Part shown: positions 1-64,000 of the stretch, piece by piece | Layout of the letters: each line of letters opens with the position of its first letter | How positions within the stretch are numbered: the first letter of the stretch is position 1 | From: Candidatus Latescibacterota bacterium | GTDB lineage: Bacteria; Latescibacterota; UBA2968 | Assembly (NCBI GenBank): GCA_022823725.1 | Contig: JAJEHL010000011.1 | Location: 199,107 to 263,106, forward strand | Length of the DNA stretch: 64,000 nt | Direction of reading: 5' to 3' | Translations under genes and position numbers: made by a program | The notes under the pieces: generated by a model | The model's database searches: none | What the model was told of the DNA's origin: nothing | The model's input: only the letters and a program-made list of their open reading frames with translations

Positions 1-2250
1 GCAATAACGCCTGTGCCTCGTCTAAAAGTTCCAGTGCCCTATTGTACTGACCGCAATTGCGCAGCACATCTGCATAATCGCACAAAAAGGCGATATTAGC
101 TTCCTGCGATTCGAAAGCGTCATCCGTCTGTTGCACAGCTTCAAATCGTCTCAATGCCTGGCGATAAGCGTGTTTATCCAAGGCTTTTTTGCCCGCCAGA
201 AGCATATATTTCACAGTCTTATTTTGTTCTTCTGCCGCGGCAAAATGATCCGCCAATTCTTCTGTCAATTCTTCTGCATCTTCCATCTTTTCCAAAGCAT
301 CGCCAATTTCTCGATGCAACAACCGCTGCCGCACATCTTGCATGCGATCATAAATTGCCCGCCGATACAAACCCTGTGAAAAACGATACCGATCTTCATC
401 GCCATAAGTAATTAACAACCCCTCTGCAATCAGACCTTCAAGTATTTCCAACAACTCCAACTCATCACCGAGCCAGATAGCAGCCAATAACTCAAAAGAA
501 AAATCATTGAGAAAAACACACGCGTATTCCATTACCTGACGTTGCACCGCAGGAAGGGCAGCTATGCGCCTGTACAAAACCTCTGAAATATCATCGGATA
601 ACAAAGTTTCGGGAAACTCTCCCCACTGCCAATCGCCAGACACATTCTGCCGAACCACATCGGCATTCACCAGTATCCTCACAGCCTCCACGACAAACAG
701 GGGTTGCCCACCCGTTTCTCTGAACAGGTTTTGCAATGCATCGGACGGTATGGACCGCTCGCCCAACATTGACGCAGCTAAATACCCCACCTCTTCTCGC
801 GGCAGGTTTTCCAACTGAATCCGGGTCGCCTTAGCAAATGCATTGCTGTGTATAAAATTTTTAATTTCCCCTGAAAGGGTTTTCCTGTTGGACCCTTGAC
901 AGGTCAGGCATAACAAAAACGGACAGGGTTCTGGATCGCGCAATACATACTGCAAAATTCCAGGGTCAATTCATCAAGCCATTGAATATCTTCCAAACAC
1001 AACACAATGGGCTGTTTCTGCCGCAGACTTTTTAGTAACTGCAACCAGTGCTCCATCACAGAAAACTTGTCCGTCTCTAATGAATCGGGCAGCCGCCCCA
1101 CCAAATCCGTCGTCTTTACCCGCTGAAATGCATCGATCAACGCACCGTATATTTGTCCCCCCTCTTCCCGCCCTGCGCCTTTCAAACACAGAAAATCGTG
1201 GATCAAAGCATCGCCCAATAGTTCTTCGACCAGTCTCGATTTGCCTACCCCCGCTTCACCCGAGATCAAAACCACGCGCTGCTCGCCAGCCTGAACATCC
1301 TTCAACATCGCGCGCAACGTCTTCATTTCGGATTCACGCCCGACAAATTGCGGCCGCATAACTTTTCTATGCACATCACGCTGCTCGTCATCCGGAATCA
1401 CAAACCTCGATGATGCCACACCATTCAACGCCTGCACCAACTCCTCTGCCGACTGAAAACGATCAACAGGCTCCTTTGCCAGCAACTGCAGCACAATTTC
1501 TTGCGTCTGTTCGGGAACCTCGACGTAGGCTTCACACATTGGTGGCGGGGACTCGCGAATATGCTTCAGAATAACAGATACCGGGTTTTGTCCAGAAAAA
1601 GGTGGTGCGCCCGTAAGCATCTCGTATAAAATTATGCCCAACGAGTACAAATCTGACCGATGATCCACCCAAAGCCCCTTACCCTGCTCTGGCGACATAT
1701 ACTCTGCCGTACCAAGCGTCGCGCCCGTTTGCGTAATGGAAGCGCTATGCAGGTGCCTGAGTTTCGCCAGTCCCAGATCCAGGATCGTGGCCTCAATCCC
1801 CTCTTCGGTTTCCAAAACCATAATATTGGACGGCTTGAGATCGCGATGTACCGCACCCTGCGCATGAATATATGCCAACCCCTCGACAATCTGTTGTATC
1901 AAATCGAAAAAGTGAGACGCCCGGAATCGTCCTAACATTACACGATCGGCAATAATTTTTTCCAACGTCTTTCCAGGCAAATATTCCATTGTAAAATAGG
2001 GACGCTCTTCGGCAAAGCCCCAGGTGTATGTGCGTACCAGGCGCGGATGCTGAAATCTGCTCAACACCTGAAACTCTCTGTGAAAACGGCGATACACAGC
2101 CTTTTGATCCACCATTGTATTCAAAATTTTGAGCGCGCACTTCCGGTCTTGCTCCAGGTCCAGAACCCGATAGACTTCGCCCATGCCCCCGGTTCCCAGA
2201 TGCGCCTGGATCTGGTATCTTTTGTCGAGAATTGTGCCGGTTTTAAACAT
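1..2250 (-). CDS. Ser/Thr protein kinase with AAA ATPase and helical sensor region (frameshifted, 3' end off window)
   Basis: Cytoplasmic signalling protein of the kinase-AAA type. From the ATG at 2250 (MFKTGTILDKRY) a complete Hanks-type kinase domain is visible: glycine loop GTGGMGEVY, ALKIL lysine, catalytic HRDLKPSN, DLG metal motif and SPEQ. A signalling AAA (AAA_16-like) module follows, with Walker A GEAGVGKSR and Walker B-like LCLEDIQWLD. The reading frame then breaks: after CTGGAATTTTGC the annotated frame soon stops at 904, whereas adding one T (one A in the plus-strand run 954-957) opens a frame without stops to position 1. That frame continues the expected family sequence (FLQYVLRDPEP..., helical TPR-like part). 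It is either a real frameshift or a homopolymer sequencing error. The open frame upstream of 2250 runs into repeat DNA and is not counted. At least 750 residues are visible; the C-terminus lies outside the window. Confidence 0.88.
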
Positions 2251-2291
2251 AAAAGCAACCACAGATGAACAGGTAGTAAGAAAGTCAAAAA

Positions 2292-2412
2292 CACTGGATC
2301 GCGGCTCAACCATGTCCCTGCATGATTTTGAGCAGGGAGGCATACCGCGATGACGGCGACTCAACCCCATGCATGCCCCGTAATGATGCTATACGGGGCC
2401 GCGATGACGGCT
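2292..2412. repeat. REP-like palindromic repeat, copy A
   Basis: Begins ACTGGATCGCGGC and ends GCCGCGATGACGGC, so the ends can pair as ATCGCGGC/GCCGCGAT. Inside is a second hairpin, CCCCGTA...TACGGGG. The same outer arms recur at 46827 and 59226, and the inner CCCCGTA hairpin at 46827. It lies in the gap between the kinase start and the glycosyltransferase stop. Confidence 0.75.
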
Positions 2413-2464
2413 CTATTGATAGGGCTGAGTGATGTAGAAGGTTAATGCATTTTTAATTCGATAG

Positions 2465-3469
2465 CTAATCATGAGTAATGTTCAGGATTTTGCCAACCTT
2501 TTTGGCAACCCGAGGCGCAGTCTGTTCTGTTGTATTTTTCAGACCCATTAAGAAACGGTGTGCATGCTCATCAAACGACAAACGATGCTGCTCGACATGC
2601 GTTTCCAGCATATCCAAATCGCGCAACACCTCATCCTGTAGCACAGGCAGGGGCATCACCCACAAACGCCTCAACAGAGCCTTCATAATCAAAATCGGGT
2701 CATTTGGATCTTGAGCCAAACGAGTGTAAAAAGCCTTCAGGGGCAACTCCCAATACAACTTCTGCACAATAAGCCCCAGATATTCCCGGTTCTTTTCTCT
2801 AATATCGCCCGCAGAAAAGCGATCCGCCGCCGAACCCCGATCCCCCTCATGCATGCGACACCGGAGCGTGGGGTGTTTAATAATCCCAATTTTAAACCCA
2901 GCGCGTATAATGCGAATCCACATATCGTAATCTTGCCCGCGAATCAAACGCTCGTCAAAACAACCGACCCTGTCATAACACATCCGATGGGCAACCACAG
3001 TTGGACTGCACAATTCAAACCGCCCAAACAAATACATCACCATATCGTCTATAGGCGGCATCCTCGCTTCAAAAGATCGAACGGGCAAATCGCTTCTCTC
3101 CCCCTCTATAAACTCATAGCCCGTATAGACAAATCTCAAATCCGGATCTTCTGCAAACTGCGCCGCGTGCAACTCGAGCTTATTCGGCAACCCGATATCA
3201 TCATCGTCTAAAATCCAAACATACTCCCCCGTCACATATTTCAGACCCAGATTCACAGCAGACGCCTTCCCACCATTTGCCTTCTCAACATAGCAAATCC
3301 GATCTCCAAACCGCCTGATCACCTCTGCCGTATCATCAGTAGAACCATCGTTCACTACAATAAGTTCAAACCCCTGATACGTCTGTTGCAAAACGCTCTC
3401 AACAGCCTCCACAACATAATTTGCGCGATTATATGTTGGGATAATCACTGAAAATTTTGGATTTCGCAT
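2465..3469 (-). CDS. Family 2 glycosyltransferase (GT-A fold)
   Basis: Transfers a sugar from a nucleotide-sugar donor onto a surface glycan or another acceptor, which cannot be specified from sequence. The N-terminus FSVIIPTYNRANYV, then VVNDGSTDDT, and the metal-binding aspartate cluster LDDDDIGLP near residue 90 are typical of GT2 enzymes. It is about 334 aa with no membrane segments. The ATG at 3469 has GAGGTG about eight bases upstream; a TTG one codon earlier is less likely. It is a single gene, separated from the TPP-enzyme operon by a terminator. Confidence 0.9.
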   Translation of the reverse strand: MRNPKFSVIIPTYNRANYVVEAVESVLQQTYQGFELIVVNDGSTDDTAEVIRRFGDRICYVEKANGGKASAVNLGLKYVTGEYVWILDDDDIGLPNKLELHAAQFAEDPDLRFVYTGYEFIEGERSDLPVRSFEARMPPIDDMVMYLFGRFELCSPTVVAHRMCYDRVGCFDERLIRGQDYDMWIRIIRAGFKIGIIKHPTLRCRMHEGDRGSAADRFSAGDIREKNREYLGLIVQKLYWELPLKAFYTRLAQDPNDPILIMKALLRRLWVMPLPVLQDEVLRDLDMLETHVEQHRLSFDEHAHRFLMGLKNTTEQTAPRVAKKVGKILNITHD

Positions 3470-3498
3470 CAAACTACACCTCTTGGGAAAATAGAATA

Positions 3499-3528
3499 AA
3501 AAACCACGCCTGAAGGACGTGGTTTTTG
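3499..3528. terminator. Rho-independent terminator (bidirectional)
   Basis: AAACCACG and CGTGGTTT form an 8-bp stem with an inner CC/GG pair around TGAA. There is an A-run on the left and a T-run on the right, so it can end the TPP operon (minus strand) and anything on the plus strand. Confidence 0.85.
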
Positions 3529-3566
3529 TTTGGTCTAAATATGATCTTTGGAGTTACCCCACTCTC

Positions 3567-4526
3567 CTAACCGGCATCCATCACCTCTCTGACACCTGCA
3601 ACAATATTATCCCGATCAGGAAAAACGTGATCTTCCAACTGGGGCGTGTATGGAATGGGCACATGGAGGGCGCAGACGCGTTTGACGGGCGCCTTCATCT
3701 TTGCAAACGTCTCTGCATCTTCGGTTGCCACAGCGGCAATCTCGGCTGAAGCACCCGCTGTAGGACCCGCTTCATCGGCAATAACCAGCCGTCCGGTCTT
3801 TTGCACAGACGCGCGAATCGCATCGCAATCGAGCGGAACCAACGTGCGCGGATCCAGCACCTCGACAGAAACCCCCTCCTTATCCAACACCTCCGCAGCC
3901 GCCAGTGCTTCGTGTACCAGCCAAGCCAGCGCGACAATCGTGACATCCGTACCCTCACGTTTAATATCTGCTTTGCCCAAAGGCACGGTATAAGGATCTT
4001 CGGGAACCTCGCCTGCAAAACCCATGAGGCGATTGGACTCAAAAGAAATAATCGGATTATCATCCCGAATAACCGTTTTGAGAAGCCCCTTCATATCATA
4101 AGGCGTTGAAGGCAAAATCATCTTCAACCCCGCGAGATTCATAAACATCGAATACGGACTCTGCGAGTGCTGCGCCGCAACCCGCCTGCCGCCACCGACC
4201 GACGTGCGGAAAGTAATCGGGAATTTCACCTGCCCCCCGAACATATAGTGGATCTTGGCTGCCTGATTCACAATCTGGTCCATCGCAACAAAAGAAAACG
4301 TAACCATACTCCAGTTAATAATCGGACGGAAACCCGACCCAGCAGCACCAACAGCAATCCCGGTAAGCGCACCCTCGGCAATGGGCGTAGCGCGCACGCG
4401 CTCTGACCCAAACTCCTTGACGAGCGCATCGGGCGCATCGGTTGACAGATGAAACGTCGTTGGATCGCGCCTCATTTCCTCAACAAGGGCTTCCATCCCG
4501 GCCTGTGCATAAGAGATTTTTCGCAT
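3567..4526 (-). CDS. 2-oxoacid dehydrogenase E1 component, beta subunit
   Basis: Forms the alpha2beta2 thiamine-diphosphate E1 with the product of the gene just upstream (4543-5508). It decarboxylates pyruvate, another 2-oxoacid or acetoin. The transketolase-type pyrimidine domain contains the conserved TPIAEGALTGIAVGAA, FVAMDQIVNQAAK and RTSVGGG segments. The C-terminal domain contains EVLDPRTLVPLD and ADEAG. The ATG at 4526 (MRKISYAQ) follows GAGGATAATACG and is preferred to the ATG 11 codons earlier, which overlaps the upstream gene. About 319 aa, full length. No E2 or E3 gene is in the window, so the acyl acceptor partner must be encoded elsewhere or the enzyme serves another role. Confidence 0.92.
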   Translation of the reverse strand: MRKISYAQAGMEALVEEMRRDPTTFHLSTDAPDALVKEFGSERVRATPIAEGALTGIAVGAAGSGFRPIINWSMVTFSFVAMDQIVNQAAKIHYMFGGQVKFPITFRTSVGGGRRVAAQHSQSPYSMFMNLAGLKMILPSTPYDMKGLLKTVIRDDNPIISFESNRLMGFAGEVPEDPYTVPLGKADIKREGTDVTIVALAWLVHEALAAAEVLDKEGVSVEVLDPRTLVPLDCDAIRASVQKTGRLVIADEAGPTAGASAEIAAVATEDAETFAKMKAPVKRVCALHVPIPYTPQLEDHVFPDRDNIVAGVREVMDAG

Positions 4527-4542
4527 CGTATTATCCTCGAAA

Positions 4543-5508
4543 TCACTCGGCAAAAACATCTTCGACAGCGGCTTCTAAATCTGGAAACGGACTCTCTATG
4601 GCAAATTGCACCGCCTCCTCAATCTCCGCCAGAATCTCTTCATCCATCTCTTGCCACGCCTCCTGGGTAATACAGCCCTGATCCATCAGACCCGCGACAA
4701 AACGCTCAATGGGATCCCTCTCCTGCCATGCGCGGATCTCGCCCTGCGGTCTCGGATCAGCCCCCCCAACCCTCTCCGTATGCCCTCGCCAGCGATACGT
4801 CTTGCACTCAATCAACGAGGGACCTTCGCCATTGCGCGCACGCGCAACAGCTTCCTGAGCCGCATCGTAAACCGCCATCACATCATTTCCATCCACAACC
4901 ACGCCCGGGATATCGTATCCCGCGGCACGCGCGGCAACATCGCTATGCGCCAGCGTACTCGCTGCCGGAGTACTCGCCGCGTAAAGATTATTTTCGCAAA
5001 CATAGATCATAGGCAACTTCCACGCCGCAGCGATATTGATCGACTCGTGAAAAGGACCTGCATTTGACGCCCCATCGCCAAAAAACGAGACCGCAACGCG
5101 CCCCTTACCCTCGAGTTGCGCGGCCAGACCAGCACCCGTAACAATGGGTATGCCACCCGCCACAATACCATTTGCACCCAGCATCCCAATACTAAAATCG
5201 GCAATATGCATCGATCCCCCCTTGCCCTTACAATACCCCGTCTCCCGCCCATAAAGCTCAGCCATCATACGCTTCAAATCCGCACCCTTGGCAATACAAT
5301 GCCCGTGCCCCCGGTGCGTACTGATAATCTGATCATCCCGATTGAGCGCAGCACAAACACCTGTGGCAACGGCCTCCTCGCCGATATAGCAATGGACAAC
5401 GCCGTAAATATCACCTGTGCGATAATCATCAGACGCGCGCTCTTCAAAACGCCGGATCGTTTGCATAATCCGCAGCATCTCAAGTTGTTTTTCCTGTGTA
5501 AGAGCCAT
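4543..5508 (-). CDS. 2-oxoacid dehydrogenase E1 component, alpha subunit
   Basis: TPP-binding partner of the E1-beta encoded 16 bases downstream. Diagnostic features are YIGEEAVATG, STHRGHGHCIAKG, the GKGGSMH loop, and the TPP motif GDGASNAGPFHES ... ENN in mid-protein. The C-terminal YRWRGH is typical of pyruvate/acetoin dehydrogenase E1-alpha. The ATG at 5508 (MALTQEKQ) has GGAGATTATCTT before it; the longer open frame upstream lies over the TPP-synthase gene and is not used. About 321 aa. Pyruvate, acetoin and branched-chain substrates cannot be separated by eye. Confidence 0.92.
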   Translation of the reverse strand: MALTQEKQLEMLRIMQTIRRFEERASDDYRTGDIYGVVHCYIGEEAVATGVCAALNRDDQIISTHRGHGHCIAKGADLKRMMAELYGRETGYCKGKGGSMHIADFSIGMLGANGIVAGGIPIVTGAGLAAQLEGKGRVAVSFFGDGASNAGPFHESINIAAAWKLPMIYVCENNLYAASTPAASTLAHSDVAARAAGYDIPGVVVDGNDVMAVYDAAQEAVARARNGEGPSLIECKTYRWRGHTERVGGADPRPQGEIRAWQERDPIERFVAGLMDQGCITQEAWQEMDEEILAEIEEAVQFAIESPFPDLEAAVEDVFAE

Positions 5509-5521
5509 AAGATAATCTCCA

Positions 5522-7252
5522 CTATGCAGGTCTATCGCCCTTCTTAACCGGCGCTGTTCGACTATCAACGCCCGGCAACATTTTTGATGGATCTCTCGTA
5601 ACAATAATATCGATAATCGTAGGAATATCGCGATTGGCAATCCCCTCGGCAAAAGCGCCTTGCAATGCCCCGGGATCATCCACGCGAATACCCTGACAGC
5701 CGAGCGCGCGGGCTGTATCGGCGTAATCCGTCTCGCTCAGATCGCTCGATTGATAGCGCCCCTCATACATATTGTGCTGAAGCGCTTTGACATAGCCCGA
5801 AGCCGCATTATTCACAATAGCGAGCGTAAACCCAAGCTCAAGGCGCCGGGCTGTCTCCAATTCACCCAGCACCATATTAAACCCCGCATCCCCCGTCAGA
5901 CCAACAACAGGAGAATCCCCCGCAGCGAGTTGTGCGCCCATCGTACCCGGCAACCCGTAACCGATAGAAGCAAATCCGCGATTGGCAATATACGAGCGTC
6001 CAGACCGGGTTGAATCGTAGAGCAAACCCGTCCAATGCGCGGCAAAACCACCATCCACAACCAGAATACCGTCTTCGGGCATCGCGTTTTGCAACTCGCG
6101 CACCACCCGCGCCATATTGACGGGCCTCTCGTCAGAAGCGTAACGCGGCTCTGCCTCGGCTCGCCAGGCAGCCATCCGTTCTGAAATCTCGGTCAAATAA
6201 GCCGCACGCATCTGCTGTATCGCCCCCCGATCAGAGGACAAACACGCTTGCAGATCGCGCAAACCCTCAGCCGCATCGCCCCAGAGTGAAACCGCAGCAG
6301 GCGTGGTGCGCCCAATTTCCTCAGCCACAATATCGAGATGAATAAAAGGCACATCGCGCGGAATCAAATCATAGCGTTTCGTGGCAATCTCGCCCATCTT
6401 GCAACCAACCGACAGAATACAATCTGCAGACGCAATCAAATCATTGGCAATCCGCGACCAGCGCCCGAACAGCCCCACGCTGAGCGGATGAATACAGGGA
6501 ATCGCACCCTTGCCACTCAGCGTCTGCGCCACCGGAATACCAAAAGCCTCGGCAAAACTCTGAAGTTCGCAATACGCCCCAGAAAGATGGATACCACCGC
6601 CAGCGAGAAGAACCGGCCGCCGGGCATCGCGCAAACACGCCGCCGCGCGCGCAACCGCATCTCGACCCGGTCGCGAACGCTGTGCGGGAATACGCAGCGT
6701 TTCTGGATCCACAAAGAAATCCGCCCTAAGATAATCATACTCCCCATGTGCAATATCTTCAGGCACATCGAGCACAACAGGTCCCGGTCGCCCAGACGTA
6801 GCAACAGCGTACGCACGTCGCACAAGCTCGGGAATGCGATAGCCGCTCTCGATCCGAATAAGTGCTTTAGCCGCAGGCGCCAAAATCTCCGTCTGACGCG
6901 CCTCCTGCGTCATATTCTTCCACGAATGCTCGCGATTGCTATTGCCCACAACAACAATAAGTGGAACACCCGCATTCAGAGACTCCACCAATCCCGTAAC
7001 CAGATTCGTCGCCCCGGGGCCGAGCGTACCATCGCATATACCGGGACGACCCGTTACGCGCGCCCAGGCATCGGCGGCAAAAATACCACACCGCTCATCA
7101 TTGATCAACGTATGCGAAAGCCCCAACTCGCGCACGGCATCGTAAAAAGGCAGAAGTTGAAACCCTCCCATGCCGAACATAGGCGCAGGATCGTGAAGGC
7201 AAAACATCTCAGCAAGCGCCTGCCCGCCATTCATGTGTACAACTGAAGACAT
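5522..7252 (-). CDS. Acetolactate-synthase-like TPP-dependent enzyme
   Basis: Three-domain TPP enzyme of the POX/AHAS family, 576 aa. The N-terminal pyrimidine domain holds the catalytic glutamate in NDERCGIFAADAWARVTG and the TLGPGATNLVTGL loop. The C-terminal domain holds the TPP signature GDAGFNMVLGELETA ... IVNN. The ATG at 7252 has GGAG eight bases upstream. It sits in an operon with E1-alpha/E1-beta (13-base gap) and the duplicated 263-aa protein (14-base gap), which suggests a dedicated 2-oxoacid or C-C lyase pathway rather than branched-chain amino acid synthesis. No regulatory ilvH-like subunit is nearby. Confidence 0.88.
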   Translation of the reverse strand: MSSVVHMNGGQALAEMFCLHDPAPMFGMGGFQLLPFYDAVRELGLSHTLINDERCGIFAADAWARVTGRPGICDGTLGPGATNLVTGLVESLNAGVPLIVVVGNSNREHSWKNMTQEARQTEILAPAAKALIRIESGYRIPELVRRAYAVATSGRPGPVVLDVPEDIAHGEYDYLRADFFVDPETLRIPAQRSRPGRDAVARAAACLRDARRPVLLAGGGIHLSGAYCELQSFAEAFGIPVAQTLSGKGAIPCIHPLSVGLFGRWSRIANDLIASADCILSVGCKMGEIATKRYDLIPRDVPFIHLDIVAEEIGRTTPAAVSLWGDAAEGLRDLQACLSSDRGAIQQMRAAYLTEISERMAAWRAEAEPRYASDERPVNMARVVRELQNAMPEDGILVVDGGFAAHWTGLLYDSTRSGRSYIANRGFASIGYGLPGTMGAQLAAGDSPVVGLTGDAGFNMVLGELETARRLELGFTLAIVNNAASGYVKALQHNMYEGRYQSSDLSETDYADTARALGCQGIRVDDPGALQGAFAEGIANRDIPTIIDIIVTRDPSKMLPGVDSRTAPVKKGDRPA

Positions 7253-7266
7253 AAAAACTCCACGGA

Positions 7267-8058
7267 TTAAAAACTAAGCCTCTCCCCAAACTCCGGCACC
7301 GTCATCCCCACTTTAACACCGCATCTTTCCGCCTGCAAATTGACATGCGACAGAACACCGCTCTCCCATGCGGAAACCGCATCGCCGATACAGGCGGTCA
7401 TTGCATCCACTGTCCCCGCGGGAATACCGGCGCGATCCAGAACCTCAAGACGCCGAACACCCGCCCGATCAACACCGACCCCCGCATCGTTAAACACCGC
7501 GCCCCTCGCCTCTGCAGCGATACCATAATCGGGCCTGCCCGCAATCACCCCACCGTGCGATCCCGTAATAATAAACGCACCTGCATCCTCAGGCGTAACA
7601 AGTGAAGCAGAATCACATGCAAGAGTGAGAACAGGCACCTCTTGCAACACAGAGCGCGATTCCTCGTAGCCCGGAACATCCCCTTCAAATGGCTTGCCAT
7701 TACACAAAACCTCAGCCGCCTCTCGACAAGACTGACCCTGTTCACAGCCGAGCGATCGGGCTATCTCATTGCAAAAACTAATGCGCCCACGCTTGAGCAT
7801 ATCTGCTCCATCGCCAATACGCGCAGACGTATGTGCAATCGCGGCAGCAGCGAGTCCAAGACCTTGCAGATAATCAAGCGACCCAATCCCCGCATTGTCC
7901 TTCCCAACACCCGCATCGTTAAAAATAACGCCCCGAAGACCAGCCAGTGCTGCGAGATACCCGCAAAACCGCCCTCCATGGGAAGCAGCAACAAGAACCA
8001 TTCCCCGCAACTGAGAACCCAGCTTTGTAATACTATCGGCAACTTGAATCGCATCCAT
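7267..8058 (-). CDS. Internally duplicated protein with two SHGG...FNDAGVG units, function unknown
   Basis: Soluble protein of 263 aa if started at the ATG 8058 (MDAIQVADS). Two homologous halves are visible, about residues 20-115 and 160-260. Each carries SHGG, RG.(I/V)FNDAGVG.D.AG, and a later IGD element. The repeated His/Gly/Asp residues look catalytic or ligand-binding, but I do not recognise the family. The start at 8058 follows AGAAAG; an earlier in-frame start at 8073 would overlap the DUF5615 gene. It is the first metabolic gene of the TPP-enzyme operon. A fragment of its first ~14 codons is repeated at 34734-34774. Confidence 0.75.
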   Translation of the reverse strand: MDAIQVADSITKLGSQLRGMVLVAASHGGRFCGYLAALAGLRGVIFNDAGVGKDNAGIGSLDYLQGLGLAAAAIAHTSARIGDGADMLKRGRISFCNEIARSLGCEQGQSCREAAEVLCNGKPFEGDVPGYEESRSVLQEVPVLTLACDSASLVTPEDAGAFIITGSHGGVIAGRPDYGIAAEARGAVFNDAGVGVDRAGVRRLEVLDRAGIPAGTVDAMTACIGDAVSAWESGVLSHVNLQAERCGVKVGMTVPEFGERLSF

Positions 8059-8069
8059 AAAGGTCTTTC

Positions 8070-8429
8070 TCATACTTCCGCATCAGCAGGTCGGATTCTC
8101 AACCGATCCACATCTGCTGTTATAATGGCCCCTTCTTGAAGGGTTTGCCCATACTGATCAAGTACCTGAATACAGATTTCAGCCTGCTGTCTGGAGGATA
8201 AATTGACCAGACGTAGAATTCCACAATGGGGTTTGTTGTGGACGACTGCCAGTTCGCCGAAATCCTTATCCAGTGTCACTAGGACGCGGCCTTCCCGATT
8301 AGCGTACTCAAGTATCTCTTCATCCCCTGGATCTTCCGGCCAATCTCCACTCCATATCACGTCGTGACCTGCAACGCGAAGATCCCCGATGATACCACCA
8401 TACACACAAGTGTCCAGTAACACGTTCAT
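8070..8429 (-). CDS. DUF5615 PIN-like toxin-type protein
   Basis: A 119-aa protein of the DUF5615 PIN-like nuclease family, the usual partner of DUF433 proteins. The N-terminal LLDTCVYGG, central DEEILEYANREGRVLVTLDKDFGEL and C-terminal aspartates fit the acidic site of PIN-like RNases. It overlaps the DUF433 gene by ATGA (8426-8429), so translation is probably coupled. Toxic activity is inferred from family context only. A nearly complete deletion of a second copy is seen at 15930-15949. Confidence 0.85.
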   Translation of the reverse strand: MNVLLDTCVYGGIIGDLRVAGHDVIWSGDWPEDPGDEEILEYANREGRVLVTLDKDFGELAVVHNKPHCGILRLVNLSSRQQAEICIQVLDQYGQTLQEGAIITADVDRLRIRPADAEV

Positions 8430-8677
8430 GAACTGGATTCCAGAATCATCGGTTCAACACGCTCGTGCCCAATCACCTTTCGAGCATACAAGAGGCAGGC
8501 TTGAATATCTTCCTCTGTCAGCCAGGGATAGCCTTTAAGCAACACCTCGGGGGTATCTCCTGCTGCGAGCATGCCAAGGACATGTTCAACGGCAAGCCGA
8601 CGTCCCCGAACAATAGGCTTACCCCCGAAGATCTTCGGGTTGATCGTAATTCGTTCCAGGAGTTTTTTTTCATCCAT
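8426..8677 (-). CDS. DUF433 antitoxin-type DNA-binding protein
   Basis: An 83-aa DUF433 protein (NPKIFGGKPIVRGRRLAVEHVLGMLAAGDTPEVLL..YPWLTEEDIQACLLYA), a winged-helix-like family that pairs with DUF5615/PIN toxins. It is the first gene of the pair. The first 68 residues are almost identical to the orphan copy at 15939-16181, pointing to a recent duplication. Confidence 0.88.
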   Translation of the reverse strand: MDEKKLLERITINPKIFGGKPIVRGRRLAVEHVLGMLAAGDTPEVLLKGYPWLTEEDIQACLLYARKVIGHERVEPMILESSS

Positions 8678-8708
8678 TGTTTATTTTACCTAAGTCGTCA
8701 AGAAGTCG

Positions 8709-8775
8709 CGCATTGGTCATCTGACAGAATATATGCGTTTTTAAACAAGATTTCCATACTTTGAAAAATATCTGT
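8709..8775 (-). pseudogene. Short AbiE (AbiEi) relic
   Basis: The left half (ATTGGTCATCTGACAGAA..TGCG) resembles the AbiEi 3' coding tip at 15232-15257. The right half (ACAAGATTTCCATACTTT..AAATAT) resembles the DNA just upstream of that AbiEi gene (15859-15887). The body of the gene is missing, as if deleted between the two ends. Short and diverged, so moderate confidence. Confidence 0.45.
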
Positions 8776-8867
8776 CCGGAAATATTGCACATCTGGTCCC
8801 GCCCAAAACGCTTTATAAACTCATTATATCGTCGTATATCGTGTTTTTAGTCGTATTTCACAACCAT

Positions 8868-10340
8868 TCAAGATTTTGTATCTGGTGGAGAATACGTCTT
8901 CGCCGGAATCGCCCGATAAATTTCCAGCTTCTCCCCATCCAATCGATCTCTAATCGCACTCAGATGCGTCTCAATCAAATCTTGCCGAACAGATTCCAGA
9001 TCGGGATCCTCAAAAACATTATTCAGTTCGCAGGGATCGTCTTGGCAATCGTACATCTCAACCGGCTTCTCAGACACGGACTCGACCACCAGCTTATATC
9101 GCCCATCAAAAACCATCGTAAACCCATCAACCTCACTAAACACCGCATCCTTGCCCTCTTGAGCGCCGTCAGCATCTGGACCTGCCAACACCTGCGATGC
9201 AAACGAAACCCCATCGCTATTTTCCAGAGATTCTGCCCCTGCAACATCTAAAATCGTAGCCGTGATATTCAAGCAATCCGTCAATCCCTCAGAAGTCCAT
9301 CCAGACTGTCCCCCCGGAGAACGCACGACCAGAGGCACTCGCACAGCCATATCGTAAAACACAGCTTTGTGGCTCAACCGATGGTCCCCTGCCATTTCGC
9401 CGTGATCCGAACTGTAAATAATCCAGGTATTGTCCAACTCGCCCTTTGCCTCAAGAGCTTTGATAATACCCCCGATCGCATTGTCGATCAATGTGATCTT
9501 TGCATAATAATTGATAACCAGTTGTTTCTTTTCTTCCACAGTCATAGTCTTCGCATCACCAGCGCGAAACAGCGACCGCACGATATATTTGGGATACGGC
9601 TCTTCTGGCAGATCCATAACCCCCACAGGAATATCATCCATACTGTACATATCCCGATACTCCTGTGGCGAATCAAAGGGATTGTGCGGACCCGGAAACA
9701 GCACCTGAAGATAAAATGGCTTATCCCCCTCATAATCGCGCACCCATTCCGCAGCCGTACGCCCGGTATAACTGTCCAGATGACATTCAGAAGGCAATGG
9801 ACAGGGCGGATCTTCCCAGGCTCGTGCCTTGCCCTCTTCCAGGCGCGTCTTTGACCTGACCACATAGTCTCGATGCGTCTCCCACAAACCCAATTCTTCG
9901 AGATAATCCGAATACTGTGATTTGTTCACCCCCGATGCGTGTGGACCGTGCATCTCCTGAACATCTACAAATCCCCAATTTTCCAATATTGCCGTCTTTT
10001 CCTGACTTTTTGTACCGCTCGTGTGCATATACAAGTGGGTCTTGCCCACCAGAGCAGTATGATAGCCCGCATCGCGCACATTTCGCACATGACTGGAACC
10101 GTGCTGATCGGCCTCAACAACATTTTGCCAGACACCGTGTTCCCGCACGTACTGCCCCGTCATCATCGTCGCTCGTGCAGGCATACAAATCGGCCCATTG
10201 GTATAACACTGGCTAAATACTACCCCCTCCGACCCCAAACGATCCAGATGTGGCGTTTTAATCACCGGATGCCCGGCGCACCCCACCACATCGCCGCGAT
10301 GCTGATCCGAATATATGAAAACGATATTGGGTTTTGACAT
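8868..10340 (-). CDS. Formylglycine-dependent sulfatase (arylsulfatase family)
   Basis: Hydrolyses sulfate esters, probably of sulfated polysaccharide or a small-molecule sulfate. The sulfatase signature CMPARATMMTG carries the C-x-P-x-R cysteine that is converted to formylglycine. Metal-binding residues are visible in IYSDQHRGD and in SSDHGEMAGDH. 490 aa, no signal peptide seen. The ATG at 10340 follows GGAGG at ideal spacing. An internally deleted copy of this gene, including its start region, lies at 34848-35018. Confidence 0.93.
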   Translation of the reverse strand: MSKPNIVFIYSDQHRGDVVGCAGHPVIKTPHLDRLGSEGVVFSQCYTNGPICMPARATMMTGQYVREHGVWQNVVEADQHGSSHVRNVRDAGYHTALVGKTHLYMHTSGTKSQEKTAILENWGFVDVQEMHGPHASGVNKSQYSDYLEELGLWETHRDYVVRSKTRLEEGKARAWEDPPCPLPSECHLDSYTGRTAAEWVRDYEGDKPFYLQVLFPGPHNPFDSPQEYRDMYSMDDIPVGVMDLPEEPYPKYIVRSLFRAGDAKTMTVEEKKQLVINYYAKITLIDNAIGGIIKALEAKGELDNTWIIYSSDHGEMAGDHRLSHKAVFYDMAVRVPLVVRSPGGQSGWTSEGLTDCLNITATILDVAGAESLENSDGVSFASQVLAGPDADGAQEGKDAVFSEVDGFTMVFDGRYKLVVESVSEKPVEMYDCQDDPCELNNVFEDPDLESVRQDLIETHLSAIRDRLDGEKLEIYRAIPAKTYSPPDTKS

Positions 10341-10392
10341 ACACGCCTCCAGTAAAAAACCCGGTCAACTCCGTATGCTTGAACTGAGACGC

Positions 10393-11820
10393 TCACCTGG
10401 TCGATTCGATGTCCCAGCCAAAGCGATTATTGGCCGGGTCACTATAATCAATATAAACCGTGGGGTTTGTGGCGTTGAGATACTCCTCGAGATTGGTGTA
10501 GCCGTCTTTGTCGCGGTCTTTTGGGCCGTCTGCAGGATCAGCCGGATTGAGTGAATAACGCTTCTCCCAGGCATCGGGCATACCATCTCGGTCGGTGTCA
10601 GCAGGTGGTTGACCAGAGGCCAATTCGGGCCAGCCACCAACCGTCTTCTGGGAGTCGATAATGCCTGAACCTTCGCCATATGAACCACCGTAAGTAGCCG
10701 TGCCGGATTCTACCTCGGCGACGATGCGTTTGTCGTGCGAGTCACGGACCGGAAGGATGGCACCGACATGTTTCAGTACGCGTTGATAAGCGCGTGCGGC
10801 GGAATCCGTATGTATCGGTGCGATTTCGAAAGGACCATCGGCACGAAAGTGCTTGAGAGGAAGATCATTACCGGGATGGACGCCAAGCCAGTTGTCAGCC
10901 GTGACGTCAGGCGCACCCACAACGAGATTTCCAGCAATCCACCAGCGCTCCAACCCTTCGGGACCTTCATCACCCTCATAGGGATTGGCGAGACGAGCGC
11001 GCACGTTATCGCGGGTTGCAGGGCCGGGTTTATAAACGTTGTTGACCAGATTGATGCGAACATCGCCCTCACCGCCGTAGCAGGAGTTATAGCCCCAGTT
11101 GTAGATGACATTATTTCGCAGATCGACATGCTGGACAAATGGATCACCACCCGCGATACGCGGATTGCGGCTGGAGTGGTGTGCCAGCAGATTGTGATGG
11201 TAGCTGACGCGCTTGCCACCCCAGATGCCGCCGAAGCCGTGGGCACCTTTTATGTGCGTCGATTCTCGGAGGCTCTCTGAGATCAGGCACCATTGAATGG
11301 TGACGTCCTCTACGCGATAGACTGAGACACATTCATCTATACTCCAACTGGCCGAGCAGTGGTCAATGATGATATTCTTATGATACCGGCCGCCGATGGC
11401 GTCCATATCTTTTTCCGAAGTATCACCGAGGCGAACGCGCAGGAAGCGGATGATAACCTCGTCGGCATCGATACTGAGTTGATAGTCGGCCAGGCAGATG
11501 CCCCCGCCAGGCGCGGTCTGGCCAGCAATGGTAATATACGGTTCACTGATCTTAAGTGGGCTTTTAAGACGAATTGTGCCGCCGACTCGGAAAACAACGG
11601 TGCGGGGTCCAGAGGCTTCTACGGCGGCGCGAAGGCTGCCGGGACCGCTGTCGTTGAGGTTGGTAACCTCAATGACGCGACCACCTCGACCACCAACGGT
11701 TTGAGCACCCGCTCCTTCGGCACCGGGAAACGCAGGGATCGCAGGAGTTTCAGCACCCAGAGCCACACCAACGGTAGAGAATACAAAAGTAACTATGGTA
11801 AAAAAAATAGATGGTTTCAT
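10393..11820 (-). CDS. Secreted pectate-lyase-like polysaccharide lyase
   Basis: Has a signal peptide (MKPSIFFTIVTFVFSTVGVALGAE) and the N-terminal AFPGAEGAGAQTVGGRGG typical of PL1-like pectate lyases with a parallel beta-helix. Repeated short strands with N/V/I ladders follow (IIIDHCSASWSIDE, YHHNLLAHHSSRNPR, LRNNVIYNW). Near the C-terminus are Ca-binding-like DTDRDGMPDAWE and KDRDKDGYTNLEEYL repeats, as in thrombospondin-3/dockerin-type tails. It probably cleaves uronic-acid polymers outside the cell. 475 aa, full length. Confidence 0.88.
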   Translation of the reverse strand: MKPSIFFTIVTFVFSTVGVALGAETPAIPAFPGAEGAGAQTVGGRGGRVIEVTNLNDSGPGSLRAAVEASGPRTVVFRVGGTIRLKSPLKISEPYITIAGQTAPGGGICLADYQLSIDADEVIIRFLRVRLGDTSEKDMDAIGGRYHKNIIIDHCSASWSIDECVSVYRVEDVTIQWCLISESLRESTHIKGAHGFGGIWGGKRVSYHHNLLAHHSSRNPRIAGGDPFVQHVDLRNNVIYNWGYNSCYGGEGDVRINLVNNVYKPGPATRDNVRARLANPYEGDEGPEGLERWWIAGNLVVGAPDVTADNWLGVHPGNDLPLKHFRADGPFEIAPIHTDSAARAYQRVLKHVGAILPVRDSHDKRIVAEVESGTATYGGSYGEGSGIIDSQKTVGGWPELASGQPPADTDRDGMPDAWEKRYSLNPADPADGPKDRDKDGYTNLEEYLNATNPTVYIDYSDPANNRFGWDIESTR

Positions 11821-11847
11821 AGCACAGGTCCTTTCCTCGTAAAAAAA

Positions 11848-13125
11848 TTAAATAGAAGACGAATGTGATCTGGTGTTTGGCGTTCTTGTCCTGGGCGCAT
11901 GACAACGCTGCATGCGCGCTGCAAAGTCGCGCAGGAAATCTTCGCGCCACTGGCTCACTGTTTTCGCACCAATGTGGTCGCCGTCGGCGAACTCTGGTGC
12001 TGGATTATCTGTCCACCAGTTTGGATGCTGGGCAGATGGATTTTTTGCGGCATCGGGCGAAGGCAGGTAAGATGCCATTCCGCCTGTTTGTCCATCGAGT
12101 GTCGGGACGTTGCTATGGATTTTGTAGTTCCAGGTTTGCACACTCTTTGGAGAAAAGCGGAAGCGCACCGCGCCCTGTGTGCTAAAATCGCCGACCAATA
12201 ACTGGTTTTCGATTTGCATCAAAGCTTCGGGATTTGTCGGCATTTCTGAGCCAACTGGCAAAACCAATTCAAATATACAGAATTCTTCAATCTGGTCTGC
12301 AGAAGTTGTCAGCCGGTTAAATACGATGTGTGGCCGTTCCCAGGCGCGCACAAATTGTCCGCCCCATCCGGGTTGCGATGGATCTTCGGGTGTGCCTTTG
12401 AGCAGCCAGCCCACGGATGGGGTATCGCCCATCTTTATCGTGCCGCCGAGTTGTTCGTTAAAAAAATCGCCGAGGGCACCGTGGCCTGCGATATATTTGG
12501 TCACAAATGCCGCGTTACCCCATTCGCCCGACTGGTTGCCACCGGTGAACCAACCGCGATATGTGGCATTGTTTTCTATGATCCACAGTTCGGGATGGTT
12601 GTCGGCAATGTACTGATAGGCATCGGGACTCCATTTCTTATTTGGCCCGCCGATCCAATACACGCGCAATTTTGTCAGGATGTCGGGCGCGTCGTACAGA
12701 GCTTGCGCGATATCTTCGATACCCCCCCAAACCAGGACATACAGGGGACGCAGATCGTCGCGCCGGGCACACTGCACGATCCACTCAGATCCTTCTGTCG
12801 AACGTCGAACACCTGCGTAGGGAGCCATTTCGATCTCACCCTGCTTGGTGATGGCACGCAATGCGTCGGGTGTAGGGTAGTGTTTGGAGTAGGTCTGAAG
12901 GTTTTCATAATCGCTCTCATAACAGGTGATCACCCGGAGGATGTCCTCCTTGCGGCCCTGACCATAGGGCGACGAAAGCAAGCCCTCAATGTCGAGGACA
13001 TCTGCATACAGAAGCAGGTGTACCATCGACTGGAAGTCGTCGGGATCGGTTCCGCCGATGTCTGTTGAGATAAGGGCGCGGTGGCGATGACCGTCAAGAG
13101 CACCGTTGCCATCTGAAATTTGCAT
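11848..13125 (-). CDS. DUF1593 nucleoside-hydrolase-like glycan-associated protein
   Basis: The N-terminal ALISTDIGGTDPDDFQSMVHLL is the nucleoside-hydrolase-like aspartate cluster of DUF1593 (Sde182-type) proteins, which are usually found with polysaccharide-degrading genes. YVLVWGGIEDIAQAL and ELWIIENN support the same fold. 425 aa; no signal peptide from this start. The ATG is one base past the stop of the upstream aldo/keto reductase, with GAGGA inside that gene, so the two are co-translated. The substrate is unknown; a hydrolase acting on glycosides is likely. Confidence 0.8.
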   Translation of the reverse strand: MQISDGNGALDGHRHRALISTDIGGTDPDDFQSMVHLLLYADVLDIEGLLSSPYGQGRKEDILRVITCYESDYENLQTYSKHYPTPDALRAITKQGEIEMAPYAGVRRSTEGSEWIVQCARRDDLRPLYVLVWGGIEDIAQALYDAPDILTKLRVYWIGGPNKKWSPDAYQYIADNHPELWIIENNATYRGWFTGGNQSGEWGNAAFVTKYIAGHGALGDFFNEQLGGTIKMGDTPSVGWLLKGTPEDPSQPGWGGQFVRAWERPHIVFNRLTTSADQIEEFCIFELVLPVGSEMPTNPEALMQIENQLLVGDFSTQGAVRFRFSPKSVQTWNYKIHSNVPTLDGQTGGMASYLPSPDAAKNPSAQHPNWWTDNPAPEFADGDHIGAKTVSQWREDFLRDFAARMQRCHAPRTRTPNTRSHSSSI

Positions 13126-13126
13126 A

Positions 13127-14035
13127 TCAAGATTCCTCGCTCAGCACCTCTATAATCCTGCTCTCTTCACCATCATAATTCAGATCTTCCAGAGCAGTCA
13201 GGTTCTCTGTCAATTGCTCCGGAGAGGAGACACCCAACATGATGGTGTGAACTCCGCTATCCTTGACCGCCCACTTGATCAGCGCCCTGGCAACTTGCGC
13301 TCTGTTGGCGTAGCCTTTTTCCTCTGCGATTGTAAACACCTTTGCTTTCTGAAAGAGCACCCGCCCCAGGATGCCTAACGCATGCTTTTCTGCTTTCACG
13401 ATGGCATCACCAAATTTGGCCTTTTCGAGGGGATTGCAGTTTATGAAAGTTGTATCAAAGCAACCCTTGTCATACTGTTTCGCATACGTCTCCGGACCTG
13501 AAAATGTATCTGCCGAAGCAAATCGGATCAGCCCCTCATCCTTGAGCTTCTGGATGTTGTCCGCAATTTTATCGAGGTAGTCCGGATCGTGTTCTATGGC
13601 ATCTGCCATGAAGGCAAAGTTGTAGATGTCTATCACCTCCCGCTGTATGAGCTTCAAAGCTCGGATCGCTTCAGCTCTCAAGAGGCTATAATCCGCCATC
13701 TTCCGGTTGTGCGGGTCATAGGTATAGACCATGCCCTCTGGCCGGGTTTGTATAAGGATCTCATCTTTGACATCCACCTCTCTCAGAATCCTGCCCATAG
13801 CCTCTTTCTCAGAATCGATTGTCAGATCAAAGAGGTTGACCCCAGCTTCCAGAGCTGTCTCTACAATCCGCAGTCTGTTCTCTCCACCAAAGCCCGGGAA
13901 AATGTGACCAGGAGTTACTGCCAGGTCTTTGTTATCCCCAAAACCAGCGACACGCGAATCAGGATGGAACTCGTGTCCTCCCAGACCGACAACAGATACT
14001 TTAATGCCAGTGCGCCCAAGATTACAATATTGCAT
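13127..14035 (-). CDS. Aldo/keto reductase
   Basis: NADPH-dependent oxidoreductase with a TIM barrel. The N-terminus NLGRTGIKVSVVGLGGHEF, the NLFDLTID segment (usual DTA-like position), and the C-terminal MLGVSSPEQLTENL fit the family. A start at 14035 (MQYCNLG) has a perfect AAGGAGA Shine-Dalgarno; the open frame upstream is not used. About 302 aa. First gene of a transcription unit with the DUF1593 gene. Confidence 0.88.
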   Translation of the reverse strand: MQYCNLGRTGIKVSVVGLGGHEFHPDSRVAGFGDNKDLAVTPGHIFPGFGGENRLRIVETALEAGVNLFDLTIDSEKEAMGRILREVDVKDEILIQTRPEGMVYTYDPHNRKMADYSLLRAEAIRALKLIQREVIDIYNFAFMADAIEHDPDYLDKIADNIQKLKDEGLIRFASADTFSGPETYAKQYDKGCFDTTFINCNPLEKAKFGDAIVKAEKHALGILGRVLFQKAKVFTIAEEKGYANRAQVARALIKWAVKDSGVHTIMLGVSSPEQLTENLTALEDLNYDGEESRIIEVLSEES

Positions 14036-14180
14036 TTTTATCTCCTTTGTCAACCAGCAAAACCAATTCAAAGTTATCGGCAAGGTACTGGTCTTGCAAT
14101 ACTATGATATGCATTTCTACCCACTTCTTCACAATAAAAAATCGACCGTCTCAAGAACCAACATAAGTGCAATAAAATCA

Positions 14181-14213
14181 ACGGGGAGCATCGCTGAGTC
14201 GATATCTCCCCGT
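14181..14213 (-). terminator. Intrinsic terminator after the AbiE pair
   Basis: ACGGGGAG and CTCCCCGT form an 8-bp stem; inside, ATCG/CGAT closes a CTGAGT loop. On the minus strand it is followed by TTGATTTTATT. It lies 55 bases past the AbiEii stop. Confidence 0.75.
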
Positions 14214-14267
14214 CAATTATTTCAATTTTCGTCGGTTACCGGGTTACGCTGACGCTGTTTCACTACA

Positions 14268-15203
14268 TCATTCAAGTACTTCGCTGGGCTGCCACGGACC
14301 GCAGTCTCGCCATACCTGATTGTATTCCCCGCCTTCTTCGGCCGCACTCAGTAAAGGTATAAGAAAGATACTCAAGGTTTCAGCCACTGTCGAAAGCTTC
14401 CGGGGAGCGTCAGACAGACCACTTCGGTTCAGAAACGCTTCCCATTGCGTCTCTTTTACGGGATCTTCAGCGAATTGCGCCCGCAATGCGACAGGTCGAT
14501 CCGTCGGTAGATTTGTCTCTCGTCGTGCGAACGTCGCCCGAATGGCCTCTATGAGCACCGATCCTTGAAATGAAAATGTTCTGGCCATCAGCCAAAGATC
14601 GTAGAAGTCCTTCATCCGACTGTTTCGCATGCCCAGATAGACCAGAGCCTGGAGTTTCTCTGCCACAACTGTTTCGGGTGGATATGCAAGCACCTGGGGT
14701 TCCGGAAAATCCAGCAGGCCTGGAAAGGCCAGACGCTTCGCCTCTGGTGTGATGATATCTCCGAATCCAATATCTACTGTAATCGGAAACACTGCCGTAT
14801 CAAGCCGAGCCATCAGACGTACCCGCTGGCTTTCGTACATCTGATCCTCACGAATCGCCTGAACCGTGATACCTTTCGGATCGAATACTATCCCATCCGG
14901 TTCAACAGATATTGTAGAGACTTGCCGAAAAATCCGTGCAATATGTTCTGCTGATGCATCCCCATAACCCAGCAAGTCCAAATCCCGAGTGGTTCGATGC
15001 GGCTTACCCGTTAAGGCAACGAAAAGCATTGCGCCTTTGAGCACAAACCGATCTGCATATTCAGACTGCGAAAGCCGGTAGAGCAACCGCTCTATGGCAT
15101 AGGTGATAAGCAGAAGCTGGTAATCCTCTCCAGTTTTATCTCTAAAATTTCGCAAGCGCTGGCGTACCGAGACCGGCAGGTACTTTCTCTTTCGGGGACT
15201 CAC
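14268..15203 (-). CDS. abiEii: AbiEii-type nucleotidyltransferase toxin
   Basis: Toxin of a type IV toxin-antitoxin pair; family members transfer nucleotides to tRNA and block growth on phage infection. The nucleotidyltransferase signature is visible: FVLKGAMLFVALTG, then TRDLDLLGYGD with catalytic aspartates, and PPETVVAEKLQALVYLG with KDFYDLWLMA further on. 311 aa, full length. GTG start at 15203 overlapping the AbiEi stop by GTGA. A second intact copy is at 42498-43448. Confidence 0.92.
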   Translation of the reverse strand: MSPRKRKYLPVSVRQRLRNFRDKTGEDYQLLLITYAIERLLYRLSQSEYADRFVLKGAMLFVALTGKPHRTTRDLDLLGYGDASAEHIARIFRQVSTISVEPDGIVFDPKGITVQAIREDQMYESQRVRLMARLDTAVFPITVDIGFGDIITPEAKRLAFPGLLDFPEPQVLAYPPETVVAEKLQALVYLGMRNSRMKDFYDLWLMARTFSFQGSVLIEAIRATFARRETNLPTDRPVALRAQFAEDPVKETQWEAFLNRSGLSDAPRKLSTVAETLSIFLIPLLSAAEEGGEYNQVWRDCGPWQPSEVLE

Positions 15204-15802
15204 ACCATTGCCTCCATATAGGGGCGCATCACATTGGTCATCCGACAGATTTGTGCGAAGTGCCAGAGGTCATCCATCGTGGCTTTCCGTTCTCGAATGC
15301 AATCTCGCAGGCTCTCAATAGCCACATCCAGGCCGATTTTGTTTCGGTATTTGAAGCAGTCTGCCACGGTCTTGGCCGGAGTGTAGATCCGCACCTGGAT
15401 ATGTTCAATGGTGTGTGTTTCGATGCCCTCATCAAAGGCAGACCCTGAAAAACGGGCAAACCGAACCTGTAGCCCATCTACTTTGGGCTGACGTGCCCTG
15501 TTTGGAATCGCCATCCACACTTGAAACGGGAGTTGCGTGGTCAGTTCGTGGAACTGTAGCGCAGAAAGCAGACAGATGACGCCCTGGGGTACCCTTTTAC
15601 ATGCTTCCGCCAGACTGTGATGCGCCGTCCACTCGGCATCGGGGAGAGTGTAAAGCCCCCGTCCCACCTGGCGCAGCATGCCCCGATTTCTGAGCCTGCT
15701 GAGGTATTCACGTGGAATCCCATACTGGTCCAGATCCCGCGGCCTCAGCATACCCGCCTGTTTTACGAGCGCGAGAACACTGGGTTTCTGTGATTTGTCC
15801 AT
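15200..15802 (-). CDS. abiEi: AbiEi-type antitoxin / autorepressor
   Basis: Antitoxin of the AbiE pair. It has an N-terminal winged-helix region (GMLRPRDLDQYGIPREYLSRLRNRG, QVGRGLY) and a C-terminal domain typical of the family (GVICLLSALQFHELT, TPAKTVADCFKYRNKIGLD, WHFAQICRMTNVMRPY). 200 aa, ATG preceded by AGGAAGG. Family members repress their own promoter by binding inverted repeats; a suitable palindrome overlaps the predicted -10 (see 15829-15862). Confidence 0.92.
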   Translation of the reverse strand: MDKSQKPSVLALVKQAGMLRPRDLDQYGIPREYLSRLRNRGMLRQVGRGLYTLPDAEWTAHHSLAEACKRVPQGVICLLSALQFHELTTQLPFQVWMAIPNRARQPKVDGLQVRFARFSGSAFDEGIETHTIEHIQVRIYTPAKTVADCFKYRNKIGLDVAIESLRDCIRERKATMDDLWHFAQICRMTNVMRPYMEAMV

Positions 15803-15828
15803 AGCCTTCCTGATATTACAAATTGTCG

Positions 15829-15862
15829 ATATTTATATATAAATATAAACATTTTCAGACAA
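15829..15862 (-). promoter_or_regulatory. Promoter and palindromic operator of the first AbiE pair
   Basis: On the minus strand TTGTCT (15862-15857) and TATATA (15839-15834) are 17 bases apart. A perfect 18-bp palindrome, ATATTTATATATAAATAT, spans 15829-15846 and covers the -10. The placement suits autorepression by AbiEi; the A/T-only palindrome limits confidence. Confidence 0.5.
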
Positions 15863-15929
15863 AATTTCCATACTTTAAAGCAAATATACGACACACCTTT
15901 ATCCCGTAGAGGGACTCTCTTTTTGTCAC

Positions 15930-15949
15930 ACTTCCGCATCAGCAGGTCG
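15930..15949 (-). pseudogene. Last bases of a deleted DUF5615 gene
   Basis: ACTTCCGCATCAGCAGGTCG is identical to the 3' end of the DUF5615 gene at 8073-8092. It is joined almost directly to the end of the DUF433 copy, so about 330 bases of toxin gene are missing. Confidence 0.7.
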
Positions 15950-16181
15950 AATCGAATTCAACACGCTCGTGCCCAATCACCTTTCGGGCATACAGTAGGC
16001 AGGCTTGAATATCTTCATGTGTCAGCCAGGGATAGCCTTTAAGCAGCACCGCGGGGGTATCCCCTGCCGCGAGCATTCCAAGGACATGTTCAACGGCAAG
16101 CCGACGTCCTCGAACGATAGGCTTACCCCCAAAGATCTTCGGATTGATTGTAATTCGTTCCAAGAGTTTTTTCTCATCCAT
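15939..16181 (-). CDS. Orphan DUF433 antitoxin-type protein
   Basis: An 80-aa near-copy of the DUF433 protein at 8426-8677, differing at two of the first 72 residues. Its C-terminus changes to EFDSTC because the frame runs into the deletion scar of the toxin gene. It therefore lacks a DUF5615 partner here. It could still bind DNA or neutralise the toxin made from the 8-kb locus. It lies directly downstream of the eight-gene array. Confidence 0.85.
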   Translation of the reverse strand: MDEKKLLERITINPKIFGGKPIVRGRRLAVEHVLGMLAAGDTPAVLLKGYPWLTHEDIQACLLYARKVIGHERVEFDSTC

Positions 16182-16245
16182 TGTTCATTGGGCAACTGGT
16201 TAATGACATGTTTTTCAATCAGACTCAGAAATTCTTTCAACGAAC

Positions 16246-18108
16246 TCAACGGAGTATATCGACAGTGCAACGACCTTTTGCTTCAATGTCTTTAATGAAT
16301 TCTTGATCAGAAGCAATCTTGCGTGTGGGATCATAAACGAGAAACAAAATGTGTGAATCCGCAGGATATTTCGTAAGATCAGCCGCGATTCCATCTGTTG
16401 CTTTGCTGGGAGTTGTACCGTCTCGAATATATTTTGATTCTATAAGTAGATTAGTGCCAATTCCATGGTCAGGAATTACTCGAGCCCCTGCAAAGGAAAC
16501 TTCAGGATGTTCACTCCTTAAATCCTGCCTGTGTGTTTTAAGCAATGCCTGAACTTTTGTGTTTAGATCATTTTCATTTTTAGGCTTATTCTGACGAAAC
16601 ATAGCAGGGATAGCATCTGAGACCTTCTCTCGTATAGATGCAACCAACCGTTCGATTGGCTCCTTCAAATATTCCCGTTCAGAGATCAACTTGAGTAACG
16701 AATCTTCCTCTATCGGTAGGTGTAAATCGTCATGGATATTTCTCATATGCTTCATTGCATCAAATACCTGCTTTCCATGTCTATTGCATAAATGCCAAAC
16801 TTTCTCAACAATTTCGACATCATCGTTGCAGTCAGGTATCCAGTCTATCAACTCCTGAAGCTCATTCATCATCTTTTCGCAAAAATAATCAACATTCCAG
16901 TTAGCGAAATTTCGCCCCTGGCGCACATAGTCAACCACTGTAGTTTTTGTCTCCCTACTGACCATAGTTTCCGATATAAAATTAGCAGCATATATCCCTG
17001 AATTATCAAAGTCTTCGGATCCAGACGCATGTGCTGCTATCCGACGATCAACACACTGGAAACATTGCCCGCAATGGGTGGCCTGCTCCATATTTTGAAA
17101 GGTTTTATTGCACGATACAGCGCTGGAAATCAGTTTGGGATGTCCACTGGCATTGATGGACTCAAATACTTCCGTCTTGGTTTTCCAGAGAAAAGGGACT
17201 TCAATACTGATAGGTTTATCCACAAACAGTGAAAAGAATTTTTGAAGTAAACCTATCGTTTGAGGATGCGTTGTTCTGCTTGCCCTTGCATTAGCAAGAT
17301 CTTCCCGCCGAGCAAAATTAATGCTGGTGACGCCGTTTTCGTACACATAGAACCGACTCTGTTTATATGCGTATGCCAATGCAAAAGCGACACTCGTGTA
17401 GAGAAATGATCTGCTCCGTTGAGTTTCCTCTATAGCATGAATACCTTTCAAACTGCACTTGAAGCAATAGTGGTGTACTCGATCAGGGAAGTGTGACTTG
17501 AGAGCCTTGGCAAGACGTTCCTGAGTTCTGATGATACTCGGCTGAAATGACTGATGGCTGACCAAACACACTTGTTCATCAGTGTTTTTTACCAGCCGTT
17601 CCAGTGCTCCGGCTAATGAATCAAGCCCCCCTGAGAAAAGTATGACAGAAATATCCTTTTCGCCAGCAACACTGAACACTTCCCTGTCAAAAAGACTGGT
17701 GGGTGGAGTTGAATGACCGGGTTGAAAATCGAACCGATACTCTCGATCACCAGTTAAAAATTTCAACGCATCCGACAAAGTCTGCTTAACCTCAGGTTTA
17801 TTCCAAAAAGGCTCATCACGAACCCGAATAACAAACTCAAGCGTCCGTGACCAACTGTGATATTCTACTGCATCTCGAGAACCTCGAGGAGTCATTCGGT
17901 CGGCGCAGTAAACATATGATGCTATCTCAAGAAGGTCTAATAGTCGATCGGGTAAATGATACACCCCTCTGACAAAATCAGGAAGCCGAAGATTGATCTT
18001 CCTGGTGGATTCCTCCAGATAGTTAAACTGCTTTACGGATTTCGCAGGCTTACTGCCATCCAATTCAGCATTATTGCACAGAACAATGTGGGGAGAGTCT
18101 TGTGTCAT
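16246..18108 (-). CDS. QueC-like PP-loop protein fused to a PD-(D/E)XK nuclease-like domain
   Basis: 620 aa. The central region is a QueC/QatC-type ATP pyrophosphatase: PP-loop ILFSGGLDSLAGALE near residue 160, and a zinc site (C, then CGQCFQC followed by VDRR) near residues 330-350. The last ~100 residues look like a restriction-endonuclease fold of DpnII/MboI type: ARVIPDHG, then LIESKYIRDG (D...E-x-K) near 545-560, and ILFLVYDPTRKI. QueC makes preQ0 in queuosine synthesis, but QueC-like proteins also occur in Qat and type IV CBASS defence. The fusion and the lack of queuosine genes favour defence. Last gene of the array; overlaps the preceding gene by ATGA. Nuclease assignment is by motif only. 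Confidence 0.82.
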   Translation of the reverse strand: MTQDSPHIVLCNNAELDGSKPAKSVKQFNYLEESTRKINLRLPDFVRGVYHLPDRLLDLLEIASYVYCADRMTPRGSRDAVEYHSWSRTLEFVIRVRDEPFWNKPEVKQTLSDALKFLTGDREYRFDFQPGHSTPPTSLFDREVFSVAGEKDISVILFSGGLDSLAGALERLVKNTDEQVCLVSHQSFQPSIIRTQERLAKALKSHFPDRVHHYCFKCSLKGIHAIEETQRSRSFLYTSVAFALAYAYKQSRFYVYENGVTSINFARREDLANARASRTTHPQTIGLLQKFFSLFVDKPISIEVPFLWKTKTEVFESINASGHPKLISSAVSCNKTFQNMEQATHCGQCFQCVDRRIAAHASGSEDFDNSGIYAANFISETMVSRETKTTVVDYVRQGRNFANWNVDYFCEKMMNELQELIDWIPDCNDDVEIVEKVWHLCNRHGKQVFDAMKHMRNIHDDLHLPIEEDSLLKLISEREYLKEPIERLVASIREKVSDAIPAMFRQNKPKNENDLNTKVQALLKTHRQDLRSEHPEVSFAGARVIPDHGIGTNLLIESKYIRDGTTPSKATDGIAADLTKYPADSHILFLVYDPTRKIASDQEFIKDIEAKGRCTVDILR

Positions 18109-18872
18109 ATCTGAACACTCTCCCGCATCAATTCCTCACGGATTTTGCCAAACGCTACCGCTAAAAATCGCTCTATTTCCTCATTTGATGGCATTTCCTC
18201 ACGAGCGTGATTGTTGTACCACCCGGCAGCAAACGACTGCGCAATTCTGGCAGTTTCAAACGCATGATCAGAAATATCGTCGATATGCTGTTCCAAAAGA
18301 TCGAAGAAATCATCGCGTTCCTGCAGGCCTGGCAAAACTGCCGAAGCTTCTCGCTCGAGAAAGTAGTTGAGATATCTCTCTGTAAAATTGGCAAAGAACA
18401 GCCGTGCCACTTCACAAAACCCTCCGCCATCACCCGCTTTTCGCCACACTTCAGCAGCATCGCTGTATTCAGGAAGGATGGTCTGTTGTTGCTGTTGTTG
18501 CCGGGTCCATTTGCCGACAGCATCTGTGGCAGCTTTCTGTGCGATATCTGCATATTCAAAAGAATTCGTGTGAGCTTTGACCCATTTAGACAGACTTAAA
18601 GAGATTCGAAGAGGCGAGGGATTTGAGGAAAGATCTACATAGGGACTTTCAGATTGAACTGAGACAGAAGAACGCGAAAGCGCTATAAGGAAACCAAATG
18701 CGGCTATTACACCATCATCTCTATGAATCTGAAGGAACTGCCTCCGAACGTTAGAGATAGTTGCTTTAGCAACGTCCGAAACTTTGCCTTCTTCTGGAAA
18801 TTCAGCTATTTGATCAACAACACTCCGCCATTGCTGCGTACGGGGAAGTGTTCCTGATCTTTCATGTCCCAT
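18105..18872 (-). CDS. Helical partner of the QueC-like protein, Met-Gly start, possibly QatB-like
   Basis: 255 aa, no firm family by eye. Predicted mostly helical, with an odd run of glutamines (about residues 125-130) and a C-terminal helix FGKIREELM. The N-terminus is Met-Gly followed by a short flexible stretch with Ser, Pro and Trp, resembling my recollection of QatB proteins, in which the exposed glycine is the site of modification by the QueC-like enzyme. The 4-base overlap with the QueC-like gene supports a direct partnership. This functional link is inference. The Shine-Dalgarno AGGAAG is part of a hairpin ending at the start codon. Confidence 0.65.
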   Translation of the reverse strand: MGHERSGTLPRTQQWRSVVDQIAEFPEEGKVSDVAKATISNVRRQFLQIHRDDGVIAAFGFLIALSRSSVSVQSESPYVDLSSNPSPLRISLSLSKWVKAHTNSFEYADIAQKAATDAVGKWTRQQQQQQTILPEYSDAAEVWRKAGDGGGFCEVARLFFANFTERYLNYFLEREASAVLPGLQERDDFFDLLEQHIDDISDHAFETARIAQSFAAGWYNNHAREEMPSNEEIERFLAVAFGKIREELMRESVQI

Positions 18873-18889
18873 AGGAAGTTTTCCTTCCT
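18873..18889 (-). promoter_or_regulatory. Hairpin covering the ribosome binding site of the Met-Gly protein
   Basis: On the minus strand AGGAAG-GAAAA-CTTCCT forms a 6-bp stem and is followed immediately by ATG. The 5' arm is the Shine-Dalgarno sequence. An A8 tract precedes it; on the plus strand the same hairpin plus T8 looks like an intrinsic terminator. Confidence 0.5.
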
Positions 18890-18929
18890 GTTTTTTTTGG
18901 CTATTTAGAATATGGATGGGGTCGTCATT

Positions 18930-21900
18930 CTAAGAGAAATATTGCTGGAAAACTTGGTCTGCATCTTGACTTAATTGAGTTGACTCTTCTGTTGTAACCA
19001 ATCGTCCCCTGAAGTTTCTATCATACCAGGCCTCTTTGGTGTCCCAATGGTTTCGATATTCCTCTTGATCCAGACGTCCCAGATGTTCCCAGTACCACTC
19101 TTCTCCTTGCCAGAAAATGGTAAAATCAGGTAAATAGAACGTTCCATCAGAGGCAAATAGTGGTTTCTCATATTTGAAAGGAATGTCTCTCTCAAATAGC
19201 ATATTGGCGATAATAACTTCAGATTTAGAACGTACCATATAGTCCGTCAATGTTTTATGGATTTTCCCCTCTTCATACCATTGGTACATTGATAGAATTT
19301 CTTCTGGAACAGGCCGGAAAGTAAGCAAAGAAGAGTTGATGCCCAGAAGATGTGATTTTTCCATCCGCAACATACTTAAAAGCGGGCTAATATCTTCCTG
19401 AACCAGTACTGTGCAATGCCGACTGGCACGGGTTATGCCGGTATAGAATAGTTCCGTAGATAACAACGCCTGTCTGTGTTTTGGCAAAATAAAATAAACG
19501 CGATCAAATTCACTACCTTGAGATTTGTGAACCGAAATAGCATAGGCCAGTTCAAGATTTTCTTCCGGCTTTTCTGAAGGTAGCCAGTATCCATTGGGAG
19601 ATTTACCAAGCTTACTGCCATATCCCACCCAGTATTCTTCTTTACGCGAGAATATCACCTGAAAATGTTCCAGGCGAAAATCATCATCGCGTTGCCAATT
19701 TTTGTCGAATCCATGCGGCTTGGTGAAACCAAGCTCACCATTATACACTTCAATCTGCTCCAACTTATAGGTTGCTTTATTGAATGCCCAGATAGAATTT
19801 GATTTAGGCCGATTACGAAACTGAATCACCTTATCAAAGAGTGTAATTTGAGCAAGGTGTCCGACACGGTTCAGCATCCTTGCATTTGCTGCTTCCTGTA
19901 AAACTATATTCAGGTAATCGGTACCAAATTGATCACCTCGATAGGGGGAAATAACCTGCTGATATTCTGGTCGTCCTTCAAAAGCTGCTCTCCAGAGTTC
20001 AAACGGACGTTCTTCATTATGTTCTGAACCAGAGTCTTCTTCCATATCTGAGATAACCTGCTCTTTCAGTCTTTCTTCCAAATCTTCCGGATCGCTCCAG
20101 TAGACAATTCTTAAGTCCTGATCTATGTCACCACCTTCCTGTACAGCTCTTAAAATCTGCTCTTTTCTTGTATTGAAGGTCTGGTCTTTTTCTTTCTCCT
20201 GCAGAGCACGTGTATACAAAGATGCAAGATCGAGAATGCCTGTTCCTCTATCATTGAGACGATTCTCCATTTGTCGGATATTCGTTTTGAGAAACCCAAC
20301 ACACTCAGGCTGGTGTTCTTGCAGCCAATCGAATACATCTGCGAAAATCTTTCCTCGACCTATGGGGGGTAGTTGATTCAAGTCACCTACGAGAACCAGC
20401 CGCTGCACAACATTCCAGTTGATTGAGCGGAAAAGGGCAGCCATCAATCCCAGATCCAGCATAGAAGCTTCATCAATGATATAAGTGGAAGCACTATCTT
20501 CCCGAGTACCCCCGATGCGTTTATAAGTCATATTATCATTAAGCCATCCATGCCGGGCGAGAAAAGAATGAATTGTCGAAGCCGTTTTTCCTGTCGTCTC
20601 TCGTATGCGTTCCGTAGCTTTACCCGTCGGTGCCAATAATTGGAAGGCAGTGCCTATCCCGTGTGCCTTTTCAATCGCCTGTATTAAAGCCTTTATGACC
20701 GTTGTTTTTCCAGTCCCGGCAGATCCTGTCAGGATACAGATGGGTCTGGAAAAAATTTTCTGACATACATCGACCTGTCCCTGAATTACTTCATCATACT
20801 CGTTTGGATTTCCCTGACTCAAAGAACTATCCGAGTCGTACAAATAGGTGTGCCAGTGCTGCTCCGTAACAGGTGATCGCAAAGGAATATTAGGCCGTTG
20901 AGCCAGTAACCGAAGTTGCCTCTCGACCTCCCGTTCGTCGTCAAAGACGGATTTGAGGTATAGATACTTTTTTTTGTCCACTTCTCGCAGGATCAACGCC
21001 TGCGAGAGTTCATCTTTATCGACTTCCAAGTATCTTTCAGTATATTGATGCCTTTTCCACTCTGGCTGTAAACTTAACTTGTGGTTGATATCGTGAATGA
21101 TCTGAGTAGCGGTCATAAACGTGTGTTTTTCTTCTCGCCGCAACCGCTCAACACAAAGCCCTCTCAGTCGCCTCCAATCATCTTCATCAAAAAGAAAAGT
21201 GCCGCCCAAGTCTGGTGAAGGAAATACGCCGTGATCAATCTTGTTAAATGTGATGATATCGTCAGGATCATCACCTGTGAATTCTTCACTGAGAATGTAC
21301 GGATCGTCTGAAATTTCAGAGAGTGATGAATAGATCCCGTTCTGAGCGCGGTCTTCAGATAGAACTTTCTCAATTTGATCTTTATGAAGGTCAAATCGAG
21401 GTAAAAGATCTCGGAGCAAACCCCGCTTATCATCTTCTTTGAGCAACCAGCGACGGACTATTTTTCTTTTTATATCAGGATCAATATTGAGGCCATCAAT
21501 ATAATTACGATTACCATCCAGAAGACTGAAGATAGCATCCCTTGCCACCTGCTCTTTGCCTGAATTGACCTGAGATTTAAAAAACGGAATAGCATCCGTA
21601 AAACCGAGATAGTCGAGTACTTTCCCGAGCCCTGGATACAACCCCCGGTTCTGCCACAACTCTGCAACAAGCGATTGAAGCCAGTCGATTCGAAGCGACC
21701 AATCTTCACTGGTATCTCCAAGATCTTTAAGTGTGAGCGCAAATTCTAGGAATCGTTCTACAAGATCCAGTGCGTCGTCATCGGATATATGCCGTGTGGC
21801 ATATTTGAAGTTTCTCGGGTTATCAGGATAAAACAAGAACTGCTGTAAAATATCCGGATCATTCATATACAGATGATATGGAAGCCTTAATCCCTGATTT

Positions 21901-22517
21901 GGATAATGCGAGGTGATATTTCTCTGCCAGACGAATCCTCCACCAAATCGCTTTTGAGTTTCCTCAGAGCAATTTTCATAGAACAGTTCTTCGCCTACCT
22001 TTTTTATTCGCGACAACCCCACCACCACATAGCTTCGTTTATCCTCTTCGCTGAAAGGATTGCTGTAGTTTGCATAGTAAAAAATTAGACTTTGGTCTTC
22101 ATCAATTTGATCAAAATATTCTCTTGCAGCGGCGAGACGTCTATCATAATTGTAACCTTGTCCATCTCGTACTTCCTCCGTGTACATTTCTTCATAGGGC
22201 CACACCCCAACCGTAGCCGGCAACATATCCCAATACTTCGCTCGCGTATCATCTAAAAAAAAGCTAGGGGGATCTGCGTAAACCCGCAACGAATCATCAC
22301 CAAAGGCATTTACGCTGTACCTGCAAGGGGGTGGTTGATCCAGGCTTGAGCAACTGGCCCCACAATTTATCTTCTCCCATTCAAGATCACGATTTTCAGA
22401 AATAAAATTACCTGGATAGGAAAATTGGCCAACACAGTATGTATTTGCTGAGGGATTCTTACATATTCGCCCATTCCAACCATCCATATGCCACGCAAGT
22501 CTCGCAGAGATATGCAT
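18930..22517 (-). CDS. RecD-like superfamily 1 helicase with C-terminal nuclease domain
   Basis: 1195 aa. The N-terminal ~600 residues are a long accessory region starting HISARLAWHMDGWNG, with several conserved-looking Cys (CKNP, YCVG, NCGASC, PPCRYS). The SF1B motor follows: Walker A TGSAGTGKTT near 597, IIDEASML near 684, GDLNQLPPIG near 715, VHKSQGSEF near 997 and YTGITRAS near 1025. The last ~100 residues form a PD-(D/E)XK-type nuclease often fused to such helicases: E in RSKSEVIIAN, D in LPDF, and W-EHLG. It likely unwinds and cuts DNA (or RNA). ATG with AAGGA upstream; 20 bases after the DUF1998 helicase gene. Confidence 0.88.
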   Translation of the reverse strand: MHISARLAWHMDGWNGRICKNPSANTYCVGQFSYPGNFISENRDLEWEKINCGASCSSLDQPPPCRYSVNAFGDDSLRVYADPPSFFLDDTRAKYWDMLPATVGVWPYEEMYTEEVRDGQGYNYDRRLAAAREYFDQIDEDQSLIFYYANYSNPFSEEDKRSYVVVGLSRIKKVGEELFYENCSEETQKRFGGGFVWQRNITSHYPNQGLRLPYHLYMNDPDILQQFLFYPDNPRNFKYATRHISDDDALDLVERFLEFALTLKDLGDTSEDWSLRIDWLQSLVAELWQNRGLYPGLGKVLDYLGFTDAIPFFKSQVNSGKEQVARDAIFSLLDGNRNYIDGLNIDPDIKRKIVRRWLLKEDDKRGLLRDLLPRFDLHKDQIEKVLSEDRAQNGIYSSLSEISDDPYILSEEFTGDDPDDIITFNKIDHGVFPSPDLGGTFLFDEDDWRRLRGLCVERLRREEKHTFMTATQIIHDINHKLSLQPEWKRHQYTERYLEVDKDELSQALILREVDKKKYLYLKSVFDDEREVERQLRLLAQRPNIPLRSPVTEQHWHTYLYDSDSSLSQGNPNEYDEVIQGQVDVCQKIFSRPICILTGSAGTGKTTVIKALIQAIEKAHGIGTAFQLLAPTGKATERIRETTGKTASTIHSFLARHGWLNDNMTYKRIGGTREDSASTYIIDEASMLDLGLMAALFRSINWNVVQRLVLVGDLNQLPPIGRGKIFADVFDWLQEHQPECVGFLKTNIRQMENRLNDRGTGILDLASLYTRALQEKEKDQTFNTRKEQILRAVQEGGDIDQDLRIVYWSDPEDLEERLKEQVISDMEEDSGSEHNEERPFELWRAAFEGRPEYQQVISPYRGDQFGTDYLNIVLQEAANARMLNRVGHLAQITLFDKVIQFRNRPKSNSIWAFNKATYKLEQIEVYNGELGFTKPHGFDKNWQRDDDFRLEHFQVIFSRKEEYWVGYGSKLGKSPNGYWLPSEKPEENLELAYAISVHKSQGSEFDRVYFILPKHRQALLSTELFYTGITRASRHCTVLVQEDISPLLSMLRMEKSHLLGINSSLLTFRPVPEEILSMYQWYEEGKIHKTLTDYMVRSKSEVIIANMLFERDIPFKYEKPLFASDGTFYLPDFTIFWQGEEWYWEHLGRLDQEEYRNHWDTKEAWYDRNFRGRLVTTEESTQLSQDADQVFQQYFS

Positions 22518-22537
22518 ATTTACATCCTTTGTGTGTA

Positions 22538-25500
22538 CTATTCTTGATGCAGAAAAGTTTCCTTCAATGCGATATCCGGTTGCCTGAATTCTAGAATTGG
22601 TCCACCACGAGCAAACCCGGTTCTTGGGTCTATGATATCCAGACCACGATCGAGATAGAATAGTCTTTCTCCTCCCTCAGATCCCTGCACATAGATAAAT
22701 CTGGCATGGGTGCGATCTCGATACCCACGAATATCAATAGTTGGATTATATTCTGGAAAAGGCGCGAATGCTTCCTCCAGTTTTTTTCTATGTTCTCCCG
22801 GGATAAACGCGTACCGATCCCGGCTCTGATCAGAAAGTTTGGTGATCAACTTAACCCTTATTGGACCTTTCGAAATCAGAGGCTGATATACTTCTAATAA
22901 ACTACTCAGACAGGCGACCTGATGAGCATTTCTGAGATACGGATCTTGAATAATGATTTCCTTAATATCGTTTTCCATATCAGCAGTAAAGATCTTGGAA
23001 AAATCCACCCGATCTCCCTCTTCAAATCCATGGGTTCTATAGCCTGTCTCTACCAGATCAAACACTGTCAATTCTTCAGCGCAATTTTTAAACCAGTCTT
23101 CAAGCATTTTCTGCGCCTCTTCAAGACGATTTGCGCTTCTATTTTGCCACAATGGCTGACGATGTGTCAGACTATCCAGCACGGTTATCTTTTCTTCACC
23201 GAAATGGAAAGCTGCACGGCGTCCTTCCGCCGTTACACCCAGCATTGCATAAGGAGGTAGTTCAACACCATCCTTCATTTTATATATACGAACTCCCGCT
23301 TGATGGAGCAGCAATAAAGAGGCCATCGCACCTTCGTCTTCAGAGAGATTCTTGACAGCAAGTTTGAGTCCATTTCCGATCCTGGAAGCACAACTTTGCA
23401 GAAGAATATGCCAGGGGCCTGTCTCTGCTGGTCCGGTTGAAGTCACTTCGTTGGTGATAAGATATACCCTTGCGCTCTGATCTATAAGAGCCCTGAGTGC
23501 GCTTGCCCTGTCAGAGTGAGTATAACGAACGTCTTCATCCCAATTGCTATCTGCTTCCAGAATCAACTGTCCCAAATATTCCGACACAGGGCCACGCTCC
23601 AGAATATCATGGGCATATTGATTTCGATAGTGCCGCAGACATTTGTAGCATGACGCATCTCTACCGCACGAGCAATTCTCTACTCTGCGGTATGCCGCAT
23701 CCAGCACTGCCAAGCACTCATCCTGCGACTCAAGACGTTTGACATGCCCTGCGCCTCCCGGTACGCTATCGAATAGTACTACTTCTTGCAAAATGTGATT
23801 ACCGTCCCTGACCGGTCGAATTATACCATCAATATCTGCGGATTCTATGTTCAGAACTTCCGACATGCCGCCTAATAGCGCATACATCAAGGAGAGCCAG
23901 AATCCGTGATCTGTGTAGGCATATCCGGTTCCATCAAAAAGCAACCTGGCCGCACTGCCTCTGAATTCATGGCCCAGGTGTTGCCACTGAGGCCGTCCTC
24001 TGCATTCTCCACCAAACGGACGCCTGTGAGATTCTCCCGGTTTGTAATCGTCCAATTTCATACCACAACTACGGCATATATTAAATCCTCGCCCACTGCC
24101 ATCTTCTCCATCATTAAAAACAAAAAAATCGGCCAAATCTGTAGTGCGCAGAGAAACACGCCTGCCGCCCTGTCCCATAGTAAATACAACGGGATCCTCG
24201 CTATCTTGCTGGGGGACAAATAGGACTCTGGAACTGGGAATGCGAACTGGCCGATCAAAGGCAATAGGATCGCCTCCCTTTTCCAGGTCTGTCGTAAAAC
24301 CGTAATCAGGAACCACATAGAAATGTTTCCGGCGAGCCGGACTTCGACCATTATGATCACACACCGGACACTTTCCGCCTTGAAAAATCGCCCCTCTTTG
24401 TAAGTGGCGCTCAACGTACCAGCAATTTGGGCAACGTGCATAAAACTGTGCCTGAAGAGCACCGTTGGGCGGCAATTTGATACCTACACTTTCCCAGAGC
24501 CGTTCGTTTGCAACGACCTTTGCTCCGGGAGCATATTCCGAAAGGGCTATACGAAGATCACGATCCAGATCCAGGCCTGAATCACTGGTTTCTAAATTCA
24601 CATTATAGATCGGAAATGCATACCGGGGTAACACCCCTCGATCACTGAAGAAGGTTACCCAATCCACCCTCTTGAGACTGTCCATGCGCTTACTCAAATA
24701 GGTGAGAAAGCCTGCGATTTTTTTTGCATCTCCAAACTTTTTTGCATCTATTGTCTTGTGATGTCTTCTATTGGCTTCCCTGTACGCATCTTCAAACATT
24801 TTCAGTTCATTCACATAGTGGTCGCGAGCATCGCTGACATATTGTATTGCATATTGGGCAACCTGGCCGAGATAGGCTTCTGTGAAAGTATCGGGAATCA
24901 AAGACCGTATCGTTAATTTATGTGTCTCAACCAGTTCCTCTAAATTCTCAAAGAAAACTTCCACTGGAGCGGATTGATTTTTATCAGGTTCCTCCAGAAA
25001 ATCCCCTATTGACCGGATATTAGGATAGTTGGCTCGGATAAATTCAGAAAGTAAAACAGCCTGTATATGTCTGCGAACAATGACATCATTATCCAGATGT
25101 ATTCTGGGAGGAGGAACGACGCCTGCCACCATCTCTTCTGGAATAGCAAAGAAGTATTCATCGTGAGATCTTGGTAAAGAAAAGGTGACGACAAAAGCAG
25201 CTGTCCCAACTCCTCGACCAGCGCGGCCAGCACGTTGCTGATAATTGGTTGGACTTGGAGGCATATCCCGCAAAAATACCGCTTCCAGATCCCCGAGATC
25301 AACGCCCAGTTCAAATGTTGTTGAACAGCTCAAGACGTTAATCTGTCCTTCATCTCTGGAGTGGCCATTTTGAAAGGCTTCCTGATAGAGGGTTGCCACA
25401 GCAGGTGTAAGTTGAGCAGTGTGTTCCTTAGCAACTAATGGCGCAGGTTGTTCTCGACTGTAAATATGACGATAGTGGTTATTAGACATTACATGCTCAG

Positions 25501-28327
25501 GGTCTGCTTCGATAAGCTCGCCTGGACATCTGAAGCTCGGACACACGCCTCCTACATTCCAGGGCGTCCACTGATTGCAGGTTGGACAGTAATACCATTT
25601 TTCAGGACACCCCAAGCGCAAAGCTTCCCAACGAAATTGATGTCCGGACTTGCCCGGAGTGACCTCAACACGTGTAGTAGGTAAGACAGGAGCAGGACCA
25701 TCGACCTGTGTAAGAGAACGCCAGATGTCATAGAGGTATTGCAACACATCGTCGTCTGAGACTTCTGGCTTGCCGTTCCGTTTGGAGACTCTGTCCAAAA
25801 CTTTCTTGAGGAAAAAGCTGCGACGCTGTCTGGAAACGCCTGCTACAGGTACAAAACCCTGTAATCGCCACCGCGCTCCATTTTCCGATTCTCGCGCAAC
25901 AGCGGCATCTAGTCCCAGTTTGGGTGCAAAAGCCTCATCTCGAGGAGATAATGGCGGAGGCATAGTAACAATCTTCTGCATCCGTAGCGACGAAAGCAAT
26001 ACTTGCATCAGATCACGCTGTTCATGTTCCTCAACGCCCAGCACTGAAAAAGACTTTGGAAAATCATAAAAATCAGAAAGTTCAATGGACATACTGGTCA
26101 ATGCCAGGGCCTCGAGGGATTGCCGGCGGCTGAATGGCAGACAGAATTCAGCGATGAGCGCCCGCTGGGCTTCTAGGCGGATGTCATGATCCTCCATATC
26201 CCAGGGGAAAAATCGCTGAGTCTGATTCAGGTGTATGATATAGTCAATAACAGCATTTGCCGAAACAGATCCCGTCTTTCCCCCGGCCTGAAGGAGAGCA
26301 TTATATATCAGCCAGCGAAGCATCTGTACACGATGGGTATGCCCCAGATACGGAGCAAAATAGGCAGCCTGCTGTCGTGAATCTGAAAAGCATAGAAGCT
26401 TTCTGCCCTTACCCGGATAAGAGAGCACCCGAGAATCCTTGGAGGCTGGCAAATGGCGATAGAAGGATTCAGCAACGGCTGCCTGGGCTGCATTCGAATC
26501 TGCCCTTAATCCGGTTACGGTATTTTGTCCTCCGCAGGCGAAACACTTGGTAATCTCAGGTCCTACTTTTAAAAACCAGAAGGGAATATGACTCGCTTCA
26601 TCATCGCAGCTGCATTCACAGGAATCACCAGATTCATAGACACCACATCGAGAACAATAAGTCGCCCGTGTTCCAATTTCTTCCCCTTCTTTAACTTCAT
26701 CTTCTTCATCTTCCGAAACCGGTTCCGGAGGATCCCATGTGAACCAGACCGGTGTACCACGCCCCTCAAGGGGAGATCCAAATGCTTTCAGTATCCGACG
26801 ATCTCCTTCCTGAAACTCATACGCAAATACATATGGCTGTCCGCATTTGCGGCAGACCTGAAGTTCAACGGTCTTATGAGTTTCATCAGGAGTGGTATTG
26901 GTAGGTTCTAAAAACAGACTCGGTTCGTGCTTCCCTTTTTCACCTTCATGATCAAAGGCTATATATCCCCCTGACAGGCCTCGAACGAAAAAGTGATAAC
27001 GACACGGTACCAATCTGGCGTCCATATTCGGATACTTGGCCAAGCTGGCGATTCGAACCAGACCGATCAGGGTTTGCACGGCCTCCTCGTCTCGACTCTC
27101 AAATACATGGTGTGCAGCCGCAGGAAGATCGGGCACATCCTCGACCGCTTTACGCAGGAGTTTTATACGACTATCGTGCCGGAAGACTTCACAAAGGGCT
27201 TCAGTAAAACTGACCTGTGCAGTTTTTTCAGCCAGTGTGACAATATCCGAAGAAAAACCCCCATCTATAAGTACGGCCGATAATTCATCGAACCATTTTT
27301 CGTCTTCGCAAGCTCTGACGAACGCAGGGTGTGTATAGATGCTCTTTTTGATTTGTAGATCCTGTCCCAGAGGCAGCACCGTTCGCTCTGATTCGATTAC
27401 ATCCTCAGCTTTAAAGGACGAATTGAAGAGCCTGCTTGCAAAGGATGCAACTTCCTCTCGTGTTTCAGTATCTGATGCCCCTATTGTTGCACTTGTTGAA
27501 ATATATTGGGGAGGTGGTTCTGTCGGCTTTTTAATTCTGGCAAGTAAGCGACGCATCAGAAGGGCAACTTCGCTTCCCTTGGCTCCTGTGTACGTATGTG
27601 TTTCATCCAGAGCGATAAAACGCCAGGGACCGTGGAAAAGAGGGCTGTCATCGGATCGCATCAGCAAGTATTCAAGCATTGAGTAATTTGTAATCAGGAT
27701 ATGAGGAGGGTTCTCTCTGAAAACCTGGCGTGAAACAACCTCATTCTCCAATGCGTCTGGATGCAGATCCCGAGCCCGTGTTTCAGACTCTGGCGTAATG
27801 TTGATATTGACATAACGCCCAAATCGTATGTCGGGATGGTCTTTAAGCAGATGACGTAGCACTTTGAGCTGATCCTGCACAAGCGCATTCATGGGATACA
27901 GAAGCATAGCATGAATACCCGGCTCTGGATTTTCCAGAATTTCGGATAGAATAGGCACAAGGAAGCACAATGTTTTTCCACTACCCGTACCGCTTGTTAC
28001 AACAGCGTTTCTACCTTCTCGAAGTTGCCTGATCGTTCTGGACTGATGGCTATACAGTTCCTGGGTGGGACGACCAAGAAAAGGAATCTCACAGATTCTA
28101 TCAGGCAAAATACCGTCATCAACTAAATCCTGGAGGGATTCTTCCCTTATATACGGGGGCAATCCCTGAAGATAGGGACCTCGAAATAGCCGTCCGGGCT
28201 CGCGTATGCGCTGTTTGAACTGCTCACCGAGGTCAGAATACTCTGGTGCGACACTAAATGTTGTCAAAAGATAGCGTTCAAAACGCTCTGAAATAGCGTT
28301 AGAAAGTTCAAGTGGATCAATGGGCAT
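22538..28327 (-). CDS. Giant DEAD/DEAH-type helicase with DUF1998 and a C-terminal MIT_C/PLD-like domain
   Basis: 1929 aa. Helicase core: Walker A SGTGSGKT near 113-119, DETH at 241-244, STSATIG, and motif VI QRAGRAGRG near 1030. Several Cys pairs between the motifs suggest zinc ribbons (CRKCG, CSRCG, CFACG, CPTC, CPNC...CPVC, CRSCG). DUF1998 is marked by DSVPGGAGH and CSCG...CYKCLRHYRNQ near 1550. The size and order resemble DruE of Druantia; DISARM uses separate helicase and DUF1998 (DrmB) proteins. The last ~150 residues (IIQDPYLRN..., HARFIYV, YLDRGLDI) resemble the MIT_C phospholipase-D-like fold, which is an inference. ATG preceded by GAGG; 6 bases after the 161-aa gene. Confidence 0.9.
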   Translation of the reverse strand: MPIDPLELSNAISERFERYLLTTFSVAPEYSDLGEQFKQRIREPGRLFRGPYLQGLPPYIREESLQDLVDDGILPDRICEIPFLGRPTQELYSHQSRTIRQLREGRNAVVTSGTGSGKTLCFLVPILSEILENPEPGIHAMLLYPMNALVQDQLKVLRHLLKDHPDIRFGRYVNINITPESETRARDLHPDALENEVVSRQVFRENPPHILITNYSMLEYLLMRSDDSPLFHGPWRFIALDETHTYTGAKGSEVALLMRRLLARIKKPTEPPPQYISTSATIGASDTETREEVASFASRLFNSSFKAEDVIESERTVLPLGQDLQIKKSIYTHPAFVRACEDEKWFDELSAVLIDGGFSSDIVTLAEKTAQVSFTEALCEVFRHDSRIKLLRKAVEDVPDLPAAAHHVFESRDEEAVQTLIGLVRIASLAKYPNMDARLVPCRYHFFVRGLSGGYIAFDHEGEKGKHEPSLFLEPTNTTPDETHKTVELQVCRKCGQPYVFAYEFQEGDRRILKAFGSPLEGRGTPVWFTWDPPEPVSEDEEDEVKEGEEIGTRATYCSRCGVYESGDSCECSCDDEASHIPFWFLKVGPEITKCFACGGQNTVTGLRADSNAAQAAVAESFYRHLPASKDSRVLSYPGKGRKLLCFSDSRQQAAYFAPYLGHTHRVQMLRWLIYNALLQAGGKTGSVSANAVIDYIIHLNQTQRFFPWDMEDHDIRLEAQRALIAEFCLPFSRRQSLEALALTSMSIELSDFYDFPKSFSVLGVEEHEQRDLMQVLLSSLRMQKIVTMPPPLSPRDEAFAPKLGLDAAVARESENGARWRLQGFVPVAGVSRQRRSFFLKKVLDRVSKRNGKPEVSDDDVLQYLYDIWRSLTQVDGPAPVLPTTRVEVTPGKSGHQFRWEALRLGCPEKWYYCPTCNQWTPWNVGGVCPSFRCPGELIEADPEHVMSNNHYRHIYSREQPAPLVAKEHTAQLTPAVATLYQEAFQNGHSRDEGQINVLSCSTTFELGVDLGDLEAVFLRDMPPSPTNYQQRAGRAGRGVGTAAFVVTFSLPRSHDEYFFAIPEEMVAGVVPPPRIHLDNDVIVRRHIQAVLLSEFIRANYPNIRSIGDFLEEPDKNQSAPVEVFFENLEELVETHKLTIRSLIPDTFTEAYLGQVAQYAIQYVSDARDHYVNELKMFEDAYREANRRHHKTIDAKKFGDAKKIAGFLTYLSKRMDSLKRVDWVTFFSDRGVLPRYAFPIYNVNLETSDSGLDLDRDLRIALSEYAPGAKVVANERLWESVGIKLPPNGALQAQFYARCPNCWYVERHLQRGAIFQGGKCPVCDHNGRSPARRKHFYVVPDYGFTTDLEKGGDPIAFDRPVRIPSSRVLFVPQQDSEDPVVFTMGQGGRRVSLRTTDLADFFVFNDGEDGSGRGFNICRSCGMKLDDYKPGESHRRPFGGECRGRPQWQHLGHEFRGSAARLLFDGTGYAYTDHGFWLSLMYALLGGMSEVLNIESADIDGIIRPVRDGNHILQEVVLFDSVPGGAGHVKRLESQDECLAVLDAAYRRVENCSCGRDASCYKCLRHYRNQYAHDILERGPVSEYLGQLILEADSNWDEDVRYTHSDRASALRALIDQSARVYLITNEVTSTGPAETGPWHILLQSCASRIGNGLKLAVKNLSEDEGAMASLLLLHQAGVRIYKMKDGVELPPYAMLGVTAEGRRAAFHFGEEKITVLDSLTHRQPLWQNRSANRLEEAQKMLEDWFKNCAEELTVFDLVETGYRTHGFEEGDRVDFSKIFTADMENDIKEIIIQDPYLRNAHQVACLSSLLEVYQPLISKGPIRVKLITKLSDQSRDRYAFIPGEHRKKLEEAFAPFPEYNPTIDIRGYRDRTHARFIYVQGSEGGERLFYLDRGLDIIDPRTGFARGGPILEFRQPDIALKETFLHQE

Positions 28328-28333
28328 AGGGAT

Positions 28334-28819
28334 CTACCTCTCTGAATACTCCGGGTAAAACGAGTTCAATCTTTCGTCGATATCTTTATCTGTGTAACTA
28401 TGCTGATGTAAGAATTCTCTGAGTTGACTGATGATCTTTCTACTTCCAGCAGGAGGCTGATTTATGTATTTGCAGGTTTCTAAGATCCACAGCCATTCAA
28501 AAGCCGTCTCTTCATTCATATTTTGATGTATCTGTTTCCAGTCCTTAACACATGTCCCACCAAGAGTTATAATCCAATGAGTCTTTCGATTTTCCTGAGA
28601 CCAACTGACCGTTTTATCACCCCAGAATAGCCTTGCATCCCATTCCTTCCATTGTCGTTCTGTGAGGGTATGGCGGGATGGATCAAAGCTGATATTCAGC
28701 ATTCTGCATCGTTCGTGAATAGACCGCAGATCCATTGCGGGCAGAACTTCAAACGCTTCCTGATAGGTGGTACTCGGTAGAAGGTTTGACTTAACTAATA
28801 AGTTGGATAACACAGGCAA
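28334..28819 (-). CDS. Small array protein, unknown function
   Basis: 161 aa from a TTG at 28819; a GTG at 28813 has better spacing from GGGGG and may be the real start. It has Trp- and Glu-rich helical segments (WKEWDARLFWG, ETAFEWLWILETCKYI) and no signal peptide or membrane segment. It lies tightly between the Hsp70-like gene and the DUF1998 helicase, so it is likely a subunit or adaptor of the same complex. I do not recognise a family. Confidence 0.72.
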   Translation of the reverse strand: MPVLSNLLVKSNLLPSTTYQEAFEVLPAMDLRSIHERCRMLNISFDPSRHTLTERQWKEWDARLFWGDKTVSWSQENRKTHWIITLGGTCVKDWKQIHQNMNEETAFEWLWILETCKYINQPPAGSRKIISQLREFLHQHSYTDKDIDERLNSFYPEYSER

Positions 28820-28829
28820 TCCCCCAATT

Positions 28830-30365
28830 TTATGAATTGAACAAACCCCTGGAATCTTCTGGAATATTGAATCCCAGATTTAGTTCATGTATGAACATCT
28901 CTGTTTCCTCTCGACTTGCTCGGGCAATCTGTCCACTACCGTGAATTCTCAAACCAAGATGTTGTGTAAGTGCAAAGTCCACTTCTATCCACGTTTCTTT
29001 TTTATCAATTGGAATAGGCACAATTCGTCGGAGAAGTCCCTGAGGCTGCATATCTTGCTCTAATCTGTCGCATATAAGCAACCGAGCAACACCAGTCTGC
29101 GTATTTGTAACGAAAAATCTCTCCTGTTTGGGGTTTTCAAAATCCAGCAACTCATTTTTCTTGAAAATGGGATAGAAAGCATCCTCAAAACCATTGGAAC
29201 CAGCCGTACGTATACCTATATCACTGGAGAAAATAGGTTCGGCGCCAAAAACCGACAGGAGAGCAGCTCCAATTGCAGTGGCATTACTCACATCAGTTTC
29301 TGGTGCCTGCCTATCATTGCGTGAATCAAAAGGAAGGTTTGTAATAATTACATCTGGCCCAAACTCTTGCTGCAAGCGCTCCTTTACGAGAGGGATGTTA
29401 CATGTTCCCCCGGACAGAAGAACAGGATTTATCAAGCTGTTTGCAACACCGGTATTTTTGATCGTCCGTAACAGACAGTTAATGCCACGCTCAATATATG
29501 GATCAACCCACTCTTCGAAGTCCTCACGCCTTACTTCGAATTCTATATCATAATCTGGCAAGAACCCGATTCGACTGAGGAGTGCTCTTGAACGGTTGGG
29601 TGCGTTTAACCTCCGCTTTGCTGCTTCCGCAAGAAGAAGAATCTCCGATCCCTTTCGAGGATGTTCCAGTATATCCTCAGGTGATAGGGGGATATCTGGA
29701 TAATCTTTCTTGAACTGAATCAATCCTTGCATAGCAATAATGCGGTCGAAATCATCGCCACCGACTTTTTGGCCGTCCTGAACCTGGATCTGTGCACGGC
29801 CATCATCAATCTTGACAGTAGCGACATCCAATGTCCCGCCTCCCCAGTCAAAAACAGCAGCCGTATCAGCATGCTGATTACACAGGGCATGGCAGTATAG
29901 AGCCGCGACTGGCTCCTGAAAAATATCGACAATTTCAATGCCTGCATTTTCACAGGCTTTACATAGGTTCTCTCTTGACCGATAAGGAAACTTAACGGGC
30001 ACAGTAATTGCCGCTTTCTTCAGTTCCCTTTCCTGGAGTTCGGCCTGATTAACAACATCTTTGATATAGCGAAAAAAGGCTGTAACGATATCGATAGGAT
30101 AAATATCGTATCCATTACCCAGATCCAGAGGGGTCTCTCTATCCAGTTCCCATTTAATGCTTGCAACACGAATCACATCTTCTAGCGTCAATGCCTCATG
30201 TCCAAAGGCTACGGGTTCATCATTGATATATCCGACAACAGAAGGTATAGAATACTCCCGGCCTCTACCGTCAAAAACAGGTACCATGATAGGCTTCTCG
30301 CCATCGAAATAGGCGATTCGAGTGTTTGTGGTTCCGAAATCAATGCCAAAGGCCGTATCTGTCAT
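28830..30365 (-). CDS. Hsp70/DnaK-like ATPase lacking the C-terminal lid
   Basis: 511 aa. Actin-fold nucleotide-binding domain with FGIDFGTTNTRIAYF at the start, VFDWGGGTLDVATVKID near 170, and LLSGGTCNIPLVKERL near 320. The ~110 residues after the ATPase domain could be a beta-type substrate domain (WIEVDFALTQHLGLRI), but there is no helical lid or EEVD tail and no dnaJ or grpE nearby. It is therefore not the housekeeping DnaK. Overlaps the coiled-coil gene by ATGA, so probably made with it. A role as an ATP-driven switch or assembly factor for the helicases is inferred. Confidence 0.9.
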   Translation of the reverse strand: MTDTAFGIDFGTTNTRIAYFDGEKPIMVPVFDGRGREYSIPSVVGYINDEPVAFGHEALTLEDVIRVASIKWELDRETPLDLGNGYDIYPIDIVTAFFRYIKDVVNQAELQERELKKAAITVPVKFPYRSRENLCKACENAGIEIVDIFQEPVAALYCHALCNQHADTAAVFDWGGGTLDVATVKIDDGRAQIQVQDGQKVGGDDFDRIIAMQGLIQFKKDYPDIPLSPEDILEHPRKGSEILLLAEAAKRRLNAPNRSRALLSRIGFLPDYDIEFEVRREDFEEWVDPYIERGINCLLRTIKNTGVANSLINPVLLSGGTCNIPLVKERLQQEFGPDVIITNLPFDSRNDRQAPETDVSNATAIGAALLSVFGAEPIFSSDIGIRTAGSNGFEDAFYPIFKKNELLDFENPKQERFFVTNTQTGVARLLICDRLEQDMQPQGLLRRIVPIPIDKKETWIEVDFALTQHLGLRIHGSGQIARASREETEMFIHELNLGFNIPEDSRGLFNS

Positions 30366-31585
30366 CCTTTATTCCTTTCTACACCGCGTGGCACCACATC
30401 CAGATAGTCTAATTCTTCAAAAATCTGTCTCAAACGGTTTGTCCACCGCCTCTCTTCTCTCGGTAAGCTATTGAAATCGAAATTTGGATCCAGCATCTCT
30501 GTAAAGCAGTCTTGGATCAACTGCCACAATTCATACTTGAACGTCTTAACCTCTGTCTGTCTCTCCTTATGAGCCATATTAACATCCTGTTCTGCCCTGT
30601 TTTTTATTCCGCGTAGATCTCTTTCCAAGTCTTGAATCTTAACCTGTGCTTCCTGGTATTGAGCATTTAGGTCATCACGACGCTCTGTTATTTCCTTCAA
30701 CTCATTACGTAAAGCCAGAACTTCTCTTACCTGTTCACGTATCTGACCTTTTTGATCGTCAAATTCCTTCTGAAGATTGTCCAATTGCACTTTTAAAACA
30801 TCACGTTCAGCCACAATTTCTCGCAATCCAGTAATTCCCGATTCTAGAAAATCCAAGAATTCCAATGTAGTTGGCTTATGTGGATGAGATGATTTGTGGG
30901 TAGGTTCAATATCCAAGGATAGATCAAATTGCTCTTCAGGCCTAGCTGACGTTTCTAACTGCTTTCTTCCTGGTTTTGATGCTGGTTTTGGTCCCCTATC
31001 CTCGGCACTTTCTATAAGTGCTTTCTTGTCTTCCGTCCAACATTTGACTGAGTCAACGAGTGCCTGCGTCCGGTCCGTGATCAATCCACGATTCCGCAAA
31101 AACTCCAACAACTCCAAGCCGCTGTCCGGCCCCATGTAAGGTTTAGCATAGGCTTCATATTTCTCAACTATTTCACTCTTTGTAAACAAATCCAATGTCT
31201 CTTTGAGTAGCTCTACAGCGGATCTTTTATTCACTAACCCCAGTTGCCTGATCGCACGCCACTTGGCGGGTTGATTGGTATTTTGTCCTTTAATAATGCC
31301 ACTCAGCATTACTACAAACTTATCCACTGTCTCTTTATCGGTCTCTTCAGAGGTGTCTCTTATTCGTTTTTCAATACGATTTACGACAGGATCGCAGAGT
31401 ACCTGTTTTAGTCTTTTTGAGCCCTGTTTATCATCGGGGGTAACGATCTGTATTAAAGTTTCAATACCCTCCTGGGATTCAAAAAGCCGGTCAATCAAAT
31501 ACTCTATGTGATTTTCATCGGTCTTGGAAGGCTTTTCCTTTTCGAGAAATCCACAGAGACTCTCTCCTATTTCATGATATTCCAT
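30362..31585 (-). CDS. Coiled-coil protein of the array, possible Hsp70 partner
   Basis: About 407 aa. The N-terminal half is helical (Hsp70-regulator-like, unassigned). A low-complexity linker follows (KPASKPGRK, HKSSHPHKP), then a long coiled coil (about residues 255-355, LREIVAERDVLKVQLDNLQ and similar heptads). The C-terminal end is YELWQLIQDCFTEML. The ATG at 31585 (MEYHEIG) has AGAGG six bases upstream; the longer open frame would overlap the upstream stop. A nucleotide-exchange or scaffold role for the co-translated Hsp70-like protein is a guess from position and a loose resemblance to GrpE-type coiled coils. Confidence 0.78.
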   Translation of the reverse strand: MEYHEIGESLCGFLEKEKPSKTDENHIEYLIDRLFESQEGIETLIQIVTPDDKQGSKRLKQVLCDPVVNRIEKRIRDTSEETDKETVDKFVVMLSGIIKGQNTNQPAKWRAIRQLGLVNKRSAVELLKETLDLFTKSEIVEKYEAYAKPYMGPDSGLELLEFLRNRGLITDRTQALVDSVKCWTEDKKALIESAEDRGPKPASKPGRKQLETSARPEEQFDLSLDIEPTHKSSHPHKPTTLEFLDFLESGITGLREIVAERDVLKVQLDNLQKEFDDQKGQIREQVREVLALRNELKEITERRDDLNAQYQEAQVKIQDLERDLRGIKNRAEQDVNMAHKERQTEVKTFKYELWQLIQDCFTEMLDPNFDFNSLPREERRWTNRLRQIFEELDYLDVVPRGVERNKG

Positions 31586-31616
31586 CTTTTCCTCTCTCAT
31601 ACGGTTTAGCTCTACA

Positions 31617-34600
31617 TTATTTATCCAACTTCCCCAGTGCCACCATCTCCTCCAGGACAATATCAAGCTCTATAATCTTCATATAGAGCTCTTTAGCACT
31701 TTCAATGTGCCCCTCAAGGCGAGCCTGTCGTGCCTTCAAGAGAGCCATTCGGGGAAAGTTCAACCTTGATTTAGCCAGTTGCTTGAGATGTTTCCTCGCA
31801 TCCTGGATATTCCCGTTAGCCTGGCAATCTATGGCTTTCAGATAGGTGACATCTTCATTGCAAATTGATGTTGGCCAAGGTGAAAACCCCATAGAAGAAT
31901 CACCACTGAAGTCCCAGCGATCAAGAGATGTATGAAGATATCTCTGGGCTTTTTGGATTGTCCGCAACCAAGGCACAAACTCCAACTTCGAATCAAAACT
32001 GCAGGGTTTGCTTAACAGAAATTGTGATATGCCAGTAAAAATAGCAGCTTCAGCCTGATCTGCGAGTAAATGGCTCACGAAATTTCTGAGATATGTATCA
32101 TATACCGCCCTGAGCGCTCCCTCTCCCCCCTTTCCCATTCTGCCAAGTCGGTAAGACCATTCGGCCATTGCAAGCTGTTTCTGCGAATTTTCTTCCCAAG
32201 CATCAATGTCTTGTTTAAGTGCTCTGAATCGGTCTCCTGGAAAATGTGCCCGCATCTCCAGCATAGCACCACCATATCTGGCAGCAGGCAAACCACCGGC
32301 TTTCTTCTGGTGGGGCAAAATTTCTGCTGCACGATCAAACGATCCGATAAATATATATACTCTTCCCAGCCTTGCCAGTAGTAGATGCTTGACGGTCAAG
32401 GGTAAATCCTCTGTCCTTATTCGTGTCTCAAGTATCTCAGCTTTCTGATTTGCTTCAACATACTGTCCTTCAAGGGCCAGACATTCCACCTTTGAAGCCT
32501 CGTTAAACCAGCTACCGTATATGGATGGGGAACGTTTCGGAGACGAAACATTACTTTTGGTTCTTCCCAACAGCCTGGCAATTGTCAGCCAAGTGTTCTC
32601 ACAGTTAACCTGTATTGTACCCGAAATAGCTGGACCTAAGTTATCCAACCATCGGTGCAAAGGAATAACAAATGTATATGGAGAAATCTGTTTTCCCGCA
32701 CTGACCGGCTCATTGCCGTCCAGGTAGCCAAGCAGTTCATTGTCATTTACTTCTGGCATACTGTGAAGTTCAAGCTTCAACCGAGCGTTTAAATCTTCTA
32801 CCTCGTACAATTTCATGTCCAGCGGGAGAGATACCCAATTACCGAGAGGGGTTTTCGGAGAGAGATAGGATATTCTGGAAACTCGCAGTCGGACAGCCAG
32901 TAACATCTCCGGGTCTAAATCCTGAGGACGCATACTGAAATGGATAAGCGGCTCTTTGATAGGATCTTCAGCATAAAGAATATAGGAACCATCTCTGAAT
33001 ATATCACCACACCCCGGGTACGTGGTTACAGACTTAGCCCCTCGAATTGATAATGCCTTCGCCTGCCCGGGCCTGTTAGGATCATTTACATAGTCAAGCT
33101 GAACACCTGAAATCACCTTAAAATGTAACTTCTTAGGCGTTTTCTCTATCAACCGAGAAAACAGAAGGCGCACAGCGAAGCTACCAGAAAATGAAGTAAA
33201 TTGCTCACACTGGGAGAAGTCAATCAGAATTTTATCATTCTCTTTGATGTAGGTGATTCTATCCGATCTGTAATCATCATCAGGACACATATACAGATTC
33301 CAAAATTTGCCATCTTCTGTTCGTTCAATCTCCAGTATAGAATCTTGCAGAATTGTCTCATCCGAAGTTTTAATGATTAATTGGGGCCATCTGTTTAGCC
33401 AAGTTGGTATCATCCCGGAAATATCTACCTCAAGTTCTGGAGGATCAACCAACTCCCAATCTATTTGAATATCAGATAAATCAAATAGATAAGAGCCGAG
33501 CTTTACTTTCGAGATAATGGAAACACAGAAGCCTTTCCAGTCCCACCAGGCAACAGGTTCGTAATCTATCTCTTCCAGTATTTCGAGACCTTCAGTCGAA
33601 TAGAATTCATCGATATCAACAGTGGGTGCGGCCAGTACATAATACGTTCCTGGGGGCAAAATAAGATCAGGTTTCCAAGAGATAGCTTTTCCGTTTTCCT
33701 CAAAAATCACATACGGTCCATCAGAAGAGGGAATCTGTACCTCGACGGAATGAGGGAAGGTATTTCTTTGGTTACCGCGATGTTCTACATCAATTTTCCA
33801 CGAAGCAGGTTCAAGGGGTTCCGTTATTGCTTCTGATACAACAGTCTTATCGTGCAATTGTCTAATAGGAACTTGAAAAGCATCTCCAGTAGCAACTTTC
33901 CAGGATATCTCTTCTCCGGCAGGTAGTGTCTGTGCAGGAAGTATACCTACAACCTGCTGTTCGTGAACCTGCCAGTAGACCTCCGGCAGAAGAATTTTAG
34001 ACTGTGGAGCTTGAGGAGGCTTAGGAAGAGGTTGTGTAGAAAAAGCATCTCGGATCAGGTTCGCAAGAATCTCGTAAACTGTTCCTTTCCACGAACCAGG
34101 TATCTGATCCGGAAATCCGGGATATAAAGCAACATGAGCAATAAGGCGAGTAAGGGACCATAGAACACGACTTCCGCCATCGTTCTTGATCAGCTCTAAA
34201 TGCAATGAATTGAGCTTGGAATTATTGCTTTGATGCACGTATCGATCAAAGTCTGAAAACGAAATACCTGAGAGATCAGCCAGTTCTAAATTACTCTCGA
34301 AACTGCATACCCACCTAATAAATCCTGGTGTAATGCAATTTGCAATGGATGTTTCTGCGCGTCTTACTGCTTTACGAAGGTCATTGGGTTTTCCCTGGAT
34401 ACCCCATTCGATCAATGAATCCAAGACACGTTGCGGAACATCGATTGCGACTTCACCAGATGGACCACTTCCGCCTGTGAAAATCGAGCCCTCGGAATAT
34501 AGAAAAGAAAATACATGTCTTGGGATTTCTTCTTCGATCTGAATGCCCAAACTTTCCAGATGATTCTTAGCTACTGGCGAGATCTGAAAAGTGGCAAGTT

Positions 34601-34664
34601 GATTTGTTCCTGGTATAACGGTCTTCGTATAATAGTGGCCATCTTGAGCACGATATAGATTCAT
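31617..34664 (-). CDS. 1015-aa array protein with beta-rich middle and helical-repeat C-terminus
   Basis: First gene of the array. No nuclease, helicase or ATPase motif is visible and I do not recognise a family. Residues ~1-200 are mixed. Residues ~220-680 are rich in predicted beta strands with many Trp/Pro (LPAGEEISWKVATG, ILPPGTYYVLAAP), suggesting several Ig-like or jelly-roll domains. Residues ~700-1010 read as TPR-like helical repeats (ALEGQYVEANQKAEILE, ALRAVYDTYLRNF, ARLEGHIESAKELYMKII). Such a protein could be a recognition or scaffold subunit. It is 31 bases upstream of the coiled-coil gene. No strong promoter is evident in the AT-rich leader. Confidence 0.8.
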   Translation of the reverse strand: MNLYRAQDGHYYTKTVIPGTNQLATFQISPVAKNHLESLGIQIEEEIPRHVFSFLYSEGSIFTGGSGPSGEVAIDVPQRVLDSLIEWGIQGKPNDLRKAVRRAETSIANCITPGFIRWVCSFESNLELADLSGISFSDFDRYVHQSNNSKLNSLHLELIKNDGGSRVLWSLTRLIAHVALYPGFPDQIPGSWKGTVYEILANLIRDAFSTQPLPKPPQAPQSKILLPEVYWQVHEQQVVGILPAQTLPAGEEISWKVATGDAFQVPIRQLHDKTVVSEAITEPLEPASWKIDVEHRGNQRNTFPHSVEVQIPSSDGPYVIFEENGKAISWKPDLILPPGTYYVLAAPTVDIDEFYSTEGLEILEEIDYEPVAWWDWKGFCVSIISKVKLGSYLFDLSDIQIDWELVDPPELEVDISGMIPTWLNRWPQLIIKTSDETILQDSILEIERTEDGKFWNLYMCPDDDYRSDRITYIKENDKILIDFSQCEQFTSFSGSFAVRLLFSRLIEKTPKKLHFKVISGVQLDYVNDPNRPGQAKALSIRGAKSVTTYPGCGDIFRDGSYILYAEDPIKEPLIHFSMRPQDLDPEMLLAVRLRVSRISYLSPKTPLGNWVSLPLDMKLYEVEDLNARLKLELHSMPEVNDNELLGYLDGNEPVSAGKQISPYTFVIPLHRWLDNLGPAISGTIQVNCENTWLTIARLLGRTKSNVSSPKRSPSIYGSWFNEASKVECLALEGQYVEANQKAEILETRIRTEDLPLTVKHLLLARLGRVYIFIGSFDRAAEILPHQKKAGGLPAARYGGAMLEMRAHFPGDRFRALKQDIDAWEENSQKQLAMAEWSYRLGRMGKGGEGALRAVYDTYLRNFVSHLLADQAEAAIFTGISQFLLSKPCSFDSKLEFVPWLRTIQKAQRYLHTSLDRWDFSGDSSMGFSPWPTSICNEDVTYLKAIDCQANGNIQDARKHLKQLAKSRLNFPRMALLKARQARLEGHIESAKELYMKIIELDIVLEEMVALGKLDK

Positions 34665-34733
34665 CTCAAAAATCCTTGATTCTTAATTTGATGACAAAAA
34701 ACAAATTGGAGCTACCCCATTTTATTTGAGCAG

Positions 34734-34774
34734 AGCTTTGTAATACTATCGGCAACTTGAACCGCATCCATAAT
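34734..34774 (-). pseudogene. 5' fragment of the SHGG-repeat protein gene
   Basis: Minus-strand reading M-D-A-V-Q-V-A-D-S-I-T-K-L matches the first 13 residues of the protein at 7267-8058 with one change, then diverges. Only the start is retained. The 34665-35228 stretch holds this relic, the sulfatase relic and otherwise AT-rich DNA without a supported gene. Confidence 0.8.
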
Positions 34775-34847
34775 GGCCTCTGAGGGGATTAAATCAACGT
34801 CGTGCAATTTATGGACAGTTATTCGCAGAAACAAGAAAATTTCTATT

Positions 34848-35018
34848 TCGGTGGAGAATACGTCTTTTCGGCCCATTGGTATAACACTGGCTAAACACCA
34901 CCCCTTCCGACCCCAAACGATCCAAATGCGGTGTCTTAATCACCGGATGCCCGGCGCACCCCACCGCATCGCAGCGATGCTGATCCGAATATATAAAAAC
35001 AATATTGGGTTTTGACAT
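34848..35018 (-). pseudogene. Internally deleted sulfatase gene relic
   Basis: The first ~51 codons are nearly identical to the sulfatase at 8868-10340 up to YTNGP just before the formylglycine cysteine. They are then joined to the last few codons (AAGACGTATTCTCCACC region). About 430 codons, including the active-site cysteine, are missing. Homology continues a little upstream of the start codon, including the GGAGG site, and ends at GGTCAACTC. Confidence 0.88.
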
Positions 35019-35228
35019 ACACACCTCCAGTAGAGAACCCGGTCAACTCTGTCTTGCAATACTTTGGTCTGTCATTATAGCTTATAGACAAGGAATTTGC
35101 AAAGCGCGCGTTTATTGATTTGAAGGCAATTCCTATTGCACAAAGGCAGACAATGCGCTATATTTTTTTTGAAATTTCTGAATTGGAATCTCGAATGGCA
35201 TTTATAGGCGTTTTACAGGAATAAACCA

Positions 35229-35501
35229 ATGGCGATTGAAACCATTGAAAAAGAACAAGCCGAATTGAAAGGGCAATTTACTCAGTTCGACAAGCGAGTT
35301 GACCGCATGCAAACCGAATCAGACAACACCCGGAAAGAATTAACCGAAGCCATAAGTGGGTTGCGAGAGGACAACAAATCTCTGTTAGCGCGAATGGATG
35401 CAGGCTTTCAGGAATTGGGGAACTTGCGCCGGTGGCAATGGTCTTTTATTATCGCGGCGGTAATTGCGGGCTGCGCGGTCGTTGGACTGCTTTTTAAGTA
35501 A
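35229..35501 (+). CDS. Small coiled-coil protein with C-terminal membrane anchor
   Basis: 90 aa. Residues ~1-65 form a coiled coil (EKEQAELKGQFTQFDKRVDRM, TRKELTEAISGLREDN). A single hydrophobic helix follows (WSFIIAAVIAGCAVVGLLF) and ends at the C-terminus, so it is a tail-anchored type of protein. ATG preceded by AGGA. Function unknown; related small proteins are common in such genomes. Confidence 0.75.
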   Translation: MAIETIEKEQAELKGQFTQFDKRVDRMQTESDNTRKELTEAISGLREDNKSLLARMDAGFQELGNLRRWQWSFIIAAVIAGCAVVGLLFK

Positions 35502-35624
35502 CTGATATTACGCAGTTTATAGAAAAATACTCTATTTTGCCACAATATCTTGTATATCTCATTTAAAATAAATCATACAGAGGTGCTGTGTAACGTCAGA
35601 AAAATAAATGGTCAGAAAATCTGC

Positions 35625-35651
35625 TTGACAACATTTTTGTATCCATATAGT
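35625..35651 (+). promoter_or_regulatory. Promoter-like sequence before tRNA-Val
   Basis: TTGACA (35625-35630) and TATAGT (35646-35651) are separated by 15 bases, shorter than ideal, about 40 bases upstream of the tRNA. Confidence 0.4.
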
Positions 35652-35689
35652 TTCTGCTCATACCAGGCCGTGTGTTCTTTCAAATTAGT

Positions 35690-35766
35690 GGGCGATTAGC
35701 TCAGGTGGTTAGAGTGCTTGCTTGACATGCAAGAGGTCACTGGTTCAAGTCCAGTATCGCCCACCA
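35690..35766 (+). tRNA. tRNA-Val(GAC)
   Basis: A complete cloverleaf: acceptor GGGCGAT/ATCGCCC, D-arm GCTC/GAGT, anticodon stem CTTGC/GCAAG with loop TTGACAT (anticodon GAC), T-arm ACTGG TTCAAGT CCAGT, and encoded ACCA. A perfect terminator hairpin follows. A decayed copy of its 3' half plus downstream DNA is at 43500-43575. Confidence 0.96.
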
Positions 35767-35775
35767 TTAAAAACA

Positions 35776-35809
35776 ATGGGTTACGCAAATTGATGCGTAA
35801 CCCATTTTC
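35776..35809 (+). terminator. Terminator of tRNA-Val
   Basis: Perfect 12-bp inverted repeat ATGGGTTACGCA/TGCGTAACCCAT around AATTGA, followed by TTTCC. It starts ten bases after the tRNA. Confidence 0.85.
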
Positions 35810-35852
35810 CTTTGATGCCCATCTGGATGCAGTCTTTCAAGGAATTCTGAAC

Positions 35853-36488
35853 ATGAAACGAATCGGTATTCTGGCCTACGGCTCTCTAATAGACAATCCG
35901 GGTCCAGAACTTGGACCGAACACGGCTGCAAAAATCAAAGGTGTCAATACGCCATTCAGGGTTGAATTCGCCCGGGAGAGCCGAAGCCGCAATTATGCAC
36001 CCACTTTAGTTCTGGTCGCTGAGAGTGGTGCTTCTGTAAAAGGCGTTATCCTCATATTAAGAAACGGCATATCTGAAACAGAAGCTAAAAATATGCTCTG
36101 GCGCCGGGAAGTGAACTGTTTTGACACTCGGAAATTTTACCAACCCCATGCAAACCCCGGTGACAATAAAGTGTATGTGGAATCGCTGGAACATTTCAAA
36201 GGCATCGATGTGGTTTATTACGTCCGAATCGCCTCTAATATCCAATCCTTGACATCAGCACGCCTGGCAAAGCTGGCTATTCAAAGCGTCAGCTTGAAAA
36301 AGAAAGACCAGGGGCGAGATGGCATTAGCTACCTGAACAATGCAAAAGCAAACGGTATTCAAACGCCCCTCATGTCCGCATACGAACAGGAGATTCTACA
36401 GCGGATGAACGCAAAAAATCTCGAAGAAGCCTTGTCCTCGCAAATCAACCTGTTGAAAGAAAATGCTGGATCATCGAGAGTCAAATGA
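35853..36488 (+). CDS. Gamma-glutamylcyclotransferase-fold protein
   Basis: 211 aa from the ATG at 35853 (MKRIGILAYGSL) with AAGGA upstream. The open frame extends back through the tRNA, but that part cannot be coding. The IGILAYGSLI motif near the N-terminus is the substrate loop of the gamma-glutamylcyclotransferase-like fold, and YAPTLVLVAESGASVKGVILIL agrees. The exact substrate is unknown; the conserved glutamate is not certain by eye. It stands alone directly after the tRNA. Confidence 0.7.
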   Translation: MKRIGILAYGSLIDNPGPELGPNTAAKIKGVNTPFRVEFARESRSRNYAPTLVLVAESGASVKGVILILRNGISETEAKNMLWRREVNCFDTRKFYQPHANPGDNKVYVESLEHFKGIDVVYYVRIASNIQSLTSARLAKLAIQSVSLKKKDQGRDGISYLNNAKANGIQTPLMSAYEQEILQRMNAKNLEEALSSQINLLKENAGSSRVK

Positions 36489-36695
36489 GAGCACGAGGAA
36501 GATCAGACAGAAGTGCGCACAAAATATCCCGAGACTTTACCCGTCGCAATAAAAATCTAACTTTTTAAGCATAATATCAAGCCTGTAGTTGTAGAAATTC
36601 GTCTTGCAGCTATTGGTTCACAAAGCTACATTTACTTGGATTTTTCAATCGTTCTACACGTTCGCTTAGAATTGAAGATGACAGGAGCATCAAAA

Positions 36696-37508
36696 ATGGC
36701 AGATAATATACCAATCGAACACCGGTTCCATTTTGACCTGAGCGGCTTTCTGATCCTGCGCAATGTATTGACACCTGAAGAATGCGAAACCACTCTGAAT
36801 GTCCTGTCTGATCTGGAAAGCCGGACATACAAAGATGAATGGATGGCTTCTGCACCCAATTTTGGCAGACCAAAACCACTACCAACCTGTGATAAAAGCC
36901 GAGAATTTCAGACCCGTTTGAATGGCCTTTTACGGCTTGATCCTGTCTTTGACCTGATGATCGCACATCCAAAAGTCGTGCCTTATCTGAAGGCATTCAT
37001 GGGCGAACCTCAACTCATCAACACCTGGTCGATTTCTAAATTCAAGGACGCGCAACAGGGCGGGTGGCATCGCGGTGTACCAACCACGGATTACAGTTAT
37101 CGAAACGGCGATATTCGCTCTCGGATGCTCAATACCGTGTACTTTTTAACAGATAATGGACCCGACGACGGGTGTGTGGTGGCTGTACCGGGTTCACACA
37201 AAAGCAATTTTGATCTGAGCTGGCAAGAATATCAAGGATTGGATCTTCCGGGTGCCGTCGCAGTAACGGGTAAAGCAGGCGATGTCTTACTCTTTTCCGA
37301 GACCGTCATCCACAATGGACTGCCCAAGACCACAGAGCCAGTGCGATCCAATCTGTATTTCAACTACACACACGCACATTACAATGTGATGATGCGTGAG
37401 CCGCCAAATGGATACCACAGATGTCTTCCACCAGAGATCCGCGAACGGTTTAATGAAGCGCAAAAAGCGATGACGCGATGGATGGAATTGGCAAGGTGGG
37501 ATATGTAG
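36696..37508 (+). CDS. Phytanoyl-CoA dioxygenase (PhyH) family oxygenase
   Basis: Fe(II)/2-oxoglutarate oxygenase of about 270 aa. The N-terminus HFDLSGFLILRNVLTPEECE is typical of the family. The likely metal site is WHRG...D in the middle and VIHNGLPKTTEPVRSNL near the end, the latter giving the distal His and the 2OG-binding Arg. DDGCVVAVPGSHK is the usual pre-distal segment. ATG at 36696 follows AGGAG; the longer frame is disfavoured. Convergent with the second PhyH gene. The substrate cannot be told from sequence. Confidence 0.9.
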   Translation: MADNIPIEHRFHFDLSGFLILRNVLTPEECETTLNVLSDLESRTYKDEWMASAPNFGRPKPLPTCDKSREFQTRLNGLLRLDPVFDLMIAHPKVVPYLKAFMGEPQLINTWSISKFKDAQQGGWHRGVPTTDYSYRNGDIRSRMLNTVYFLTDNGPDDGCVVAVPGSHKSNFDLSWQEYQGLDLPGAVAVTGKAGDVLLFSETVIHNGLPKTTEPVRSNLYFNYTHAHYNVMMREPPNGYHRCLPPEIRERFNEAQKAMTRWMELARWDM

Positions 37509-37560
37509 CACTGCGTTTGCAATTTGCGCTGGTGCATGTAATCTTTAATGGTTTCAGTTT

Positions 37561-38337
37561 CTATGGAACACCTTCGAGAATGCCCAATCGATCTTCGCGC
37601 AAATGGCTTCTCAATTCGCGATAATATTGTTCGCGGACTTCTATACTTTTCATATTGGCATCGATGGTATAACCCACGGGCTTAAACACAATAAACATCA
37701 CCTTCCGGGGAAGCGTGTCAATATTGATAGACGCGCCGTGGACCATCGCCGTGGTGCAAACCGTCATCTGTCCAGCCTTTGCAAGCAAAGGAACCGGATC
37801 TGCAAAGGGCAACTCGGGAAGTTCTCGGAATCGGACTGGATCCTGAATATAAGTCCCGTGCTTTTCCACATCCTCTGCAATCAAACGGTGGCTACCGGGC
37901 CGGTACATGAGAGGCGCCCGCTTCTCCGTCACATCGCTCAACCAGAGCAGGCAACTGCAAAGCATCCGTTTGGGTGTGGCATCCAGATCTGAAAGGCTAT
38001 ATTTAATATCCACATGTTCAGAAAAACTGAATGTCGCGCCGGGCTGTGGATAGGAAGTAACAACAAACGCATTAAAAAAATGTACGGCATTGGCCCTCAA
38101 TGTCTTTTTGGCCACACCATCCAAAAACGGATCCTGAATCAGATCCAGCAATTCCGGCTCGAGAAAATACCGTTGTCCCACACGATACTGGGCCGGTTTC
38201 CCATCTTTGGGACCTTCAAACGGCAGCATCCGATCAAAAACCCTCGAAACGCGATCCAGCCGCGATTTGCTAAAAGGCGTATCAATGGTTACCGCCCCGA
38301 CCTTTTCAAATTGTGCAACTTCAGACTCGCCAATCAT
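37561..38337 (-). CDS. PhyH-like Fe(II)/2OG oxygenase
   Basis: About 258 aa from the ATG at 38337, which has a perfect AGGAGG at seven bases. The metal site is H-x-D in SEHVDIKYSL, and the distal His/Arg are in TTAMVHGASINIDTLPRKVMF. YRPGSHR precedes the distal His as usual. It is the last gene of a sulfatase-sialidase-oxygenase operon (20-base gap), so it may oxidise a sugar- or lipid-linked product of that pathway; this is inference. Confidence 0.85.
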   Translation of the reverse strand: MIGESEVAQFEKVGAVTIDTPFSKSRLDRVSRVFDRMLPFEGPKDGKPAQYRVGQRYFLEPELLDLIQDPFLDGVAKKTLRANAVHFFNAFVVTSYPQPGATFSFSEHVDIKYSLSDLDATPKRMLCSCLLWLSDVTEKRAPLMYRPGSHRLIAEDVEKHGTYIQDPVRFRELPELPFADPVPLLAKAGQMTVCTTAMVHGASINIDTLPRKVMFIVFKPVGYTIDANMKSIEVREQYYRELRSHLREDRLGILEGVP

Positions 38338-38357
38338 AACACACCTCCTGTATCCTT

Positions 38358-39587
38358 CTAAGCATCCAACCACACATCCTCAAACACCCGACACCCGACG
38401 CCCTCCTGCCCCATAGAACTGCATGCGTAGAGCGTGATGTACTGGGATTCATTGAGAGGACCAACGGTGCTGTACGAGAAAGTCTCTGGCTCAATAACCT
38501 TATGCCGCCAGGTCTGACCTTCGTCATCGCTAAAATAGATCGCCCCGCGCTGCCGCTCGGAAGCGTGCTGCCGCTCAGATTCAGGCAGATCGGAACCATT
38601 GGGAATAGAAAACAGCAGACGCCTCCCGCCCCGGGCAAGTGTGCCGTGGCAAAGCACGCCGCTAATATCGACGAGAAAGGGCTGAGACCACGTCTTGCCA
38701 CAATCAGTCGAAGTATGGGCAATGCGCTGCACAGGACCGGGACGCACCTCCGAGCGGGGGACATGAGCTTTAAGCATACCGCGTGAATTCAGCCTGCGGA
38801 CGACCAGCAACTCCTCACCGCGATTAATCGACACAGCAGAGGCTTCATTAGCCAGAAAATCCGTAATAAAGCCATCCACGCGCCAGGTCTCACCCTGATC
38901 ATCGCTATAGATAACGGCAGAACCGGACTGGGGATGGTTGCGAAAATAATTCGTAACGACTTCTCCCTCGGGCACAACAGTAACAGGTCCACCCAGAACG
39001 TACCGCCCCTGATACGGACCCTGGGTAATCACGTGAACCTGCCCCACAGCGTTAAACATAATCAACGTACCATCGGCATAGCGGTGATTTAGAGGCGACC
39101 GGTCTCCGAGCAACGTCTCCATAGTCCAGGTATCGCCATCGTCATCCGAATCGAATCGGCAAAGAACCATAGGTGTATCGCGCCCCACGGCGTCGATATC
39201 GATACCAGTCTGCGCCCGCATCACACCATAGTCCTTGTCGTAAAGATCCTCCGTACCTCGCAAATCGACCATGGACAGCACAGACACGCGCTCGCGTCCA
39301 TCTCGTTCGGAGAGATACGCAGACACCGCATAGTGGTTAATCCGACCCGAAACAGCCCGAGCTGGCGACCACGTCGCGCCCCAATCGCTGCTCCTGCTCG
39401 TCAGAATCACCTTTGGATCGTCGTCGCGGCCGCCGCGCAATCTCCCCTGACAAAAGGCGATCAACACGCCGTCGCGCGTGACAACGTACGACGGCTGAAA
39501 CGTGCGACACACCACCTCACCGTGCACCTCAAAACCCGGCTCAAAAGCCAGCGTCCGTTCACTCAATCCGTTTTCAAGCTTCCTCAT
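38358..39587 (-). CDS. Sialidase-like Asp-box beta-propeller
   Basis: 409 aa. Five Asp boxes (S-x-D-x-G-x-TW: SSDWGATW, SDDDGDTW, SDDQGETW, STDCGKTW, SDDEGQTW) mark a six-bladed propeller of the GH33/BNR type. A glutamate in NEASAVSINRGEELL may be the helper residue. No signal peptide, so either intracellular or exported differently. Start overlaps the sulfatase stop by ATGA, showing co-translation. Substrate could be sialic acid or another acidic sugar. Confidence 0.88.
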   Translation of the reverse strand: MRKLENGLSERTLAFEPGFEVHGEVVCRTFQPSYVVTRDGVLIAFCQGRLRGGRDDDPKVILTSRSSDWGATWSPARAVSGRINHYAVSAYLSERDGRERVSVLSMVDLRGTEDLYDKDYGVMRAQTGIDIDAVGRDTPMVLCRFDSDDDGDTWTMETLLGDRSPLNHRYADGTLIMFNAVGQVHVITQGPYQGRYVLGGPVTVVPEGEVVTNYFRNHPQSGSAVIYSDDQGETWRVDGFITDFLANEASAVSINRGEELLVVRRLNSRGMLKAHVPRSEVRPGPVQRIAHTSTDCGKTWSQPFLVDISGVLCHGTLARGGRRLLFSIPNGSDLPESERQHASERQRGAIYFSDDEGQTWRHKVIEPETFSYSTVGPLNESQYITLYACSSMGQEGVGCRVFEDVWLDA

Positions 39588-40933
39588 ACGGTCTTCTCCT
39601 GATCAAAAGGCTGCTCCGCGTGATAAATCTCCCGATCTGCCTCCAGAAGAAACGTGCCGTCTGACTGTTTAATCCACTGCGGAACATCAGAGTGACCTTC
39701 TTTATTCGGCACAGACCCCATCAAAATGGGATCATCTGTCTCCTCGAGAAACGCGGTTAATTGTCCCTCCAAATCATCGCGAACCTTTGAAAAACGCGGA
39801 TCATCTGCAACATTGTTCAACTCATACGGATCGTCTGTCAAACTGTAAAGCTCCCGATCCGGTGCCGGTTTTGAAAAAAGCGCCTGAACAACCTCTCGTC
39901 TATTCTGAAAACGATTCACCCACCCATTATCGACATAATTTGGCACCCGCGCAAAATTGCGAATCAGCTTGAACCCATCCGACCGAACGCACCGCATCGG
40001 CGTGTAATACCAGTTCCCAGAACGCCGCCCCCATGTCTGCTCGGCAAACACCACAGACCGGCCAGCCCAACCCGCACCGGAAAACAACCCTCGAAAACTC
40101 CGACCCAGAATACCATCCGGTTTCTCCAGACCGCACAAATCCATCACCGTCGGCAGCAGGTCCATGTTGCTAATCAAATCGCCATACGCTGTTCCAGCGG
40201 CAATCTCAGACGGGTACCTCATAAGCAAAGTCGTTCGGATACCCGCATCGTAAAGCGTGTGTTTTGCCCGCGCAGTCGCCACCCCGTGTTCAGTGGTAAA
40301 CACCACAACTGTTTCATCCGCCATCCCACTTTCATCAAGAGCATTCAAAATCCGCCCCACTTTTTTATCCAACGCCCCAATCTGCCGACACAACGCGGCG
40401 AGATCTTTACGCACCTCCGAACAATCGGGCAGATCCGGCGGCACATCCATCCTCTCCGCAAGCTCTGGCTCATACTCCAGACCAAAAGGTCTATGTACCT
40501 CCGAGAAAGAGACCTGCAACAAAAAGGGACGCTTGATAGACGGTGCTTCTTCTCGCAAAAAACGTTCAGCCAACACTTCCACAGTCCCCGCCAGCACACG
40601 CGAAAAGCCCGCCCAGGATGGATCATTCAAAATCATCAATCGGTTGCTCAACACCGTCTCATAGCCCGCATCCTGAAAATAACGCGCCATGCACATCGCA
40701 TCATCCGCATAGGGAAATTGTCCCCACACACCGATCATGTGCGGCATCTGACTGCAATACAAGCCAACGCGACTGGGAATGCAAATGGGTGCCGTCGCGA
40801 TAAATTGCGTAAATCGAGCACCCTGAGAAGCCAACCGATCCAGATTAGGCGTTGATACATCGGGTCGGTCATAACAACCGAGCCAATCGCCCAGATCGTG
40901 GCAGTCGATAAACACAACATTGGGTTGTTTCAT
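39584..40933 (-). CDS. Formylglycine-dependent sulfatase
   Basis: 449 aa. The sulfatase signature is CIPSRVGLYCS, with the C-x-P-x-R cysteine; the N-terminal FIDCHDLGDWLGCYD supplies metal-binding aspartates and TTEHGVATARAKHT a second set. Distinct from the sulfatase at 8868-10340. First gene of the sulfatase-sialidase-PhyH operon. Probably removes sulfate from a sulfated glycan before glycosidic cleavage. Confidence 0.92.
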   Translation of the reverse strand: MKQPNVVFIDCHDLGDWLGCYDRPDVSTPNLDRLASQGARFTQFIATAPICIPSRVGLYCSQMPHMIGVWGQFPYADDAMCMARYFQDAGYETVLSNRLMILNDPSWAGFSRVLAGTVEVLAERFLREEAPSIKRPFLLQVSFSEVHRPFGLEYEPELAERMDVPPDLPDCSEVRKDLAALCRQIGALDKKVGRILNALDESGMADETVVVFTTEHGVATARAKHTLYDAGIRTTLLMRYPSEIAAGTAYGDLISNMDLLPTVMDLCGLEKPDGILGRSFRGLFSGAGWAGRSVVFAEQTWGRRSGNWYYTPMRCVRSDGFKLIRNFARVPNYVDNGWVNRFQNRREVVQALFSKPAPDRELYSLTDDPYELNNVADDPRFSKVRDDLEGQLTAFLEETDDPILMGSVPNKEGHSDVPQWIKQSDGTFLLEADREIYHAEQPFDQEKTV

Positions 40934-41041
40934 ACCTGTTTCCTCTATCCTGAAGAGACGCCAGCATCAACGCGGCAAGTCTCTGAATCCAGACGCTCCG
41001 GGTGCACCGCCCAGGTATCCCCCGCTGGCTCCCAACCGGTC

Positions 41042-41797
41042 CTAATGCCAGTGGCTCAAATCTCTTTCCGTGATCTCCTGCAACGCCTCAATATCCTCTT
41101 GAAAAATCTTTCGTAGTGAGTCCCGCACCTCTTCTGAGATGCCCTCAGCGATAATCTGATCTTCCGGCTGCGGCGCCTCTGGCGTGGGATAGTGTGTCAC
41201 CTTATTCACCCGCTGATGCAAAATGGACGGCCGGAAATTCGAATCCACTTCCAGATATTCGAAAAGCCCACGCAAAAAGTCCGCTGGATCTGCCACGAGG
41301 TCCTCATAGAACATAATTCGCAGCCGGTCGCGCGAGACGTATTGGAACAGCCGCTTGAAATGCAGACTGTAGAGACTCGGCATCACCCACAGCCCAAACA
41401 AACCATGTCCGTGAGGGTCCAGCACCCGTTCGAACTCCATCCGCTGATCCGGCTGAAACCGGCGTTTATTCATATGGACCCAACTCAAAAACGCGCGATC
41501 AATCGGGTTGCGGACCGTTGCGGTCAACTTCACGCCGGGAAGATCCCGGACGATCCGCGCAATTGCAGGTTCGAATACCATATAGGAATTGCTCATCTCT
41601 CCCACCGCCTTCTCTCCACACCAATCGTCGAAATAGGTCTTCTGATACCAATCCAGACCTTTGTGATAATCAGCCACAAAAAAGTTCACATTATCCAGAT
41701 GTAATGGCACATACACATCTGGATGCTCTTGATAGACTCTCCACAACCACGACGAAGCGCACTTGGCAGCACCGACATGTATGAAATTGGGAAGCAT
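41042..41797 (-). CDS. PAPS-dependent sulfotransferase
   Basis: 251 aa. The 5'-phosphosulfate loop is IHVGAAKCASSWLWRVY and the 3'-phosphate motif is TATVRNPIDRAFLSWVH; FYEDLVADP follows. Such enzymes transfer sulfate to carbohydrate or lipid hydroxyls. It lies 108 bases upstream of a sulfatase, so both addition and removal of sulfate occur in this neighbourhood. Confidence 0.88.
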   Translation of the reverse strand: MLPNFIHVGAAKCASSWLWRVYQEHPDVYVPLHLDNVNFFVADYHKGLDWYQKTYFDDWCGEKAVGEMSNSYMVFEPAIARIVRDLPGVKLTATVRNPIDRAFLSWVHMNKRRFQPDQRMEFERVLDPHGHGLFGLWVMPSLYSLHFKRLFQYVSRDRLRIMFYEDLVADPADFLRGLFEYLEVDSNFRPSILHQRVNKVTHYPTPEAPQPEDQIIAEGISEEVRDSLRKIFQEDIEALQEITERDLSHWH

Positions 41798-41860
41798 ATT
41801 CTCCTCTCGGACAGAAAGCCTGTTATATACAAAACAATATAAGTCTTTTGTGTAATAATA

Positions 41861-41888
41861 TTGACAAAAAATTATAAATAGATATACT
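41861..41888 (+). promoter_or_regulatory. Near-consensus promoter of the second AbiE pair
   Basis: TTGACA (41861-41866) and TATACT (41883-41888) are 16 bases apart. The predicted start of transcription falls at or a few bases before the ATG at 41896, so the mRNA would be almost leaderless, and no Shine-Dalgarno is seen. Confidence 0.7.
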
Positions 41889-41895
41889 TTGACAC

Positions 41896-42501
41896 ATGTC
41901 TAAAAATTCACCTGAAAATCAAGTCCTGGAACTGGCACAGCAAGGACTCTTGAGAGTTTGCGATCTGACGTCCCGGGGCCTTCATCCCGAATATCTGCGA
42001 CGGCTGTATAAGAAGGGACTGGTGCGACGGGAGGGAAGAGGCCTGTACATTGCAGCCAATGCCGAGATTTCGGTACACTATGGTCTGGCGCAAGTAGCAA
42101 AGCGCATTCCCCACGGAGTGATTTGTCTGCTGTCAGCCTTGAGCTTTCACGAAATCGGCACACAGCTACCGCACCAGGTCTGGATAGCCATTGACCGCAG
42201 AGCAGCAAAGCCAAAGATGCAATTTCCTCCTCTGAGAGTGATGCGGTTCTCCGGTACTGCACTGACTGAAGGGATCGAAACGTATCGGATTGAGGGCGTT
42301 CCCGTTCAGATTTTTAACCCCGCCAAAACAGTTGCAGACTGCTTCAAATACCGCAACAAAATCGGTCTGGACATCGCTCTTGAAGCATTGAAAGAATGCA
42401 TTCGCGACCGTCGCACCACAATGGACGACCTCTGGCACTTCGCACAAATCTGCCGAATGACCAACGTGATGCGGCCCTATATGGAAGCTATGGTGGCATG
42501 A
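41896..42501 (+). CDS. abiEi: AbiEi-type antitoxin, second copy
   Basis: 201 aa, homologous to the protein at 15200-15802. The N-terminal wing region is diverged (GLLRVCDLTSRGLHPEYLRRLYKKG), while the core and C-terminus (NPAKTVADCFKYRNKIGLD, WHFAQICRMTNVMRPYMEAMV) are nearly identical. The different N-terminus suggests a different DNA operator. Probably leaderless mRNA (see 41861). Overlaps the toxin gene by ATGA. Confidence 0.92.
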   Translation: MSKNSPENQVLELAQQGLLRVCDLTSRGLHPEYLRRLYKKGLVRREGRGLYIAANAEISVHYGLAQVAKRIPHGVICLLSALSFHEIGTQLPHQVWIAIDRRAAKPKMQFPPLRVMRFSGTALTEGIETYRIEGVPVQIFNPAKTVADCFKYRNKIGLDIALEALKECIRDRRTTMDDLWHFAQICRMTNVMRPYMEAMVA

Positions 42502-43448
42502 AAAGAGCGCGGCCCAAAAACCTGCCTGTATCCGTCCATCAGCGACTTTTAAACCTGAGCAGAAAAAAAGGGGAAGAACCCAACCAGGTTTTCTTGCGCT
42601 ATGTTATTGAAAGATTCCTCTACCGTCTGTCCCAGTCTCCATTTCGCTCCAGTTTCATCCTCAAAGGTGCCCTGCTTTTCTTTGCCTGGACGGGTAGTGC
42701 CCATCGTATCACTCGAGACCTGGATCTGTTGGGGCATGGGGAAGCCTCTCCTGATCACATCGCAAAAGTCTTCAGAGCGATCTGTCGAGAAGATGTGGTG
42801 GCAGACGGGCTTTTTTATGACCCTGAAAGTGTTCGGGTGCAAGCCATTCGAGATGACGCAGTCTATGAGAGCCATCGCGTCCGTCTCTCTTGTTTGCTTG
42901 GAACTGCACGGTTCCAGGTACAAATTGACGTGGGATTCGGAGATGTGGTAATACCCAGGGCTACTACGCTCCTGTACCCGGGGTTGCTGGACTTTCCCGA
43001 ACCCGAACTCAGGGCCTATCCTCCTGAAACGGTTGTCGCCGAAAAACTAAATGCCTTAGTTGTTCTGGGCATGCAAAATAGCCGTATGAAAGATTTCTAT
43101 GACCTCTGGCTAATAGCCAGAACATTTTCTTTTCAAGGGCCGATGTTGACTCAGGCCATCCGGGGGACCTTTGAGCGACGACAGATACCCTTGCCTCAAG
43201 AACAGCCGATCGCTCTGGATAAGCAATTCGCCGAATATCCAGGGAAAGCAGAGCAGTGGCGTAGTTTTCTTGAACGGAGCGGTCTGACAGATGCCTCACA
43301 GGAACTTTCTGAACTTATTGAAACTTTAAATACCTTTCTTGCGTCACCCCTTCTTGCAGCCGCAAGAGGAGAAGAATACAATCAAGTATGGCAAGACGGT
43401 GGTCCGTGGCAAAAAAATAAGGAATCTCAGAAAATGCGAGCGATTTAG
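42498..43448 (+). CDS. abiEii: AbiEii-type nucleotidyltransferase toxin, second copy
   Basis: About 316 aa. The nucleotidyltransferase site is FILKGALLFFAWTG then TRDLDLLGHGE; PPETVVAEKLNALVVLG and KDFYDLWLIA follow as in the first copy. Start ATG at 42498 is set by the ATGA overlap with the antitoxin and by homology (MKRARPKNLPVSV). Intact and in the opposite orientation to the first pair. Family members are type IV toxins acting on tRNA. Confidence 0.92.
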   Translation: MKRARPKNLPVSVHQRLLNLSRKKGEEPNQVFLRYVIERFLYRLSQSPFRSSFILKGALLFFAWTGSAHRITRDLDLLGHGEASPDHIAKVFRAICREDVVADGLFYDPESVRVQAIRDDAVYESHRVRLSCLLGTARFQVQIDVGFGDVVIPRATTLLYPGLLDFPEPELRAYPPETVVAEKLNALVVLGMQNSRMKDFYDLWLIARTFSFQGPMLTQAIRGTFERRQIPLPQEQPIALDKQFAEYPGKAEQWRSFLERSGLTDASQELSELIETLNTFLASPLLAAARGEEYNQVWQDGGPWQKNKESQKMRAI

Positions 43449-43499
43449 ATTGAGGAGCGATATTTTCCAGAGACCTAACTCTTCATACGATCAGATAAA

Positions 43500-43575
43500 A
43501 AGTCACTGGTCCAAGTTTTGTATTACTCACTTTTAAAAACAATAGGTTACGAAAATTTATGCGCAAGCCATTTTA
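43500..43575 (+). pseudogene. Decayed tRNA-Val 3' end with downstream sequence
   Basis: AAGTCACTGGTCCAAG...TTAAAAACAATAGGTTACG.AAATT.ATGCG.AA.CCATTTT aligns with the tRNA-Val T-arm, 3' end and terminator (35744-35807), with scattered substitutions. A weaker match may extend to about 43452 over the rest of the tRNA. It overlaps the last codons of the hydrolase gene. Confidence 0.65.
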
Positions 43576-45724
43576 CAATAGAATCGATCTCTCTCTTCTC
43601 GGATTCCTGTGTTTCGATCAAAAATTCCTTCTCCGCTTTCAGATTGGCATAGGTCTCAGAGACCAGTGCGTATTCAGCCTCGATTTTTGCTTTCTCGCAA
43701 ACGTCAAGCCGTTCATCTACCGCGTTGACAAGGGCCACGGGACGTGGTGCCAAAGCAGCAGATAGATGGGGCAAATCGTAAGCCGTCGTCACATTTGGGA
43801 CCATATCGTAGAACCGGACGTGATAAACAGAACCTCGAACCACATCCATATAAGAGGAAAGTGTGCGCCAGGCGCAGACGGCTGTAACAGCGTCGCTCAG
43901 AACAGCTGCGTGCAATGCCTGAATGCCACAGCCACCCCGACCGATGAGCACAACTTCCCGGCTGAGTCCGAGATGGGGCAGGGCGCGAATAGCCTGTAGC
44001 AAATCGAAAATACGCATCCCAATAAGCGTATGCCCGGTGTGTCTGGCGCCGTACCCATATCCCATGCTCTCCACGCCCAGAAGCTGAGCGACAAAGCCGC
44101 CCCGCTGGTCCCGGTTGCTCCAATTCGTCGTCTGCGTCTCGCCATAACCCCGCAGATCTACCGCAATTGTCGGATGGCCCGCCTCGACCAGCAGATGGAA
44201 AAGCCCGCCTTCGCTGCAATCGGCAACCTTGCCCCGGTCATCGGCCAGGATCACCGGCAACCTTTCCGGCACTGAAGCCGGACTTTGTCCGATGAGCATC
44301 GGCAGATAGACCTCGGGTTCGCTCTCGATAATGGCCTGCTGGATCTCAATATTACCGTGCATCTCAGATGCGACAACCTCAATGGAAATATCCTCCTGGG
44401 GTCGTTTTAGTCCCGTGCGATTCAAAACACACTCGGCAAGCGTATCGCGAAGCGCGCTCGCCTCGGCCACACTTCGCACCACCCGTCGCTTTGGCAGGGT
44501 CTTCTCTGCGCGACGAACACAGAGATCAGTGACCCGATCCGAGTGATAACTCGTGAGGACCTGGCCAGTAGGCGATGCCTGAAGATCTTCATCGGAGAAA
44601 ATTTCCAATTCGGGTTCACGCCAGTCCGTCTGGGGATCTCCCAGCCAGCGATTCATCCATTCCATCATCGGTTCCCGCATCTCGCGAAAATAGCCATGCT
44701 CCCGGATCGTCTCCACAAAATCCATCTTCTCGCCCTGACCGAGGGTCTCGTAGAGCCATTTGGCTTTGTGAAAAGACATACGCGTGTTCACAAAGACGCC
44801 ATCGCGCGTCTCTTTGATCAACCGGTACGGCCGGGGGAAGGCCAGACACATCATCGCCGCATGAGACAGGCCGGTGAGCATATCATTCGGCATGTTCTGC
44901 TCGGAATCGCCCCCGCCCCAGGTACCTACGGTCCCAACCGGAACCGCGACCTTGATGCGGGGTTCCAGAGGTGTGTACCACAGCGTCACCGTACCACCTC
45001 CCGAATTCCCGGTGATCCCGAGCCGTTCCGCATCGACCTCAGCCCGGCTTTCCAGATAATCCAGCATCCGGATCGCATCCCAGATTCGGATAGCCATCAA
45101 ATGAAGTCCAGTCAGCAGACAAATATTACCGCATTTCATATGTTCGGATGTGGGAGCCAGAGAAAGAGATTCTCCGGTTTTGGGATCTTCGAGATACTGG
45201 AGACGCTCGCCTTGCCCGACCGGATCAAAACACAGAGCCACATAGCCCCTCAAAGCCAGAAACTGCGCGGCGCTCTGGTAGGTCTCCACAGCCTTGCCAT
45301 TGGCCGTATGGCCGCAGGGAATCAGCACACCGGGCATCGGCGCCGGGCGGTTCTTGGGCACAAACAGATTCGCAGTCACATAAAAATTGGGACGGCTCTG
45401 ACAGACGATTTTCTCAATCCTGAACTTCTCCCGTTCGATTATACCGGTAATCTCCGGATGCAGTGGCGTTTTCTCTTCGGGCATAGGACCCAGCGTCTCG
45501 CGATAAGCCTTGAGCAGACGAGTGCGAAAAACTTCAAAATCCTCTACAGTCTTGATCCCGGCCAGGTTCACATCGTGTTGCCAACCGTATTTGCTCTGGA
45601 TGCGATCCAGATACTTATCGATCATAATACCGGCATCGCGGTATTCCGGCATGCCGCACAGGACGCTGGCGGCGAGATGATCCAGCGTCGGTTTCTCTGA
45701 AGCAGAATAGTCTTTTGAGGCCAT
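43547..45724 (-). CDS. Large two-domain alpha/beta hydrolase (acetyl-xylan-esterase-like)
   Basis: 725 aa from the ATG at 45724, which has GGAG eight bases upstream; the longer open frame would read through an AbiE relic. The first domain has the nucleophile motif GNSGGG and upstream CGHTANGKA, as in acetyl-xylan esterase or related esterases. The second hydrolase-like domain has GRGGCG where a serine elbow is expected, so it may be inactive or Cys-based. The last 9-12 codons coincide with the decayed tRNA-downstream sequence, implying that the C-terminus was formed by recombination. Confidence 0.82.
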   Translation of the reverse strand: MASKDYSASEKPTLDHLAASVLCGMPEYRDAGIMIDKYLDRIQSKYGWQHDVNLAGIKTVEDFEVFRTRLLKAYRETLGPMPEEKTPLHPEITGIIEREKFRIEKIVCQSRPNFYVTANLFVPKNRPAPMPGVLIPCGHTANGKAVETYQSAAQFLALRGYVALCFDPVGQGERLQYLEDPKTGESLSLAPTSEHMKCGNICLLTGLHLMAIRIWDAIRMLDYLESRAEVDAERLGITGNSGGGTVTLWYTPLEPRIKVAVPVGTVGTWGGGDSEQNMPNDMLTGLSHAAMMCLAFPRPYRLIKETRDGVFVNTRMSFHKAKWLYETLGQGEKMDFVETIREHGYFREMREPMMEWMNRWLGDPQTDWREPELEIFSDEDLQASPTGQVLTSYHSDRVTDLCVRRAEKTLPKRRVVRSVAEASALRDTLAECVLNRTGLKRPQEDISIEVVASEMHGNIEIQQAIIESEPEVYLPMLIGQSPASVPERLPVILADDRGKVADCSEGGLFHLLVEAGHPTIAVDLRGYGETQTTNWSNRDQRGGFVAQLLGVESMGYGYGARHTGHTLIGMRIFDLLQAIRALPHLGLSREVVLIGRGGCGIQALHAAVLSDAVTAVCAWRTLSSYMDVVRGSVYHVRFYDMVPNVTTAYDLPHLSAALAPRPVALVNAVDERLDVCEKAKIEAEYALVSETYANLKAEKEFLIETQESEKREIDSIVKWLAHKFS

Positions 45725-45773
45725 TTCCATTCTCCAATTTTTAGTGTCTGTTCCTCGCAAAGAAATCCTACTG

Positions 45774-45880
45774 CCAATGGACGACCTCTGGCACTTCGCA
45801 CAAGTCTGCCGAATGACCAACGTGATGCGGCCCTATATAGAAGCCCTGGTGGCATGAAAAGAGCGCGTCCCAAAAACCAG
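45774..45880 (+). pseudogene. Relic of a third AbiE pair (AbiEi 3' end and AbiEii start)
   Basis: CAATGGACGACCTCTGGCAC... to GGTGGCATGAAAAGAGCGCG is nearly identical to the AbiEi/AbiEii junction of the second copy (42420-42510). Both gene bodies are missing. Followed immediately by a plus-strand terminator. Confidence 0.85.
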
Positions 45881-45884
45881 TATA

Positions 45885-45928
45885 ACGGGTAGAGAGCTTT
45901 GTGATACTCTACTCGTTTTTTATTTTTT
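45885..45928 (+). terminator. Rho-independent terminator after the AbiE relic
   Basis: ACGGGTAGAG and CTCTACTCGT make a 10-bp stem with one G-U pair, then TTTTTTATTTTTT. A strong plus-strand terminator. Confidence 0.85.
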
Positions 45929-46041
45929 AAAAAATTTCACATCCTCTGAATCTTTTATCTTTTCGGCTTTGTCAGAGTCGATACCGCATCAAAACAATGC
46001 ATAAATGCATAAATGGCGGGAGGGGAAAGGAGGCTGAAAAC

Positions 46042-46578
46042 ATGCCAGACGAAAGCAACAAACTCTACCTCTATGAAGCTCTGGAACTCAGGGCTGAATA
46101 CGATGCCAGGATCAAAACCCTGAAAGATTGCCTGCCAGAAACCAGGCAAAATCGCAATCGATCATTTTTTAATCGCGATGAAGAGGGCCAATATCGCCCC
46201 AATTCCGGGTTCGACATCTCTGAAGTGCGTGATCAGATCAAAGCGCTGGAATACAAACGGCGCAAACTCAACAGTGCCATTCAGCAGACCAATTTTCAGC
46301 ACCAGATGGAACACGAAGGCGACACCATCAACCTCAACGAGGCGCTGGAATTGCGAAAAGGCTTAAATGTGCAGATCGGCGAGCTACACACGCAAGTCGT
46401 GGACGCAGCATACCAGCGGGTAATCTACAAAGAAGACCGCGACATTGTAGAACCCAACGAATTGTCATATCCCGACAGCGTCCAGAATCTCGAAAGTGTG
46501 CGGTTGGCTTTTCGTGAGTTAAACAGAAAGTTGCGATCAGCATCTTTTGAAGCCATCGTAGCCTTTCAGGACGAGTAG
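46042..46578 (+). CDS. DIP1984 (septicolysin) family helical protein
   Basis: 178 aa from the ATG at 46042, with AAGGAGG upstream. Two repeats of the family pattern are visible: YLYEALELRAEYDARIKTLKD and NLNEALELRKGLNVQIGEL, joined by an IKALEYKRRKLNSAIQQTN coiled coil. The family has no established cellular function. Stands alone, followed by a candidate structured RNA. Confidence 0.75.
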   Translation: MPDESNKLYLYEALELRAEYDARIKTLKDCLPETRQNRNRSFFNRDEEGQYRPNSGFDISEVRDQIKALEYKRRKLNSAIQQTNFQHQMEHEGDTINLNEALELRKGLNVQIGELHTQVVDAAYQRVIYKEDRDIVEPNELSYPDSVQNLESVRLAFRELNRKLRSASFEAIVAFQDE

Positions 46579-46587
46579 TAAACGTCA

Positions 46588-46787
46588 ATCCGAAAGGAGA
46601 CAGGGGAGCAAGTGCGACTGCTTCGGTGACGGAGCATAGCCCAGACCATGGTATCTGTAAAAGCCATCCTCTTGAGGGGGTGACGCTCATAACGTCCGGC
46701 AAAGCACCAGACCATTGAGCATCAAACCTCAGAGCAAACAAAGACTCTCAGCCAAAAAGCCTTCAGGCTCCGCGTCTCTTTTCGGAT
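46588..46787. ncRNA. Candidate ~200-nt structured RNA
   Basis: The ends ATCCGAAAGGAGAC (46588-46601) and GTCTCTTTTCGGAT (46774-46787) pair over 14 bp with one G-U. Next to this helix GGAGC/GCTCC pair, with AGG and GC on the two sides of the internal loop. Interior hairpins include CCTC-TTGA-GGGG, GACG-CTCATAA-CGTC and AGCC-TTCA-GGCT. No known family (6S, RNase P, tmRNA, SRP, common riboswitches) is recognised by its conserved core. It lies between convergent genes, so it is not a leader. The strand is unknown. Confidence 0.45.
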
Positions 46788-46826
46788 CTTATCTCTAAAT
46801 GCCAATTAGCGGTCAGCAAAAACCTT

Positions 46827-46926
46827 CTGGATCGCGGCCCCGTATTACAAACCTACGGGACATGCTTTAATCATGCCGCGATGACAGGAGCCTGCCCCGT
46901 AATGACTCTATACGGGGGCACGGGGG
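46827..46926. repeat. REP-like palindromic repeat, copy B
   Basis: CTGGATCGCGGC ... CATGCCGCGATGAC, with the internal CCCCGTAATGA..CTATACGGGG hairpin also seen in copy A. A diverged extra block (CCCCGTATTACAAACCTACGGG) is present. Confidence 0.75.
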
Positions 46927-46967
46927 CCGTCCCCTACAACACACATAACAATCAGCCTCTATTCACT

Positions 46968-47834
46968 TCATCCAATCGCCGATCGTTTTGGCAGTGCGGC
47001 TCTAAACGCCGCCACACTCTCCCACTCGGGACCCAGCGCGTGCCGCGAGAATATCGGATCTGGATGCCGATACATCAAATGCGCAGTGCGCCGAATCCGC
47101 TGTGTCTGCCGGACAGTCCCACAGTGATAATTGGCAATATTGAACATCACAGCAGACCCCGCTGGCGCGTGGACATCGACCCGACCAATCCGTCGGGGAT
47201 TTGTGCGACCAAAGGAATCTGTCCACATCGGCTTATCCGGATCCACATACGCCGTCTCACCATCGTCAATCCGCAAAACACCCTCACCCCATCCGCTCTT
47301 ACCATCCCGCGTCTTGGGCAATTGTCGCTTGGTCTCGGCACTCTCTGGAATAAGACTCGTACAGTGAGACCCGGCATCCACATCGTCCAGATAGTAAATC
47401 ACCTGTATCGCAGGAGCGAAAAACGCATTCCGATCAGCACCCTCCACAATACCGTTGTACTCCCTGTGCCACTGCCGCGAGAGACAGATCGGATCCCCGC
47501 CGTCAATATCCTCTGGCGGATCGGCAGCACACGCCTCGCGCCGCAAAAAACTCAGACTGCTAAACTGAACGCCCTCTCCGAGAATGCGGCGCACCAGTGG
47601 TGCAACCGACGGATGGTGAACCAGGCCATCCAGTGCCTCTGTCCTGTGCATCAGCTCCGGCGCCCTGCAACCCACCGCTATATGACCCGGACGCGGTCCA
47701 GGCTCCCACTCCTTCGGGTGCGCGGCCACATCGGCGTCAATCCCATCGTTAATCGCCGTCACCTCCTCCGGTGAAAGCGCCCCCTTCACCACGGCATACC
47801 CGTTCTCCGCAAAACATCTCAGCATCTCGTCCAT
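46968..47834 (-). CDS. Phytanoyl-CoA dioxygenase (PhyH) family oxygenase
   Basis: About 288 aa from the ATG at 47834 (MDEMLRCFAENGYAVVKGALSPEEV), with AAGGAG upstream. The mid-protein SRQWHREYNG and the late NIANYHCGTVRQTQRIRRTAHLMY give the probable distal His and 2OG Arg. A single-domain Fe(II)/2OG oxygenase; the N-terminal part of the open frame is not used because it overlaps the upstream gene. Co-transcribed with the MR-type enzyme (28-base gap). Confidence 0.87.
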   Translation of the reverse strand: MDEMLRCFAENGYAVVKGALSPEEVTAINDGIDADVAAHPKEWEPGPRPGHIAVGCRAPELMHRTEALDGLVHHPSVAPLVRRILGEGVQFSSLSFLRREACAADPPEDIDGGDPICLSRQWHREYNGIVEGADRNAFFAPAIQVIYYLDDVDAGSHCTSLIPESAETKRQLPKTRDGKSGWGEGVLRIDDGETAYVDPDKPMWTDSFGRTNPRRIGRVDVHAPAGSAVMFNIANYHCGTVRQTQRIRRTAHLMYRHPDPIFSRHALGPEWESVAAFRAALPKRSAIG

Positions 47835-47862
47835 CGCATCGCTCCTTTGAAAAGACACTGCG

Positions 47863-48960
47863 TCAAACCGAATATCTCTCAAGAACATCCCGGTCAATCT
47901 CAATTCCCAGCCCGGGACCCTGGGGAACCGCAAGATACCCATCCACGGGCAAAACAGGCTCTTTGGACAACGCTGTTCGAAGCCCATTCTCCGTCATATC
48001 GCATTCAAAAAAAGAAGGGACTGGATTCATAGTATCAAGAAGATCTGGCATCGACGCCTGCCAGTGCAGGGTAGCGGCAAGACCAACGACTGCCCCCCAC
48101 ATATGCGGCATAACCGGGATATAATTGGCACTGGCCATTGCCACAACCTTTCTCGCCTCTGTAAACCCGCCGACAATCGCGATATCCGGCTGCACAATAT
48201 CCACCGCTCGTCGCTGGATAAACTCCCGAAATGCCCAGCGCCCCTGCAAACCCTCGCATCCCGCAATCCGCATCCCGAGTGCCCTTTTAATTTCTATATA
48301 TCCGGCCACATCATCCCTCGAAATTGGTTCTTCAAACCAGAACAGATCGTACGCCTCCATCCTGCGCCCCACCTCAATCGCCGTACCCACATCATAGGCC
48401 AAATTTGCATCCACACACAAAAGAACATCATCGCCAATCGCCTTCCGCACAGCAGCCACATTCCTCTCATCATAAGCCTTTCCAAGCCCAACCTTCATCT
48501 TCATCGCGGGAAAACCCCGATCCACATATCCCCTGGCCTCATCCATCAATGCCTGTGTATTATCCGGCCTGTCTTTCCTGAACAGCCCGCTGGCATAGCA
48601 CGGGATACGGTCCCGAAATGCGCCCCCCAGCAGGCGATAAACCGGCACATCAAGCGCCTTTCCCATAATATCCCACAACGCAATATCCACACCGCTGGTC
48701 GCACCCACATTCTTCAGATTCCCCGAATTATTCAGCGCATTCCAGATCACTTCATAATCGAATGGATCCTTCCCAATCACATGCCGCTGAATATCCGACT
48801 CACCCAGCGATCCCGCCCCCTGTCCCCATCCCGTAATACCCGCATCGGTCAAAATCTCCAATAGGATAGATGAACGCTCCGTAATCCACGTAAAAGAATT
48901 TCCGAACTTCTCGGTCACAGGATAGCGCAAACGATGATATTTAACATCCGTAATCTTCAT
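47863..48960 (-). CDS. Mandelate racemase/muconate lactonizing enzyme family dehydratase or racemase
   Basis: 365 aa from the ATG at 48960 (MKITDVKYHRLRYPVTEKFGNSF), preceded by GGGAGAG. The enolase-superfamily site is visible: K-x-K in AMKMKVG, metal ligands in CVDANLAYD, WFEEPIS and AGCEGLQG, and the general-base His in VMPHMWG. K-x-K plus His is the MR subgroup pattern, so it probably dehydrates or epimerises a sugar acid. First gene of the MR-PhyH pair. Confidence 0.92.
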   Translation of the reverse strand: MKITDVKYHRLRYPVTEKFGNSFTWITERSSILLEILTDAGITGWGQGAGSLGESDIQRHVIGKDPFDYEVIWNALNNSGNLKNVGATSGVDIALWDIMGKALDVPVYRLLGGAFRDRIPCYASGLFRKDRPDNTQALMDEARGYVDRGFPAMKMKVGLGKAYDERNVAAVRKAIGDDVLLCVDANLAYDVGTAIEVGRRMEAYDLFWFEEPISRDDVAGYIEIKRALGMRIAGCEGLQGRWAFREFIQRRAVDIVQPDIAIVGGFTEARKVVAMASANYIPVMPHMWGAVVGLAATLHWQASMPDLLDTMNPVPSFFECDMTENGLRTALSKEPVLPVDGYLAVPQGPGLGIEIDRDVLERYSV

Positions 48961-49146
48961 ATTCTCTCCCAAAATGCGATAAAAATCCGAGATGCGGCTC
49001 AACATCTGGTGCCCGAAAATACAACTCCATTTTACCAAAGTCAACCAGCACCGAACTTCAGAATATCATCTTTCCCATCAGGACTTGCAATCCATTCCAA
49101 CCTTGCACATATTTGAATAATAAACCTAAAGTGTTACTGATCAAAT

Positions 49147-49914
49147 ATGAGCAACGAGATGACGCTTAAAGAGCTAAAACAAATCGCAGCGTCTATTGGT
49201 AAAATTCAAGGGTGGGATTTCTCCGCCGTAAGAGATGGGCGGGATCCCGTACCCTGGGATTATATGACTCTGGTTCGCAACTACCTCACCTCATCATCTC
49301 GCGTCCTTGATATAGGAACCGGTGGCGGTGAAAAGTTTCTTACTCTATCACCGAACTTCGGCGAAGGCATTGGTATCGACATCAGCGACGAAATGATTCA
49401 AACAGCTCATGTGAATCAATCTAAAATGCGGATAAACAATGTCTCATTCAATGTCATGAGTGCTGATGCTCTGCAATTGCCGGACTCGAATTTTGACATC
49501 GTTTTGAATCGACATTCTGTTGTCAATATAGATGAGATTTTGCGTGTGCTACGCACGGGAGGGTATTTTATCACGCAGGGTGTGGGACATCGCAATACCT
49601 CCAATATCCTGGCAACATTTGGTTGGACAAGCAACAGTTTTGGCGAGGATTGGTGGTCGCCTGCTAAAGAACTCGCCAAAACTTTCCAGCAACGCGGCAA
49701 CCGCATCATCGCGCTCATGGAATATGACGTCGCGTATTGGTTCTGTGATGTTGAATCACTTCTCTTGTGGCTGCACACGGTCCCGCTGCCCGAAAAATTT
49801 GAAATCGAAAAACACTGGCAATGCGTTAACCAGATCCTTGAAAAATACACTACTCAGCGAGGCATTGAAACCAACGAACACCGCGAGTTACTTATTGTGC
49901 AAAAGAGCACTTAA
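49147..49914 (+). CDS. SAM-dependent methyltransferase
   Basis: 255 aa. Class I fold: motif I VLDIGTGGGEKF, motif II GIGIDISDEMI, motif III ADALQLPDSNFDIVLN, and ILRVLRTGGYFITQ. Substrate unknown. It precedes the MocA-type oxidoreductase by 21 bases and may share a transcript with the following four plus-strand genes. Confidence 0.88.
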   Translation: MSNEMTLKELKQIAASIGKIQGWDFSAVRDGRDPVPWDYMTLVRNYLTSSSRVLDIGTGGGEKFLTLSPNFGEGIGIDISDEMIQTAHVNQSKMRINNVSFNVMSADALQLPDSNFDIVLNRHSVVNIDEILRVLRTGGYFITQGVGHRNTSNILATFGWTSNSFGEDWWSPAKELAKTFQQRGNRIIALMEYDVAYWFCDVESLLLWLHTVPLPEKFEIEKHWQCVNQILEKYTTQRGIETNEHRELLIVQKST

Positions 49915-49935
49915 CAGCTTCCAGAGGAGAACCCA

Positions 49936-51018
49936 ATGGCCGAACCCAAAGGTAAAGCCTTTCAGACCGTGCGAGATACCGCGCCCAGAAATACTTATCG
50001 GGGTGCTGTTATAGGATGCGGCAGAATGGGCAGCACCATTGACGACGAACACATCGGAATGCCCCATTATCCATGGCCTTGGGCACACGCGCCTGCAATG
50101 ATTGAAGCCAGGGGAATTGATCTCGTTGCTGCCGCTGATGATGACCCCATCAAACTCGAGGACTTCAAACAGCGCTGGGGCGTTTCAGCCCTGTACACCG
50201 ATTACCGGGAGATGGTCCAAAAAGAACAAATCGACGTGGTCTGCCTGACCACCCGCCCGGAACCCCGCGCTGAAATCACAATCGGTTTGGCCGAACTGGG
50301 AGTCAAAGCCATTTTCGCCACCAAACCAATGTGCCGCACATTGGCCGAAGCCGATGCCATGATCGACGCCTGCGCCAAAAACAACGTCATTCTCTCAATG
50401 GCCTGCCATCTCAACTGGTATAGCTACTACACAAACGCCCGCCAACTCATTGCCGACGGCATCATTGGACCCTTAAAAACGATGATCTGCCACAGCCCCT
50501 CCAGCCTTTCCAATATACAAAGCCACACCCTGACCCTACTCCGCCTCTTTGCCGGTGCGCCAGCCCAATGGGTATTCGGTCTCATCGACACAGACAAACA
50601 GGCACAGTCCAACGCCGACATCCCCGGATCGGGAATCATCGTCTATGAAAACGGCATCCGCACCATCTTAAACTCCCGCTCTGAAACCAGGCCCTTTGCA
50701 TGGTCCGTGGAATTCATCGGCGAAACCGGCCGCATCATCTCCCGCAACGCCCATGCCCAATTCGAGCTATGGACCCCGCATCCCGAAACCGACGCGCCCA
50801 CCCAGACACACCTCCCAGGACCCTGGCACCCCAGAAGCTCAATGGTTGACGCCATCGAAGGTGTTTGTCGCTCTATTGAACAGGGCCGCGAAGACATTTG
50901 CCCCGGCGAATTTGGCCGCGAAGCCCTTGAAATCGGCATCGCCATAAGAGAATCGCATCGCCGCGGCAACATCCGCATAGACCTGCCCCTTGAAGACCGC
51001 AGCCTGAGGATGGGATAA
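49936..51018 (+). CDS. Gfo/Idh/MocA family oxidoreductase
   Basis: 360 aa. N-terminal Rossmann nucleotide site GAVIGCGRMGSTIDD and the conserved Lys-Pro in IFATKPMCRTLAEADAM; the C-terminal part is beta-sheet rich. Probably oxidises or reduces a sugar, inositol or sugar acid with NAD(P). AGAGGAG lies upstream of the ATG. Grouped with tautomerase, agarase-like and esterase genes, which suggests one catabolic operon. Confidence 0.9.
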   Translation: MAEPKGKAFQTVRDTAPRNTYRGAVIGCGRMGSTIDDEHIGMPHYPWPWAHAPAMIEARGIDLVAAADDDPIKLEDFKQRWGVSALYTDYREMVQKEQIDVVCLTTRPEPRAEITIGLAELGVKAIFATKPMCRTLAEADAMIDACAKNNVILSMACHLNWYSYYTNARQLIADGIIGPLKTMICHSPSSLSNIQSHTLTLLRLFAGAPAQWVFGLIDTDKQAQSNADIPGSGIIVYENGIRTILNSRSETRPFAWSVEFIGETGRIISRNAHAQFELWTPHPETDAPTQTHLPGPWHPRSSMVDAIEGVCRSIEQGREDICPGEFGREALEIGIAIRESHRRGNIRIDLPLEDRSLRMG

Positions 51019-51039
51019 TCGGCCTCATAAGGAAAAATC

Positions 51040-51426
51040 ATGATCGTCGTATATGGCATAAAAGAAAAACTGAATCCCATAAAAGCAAAATTATCCGATG
51101 TGATCCACGGGTGTATGCAATCCGCCCTCGGCATGCCAGAGGATAAACGAGCGCACCGCTTTGTACCCATGGCCAAAGAGGATTTTTACTATCCCGGCGG
51201 TCGCACGGATGCATACACCGTCATAGAAATCAACATGATGGCTGGTCGCCAGGTGGAAACCCAAAAAAGCTTGATCAAAACGCTATTCAAAGAAATCGAA
51301 AACCAATTATCTATTCCCCCCATGGACATCGAAATCACCATCAAAGAACAAGCACCACATTGCTGGGGATTTCGGGGCATAACGGGTGATGAAGTCAACG
51401 ACCTCAAATACAAAGTCAAAGTATAA
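51040..51426 (+). CDS. Tautomerase superfamily protein without Pro-1
   Basis: 128 aa. Resembles Tautomerase_2-type proteins (HRFVPMAKEDFYYP, YTVIEINMMAGRQVETQKSLIKTL, IEITIKEQAPHCWGFRG). The mature N-terminus would be Ile, not the catalytic proline of classical tautomerases, so activity may differ. Clustered between the MocA oxidoreductase and the agarase-like gene; a role in isomerising a sugar-derived acid is inferred. Confidence 0.75.
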   Translation: MIVVYGIKEKLNPIKAKLSDVIHGCMQSALGMPEDKRAHRFVPMAKEDFYYPGGRTDAYTVIEINMMAGRQVETQKSLIKTLFKEIENQLSIPPMDIEITIKEQAPHCWGFRGITGDEVNDLKYKVKV

Positions 51427-51445
51427 CGACTACCAGGGAGCCTCA

Positions 51446-52564
51446 ATGAATACCATACTCGAAACAGTCGAAACAACACAAACATCCCCCGAAGGATTCT
51501 TCACCCTCGGAAAACTCGGCAAACGCTGGATTCTGCTCACACCGGAGCGACAGCCCTTCTTCTCAGTCGGACTGAATCACATCGACTCCTCACCCCTGCT
51601 ATATCCAGAGAACCTGTCCCGCTGGAAACAAAAATACGACAACAACAGCATCAAGTGGATCTGCGAATCCGTATCTCCCGACCTGAAAGCCTGGGGATTC
51701 AACACCGTCGGCTGGGTACAGGACGTAACCATCTTAAAACACGCGCACAGTCCGAGCTTCACCCTGGAAGAATACCGCGCGCTATCCATGCCCTACTGTC
51801 ACCTGCTGCCCTTCATCGAAACACATCAATGGAACGCATGGCACAGAAATCCCGACATCTTCAGCAAAGACTTCGAGGACTGGTGCGATTATGTCGCCAG
51901 ATCCGAATGCGCGCGCCTGAGAGACGAACCGAACTTAATCGGCTATTTTTACTCGGACTGTCCAACCTGGGTTCACGTCCGAACCCCACACACGGCATGG
52001 CGCGGACCCATGTTTGATCCCGCGCGCCTGGAATCGCAAGCGGGCCGGACTGAACTCTTCAACATGGCACAGCGATACTACAAAATCACCCACGACGCCA
52101 TTCGCCGTTATGACCCCCATCACTTAATCCTCGGAGACCGATACGAAGCACTCGTACCACTCCCAATGGAAATTGTACAGGCTGCCGACCCGTACGTTGA
52201 CGTACTCAGCTTTCAGGACTTCGGAGATCCGGTCACACACATGCGCGAATGGCACGCAGCCACGGGAAAACCAGTTCTATGGGCAGATGGATCCCGCCCC
52301 CGGGAAACCATCGCGGATGACAGCGGAAAATATCTGGATGGGGAATATCATCTCGTGGATGGGGAATGGTATGCCGAAGCCCTCTACGGACTCCTGAAAA
52401 ACCCCGGCGCAATAGGCGCGCATCTTTGCGGCGGTTATCTCCGAAACCGCTTCCGGCGAAAAGGCCTGATCGACGAAAAAGAACAACCCGACCACGAAGC
52501 CATCTCTGAAATACAAAAAGGCAGCCAGGTTGTATCACAATGGCTCGACAATTTGGAATCCTGA
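51446..52564 (+). CDS. Agarase-like glycoside hydrolase (TIM barrel)
   Basis: 372 aa from the ATG at 51446 (MNTILETVE), preceded by GGGAG. WILLTPERQPFFSVGLNH, LKAWGFNTVGWVQD and HHLILGDRYEA are typical of the agarase/GH-A-like barrel, with acids in EPNLIGYFYSD and LSFQDFGDPVTH as possible catalytic residues. No signal peptide. The true substrate is unknown; a glycosidase of the same operon as the MocA oxidoreductase. Confidence 0.75.
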   Translation: MNTILETVETTQTSPEGFFTLGKLGKRWILLTPERQPFFSVGLNHIDSSPLLYPENLSRWKQKYDNNSIKWICESVSPDLKAWGFNTVGWVQDVTILKHAHSPSFTLEEYRALSMPYCHLLPFIETHQWNAWHRNPDIFSKDFEDWCDYVARSECARLRDEPNLIGYFYSDCPTWVHVRTPHTAWRGPMFDPARLESQAGRTELFNMAQRYYKITHDAIRRYDPHHLILGDRYEALVPLPMEIVQAADPYVDVLSFQDFGDPVTHMREWHAATGKPVLWADGSRPRETIADDSGKYLDGEYHLVDGEWYAEALYGLLKNPGAIGAHLCGGYLRNRFRRKGLIDEKEQPDHEAISEIQKGSQVVSQWLDNLES

Positions 52565-52588
52565 ACAGATCCCGCAAGCTGAGAGACC

Positions 52589-53407
52589 ATGCCATTAGAC
52601 CTCGTGACACCGGCTATGACGGATGAAGCACCTGCCCCGGGCAGGCGTGTGCGTCAAACCGCGCCGGAGTACAGAGGGACCGACGTACACCACGCGCTAT
52701 ACCTTCCCACAGACTGGCAACCCGGGCGCAAATACCCCGTCATCGTCGAATACACCGGCAACAAATGGGAACCGTGCAAATCAACGGGTAAGGTAGAAGA
52801 TGCAAATCTGGGCTATGGCATGAGTGGAGGGCGTGGATTTATCTGGGTATCCATGCCTTATGTGGAAAAGGGAAAAAAAGAAAACGTCGTCACATGGTGG
52901 GGCGACAAACAGGCAACCGTGAACTACTGCAAAACCAACCTCCCGCAGATCTGTGAAAAATTTGGAGGCGACCCGTACAACATATTCATCTGCGGCTTCT
53001 CGCGCGGAGCTATTGGCACCAGCTACATCGGCCTTTCAGATGATGAGATTGCAGCCTATTGGAAAGGCATCTTCACCCACGATCATTTTGACGGCGAACG
53101 GGAATGGGATTATCCAAAAAGTGATCGCGCATCCGCTCTCACCCGCCTCGCACGGTTAAAAGGCAGGCCCGTGCTCATCTGCGGGCAGAACGCCAGCAGA
53201 GTAAAAGATCAATTTCTCAAATCGCACCTCGACCTGGCGCAATTCACATTCCTGAACGTGCCAACCGACCAGATATTCAACATCCCCGAAGGCAATATCG
53301 TCCACCCGCATACGGACTTGTGGATGCACAGAGAAAGTCCGTATCGCAAGCGCGCCAGAGCCTGGCTTGAAAGGGTGCTAAAAGAAACGCACTACGCCCA
53401 GGGATGA
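52589..53407 (+). CDS. Alpha/beta hydrolase (esterase-like)
   Basis: 272 aa. Serine nucleophile in ICGFSRGAIGT, with HHALYLPTDWQPGRKYPVIVEY upstream typical of esterase/peptidase S9-like hydrolases. His near ...IVHPHTDLW may complete the triad. No signal peptide. Its last 16 bases overlap the convergent alcohol dehydrogenase gene. Confidence 0.82.
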   Translation: MPLDLVTPAMTDEAPAPGRRVRQTAPEYRGTDVHHALYLPTDWQPGRKYPVIVEYTGNKWEPCKSTGKVEDANLGYGMSGGRGFIWVSMPYVEKGKKENVVTWWGDKQATVNYCKTNLPQICEKFGGDPYNIFICGFSRGAIGTSYIGLSDDEIAAYWKGIFTHDHFDGEREWDYPKSDRASALTRLARLKGRPVLICGQNASRVKDQFLKSHLDLAQFTFLNVPTDQIFNIPEGNIVHPHTDLWMHRESPYRKRARAWLERVLKETHYAQG

Positions 53408-54402
53408 AGCACGATCTTCGCGGCTTCGCCAGCGGCCAGAAGACCGAAAGCCTCCTGAATATTGCTCATCGGCATAACGTGACTAATCAGCTTATCGATC
53501 AGAGGCGACTCGGCAATCACCTGCATCACGCCCTCGTAATCCTGCATATTGTACAACCAGTTCCCCGCCACCAGCAGTCCCTTGCGAATCAAATCCGGGC
53601 TCACCTTAATCGGCAAATCCTGGGAACACTCGCCCACAAATGCCACCCGTCCGCGCCGCCGCACCGCATCAATACACAACCGCTCGCCCGCCACCGAACC
53701 AGAGCAATCCACCGCGCAATCAACCCCGCGACCATCTGTCAAATCTCGAATACGCGCAAGCGGATCATCCTGAGGATGCAACACCACCTCTGCGCCCAAC
53801 TCGAGACCGAGCGCAGCGCGCCACGGCGCAGGCTCCACCGCCAGCACCCGCGCCCCGCGGAACCGGGCATTAATGATCCCACCAAGCCCCACCGGACCCA
53901 GACCCGTAATCAGCACCGTATCAAAAGCACCCACGCCAATGGCCTGCATACCCCCAAAAGAAGCACCAATACCGTCAATCGCCATCGTCGCCTGCTCGTA
54001 CGTAACCCGTTCGGGAATCGGCAACAAAAGCCATGAGGGCTTGACCACATAATGGGCAAACGTACCACTGCCCTCGCGGCTACCCGTGAACTCGGCAAAA
54101 TCGTACGTATCCTCGCAATAGATATAATCACCAGATCGGCACAAAGCGCAATTGCCACACGGATACTGCGGCATCACCGTAACCCGGTCCCCCACCTTCA
54201 CCCGCCCCGGCTGCGCCACCGCCACCACCTCGCCCGCCCCCTCGTGCCCGATCACCTCGCGCCGATCCCCCGCCAACCACGTCTTGTACTCAGTACACAT
54301 CGCCGAAGCATGCACCTTCACCACCGCCCAATCCTCCTTCGGCTCTGGCACTGGTGCAGGCACCACATCTGACTGTCGTTCTCCAACAATTCTTGCTTTC
54401 AT
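53392..54402 (-). CDS. Zinc-dependent medium-chain alcohol/polyol dehydrogenase
   Basis: 336 aa. Catalytic zinc ligands in SAMCTEYK and GHEGAGEVV, the structural-zinc loop CGNCALCRSGDYIYC, and the Rossmann motif GLGPVGLGG. Sorbitol/threonine-dehydrogenase-like; substrate not assignable. Transcribed against the preceding catabolic cluster. Confidence 0.92.
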   Translation of the reverse strand: MKARIVGERQSDVVPAPVPEPKEDWAVVKVHASAMCTEYKTWLAGDRREVIGHEGAGEVVAVAQPGRVKVGDRVTVMPQYPCGNCALCRSGDYIYCEDTYDFAEFTGSREGSGTFAHYVVKPSWLLLPIPERVTYEQATMAIDGIGASFGGMQAIGVGAFDTVLITGLGPVGLGGIINARFRGARVLAVEPAPWRAALGLELGAEVVLHPQDDPLARIRDLTDGRGVDCAVDCSGSVAGERLCIDAVRRRGRVAFVGECSQDLPIKVSPDLIRKGLLVAGNWLYNMQDYEGVMQVIAESPLIDKLISHVMPMSNIQEAFGLLAAGEAAKIVLHPWA

Positions 54403-54438
54403 ATTGCTACCCTTGACTTTGTATGTTGGGCAATCGCG

Positions 54439-55353
54439 TTACGCCATTGCATCTAACATGCGTTCAAATTCATCGAGATTGGACACCTGTATCGCCGCAC
54501 GAAGCAACTGCTTCAGGCGTTGCAAATCGTCAATAGTGGCAATGCGGTCAGATAGAGAGTCTGCTTCGTGCAGATCAAATCGAATCTCCAATACTTCGAG
54601 GATATCTTCAAGCGTACTTTTTCTTTGGCCTTGCTCAATGCCCTGCTCAAAACCTTCCTCTCTGCCTTCTTGCTTAAAGTATTGAATAAGGGATGATTCG
54701 CGGATCAGATCCATGAGACCCTCCTTGATAATGATTTCAGAAACAGTTTCAGGCGCGTAAACCAACTCGCTCAAAACCGCCATGCCTGCCAAATAATTGG
54801 ACTTGCGCGTCCGTTCTATGCGTCGCGTCTGAGCGGTGTGAATACACTGACGTAACCACGCATCAGATGCCATCCCTTCAGGGGGCTTCATCAACGGCGT
54901 GAAGGGAATCAGGCCAGAATGCCCCGCTTCAAGGATGCGTTGACCTTCGATCTCAATCAGCCTGATCACATTGTATTGAATCACCACGCGATAGCCGCGT
55001 AAGGCTTGCTCGTAGAATCCTGGATCGGTCTTTCCCGCATTGGGACGCAAGTAGATGACGTTGGAATATATGGGCAACCCGTGATGCTCAATAGCCCGTC
55101 CGATATAGCCAGCCATGCGACGCGGCATAGGCGGAGTGGTGCTGTCCGTGGTTTGAAATTCAGTGTGTATGAGTGCTTCTTCATCGCCGATTCGCACGCG
55201 GATGAAGCTATCGGTCTGTCGTGTTTCAACCGTGTGTTGCTCCGTGTTGATGGTTTCAATGACCTCGATGTCGTCTCGTGCGAGGGCGAAGCTGGCGAAG
55301 TGGTCGGGATAATGTTGAATCAGGTATTTGGAGATGGTATCAATATCTGCCAT
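54439..55353 (-). CDS. Rpn family recombination-promoting nuclease / PD-(D/E)XK transposase-like protein
   Basis: 304 aa from the ATG at 55353 (MADIDTISKYLIQHYPDHF). The nuclease core is TRQTDSFIRV and HTEFQTTDSTTPP (D...E-x-Q), and the C-terminus has the EGREEGFEQGIEQGQRKS tail seen in this family. Rpn proteins promote RecA-independent recombination or act in defence. It is the first gene at the border of the McrBC cluster; no terminal inverted repeats were seen. Confidence 0.88.
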   Translation of the reverse strand: MADIDTISKYLIQHYPDHFASFALARDDIEVIETINTEQHTVETRQTDSFIRVRIGDEEALIHTEFQTTDSTTPPMPRRMAGYIGRAIEHHGLPIYSNVIYLRPNAGKTDPGFYEQALRGYRVVIQYNVIRLIEIEGQRILEAGHSGLIPFTPLMKPPEGMASDAWLRQCIHTAQTRRIERTRKSNYLAGMAVLSELVYAPETVSEIIIKEGLMDLIRESSLIQYFKQEGREEGFEQGIEQGQRKSTLEDILEVLEIRFDLHEADSLSDRIATIDDLQRLKQLLRAAIQVSNLDEFERMLDAMA

Positions 55354-55621
55354 AAGCGATGCCCTGGATCTGAAGGTTAGCGTCTTTTTGGAACACGCAA
55401 CAGTCAGAATCCAAAGCAAATATCAGGCCAATGGTCACAGCATCGCGTGACAAATGGTATGGACAGTACCATTTATCCGTATTATGTCTTTAAATATGCT
55501 GTATTGCCCCCTGGTTCACAATCTGAATTTGAGGATCGCCTGTTTGGCGCAGAACAATCTCGGATGCAAAAGTGTACACTTTGAGCCATGAATGGGCGGT
55601 ACTATGAAAGATATGTACTGC

Positions 55622-56881
55622 CTACTGTATCACTTTCGTTGGTTTATTTTGCAGATGATTCAGTATTTCTTCCACACTATCCTGGGGCCTGGTCACATCA
55701 AAGGGAAAACAAGACAAAGACAATTCATCATCAAATTTGTAGCGCAATATTTCCTGAAACTGCTCCGTCTCTGGATAGACAAGCGCGACCTGCTTGCAAT
55801 CATACTTTTTTCCATAAGCGAACAACTGGTACATATCGGCCTGACTGATGCCGTGTTTTGAATCACTTCCCTCTCCGTTAATACGCTTCCACTTGGTATC
55901 CAAGATAAATTCTGTCTCTCTGCCAGACATCAGACTGATATCCGGTTTCATATAAAAAACACCCTTGCCATCAATGCTTGCCAACGGTTCTCTCGGCCCC
56001 TGCTCACGCACGGAAAATCGTCGCTGATACCGTCGAAAACACGCCGCAACAAAATCCTCAAACACTTCCCACATCGGAAACAACAGCGTCTGATTGACAT
56101 ATTTTCCGGCAAACGTAGTCAAGCCGTGATCAAACAGAAACAGCCCGACCCACTGCATCACCTCATCGTAATGCCGAATCGAACGATCCACCTGATGCCG
56201 ATCCCAATCGCTTTTGGGGTGTTCCGACTGCGGAATATCGGAAAAGCTGATACGCAACTGATGGAGCAACTGTTGATTTCTCGGTTGTCGCACAGAACCC
56301 ATCAGTTTGTGAATAGTGCTGTGAATCAGACGATTGGCCGGGCGGTTGGCACTGAACTCATCATAGCCGACGTAAAACCGCGCACGATTAGCTACATTTT
56401 CACGAATATGCTGCGGAAACAGAATTCGCCCTCGCAGATAAGGCTGGTTGTCTTCCTCTGAGTGATAGTGGCGGGCGAGACCGCGTTGTGTCAGCAAAAC
56501 GAGATTGTTCAGAAACAGGTGGACAAATACCTCCAGCATATTGAAACGCCGCACAGCGTTTATGTGACTCGCGTTGAACTGCGCCAACGATTTGAACCCG
56601 CGCCAATCCCGCAGCATCTTAAAAAAAATCTGTTTGGTCTCTTCCGTATCTTCGGCAAAATCTACCTTCGGCAAAATTTCGAGCACGGTCCCTTTGCGCG
56701 TTTCAATAATACCGACGTAGTTTTGCGCGTACAACCGATTGTTTTTCAACTCCAAAACAGGTCGGTAATTGCCCTCCACATCTGTTCCATTTTCAAGAGC
56801 AAAATCCTTCAGATCCCGCAATTCGTCCTGGCTAAGACCCTTCAGTTCTTCATGTTCCCTAATGGCGAGGGATTTGTTCAT
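55622..56881 (-). CDS. mcrC: McrC-type endonuclease subunit
   Basis: 419 aa. Modification-dependent restriction: McrC cuts DNA when stimulated by McrB. The N-terminal ~250 residues are the McrC fold, and the nuclease motif MKPDISLMSG...FILDTKWK (D, then D-x-K) is near residue 320. ADMYQLFAYGKKY follows as in the family. 11 bases after the McrB stop. Confidence 0.92.
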   Translation of the reverse strand: MNKSLAIREHEELKGLSQDELRDLKDFALENGTDVEGNYRPVLELKNNRLYAQNYVGIIETRKGTVLEILPKVDFAEDTEETKQIFFKMLRDWRGFKSLAQFNASHINAVRRFNMLEVFVHLFLNNLVLLTQRGLARHYHSEEDNQPYLRGRILFPQHIRENVANRARFYVGYDEFSANRPANRLIHSTIHKLMGSVRQPRNQQLLHQLRISFSDIPQSEHPKSDWDRHQVDRSIRHYDEVMQWVGLFLFDHGLTTFAGKYVNQTLLFPMWEVFEDFVAACFRRYQRRFSVREQGPREPLASIDGKGVFYMKPDISLMSGRETEFILDTKWKRINGEGSDSKHGISQADMYQLFAYGKKYDCKQVALVYPETEQFQEILRYKFDDELSLSCFPFDVTRPQDSVEEILNHLQNKPTKVIQ

Positions 56882-56892
56882 AATCAGATGTC

Positions 56893-59187
56893 CTATCCGG
56901 CTTCACCTGTTTCGCTTTGTCCTTGTGCGTAGATCGCCTGGTAACTTTTGGGGTCTTTCCATTTGTCATCATCATCGGACAGTTCATAAATTTTTCTCTG
57001 TTCATCAATCAATTCGCCTAAAGCGTTTTTATTTTCGGGTAATTTTTCCAAGATATCTTTGCGTAATTCTTCTGATTTATCTTCAATAAAACCATTCCCG
57101 TTTAGTACCAGATCAATCTTCTTCCAGTCATCGTAAAAGTATTCCTGCAACAACGGGATAATTTTGGTTTTAAAGGTTGCCTCAAGAGAATCCCTGCCCG
57201 TAATCCTCTTAACACCTATGAAATACGTGTGCCCAATCTGATGCTCGCGATCAAGCAGGAAATGGATGCGTTCGTTCATTGCAGCAAGTAATTTCTGACA
57301 GTTCACTCCCTCGATATCCGTACTGATACTGTCATGCTTTGAATCCGGCATCATCTCAATAAACTCAAATCGCCGCCGCAATGCGGTATCCAACAGGGCG
57401 ATGGAGCGATCAGCAGTATTCATCGTGCCAATAATGTAGAGGTTGTCTGGCACTCCAAATTCCTCTTTGGAATAAGGCAAAGTAACTGTTGTTTCATCCT
57501 CCTTGCTCCCAATCCGCTTGGATGGTTCAATCAGCGTGATCAACTCGCCAAAAATCCTGGCGATATTGCCGCGATTGATTTCGTCAATAATCAGGACATA
57601 ATTCTGCTTCTCTACTGGTAGCGATTCTTCCTGCTGCCATTCCTCGTCATGAAATTGTTTTATCTTTTGGTACAAAGCAAAGTAGTACATGGCATTTCCA
57701 TGCTGAGTCCGTCTTGATTTATGGGTCGGTTTAATATCTTTAGGCGATTTGATCTCCCCTTTGTAAAAATCTTCGTAATCCCGTCTGATCACTTTTTGGG
57801 TAAGTCTCTGATACTTTACGGTACCACCAAGCTGTACAGACTTAAATTTCTCGTCTCCTGACCAATATATTTCTCCAATGGTGGCACCACTTCTGTCACC
57901 GGAAGGAAAGAGATTGATTTCCTCTCCTAATTCCCGCCTCACTTCCATTGACTCGGCAAACACTTGAAGCAATTCATCCATATCCCATGATTTGTTGTCT
58001 GTTTGCTCAGATTGCATCCTGTTTTTATTGGCCCGATCTGCAATTTTCTTGAAAACACCTTCAGAAAGTTCATATTCAATATTTCTGTCCTCATCATCCA
58101 GGACAGGCCTGATCCCTTCAATGAAATCCTCATAAGTAAAATTCTGATGGAATGTGACTATTGCAATCTGTCCATCCTGTTTTAACTCACGAAATCGCTG
58201 TCTTGCGTCTTTATCGTCTTCAATCTTATCCAAAGATTTGTCCTCGATAATCGCCACAGCGTGATTGACGGTGTTATAGGTTTTACCTGTACCCGGTGGA
58301 CCATAAAGGATTTGATTCAAAGAATATTTCATAGTATCTGTTTTAGGTTGCGACTCTCCTTGATTATGTTCAGAATCATTTTCGGGCTTAGAACCTTCCC
58401 AAAGCTCATAAAGAGGAGAGGCATAAAAGTCTAAATCCCTGGTGTCATGTTCTTTTTCTTTTTCCCGCCGTATATTGAGAAGTTCCTGGTCTATTTCCAA
58501 TGCTAACAATTTATTGACCTCTGCATTGGTTTTCCCCGTAAATTCTCGGACTATATCCCTTCGCTTTGTTCCAGAGAATATGTGTTCAAAGTTGTCTGGA
58601 AAAAGTAAAAACACAATCATATTGCGGAATTGGCGCCGATCACATTCTGGAATCTGTTCGAGCCACTTGCCAAACTTCCAACCATCATAGAGAAGCTCAA
58701 TTCGTTCTGGTTTCGGAAGATTTTTGAAGTCAATCATCACGCGGATGAAGAAAGCAAACTCGTCCGGGATGTTCGTGTTGAAACCTGTTCCGGCATTGCC
58801 TGCTCCGCCGAGAACATCTTCCGCCAACCAATCAGAATTTTCAGGAAAGGATTTACCTGACCATTCCCAAACAAGCCTAATATTCCCAAGCTTTCTCGGT
58901 TTAGTAATATTGTCCGGACATAAGTATATAACCCACAACATCTCCGCAGCCAGTTGCTTGACCTCAGGTTCCGTCGCTTCAAGTTGCTTTTCCAGTTTAA
59001 CGAAGAAGCTATCTTTGCCCTCGTCAGGCTGATCAATAAAGTATTGCTTCAAATCTTGAAGATACGGCAATGTCCACACCGATTCCTTTGCAAACACTGC
59101 CCCATCTGATAGTAAGGCAACCTCTTTCCAATGTTGGCTGGCCTCCAGCATCCGTTCAAGACTCCCGCAAGCGTGATAACGACTCAT
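56893..59187 (-). CDS. mcrB: McrB-type AAA+ GTPase
   Basis: 764 aa. Specificity and motor subunit. The N-terminal ~290 residues are a DNA- or ligand-sensing region of unknown type. The AAA+ core follows: Walker A LYGPPGTGKTYN near 300, Walker B IIDEINRGN, MNTADRSIA, and sensor ALRRRF. An inserted stretch with GDRSGATIGEIYWSG may be an extra recognition element. Upstream of mcrC in the same operon. Confidence 0.92.
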   Translation of the reverse strand: MSRYHACGSLERMLEASQHWKEVALLSDGAVFAKESVWTLPYLQDLKQYFIDQPDEGKDSFFVKLEKQLEATEPEVKQLAAEMLWVIYLCPDNITKPRKLGNIRLVWEWSGKSFPENSDWLAEDVLGGAGNAGTGFNTNIPDEFAFFIRVMIDFKNLPKPERIELLYDGWKFGKWLEQIPECDRRQFRNMIVFLLFPDNFEHIFSGTKRRDIVREFTGKTNAEVNKLLALEIDQELLNIRREKEKEHDTRDLDFYASPLYELWEGSKPENDSEHNQGESQPKTDTMKYSLNQILYGPPGTGKTYNTVNHAVAIIEDKSLDKIEDDKDARQRFRELKQDGQIAIVTFHQNFTYEDFIEGIRPVLDDEDRNIEYELSEGVFKKIADRANKNRMQSEQTDNKSWDMDELLQVFAESMEVRRELGEEINLFPSGDRSGATIGEIYWSGDEKFKSVQLGGTVKYQRLTQKVIRRDYEDFYKGEIKSPKDIKPTHKSRRTQHGNAMYYFALYQKIKQFHDEEWQQEESLPVEKQNYVLIIDEINRGNIARIFGELITLIEPSKRIGSKEDETTVTLPYSKEEFGVPDNLYIIGTMNTADRSIALLDTALRRRFEFIEMMPDSKHDSISTDIEGVNCQKLLAAMNERIHFLLDREHQIGHTYFIGVKRITGRDSLEATFKTKIIPLLQEYFYDDWKKIDLVLNGNGFIEDKSEELRKDILEKLPENKNALGELIDEQRKIYELSDDDDKWKDPKSYQAIYAQGQSETGEAG

Positions 59188-59225
59188 TTAATACCTCATA
59201 GTGAATAGATCAGAAGAAGCGATAG

Positions 59226-59263
59226 ACTGGATCGCGGCTAAAATCATGCCGCGATGACGGCTC
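59226..59263. repeat. REP-like palindromic repeat, copy C (short form)
   Basis: ACTGGATCGCGGC-TAAAATCAT-GCCGCGATGACGGC: a single 8-bp hairpin with the same outer arms as the copies at 2292 and 46827. Lies between the McrB start and the ankyrin-protein stop. Confidence 0.75.
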
Positions 59264-59264
59264 T

Positions 59265-60287
59265 CTATTTATCCATATCTGCGTCTGCTTCTGTGAGAAC
59301 GCGAACAACCTCGCGGAGCTTATCCTTATTCTTAATCGTCGAACGCAACGCAGTCATAAGCGGCGTATGTCCCCTGTCATCTCGCAAATCGACTTTCGCG
59401 CCGTGATCGAGAAGTAGGGAAACGATCTCCACAAAACCCGCTCTTGCTGCACAATGCAACGCAGTCTGTCCCTTGTAATTGCGCGCATTCACATCTGCGC
59501 CACGCGCGATCAAATCCCGGATGCGATCAACACTGCCGCCGCGATCCCCGCGGGCCTGAAAAACAATCGGCGGCCAGCCATCCTCTGCGCGATTCGGATC
59601 GCAATCCACTCCGCGGCTTGAAAGCAGGGCAATAATGTCGGGGTTGGTAAGACCGGAACGAGGCAATTCAGCGGTCGCTGGATCGAGACCCGCATCAAGC
59701 AGCACCTTCAAAATATCCGCCCGATCGCGCCAGATACAGAACCGCACCAGCCGGTTGCTATAGGGGCGCGGATCTGCACCCCGCTCAAGCAGCAAACGAA
59801 CAATATCCAGATAACCAGCACCAACCGCGTAATGCAACACCGTAGCGCGGACATTCGTATCGTACTGCACCCGCTCCACAGTGGCGAGACCCGGATCGCG
59901 GCGCAAACACGCGGCAACTGCATCCCCATCGCCCAGATACGCAAACGTATAGATATCGGTACTGGCCCCTCTTGCCCACAACACATCGGCAACCGCGTCG
60001 TGATTCTTAAACCGCGCCGCGCAATAGGGCGAAATATCCACCAGCAACGGCGTAAAATGACAGCCCCACGCATGGACATCCGCACCCTGGTCGAGCAACC
60101 ATTCAACCATCGCCAACCGCCCCCGGTACGCCGCTTCCCAGAGCATCGTCCGCCCGTGCGACCCAACGCGCAACAACCAGTCCGGCCTCTCTGCCAGCAC
60201 CGTCTGCACAGTCTCCAAATCCCCACGACCAGCAGCCGCAACACCGACCTTCAAAAAATCACTAACCTTACCCGTAAGTAATGACAT
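59265..60287 (-). CDS. Ankyrin-repeat protein
   Basis: 340 aa made of about eight ankyrin-type repeats, e.g. GRTMLWEAAYRGRLAMVEWLLDQGADVHA and GQTALHCAARAGFVEIVSLLLDHGAKVDL. No catalytic domain or signal peptide is visible. Likely a protein-binding adaptor; ankyrin proteins are frequent near defence genes but a link to McrBC is not shown. Confidence 0.9.
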   Translation of the reverse strand: MSLLTGKVSDFLKVGVAAAGRGDLETVQTVLAERPDWLLRVGSHGRTMLWEAAYRGRLAMVEWLLDQGADVHAWGCHFTPLLVDISPYCAARFKNHDAVADVLWARGASTDIYTFAYLGDGDAVAACLRRDPGLATVERVQYDTNVRATVLHYAVGAGYLDIVRLLLERGADPRPYSNRLVRFCIWRDRADILKVLLDAGLDPATAELPRSGLTNPDIIALLSSRGVDCDPNRAEDGWPPIVFQARGDRGGSVDRIRDLIARGADVNARNYKGQTALHCAARAGFVEIVSLLLDHGAKVDLRDDRGHTPLMTALRSTIKNKDKLREVVRVLTEADADMDK

Positions 60288-60335
60288 AGGTTTTTTCGCT
60301 CTAAGCTTCGCATAAGAGGTTCCAGATGCACTTGG

Positions 60336-62072
60336 CTATGTGGTTTCCTCATTGGGAGACTCTACTTTTTTTGCTACCTCTAAGATGGCATCCAGCACTG
60401 TGGATATCTCGGGATCAATCAAGTCTTTTGGTACATATCGGACAAGGGTGTGGTAATTCGTCTTTCGCATGAGATTGGGCATATTGAGTTTTTGGAAAAA
60501 AGTCTCAAATAAGGGATCAAGAAAATCATCACTGACCTTTGTATTTGGATCCCAAGGTGATCCTTTGCCAAGAGTTTTCAGGGCCTGCTCAATTTCGGCA
60601 ATGGTTTCTTCCATCTTTTTCTTCCAACTATACGCAAACAGAGTACCTTCTTGTTGTTCACCCATATCTTCCGCCCATGCCATGAGCACTTCTTTTTGAC
60701 ACAGGTAATTTTCTATTTCGCACTTTTTCCACATATACTCTCGCAGTTCAGGACGGTCCTGAAGTTCCTGAGCTATTTGGTCGAAAAGCGCAAACCCGAT
60801 CAAATCTCGTTTTGCCTCCCGCAATCCATAGAAACGTTCACGCGCTTTTCCCGGTTGATTGTCAACATATATCACAAAAGGCCGTTCCAGTACATCTTGT
60901 GCTGGATGATTGAGTTTCTTAGCAAAGGCCTGCAAAATGGCGAGATCCGTCGAACCTTCAAGGTAGAGCACCCAGCCTTTTTGTTCTGCCTGATAGTATT
61001 GCTCGAAACCAATAGATTTGAGAGATTTTAGAAGCTGACTTCCGCGGTCATCAATTCGATGCGGCTTCCCTAAAAATGCAACAACAACGTCGCGATCAGC
61101 AGCCTCATTCAGAATGACTTCAGAATGGCTGGCAGCAATAATCTGGCTATTCTGTTGAGTAGCTAACTCAGTGAGGGTCTGGTAGATTTGTCGTTGCCTT
61201 AGAATCTCGAGGTGTGCATCTGGTTCATCAAGAAGGAGCACGGTCTCAGGATGTGATGCGAGATAGGAAAAGAGAAGCAGGGTTTGCTGGAGACCCCGCC
61301 CTGATGATGAGAGATCCAGACGACTCTTAGAGCGATCCCTATAGGTCATCTCAATCTCGCCGCGTTCTGGAATGTAAATTGGAGTATCGAGATCAACCCC
61401 AAATAGGTCATGGATTTTTTTGCAGATCGTTACCCAAATTTCCTCTTCTTGTTCTCCGCTCACAAGTTGGTAGCAAAGATTACGGAGGACCTCAGCGGTA
61501 CGACCTTCTCCAATGCGGACATTGATAGCACCGGGATCAAGCCTTGTTTCGTTTGCCGTAAGTCCCGACATTGGTGGCAGAAACGCGACACGGAGATTTT
61601 CTACTCCCTTGGGTATTGGCATGCGCTCCGGGTTATTTCCTTCGGCCAAACGAAGCGGACGGCAGTAAAAAGACTCTTGGTTCGCATAATCGAACTCAAG
61701 TCCAGATTTCCAGACCTCTCCCTGAGTCACGCCTTCCACAAGAATTTCTATCCTAATATTCTGAGTTTGCTGTCGGCCCTCAATTTTCCGAACATCGCGA
61801 ACATGCAAATTTCGCCAGAGCAAATTCGCATGTGAAACGGGAATAGAGATCAGGTCCCGCCGATTGATGGCTACCCCTGGTCGCTGCTCGGGTTTCGTTT
61901 TGTCTTTATACCTTTCATTCCAACGTTTGAGGCCTATATCCCAAAGAGCAAGGCTCTGAAGCGCGGCCGTTTTACCAGAGTTGTTTGGCCCGATGAAAAC
62001 AACAGGGTTGCCAAGCTCTATCTCAACATCCTCAAACCGTTTGAATTTCCTACAGATCAATTTAGTTAGCAT
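60336..62072 (-). CDS. OLD-family ATPase with TOPRIM nuclease domain
   Basis: 578 aa from the ATG at 62072 (MLTKLICRKFKRFEDVEIEL), preceded by AAGGGA; a GTG 11 codons earlier overlaps the upstream stop. ABC-type ATPase: Walker A FIGPNNSGKTAAL, signature SSSGRGLQQTLL, Walker B VLLLDEPDAHLE, ASHSEVIL. A TOPRIM-like region follows: VLYLEGSTDLAIL and the acidic YVDNQPG near 370-410. OLD nucleases act in phage defence. Same strand as McrBC. Confidence 0.85.
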   Translation of the reverse strand: MLTKLICRKFKRFEDVEIELGNPVVFIGPNNSGKTAALQSLALWDIGLKRWNERYKDKTKPEQRPGVAINRRDLISIPVSHANLLWRNLHVRDVRKIEGRQQTQNIRIEILVEGVTQGEVWKSGLEFDYANQESFYCRPLRLAEGNNPERMPIPKGVENLRVAFLPPMSGLTANETRLDPGAINVRIGEGRTAEVLRNLCYQLVSGEQEEEIWVTICKKIHDLFGVDLDTPIYIPERGEIEMTYRDRSKSRLDLSSSGRGLQQTLLLFSYLASHPETVLLLDEPDAHLEILRQRQIYQTLTELATQQNSQIIAASHSEVILNEAADRDVVVAFLGKPHRIDDRGSQLLKSLKSIGFEQYYQAEQKGWVLYLEGSTDLAILQAFAKKLNHPAQDVLERPFVIYVDNQPGKARERFYGLREAKRDLIGFALFDQIAQELQDRPELREYMWKKCEIENYLCQKEVLMAWAEDMGEQQEGTLFAYSWKKKMEETIAEIEQALKTLGKGSPWDPNTKVSDDFLDPLFETFFQKLNMPNLMRKTNYHTLVRYVPKDLIDPEISTVLDAILEVAKKVESPNEETT

Positions 62073-62101
62073 AGGTTTGTCCCTTTGTGTAAGAAATAGA
62101 C

Positions 62102-63373
62102 TCACTCCCCAATAACCGTATCCACATGCGCGCGGTAAATCCAGGCAGTATCGTGAGCATCGAGGAAATTTGCATCAAAACCGCCAAAGTAGAGAAATTG
62201 TCCCGCATCCTCCAAAAAAGGCGACAACGCAATCGCGCGTATCGCCACCAGAAACGGATCGCCGGGTTTCCATTCCCCATTCACCTCCTTGACCCAGTAG
62301 CTCAAATCGGGATAACGGATCAAATAAGCCGCGCCCGGATACCACTCCCCAAAAGTCTGTCCGCCATTCACCTTTGACTGAACACCCATCAAATGAACGG
62401 TCTGCCCCGTCGCAGGATCGGTAACAGGCACCATATCGCTGTACGCCGCAATAATACTTCTGCCTCTAATAGAACGCCGCCACGCCTTATTGAGCAACGC
62501 ATCGATCCTCAACTCAACCGTCGCTGCATAATCCGCCTCTGGATCCATGCGAATAATGCGATCTGTGTGAGAAAACAAAAGAGACTCCCCTTCACCTGCT
62601 GGAGAAGGAACCACCGTCAGACCGCGGATACCAGCCTGTTCAAAACTATACGGCGTATCATCCGTGTACACCTCTTCCCATGTGGGCACCTGCCCATCCA
62701 CGCGGCGATAAACCGATGTCCCAACCGAAGCGTACAAAACGCCATTTGCCTCTGCAAAAGACATAGGGCGCGCCTGAATCGGCCCAAACTCGGACGCCTC
62801 ATCCCATCGAATCTTCCCCAACTGAGCCGGATCATACACCCCCGAATAAATCCCCAACTGCCCCGCAGAAACAAAAATGCGATCCACCCCCGTCACGCCA
62901 TCGCGATGAACAAAAAACGCACGCACCATGCGCCGATATCCCCTGCCGGACTGAAGCGTAGTCCTCACCCACGAACCACTCTCATCGTCTCGCGTAAAAA
63001 TATTCGACTCACCCATCCCGCGAACGTCCCTGCGCCGGTCGGAACCAGCCAGCAAAAGATTTACCTTCTCGGACAGGGAATTGCCCGAATCATCCGTCTC
63101 AAAAACCGCCGACTTCAGCGCAGTAACCCGAAGATGCGACGCCCCCAGACTATGGTCTATACGCCACTCGTCACCCGGTGAATCAATCGCCAGAACCTGC
63201 GCATAGGGTATCGCGGTATAAGGATGATCCATCCAATAGCCATTTCCGGCATAAAGCCGCCCCTTATGCGCCTCGATATGCACAATCTCCGTACCCCTCG
63301 CAAGAGGATCTGCAGAACCAATGCGACCCGCCAAAAAATTGCACATCCAGGACTGCGTATCTCTATTCATCAC
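62102..63373 (-). CDS. Beta-propeller-like protein of unknown function
   Basis: About 423 aa. Repeated beta-strand pairs with short aromatic-acid turns (KGRLYAGNGYWMDHP, ANGVLYASVGTSVYRR, FLYFGGFDANFLDAHD) suggest a six- or seven-bladed propeller. No Asp boxes, catalytic motif or signal peptide recognised. The ATG at 63370 is the likely start. 6 bases after the small basic gene. Could be a carbohydrate-binding or lyase-like protein; unassigned. Confidence 0.7.
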   Translation of the reverse strand: MMNRDTQSWMCNFLAGRIGSADPLARGTEIVHIEAHKGRLYAGNGYWMDHPYTAIPYAQVLAIDSPGDEWRIDHSLGASHLRVTALKSAVFETDDSGNSLSEKVNLLLAGSDRRRDVRGMGESNIFTRDDESGSWVRTTLQSGRGYRRMVRAFFVHRDGVTGVDRIFVSAGQLGIYSGVYDPAQLGKIRWDEASEFGPIQARPMSFAEANGVLYASVGTSVYRRVDGQVPTWEEVYTDDTPYSFEQAGIRGLTVVPSPAGEGESLLFSHTDRIIRMDPEADYAATVELRIDALLNKAWRRSIRGRSIIAAYSDMVPVTDPATGQTVHLMGVQSKVNGGQTFGEWYPGAAYLIRYPDLSYWVKEVNGEWKPGDPFLVAIRAIALSPFLEDAGQFLYFGGFDANFLDAHDTAWIYRAHVDTVIGE

Positions 63374-63379
63374 CCGTCT

Positions 63380-63625
63380 CTACTCGATATGCAAGCGATA
63401 GTGTCTGGGGCCAATTTTTTCTAATCGGCCGTCTTCCAACCACTGCGCCCGACGTTTCAACGCCAACTGAATCAAACCCCGCCGTGCATCCGCATCTCGA
63501 GGACGACGACGGGGCAGGCGCTGGCGTCGCTGCGTACGTTGCTCGAGTTGATAGCGTCGCGCACGCGGTCGTATCTCTCGAACGTGTTGATCAAAATTTA
63601 CAGTTTTCAATTTTGTTTTTCGCAT
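63380..63625 (-). CDS. Small basic protein
   Basis: 81 aa with a highly basic middle (RRRPRDADARRG) and a C-terminal WLEDGRLEKIGPRHYRLHIE that looks like a small winged-helix or DNA-binding fold. The Shine-Dalgarno is weak (AAGGG). Probably real because it directly precedes the propeller gene; function unknown. Confidence 0.5.
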   Translation of the reverse strand: MRKTKLKTVNFDQHVREIRPRARRYQLEQRTQRRQRLPRRRPRDADARRGLIQLALKRRAQWLEDGRLEKIGPRHYRLHIE

Positions 63626-63679
63626 ACGGATAAACCCTTTGCTTTGTTATTTTTTTTACCATATCCTCACCGCGAACCA

Positions 63680-64000
63680 TCACTTCACCGGTATGGGATT
63701 CACAGAAAGGGACAGCGCGCGGTCGCGCTCGCTGTGATAAACATCCTGAGACAAAAAACCGCGCGTGAACAAATCGGACAGGAGCGCATCCCGTCGCTTC
63801 AGAGCCTCAATCGGATCATTCACCGGAACATCCGCACCCTGCGCGAGATCGCACAGCAGCAAAACTTCGCCAGCCGTGAGTTTGGAATGGTGAATATCAA
63901 AATGATATAGCGCAGCCCGCTCGAGACCGCGCACAGGACCAAACGCCGCGTAATGCAAAAATGCGGCAACGCGCTTCTCCTGTGGTGTGTACGCAAAAAA
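63680..64000 (-). CDS. C-terminal part of a probable peptidoglycan transglycosylase (5' end off window)
   Basis: The frame is open to the right edge and reads YTPQEKRVAAFLHYAAFG..., LTAGEVLLLCDLAQ, ALKRRDALLSDLFTRGFLS. This matches the end of a GT51 glycosyltransferase domain (penicillin-binding-protein type), after its catalytic core. About 106 codons are visible, ending at NPIPVK. The upstream part and any transpeptidase domain lie beyond 64000. Confidence 0.6.
   Translation of the reverse strand, partial: FFAYTPQEKRVAAFLHYAAFGPVRGLERAALYHFDIHHSKLTAGEVLLLCDLAQGADVPVNDPIEALKRRDALLSDLFTRGFLSQDVYHSERDRALSLSVNPIPVK

Follow-up and report, generated by a model that had tools for sequence, protein, structure and literature searches.

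Eight genes that lie on one strand with short gaps in a Candidatus Latescibacterota bacterium raise the question of whether they form one multi-part defence system, as an earlier note on this DNA had suggested, or several modules placed side by side. We analyzed the window of 64,000 nucleotides that holds them (contig JAJEHL010000011.1), which is part of a 5.3-Mb draft genome. ORF analysis confirmed eight ORFs, all on the minus strand, running from 34664 down to 16246 and numbered here in transcription order as P1 to P8, with lengths of 1015, 434, 511, 161, 1929, 1195, 255 and 620 aa (Table 1). The junctions from P1/P2 through P7/P8 measure -50, -4, +10, +6, +20, +57 and -4 bp; therefore, the four-base overlaps described by the earlier note are true of two junctions only. 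The 50-bp overlap of P1 with P2 is probably an artefact of the TTG start of P2, for which an ATG at codon 28 (31585), with the purine-rich sequence GAGAGGA upstream, is the more likely start and leaves ~31 bp to P1. The protein list of the earlier note was essentially right, its outline being supported by Pfam, PADLOC and NCBIfam; Pfam called Hsp70 (E=1e-36), the MrfA Zn-binding domain/DUF1998 (4.7e-13), AAA_30 (RecD-like, 2.2e-31), QueC (7.3e-8) and DpnII-MboI (2.5e-10). From its description of P1 as a beta/TPR protein, the TPR part drew weak support, a match of a C-terminal fragment to TPR_19 (E=3e-4).

Table 1 Features of the accessory segment, in coordinates of the window.
Feature	Position	Strand	Description
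Whole accessory segment	14112..35050		beside tRNA-Val; holds the AbiE pair, a DUF433-like gene and the eight-gene block; absent in congener G032
Duplicated sulfatase gene start	34868..35063	-	right edge of the inserted block; 92% identical to the intact sulfatase start, 10222-10374
P1 (P0001)	31617..34664	-	1015 aa; beta-rich centre by inspection; weak C-terminal TPR; proposed sensor/scaffold, module A
P2 (P0002)	30362..31585	-	~407 aa from ATG (ORF to 31666 from TTG); helical region and coiled coil; proposed co-chaperone-like partner of the Hsp70
P3 (P0003)	28830..30365	-	Hsp70, ATPase motifs kept; DnaK-type substrate-binding domain not recognised
P4 (P0004)	28334..28819	-	161 aa from TTG; orphan protein
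P5 (P0005)	22538..28327	-	predicted Druantia-type DruE/YprA helicase; MrfA Zn-binding domain; two C-terminal PLD-like segments
P6 (P0006)	18930..22517	-	PDC-S68: RecD2-like SF1B helicase with predicted C-terminal PD-(D/E)xK-like domain; module B
P7 (P0007)	18105..18872	-	Met-Gly protein, QatB-like role; proposed P8 substrate; module C
P8 (P0008)	16246..18108	-	QatC-like enzyme fused to a predicted DpnII/MboI-type PD-(D/E)xK nuclease; module C

To place the block in its genomic context, we used a phylum sample of 64 genomes, located the congener locus with a 2.7-kb right-flank probe, and compared eight loci from seven congeners. Across these loci, homologous DNA extends at most to window position 16189 and resumes at the earliest from 34737; all eight leave 16190-34736 unmatched. 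Since congener DNA matches both sides and nothing between, the eight-gene block (about 16190-34736) is a discrete, strain-specific insertion. In G032 (L058), 11901-14115 joins 35051-35837 directly, and in G033, G036 and G037 position 14150 joins about 35611. Some flanking pieces are present in G034, G035 and G029, including the DUF433-like gene around 15917-16189, with the array absent, and G029 also keeps part of the AbiE region. An imperfect 21-bp direct repeat lies at 14091-14111 and 35051-35071, and the duplicated sulfatase start also matches the sulfatase start in congeners. The block has a G+C content of 43-48%; values are roughly 48-57% on the left side and 47-56% on the right side, where some stretches farther out are lower. 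We rejected the tRNA-Val as the integration site: its 3' end points away from the block, and a repeat scan of 14000-37000 found no copy of that end at the far edge.

The distribution of individual genes in other genomes bears directly on the question. P6 matched the PADLOC model PDC-S68 with 1822 bits (residues 1-1193 on profile positions 3-1200 of 1202) and RecD2 of NCBIfam at 7e-73. We take PDC to be the PADLOC label for phage defence candidates; a literature search found no mention of PDC-S68 by name. P6 covers this one model end to end, and we found no difference from it except the place of P6 in this island. All ten sequences of an alignment share E1100, D1131 and E1144, from which the C-terminal region is predicted to be a PD-(D/E)xK nuclease, and P6 would act as a stand-alone RecD-like helicase-nuclease. 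Its structure, predicted from a seven-row alignment, had a mean pLDDT of 50, too weak for a fold search. A scan of genome contigs gave nine relatives (Bacillota, Actinomycetes, a planctomycete, Verrucomicrobia, Chloroflexota, an archaeon and a proteobacterial fragment), and plasmids of Hymenobacter, Paracoccus and Bartonella gave three further good ones; the identity to P6 is 44-64% in the three plasmids and in the groups listed before the proteobacterial fragment. The scan of viral contigs was empty. In the 11 loci with readable flanks, these being short on both sides of L004 and on one side of L005, L006, L007, L009 and L026, tblastn at 1e-3 found none of P1-P4, P7 or P8 beside the P6 relatives.

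The last two genes likewise recur together, in three instances including this locus. A Leptospira noguchii plasmid (p1_LIP1709037) encodes, in the same order and with the 4-bp overlap, a 260-aa protein with 42% identity to P7 and a 621-aa protein with 45% identity to P8. The viral contig L060 of IMG/VR carries a P7 relative (33%) followed by a P8 relative (41%), again with the 4-bp overlap; because the latter ends near residue 244, this contig shows only part of the QatC half and not the nuclease. P1-P6 were not found beside either pair, and the scan of viral contigs with the P8 query was empty.

Since P6 and P7-P8 occur apart, we rejected a single eight-part system as the main reading. That P1-P8 would integrate a chaperone, two helicases and two nucleases in one pathway is very improbable on this evidence, even though the genes share one strand with short gaps, lie in one insertion with host-type DNA at both ends, and are accompanied by terminator-like sites that show no clear excess over chance across the region. 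Instead, with a probability of about 0.7, the array is an accessory defence island of at least three unidirectional modules, A (P1-P5), B (P6) and C (P7-P8). Because the single block of genes on one strand with short gaps is unique to this strain and found nowhere else, the eight proteins may nevertheless have come to function together after assembly. The earlier note would have counted its proposal as refuted if the genes separated in other genomes, and P6 and P7-P8 do occur there apart from the rest. In line with its expectation, we found no named system that contains this gene set, and the defence-type character of the DNA was supported. The PADLOC search that it had suggested identified P6 as the named candidate PDC-S68 over its full length and matched the whole set to no named system. 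Gene content, modular distribution, conserved motifs and the insertion are direct observations.

The boundary between modules A and B could be drawn differently, with P1-P6 as a chaperone/Druantia/RecD system and P7-P8 as a separate pair. The gap between P5 and P6 is 20 bp, and a helicase with some similarity to P5 lies near P6 relatives in 4 of the 11 loci, the one in Ktedonobacter being a DruE gene. However, that DruE gene lies on the opposite strand from the P6 relative at a distance of about 2.3 kb, no P5-like helicase occurs inside the flanks examined for most P6 relatives, and PDC-S68 stands as its own candidate in PADLOC. We thus regard this division into two units as unlikely, and keep P6 as a module of its own.

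Module A ends with P5, whose sequence places it among the Druantia-type helicases of the YprA family, an assignment made with PADLOC models that, as far as we know, do not include ARMADA. P5 matched DruE1 at 4e-168 and DruE3 at 4e-155, reaching profile position 2010 of 2055 in the latter, and a solved helicase of 2108 residues (PDB 9tu7) at 1.8e-68. The C-terminus of E. coli DruE contains one inactive and one putatively active PLD domain (PMC13192584); that of P5 can be aligned to the PLD-like C-termini of distant DruE proteins, with an HxR and the G after it retained. With its DruE helicase, MrfA Zn-binding domain and two C-terminal PLD-like segments, P5 resembles Druantia type III, and the module differs from it as follows: First, PADLOC recognised no DruH or DruH-like gene in P1-P5. 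Second, four other genes, including the Hsp70 gene, lie upstream of P5. Third, P5 branches deeply, on a long branch that excludes the relatives sampled; a 12-row tree separates it from the other non-cyanobacterial relatives with support of 94/95 and 92/94, a placement that is unsure because the branch is long. A large gene lies just upstream of the P5 relatives in G003, G433, G486, G506 and Ktedonobacter. These upstream partners of five DruE relatives, four of which are mutually homologous, were not called DruH by PADLOC, and none resembles P1-P4. The cyanobacterial plasmid relatives of P5 are accompanied by a coiled-coil-type protein and a hypothetical protein, and the viral-contig scan with P5 was empty. 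With respect to the system definition in PMC12458937, Pfam and PADLOC recognised neither a methyltransferase nor a second SF2 helicase in the block.

Among the four proteins encoded upstream of P5, P3 is the best defined. Its match to the Pfam HSP70 profile ends at position 353 of 599, residues 6-338 match DnaK in PDB, and the motifs IDFGTT, SIK, FQEPVAAL, DWGGGTLD and LLSGG are present; a DnaK-type substrate-binding domain was not recognised by Pfam. The Hsp70 domains of CoCoNuT are degenerate (PMC11090510), whereas P3 keeps its ATPase motifs. For P1, searches of Pfam, PADLOC, NCBIfam, PHROGs and PDB brought up no informative family, P2 gave coiled-coil matches only (Pfam, NCBIfam, PHROGs), and P4 was unmatched in Pfam, PADLOC, NCBIfam and PHROGs. 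We considered P1 as a divergent DruH and rejected it, as it has no similarity to the partners of the five DruE relatives, and rejected P2 as GrpE, for which there was only a coiled-coil score of 0.0087 and an unsupportive hhalign comparison. Beside the Hsp70 genes of Paenarthrobacter, Rhodococcus and Acaryochloris there were no relatives of P1 or P2. A second copy of P1-P4 was not found with P1, P2 and P3 as queries in plasmids, viral contigs and several hundred genomes, the genome searches being a loose first look at a sample of each phylum in which absence is weak evidence; the viral-contig scans with P1 and P3 and the P1 searches of genomes in two other phyla were empty. Because P1-P4 have no second copy, P1-P5 is unproven as a unit, and reading it as a single system is a guess.

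It is conceivable, at somewhat less than one chance in three, that P1-P3 are a chaperone set or another conflict system merely adjacent to the helicase, with P5 acting alone or having lost its DruH. Plasmids carry sets of Hsp70, GrpE and TPR genes with no DruE in the flanks read, Hsp70 sets have been described with GTPases in conflict systems (PMC7159879), and the non-cyanobacterial helicase relatives have the large gene just upstream. The resemblance to the Hsp70/GrpE theme of the GAP1-N2 GTPases (PMC7159879) extends to the Hsp70 (P3), the TPR-bearing protein (P1) and the coiled-coil protein (P2), but P2 is not detectably GrpE and the block has no GTPase, neither a TRAFAC GTPase (GAP1-N2) nor a McrB-like GTPase (CoCoNuT) being recognised in it by Pfam and PADLOC. 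Against a bystander set, P1-P5 are tightly packed, and the deep separate branch of P5 would fit a different partner set. This alternative concerns module A alone and is compatible with the modular reading elsewhere.

If P1-P5 work together, module A would combine a Druantia-type helicase that ends in PLD-like segments with a substitute for the usual DruH sensor: P1 (TPR), P2 (coiled coil) and the ATPase-competent Hsp70 P3 would sense or remodel a phage protein and thereby turn on the P5 helicase. DruH contains Ig-like domains and is likely a phage sensor (PMC13192584); P1, which is upstream, beta-rich by inspection and weakly TPR-like, could speculatively fill this role. Gating of a helicase-nuclease by Hsp70 is possible for P1-P5 only. 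P1-P5, of which we have a single copy, may be more novel than P7-P8.

Module C rests on firmer ground. Residues 44-388 of P8 matched QatC of PADLOC at 9e-45, and solved QatC chains matched at 4e-22 (PDB 9vlk) and 5e-19; the score against QatC of NCBIfam was 180 bits, below the cut-off of 280. P8 keeps SGGLDS, D70x4R, WxR, RSRSFLY, ENG, THP, Px4TK and CGxCxxCxxRR, and motif inspection found none of the canonical QueC motifs YPDC, VPxRN and YxQxH. The motifs of the QatC cluster are listed in PMC13329287, and P8 carries them with different spacing in three. At the C-terminus, the region that matched DpnII-MboI has PD at 546-547 and ESK at 557-559, both conserved in the Leptospira relative. P8 is therefore predicted to be a QatC-type enzyme with a C-terminal PD-(D/E)xK nuclease of the DpnII/MboI type. 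The start of P7, MGHERxGxxPxTxxW, is invariant in the three P7 proteins, with higher conservation in the first 15 columns than in the remainder (9/15 vs 50/248, Fisher p=0.0013, three sequences). A single-sequence fold of P7 (mean pLDDT 43) was too weak for a fold search. We rejected P7 as a QatB homologue by sequence, since blastp and hhalign found no similarity to QatB of congener G037, whose qatABCD-like locus shows the same overlap of B with C and was identified by gene order, the QatC match and an MGTS start.

P7-P8 thus appears to be a separate two-gene unit, an undescribed variant of the Qat kind, and is the best-supported novelty and most useful result of this analysis. As in Qat, a Met-Gly protein precedes a QatC-type enzyme with the signature motifs, in the same order and with the same 4-bp overlap. 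The pair differs from Qat in that P7 is unrelated to QatB in sequence, P8 has the extra C-terminal nuclease and an NCBIfam QatC score under the curated cut-off, and QatA (KAP NTPase) and QatD (TatD nuclease) are absent, these families not being among the eight proteins in Pfam and PADLOC searches. Cap9, the QueC-family enzyme of type IV CBASS, modifies its partner at the N-terminus (PMC11996544, PMC13279940), and P8 would by analogy be such an enzyme acting on a Met-Gly partner; however, the P8 motifs are QatC-type and not Cap9-type, and Pfam and PADLOC recognised no CD-NTase or Cap10-like enzyme in the block.

We infer the biochemical steps and the anti-phage function of all modules from these comparisons. 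Against some phages, QatB and QatC are enough for Qat defence, for which the N-terminal glycine of QatB is essential (PMC13279940). Module C would be a minimal Qat core: Met would be removed from P7, and its N-terminal Gly2 would enter the QueC-type active site of P8. P8 would then use ATP to attach a group, probably of the 7-deazaguanine type as in type IV CBASS, to Gly2, and by analogy P7 would be tagged at this residue. The P7-P8 complex would finally license cleavage of invading DNA by the nuclease domain of P8, so that the tag on P7 would control the nuclease. A bolder proposal joins both ends of the array: P1-P5 would be a new defence class in which an ATPase-competent Hsp70 with its coiled-coil and TPR partners serves as sensor or gate for a helicase-nuclease of the Druantia type, and P7-P8 would independently be another new type, one whose fused restriction-type nuclease is under the direct control of N-terminal protein tagging. 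We hold the two parts together to be doubtful.

The island illustrates that independent modules can be stacked into what looks like one orderly array of genes, on a single strand and with short gaps. P1-P5, if one unit, would represent a form of Druantia that is gated by a chaperone. It is not yet understood how the modified QatB blocks phages (PMC13279940); P7-P8, as a natural two-gene form with the modifying enzyme fused to a nuclease, would link the tag to DNA cleavage and allow this question to be addressed with just two genes.

Two AbiEi/AbiEii toxin-antitoxin pairs, lying on opposite strands, bracket the region of the inserted block. Two stretches of the window share a single matching place in contigs of the same-genus genomes, and this common match suggests that the window has two copies of a DUF433-like gene. 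In the qatABCD-like locus of one such congener (G037), the B and C genes overlap by 4 bp, and the QatB reading frame contains an internal protein start reading Met-Gly-Thr-Ser.

Positions of the features discussed
Feature	Location	Strand	Remark
Possible DUF433-like gene copy	window 8448-8691		
DUF433-like stretch	window 15921-16189		
AbiEi/AbiEii pair	window 14268-15802	(-)	
AbiEi/AbiEii pair	window 41896-43448	(+)	
qatABCD-like locus	L039 408-7738		congener G037
QatC-like gene	L060 6768-7562		IMGVR_UViG_3300012973_000028
Protein upstream of DruE gene	L011 20995-23454		Ktedonobacter; PADLOC MzaA, 4e-49
376-aa protein, Hsp70, 446-aa protein	L034 7859-12103		Paenarthrobacter plasmid; tight set

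On the viral contig, the relative of P8 (the QatC-like enzyme of the block) ends near P8 residue 244, where phage-type sequence adjoins it; this end may represent a provirus junction within the gene or an assembly join. The MzaA match of the Ktedonobacter protein lies in its C-terminal part. Within the Paenarthrobacter Hsp70 set, the 376-aa protein has an apparent coiled coil, and methyltransferase, DEAD helicase and GIY-YIG genes adjoin the set.

Follow-up and report, generated by a model that had tools for sequence, protein, structure and literature searches.

A QatC-like QueC enzyme fused to a DpnII/MboI-type nuclease and its Met-Gly partner: an apparent compact relative of the Qat anti-phage system

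Introduction

In type IV CBASS, the QueC-family enzyme Cap9 attaches 7-carboxy-7-deazaguanine to the N-terminal glycine of a CD-NTase (PMC11996544; PMC13279940). For the Qat system, the second of these studies (PMC13279940) states that QatB G2D and QatC active-site mutants abolish defence, that QatBC alone protects against some phages, and that a Thr/Thr pair in QatC stands where QueC and Cap9 have the deazaguanine-reading Tyr/Asp; QatC activity was not reconstituted in vitro in that work. A third study (PMC13329287) reports that qatA adjoins only 34 % of its QatC cluster, which leaves room for relatives of the kind described here. In the accessible text of the two recent QueC-family studies, covering QatC, Cap9 and the metabolic branches, we found no nuclease fusion or MGH-tailed partner, and further literature searches for fusions of QueC with a nuclease, or for phage proteins that combine QueC with a winged helix, returned none. 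Here we describe a gene pair that appears to be a small relative of this anti-phage system and that, to judge from these searches, has not been described before.

Results

The pair lies in a 64 000 nt stretch of contig JAJEHL010000011.1 from a Candidatus Latescibacterota bacterium, referred to throughout as the window, and both of its genes are on the minus strand. On the basis of Pfam, PADLOC and AlphaFold2, the gene at 16246..18108 encodes a 620 aa QatC-like QueC enzyme with a C-terminal DpnII/MboI-type nuclease domain. Directly upstream, an ORF at 18105..18872 specifies a 255 aa partner with a predicted QatB-like fold, characterized from the ORF itself, its orthologues and VIA-align, which opens with ATG GGA (Met-Gly) and begins MGHERSGTLPRTQQW (N-terminus MGHERSGTLP). 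This leading motif (18828..18872, minus strand) is predicted from pLDDT values to be a disordered tail and, given its conservation in the family, carries the presumed acceptor Gly2. By ORF coordinates the two genes share a 4 nt start/stop overlap, ATGA (18105..18108, minus strand). The positions, strand, overlap and Met-Gly start given in a preliminary description of this DNA, made from the sequence alone, were all recovered here.

Neighbouring genes in the window are of defence type, encoding RecD-like, DruE-like, Hsp70 and AbiE proteins. Pfam and PADLOC annotation of the neighbours identified neither a QatA-type nor a TatD-family (QatD) gene beside the pair. The RecD-like gene lies 57 nt away on the same strand, with no convincing promoter in the gap, and is part of a same-strand run (window 18930-34664, minus strand) that is possibly one uncharacterised defence operon; this run encodes a TPR-like protein of 1015 aa, a coiled-coil protein of 434 aa, an Hsp70-like protein, a 161 aa protein, a 1929 aa DruE-like helicase with a PLD-like end and the 1195 aa RecD-like protein (PADLOC PDC-S68, 1822 bits).

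Several further features of the window were recorded. Two AbiEi/AbiEii toxin-antitoxin-type pairs (14268-15802, minus strand, and 41896-43448, plus strand) flank a low-GC stretch (45.4 % versus 51-52 % around it), which is adjoined by a tRNA-Val gene (35690-35766, plus strand), an arrangement reminiscent of an island border; no repeat of the end of this tRNA gene turned up in a search across the window. A direct repeat of 233 nt, 92 % identical between its copies, occurs at 8453-8685 and 15957-16189, the second copy lying directly downstream of the QueC-nuclease gene, where it may be a gene remnant.

The QatC-like part of the 620 aa protein comprises residues 1 to about 455. It was recognized by Pfam QueC (32.6 bits, cut-off 22) and PADLOC QatC (E 9.3e-45), and scored 180 bits with the NCBIfam QatC model, which is under the 280 bit equivalog cut-off. 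Phmmer aligned the protein with the QatC crystal structures 9vlk (4e-22) and 9zee (5e-19), and its AlphaFold2 model (mean pLDDT 71, with modest values over the nuclease domain) best matched QatC 9y02_B (E 2.7e-19), followed by QueC and Cap9. Two structure predictions were made from alignments without one plasmid-collection row. The intact PP-loop and zinc cysteines reported in the preliminary description are present. The former, SGGLDS (residues 159-164, 17617..17634, minus strand), is the ATP-binding loop, with S, G, G, D and S found in 64/64 family members and with S159/D163/S164 aligning with S156/D160/S161 of P. aeruginosa QatC. The latter, C333...C346-x2-C349-x2-C352 (17053..17112, minus strand), has all four Cys in 64/64 and aligns with C334/C354/C357/C360 of the same protein. 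Along with the PP-loop residues and the four cysteines, E257-N258-G259, R231, R233, R278, T279, H281 and P282 never vary among the 64 proteins.

The substrate site sets this enzyme apart from canonical QueC. Alignment to QatC placed a QatC-type motif, SRTTHP, at residues 277-282 (17263..17280, minus strand), in which S277/T279 align with P. aeruginosa QatC T278/T280; position 277 is S or T, and position 279 T, in every one of the 64. This RTTHP-type site occupies the place of the canonical YPDC-type (YxD) substrate motif, which is absent from the 620 aa protein. As S277 and T279 replace Tyr/Asp, the site is of the QatC rather than the Cap9 kind, and a deazaguanine tag cannot be assumed. The earlier label 'QueC-like' therefore holds at the level of family, but the protein is not a canonical QueC: it is QatC-like, with extensions, and lacks the canonical substrate motif. 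The preliminary description had also suggested that in both type IV CBASS and Qat such enzymes link a deazaguanine to a partner's N-terminal glycine; this holds in part, as it is the case for Cap9 of CBASS (PMC11996544), while in Qat Tyr/Asp are replaced by Thr/Thr and the reaction was not reconstituted (PMC13279940). The host genome holds a separate, stand-alone canonical queC with YPDC, which points to a deazaguanine pathway.

At the C-terminus, residues 510-618 (16255..16581, minus strand) matched PF18742 (DpnII-MboI) at 40.5 bits (cut-off 27, E 2.5e-10), and four orthologues also exceeded the cut-off (36.4-46.9 bits); PADLOC Aga_Helical-REase gave a weak match to the 620 aa protein. The putative active-site residues P546-D547-H548...E557-x-K559 (16432..16473, minus strand; E557-S-K559 in the window protein) are invariant in 5/5 fusion proteins and correspond to the D...E-x-K segment noticed beforehand. 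In the AlphaFold2 model, E557 and K559 belong to a central strand spanning 554-560 and D547 to the loop ahead of it; the strand is followed by a helix (567-576), a strand (586-592), a helix (601-609) and a strand (615-619). This modelled order is as expected for a PD-(D/E)XK core, so that the suggested kinship of the C-terminal fold with these nucleases agrees with the prediction.

The partner was modelled as an all-helical protein (mean pLDDT 74.5, pTM 0.77) in which residues 1-13 are predicted to be disordered (pLDDT <50). With VIA-align 2 the model aligned with QatB 9y01_A at Z 11.0 (rmsd 4.0 A over 183 residues) and with 9y02_A at Z 10.7, the next unrelated row having Z 5.2; for helical bundles the program warns that a Z below about 13 may reflect a common arrangement. 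Foldseek on the same model gave no match at E<=0.001, and QatB surfaced only after VIA-align had re-aligned the Foldseek candidates. Comparison of sequence profiles between the partner family and QatB was not significant (hhalign probability 4.6), PADLOC QatB did not match the partner, and Pfam and NCBIfam scans returned no CD-NTase match. As no likeness to QatB is seen at the sequence level, homology between the two rests on the predicted fold. The model was built on a thin alignment of six sequences and the Z-scores are middling for helical bundles, so the evidence that the 255 aa protein is a QatB relative by predicted fold is good but not final; it gains strength from the gene order and from the QatC-like enzyme next door. 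Structure prediction of each protein, suggested at the outset as a check, paired a QatB-like partner (Z 11.0) with an enzyme matching QatC (E 2.7e-19).

Searches of 100 genomes, of genome contigs and of plasmids yielded four further complete pairs: in a genome of another phylum (G087; loci L002/L006), in MAGs of Fimbriimonadaceae (L007) and Chitinophagales (L008), and on a 90 kb plasmid of Leptospira noguchii, where the pair (L009) lies between transposases. In all four the partner gene immediately precedes the QueC-nuclease gene and slightly overlaps it, and identity to the window proteins is about 42-52 % for the partners and about 45-51 % for the enzymes. The partner N-terminus MGHERxGxLP and W15 are invariant in 5/5 lineages. 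With the pair adjacent in four other lineages and the motif residues invariant in all five, the association of the two genes is not a matter of chance. None of the window's upstream operon genes was found beside the other loci with an MGHER-type partner, and since their surroundings differ in this way, the two genes are the unit. The pair is scattered over at least five unrelated bacterial lineages and is rare: no further members were found in 386 genomes around G087 or in 395 genomes of the Chitinophagales MAG's class. Annotated plasmids and phages contained one pair, that of the Leptospira plasmid, and otherwise QatC-type proteins, which belonged to true Qat loci in the cases inspected; partial matches came from two Listeria phage records without annotation. 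Among the other loci collected, L003, from a genome of the same genus as the window (G007), is of Qat type, encoding QatC together with an MGTS partner and a TatD-like protein, and in L004:1318-2700 (G038) a 189 aa protein without a Met-Gly start comes before a distant QueC-like protein whose altered PP-loop reads SEGLDS.

When the two closest proteins were used as queries, a scan of viral contigs gave no loci; with a wider alignment, the IMG/VR contigs yielded 73. Six of these (L095-L100) have an MGTS partner and a TatD gene after qatC and are true Qat; no MGH locus has a TatD gene there. Most of the loci L030-L092 make up a separate and undescribed clade. Its roughly 57 QueC proteins, from uncultivated phage-like elements, are about 600-740 aa long, have various C-terminal domains and are 30-41 % identical to the window protein, to which they are nearer than to QatC. 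Ahead of each complete QueC gene of this clade lies the gene for a partner of about 260 aa that begins MGHxRLGxLPxTRxW, and as a rule the two genes overlap by 4-14 nt. A maximum-likelihood tree of 75 rows separates the whole group from QatC (support 99/98), and the window's own clade (100/99) consists of the five nuclease fusions and L014. The latter (L014:8001-10447), from a viral contig, has an MGHER partner and a QueC protein in which a short C-terminus of unknown kind replaces the nuclease. By our reading of the ORFs, members of L030-L092 (e.g. L069:3096-5925) sit in phage-like elements with recombinase and replication-type genes nearby. L087, where the partner is intact and the QueC gene truncated, was treated as decay.

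Past a shared linker, the C-termini of the family fall into types with no similarity between them: the nuclease (5), a type matching Trans_reg_C (6), two large types (31 and 16) and singletons, of which one falls in with the type of 16 when profiles are compared. Representatives of the types of 31 and 16 had no Pfam match, and the largest type resembles Trans_reg_C weakly (hhalign probability 14). A Trans_reg_C winged helix was detected in 7/41 scanned C-termini and the nuclease in 0/41, and with so few Trans_reg_C matches the idea that all the other modules are winged helices was dropped. Such dissimilar types across one family indicate that the output domain has been exchanged more than once.

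To survey the presumed acceptor, partners were located with a profile omitting residues 1 and 2, so that each was placed independently of its start. Gly2 is present in 58/59 complete partners (51 clusters at 80 % identity), following an ATG, GTG or TTG codon in those 58, and His3 is likewise found in 58/59; the background frequency of glycine as second residue is 13.6 % among long ORFs of the same loci, partners included. The one exception, L013:7602-8707 (IMGVR_UViG_3300028883_000054), was the sole true member returned by a DNA-pattern search for the MGHER tail, and begins ATG AGG (Met-Arg) followed by HERLGILP on a contig with phage-type replication and methylase genes. This partner overlaps a 110 aa in-frame QueC remnant, which joins a short N-terminus, QueC-like by eye, to residues about 364-450; the PP-loop, RTTHP, the zinc site and the nuclease are all missing from it. 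The sole natural loss of Gly2 thus coincides with loss of the QueC catalytic core, a natural experiment linking Gly2 to QueC catalysis. By its sequence the L013 copy may represent either decay or an active decoy, between which one sequence cannot tell.

Discussion

Taken together, we judge it slightly better than even (a probability of roughly 0.55) that the pair is a two-gene QatBC-type anti-phage system with a built-in nuclease effector. In the sequence of events that we propose, the initiator Met would be removed from the QatB-like partner, exposing Gly2. By analogy with Qat and Cap9, the partner would dock on the C-terminal helical extension of the QueC domain and its flexible tail would set Gly2 in the ATP-bound active site, where 7-carboxy-7-deazaguanine or a related acid could be joined to the N-terminal amine of Gly2. 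The tag, or an infection-triggered change in the tagged complex, would then control the fused DpnII/MboI-type nuclease and lead to DNA cutting. On the same analogy the QueC domain probably modifies Gly2 of the partner; that the tag activates the nuclease, that a trigger sets this off and that the pair acts against phages is what we infer, and the coupling of tagging to DNA cutting within one fused protein, as put forward in the preliminary description, is plausible. A role in defence is supported by the scattered distribution, by the plasmid copy between transposases and by the defence-type neighbours in the window; for the phage-element cassettes with winged-helix domains such a role is not obvious.

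Rather unlikely, in our estimation, is that the QueC domain binds ATP and the partner's N-terminus yet attaches nothing, acting as an ATP-gated sensor or clamp in which the tail holds the nuclease off until infection releases it. The findings on QatC speak for such an arrangement, in that the enzyme could not be made to work in vitro and has other residues in place of those that recognize CDG (PMC13279940), and the window protein shares the replaced site; against this, the catalytic and zinc residues are all invariant over a very divergent family, and plain binding need not obviously demand an N-terminal Gly2 in 58/59 partners. It is unlikely that the cassette chiefly serves mobile elements as a module for regulation or maintenance, its DNA-binding output having been swapped for a nuclease in the window's lineage. 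The roughly 57 relatives with other C-terminal domains in IMG/VR contigs, the Trans_reg_C winged helices (7/41) and the nearby recombinase and replication-type genes would all suit a module of this kind, but the nuclease clade is separate (100/99), its members come from cellular chromosomes and one plasmid that have no element genes in common, and the window copy is set in a defence-rich stretch.

Two other explanations concern the surroundings and chemistry of the pair. It is improbable that the two genes form a subunit module of the large upstream operon (TPR, coiled coil, Hsp70, DruE-like and RecD-like PDC-S68), even with the shared strand, the 57 nt gap and no convincing promoter between them; those genes are missing from the other loci with an MGHER-type partner, and membership in an Hsp70-DruE-RecD operon was rejected for this reason. 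Systems that place deazaguanine in DNA (Dpd) exist, and the presence of a QueC-family domain and a DpnII/MboI-type nuclease in one protein could likewise suggest a restriction-modification-like arrangement, in which QueC makes deazaguanine for DNA and the nuclease cuts unmodified DNA. We regard this as very improbable: no TGT/DpdA-type DNA-inserting gene was recognized among the scanned neighbours of the window pair, the canonical YxD substrate residues are absent while the genome has its own canonical queC with YPDC, and a partner with a conserved N-terminal Gly would be left unexplained.

Returning to the QatBC-type reading, a broader version of it may be offered tentatively, as possible though more doubtful than not. 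The QatB/QueC core could be a general switch with exchangeable DNA-acting outputs, namely the nuclease in cellular genomes and winged-helix or other domains in phage-like elements, and phages could counter the nuclease form with an untaggable decoy such as L013, whose Arg2 partner is accompanied by a remnant keeping only the presumed partner-docking helices. What the survey does establish is that the core of Gly-tail and QueC reaches well past Qat and CBASS, with exchangeable C-terminal outputs. Moreover, a presumed effector attached to a presumed tagging enzyme provides a direct readout for QatC chemistry, in that DNA cutting could be followed against changes in Gly2 and the PP-loop.

Compared with known proteins, the likeness to canonical QueC lies in the PP-loop ATPase fold and the zinc site, while the window protein differs in its N- and C-terminal extensions, its fused nuclease and its lack of YPDC. 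DpnII/MboI-type REase domains (PF18742; PADLOC Aga_Helical-REase proteins) have PD...ExK in common with the window domain, and the Aga_Helical-REase proteins differ in that the domain attached in the window is a QatC-like enzyme. With type IV CBASS the pair shares a QueC-family enzyme acting on a partner's N-terminal Gly, which is shown for Cap9 and inferred here; CBASS differs in its CD-NTase and Cap10, not found with the window pair, and in that Cap9 keeps Tyr/Asp. Qat differs in possessing the KAP NTPase QatA and the TatD protein QatD, separate and partly dispensable proteins that are both absent beside the window pair; in its partner motif, MGTS in true Qat loci versus MGHER in the five nuclease-fusion pairs and MGH in the wider family; in its tail of 30-90 residues versus about 14 in the window partner; and in a QatC that forms a separate clade (99/98) without the nuclease fused to the window QueC protein. 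We class the pair, which lacks QatA, QatD and the MGTS motif and scores under the QatC cut-off, as a QatBC variant and not as Qat itself. What it shares with Qat (PDB 9y01/9y02, 9vlk, 9zee) is the gene order qatB-qatC in all five lineages, a QatC-like enzyme extended at both termini that has the T/S-R-T-T-H-P site and four zinc cysteines, and a predicted helical partner with a disordered Met-Gly tail bearing conserved Pro and Trp.
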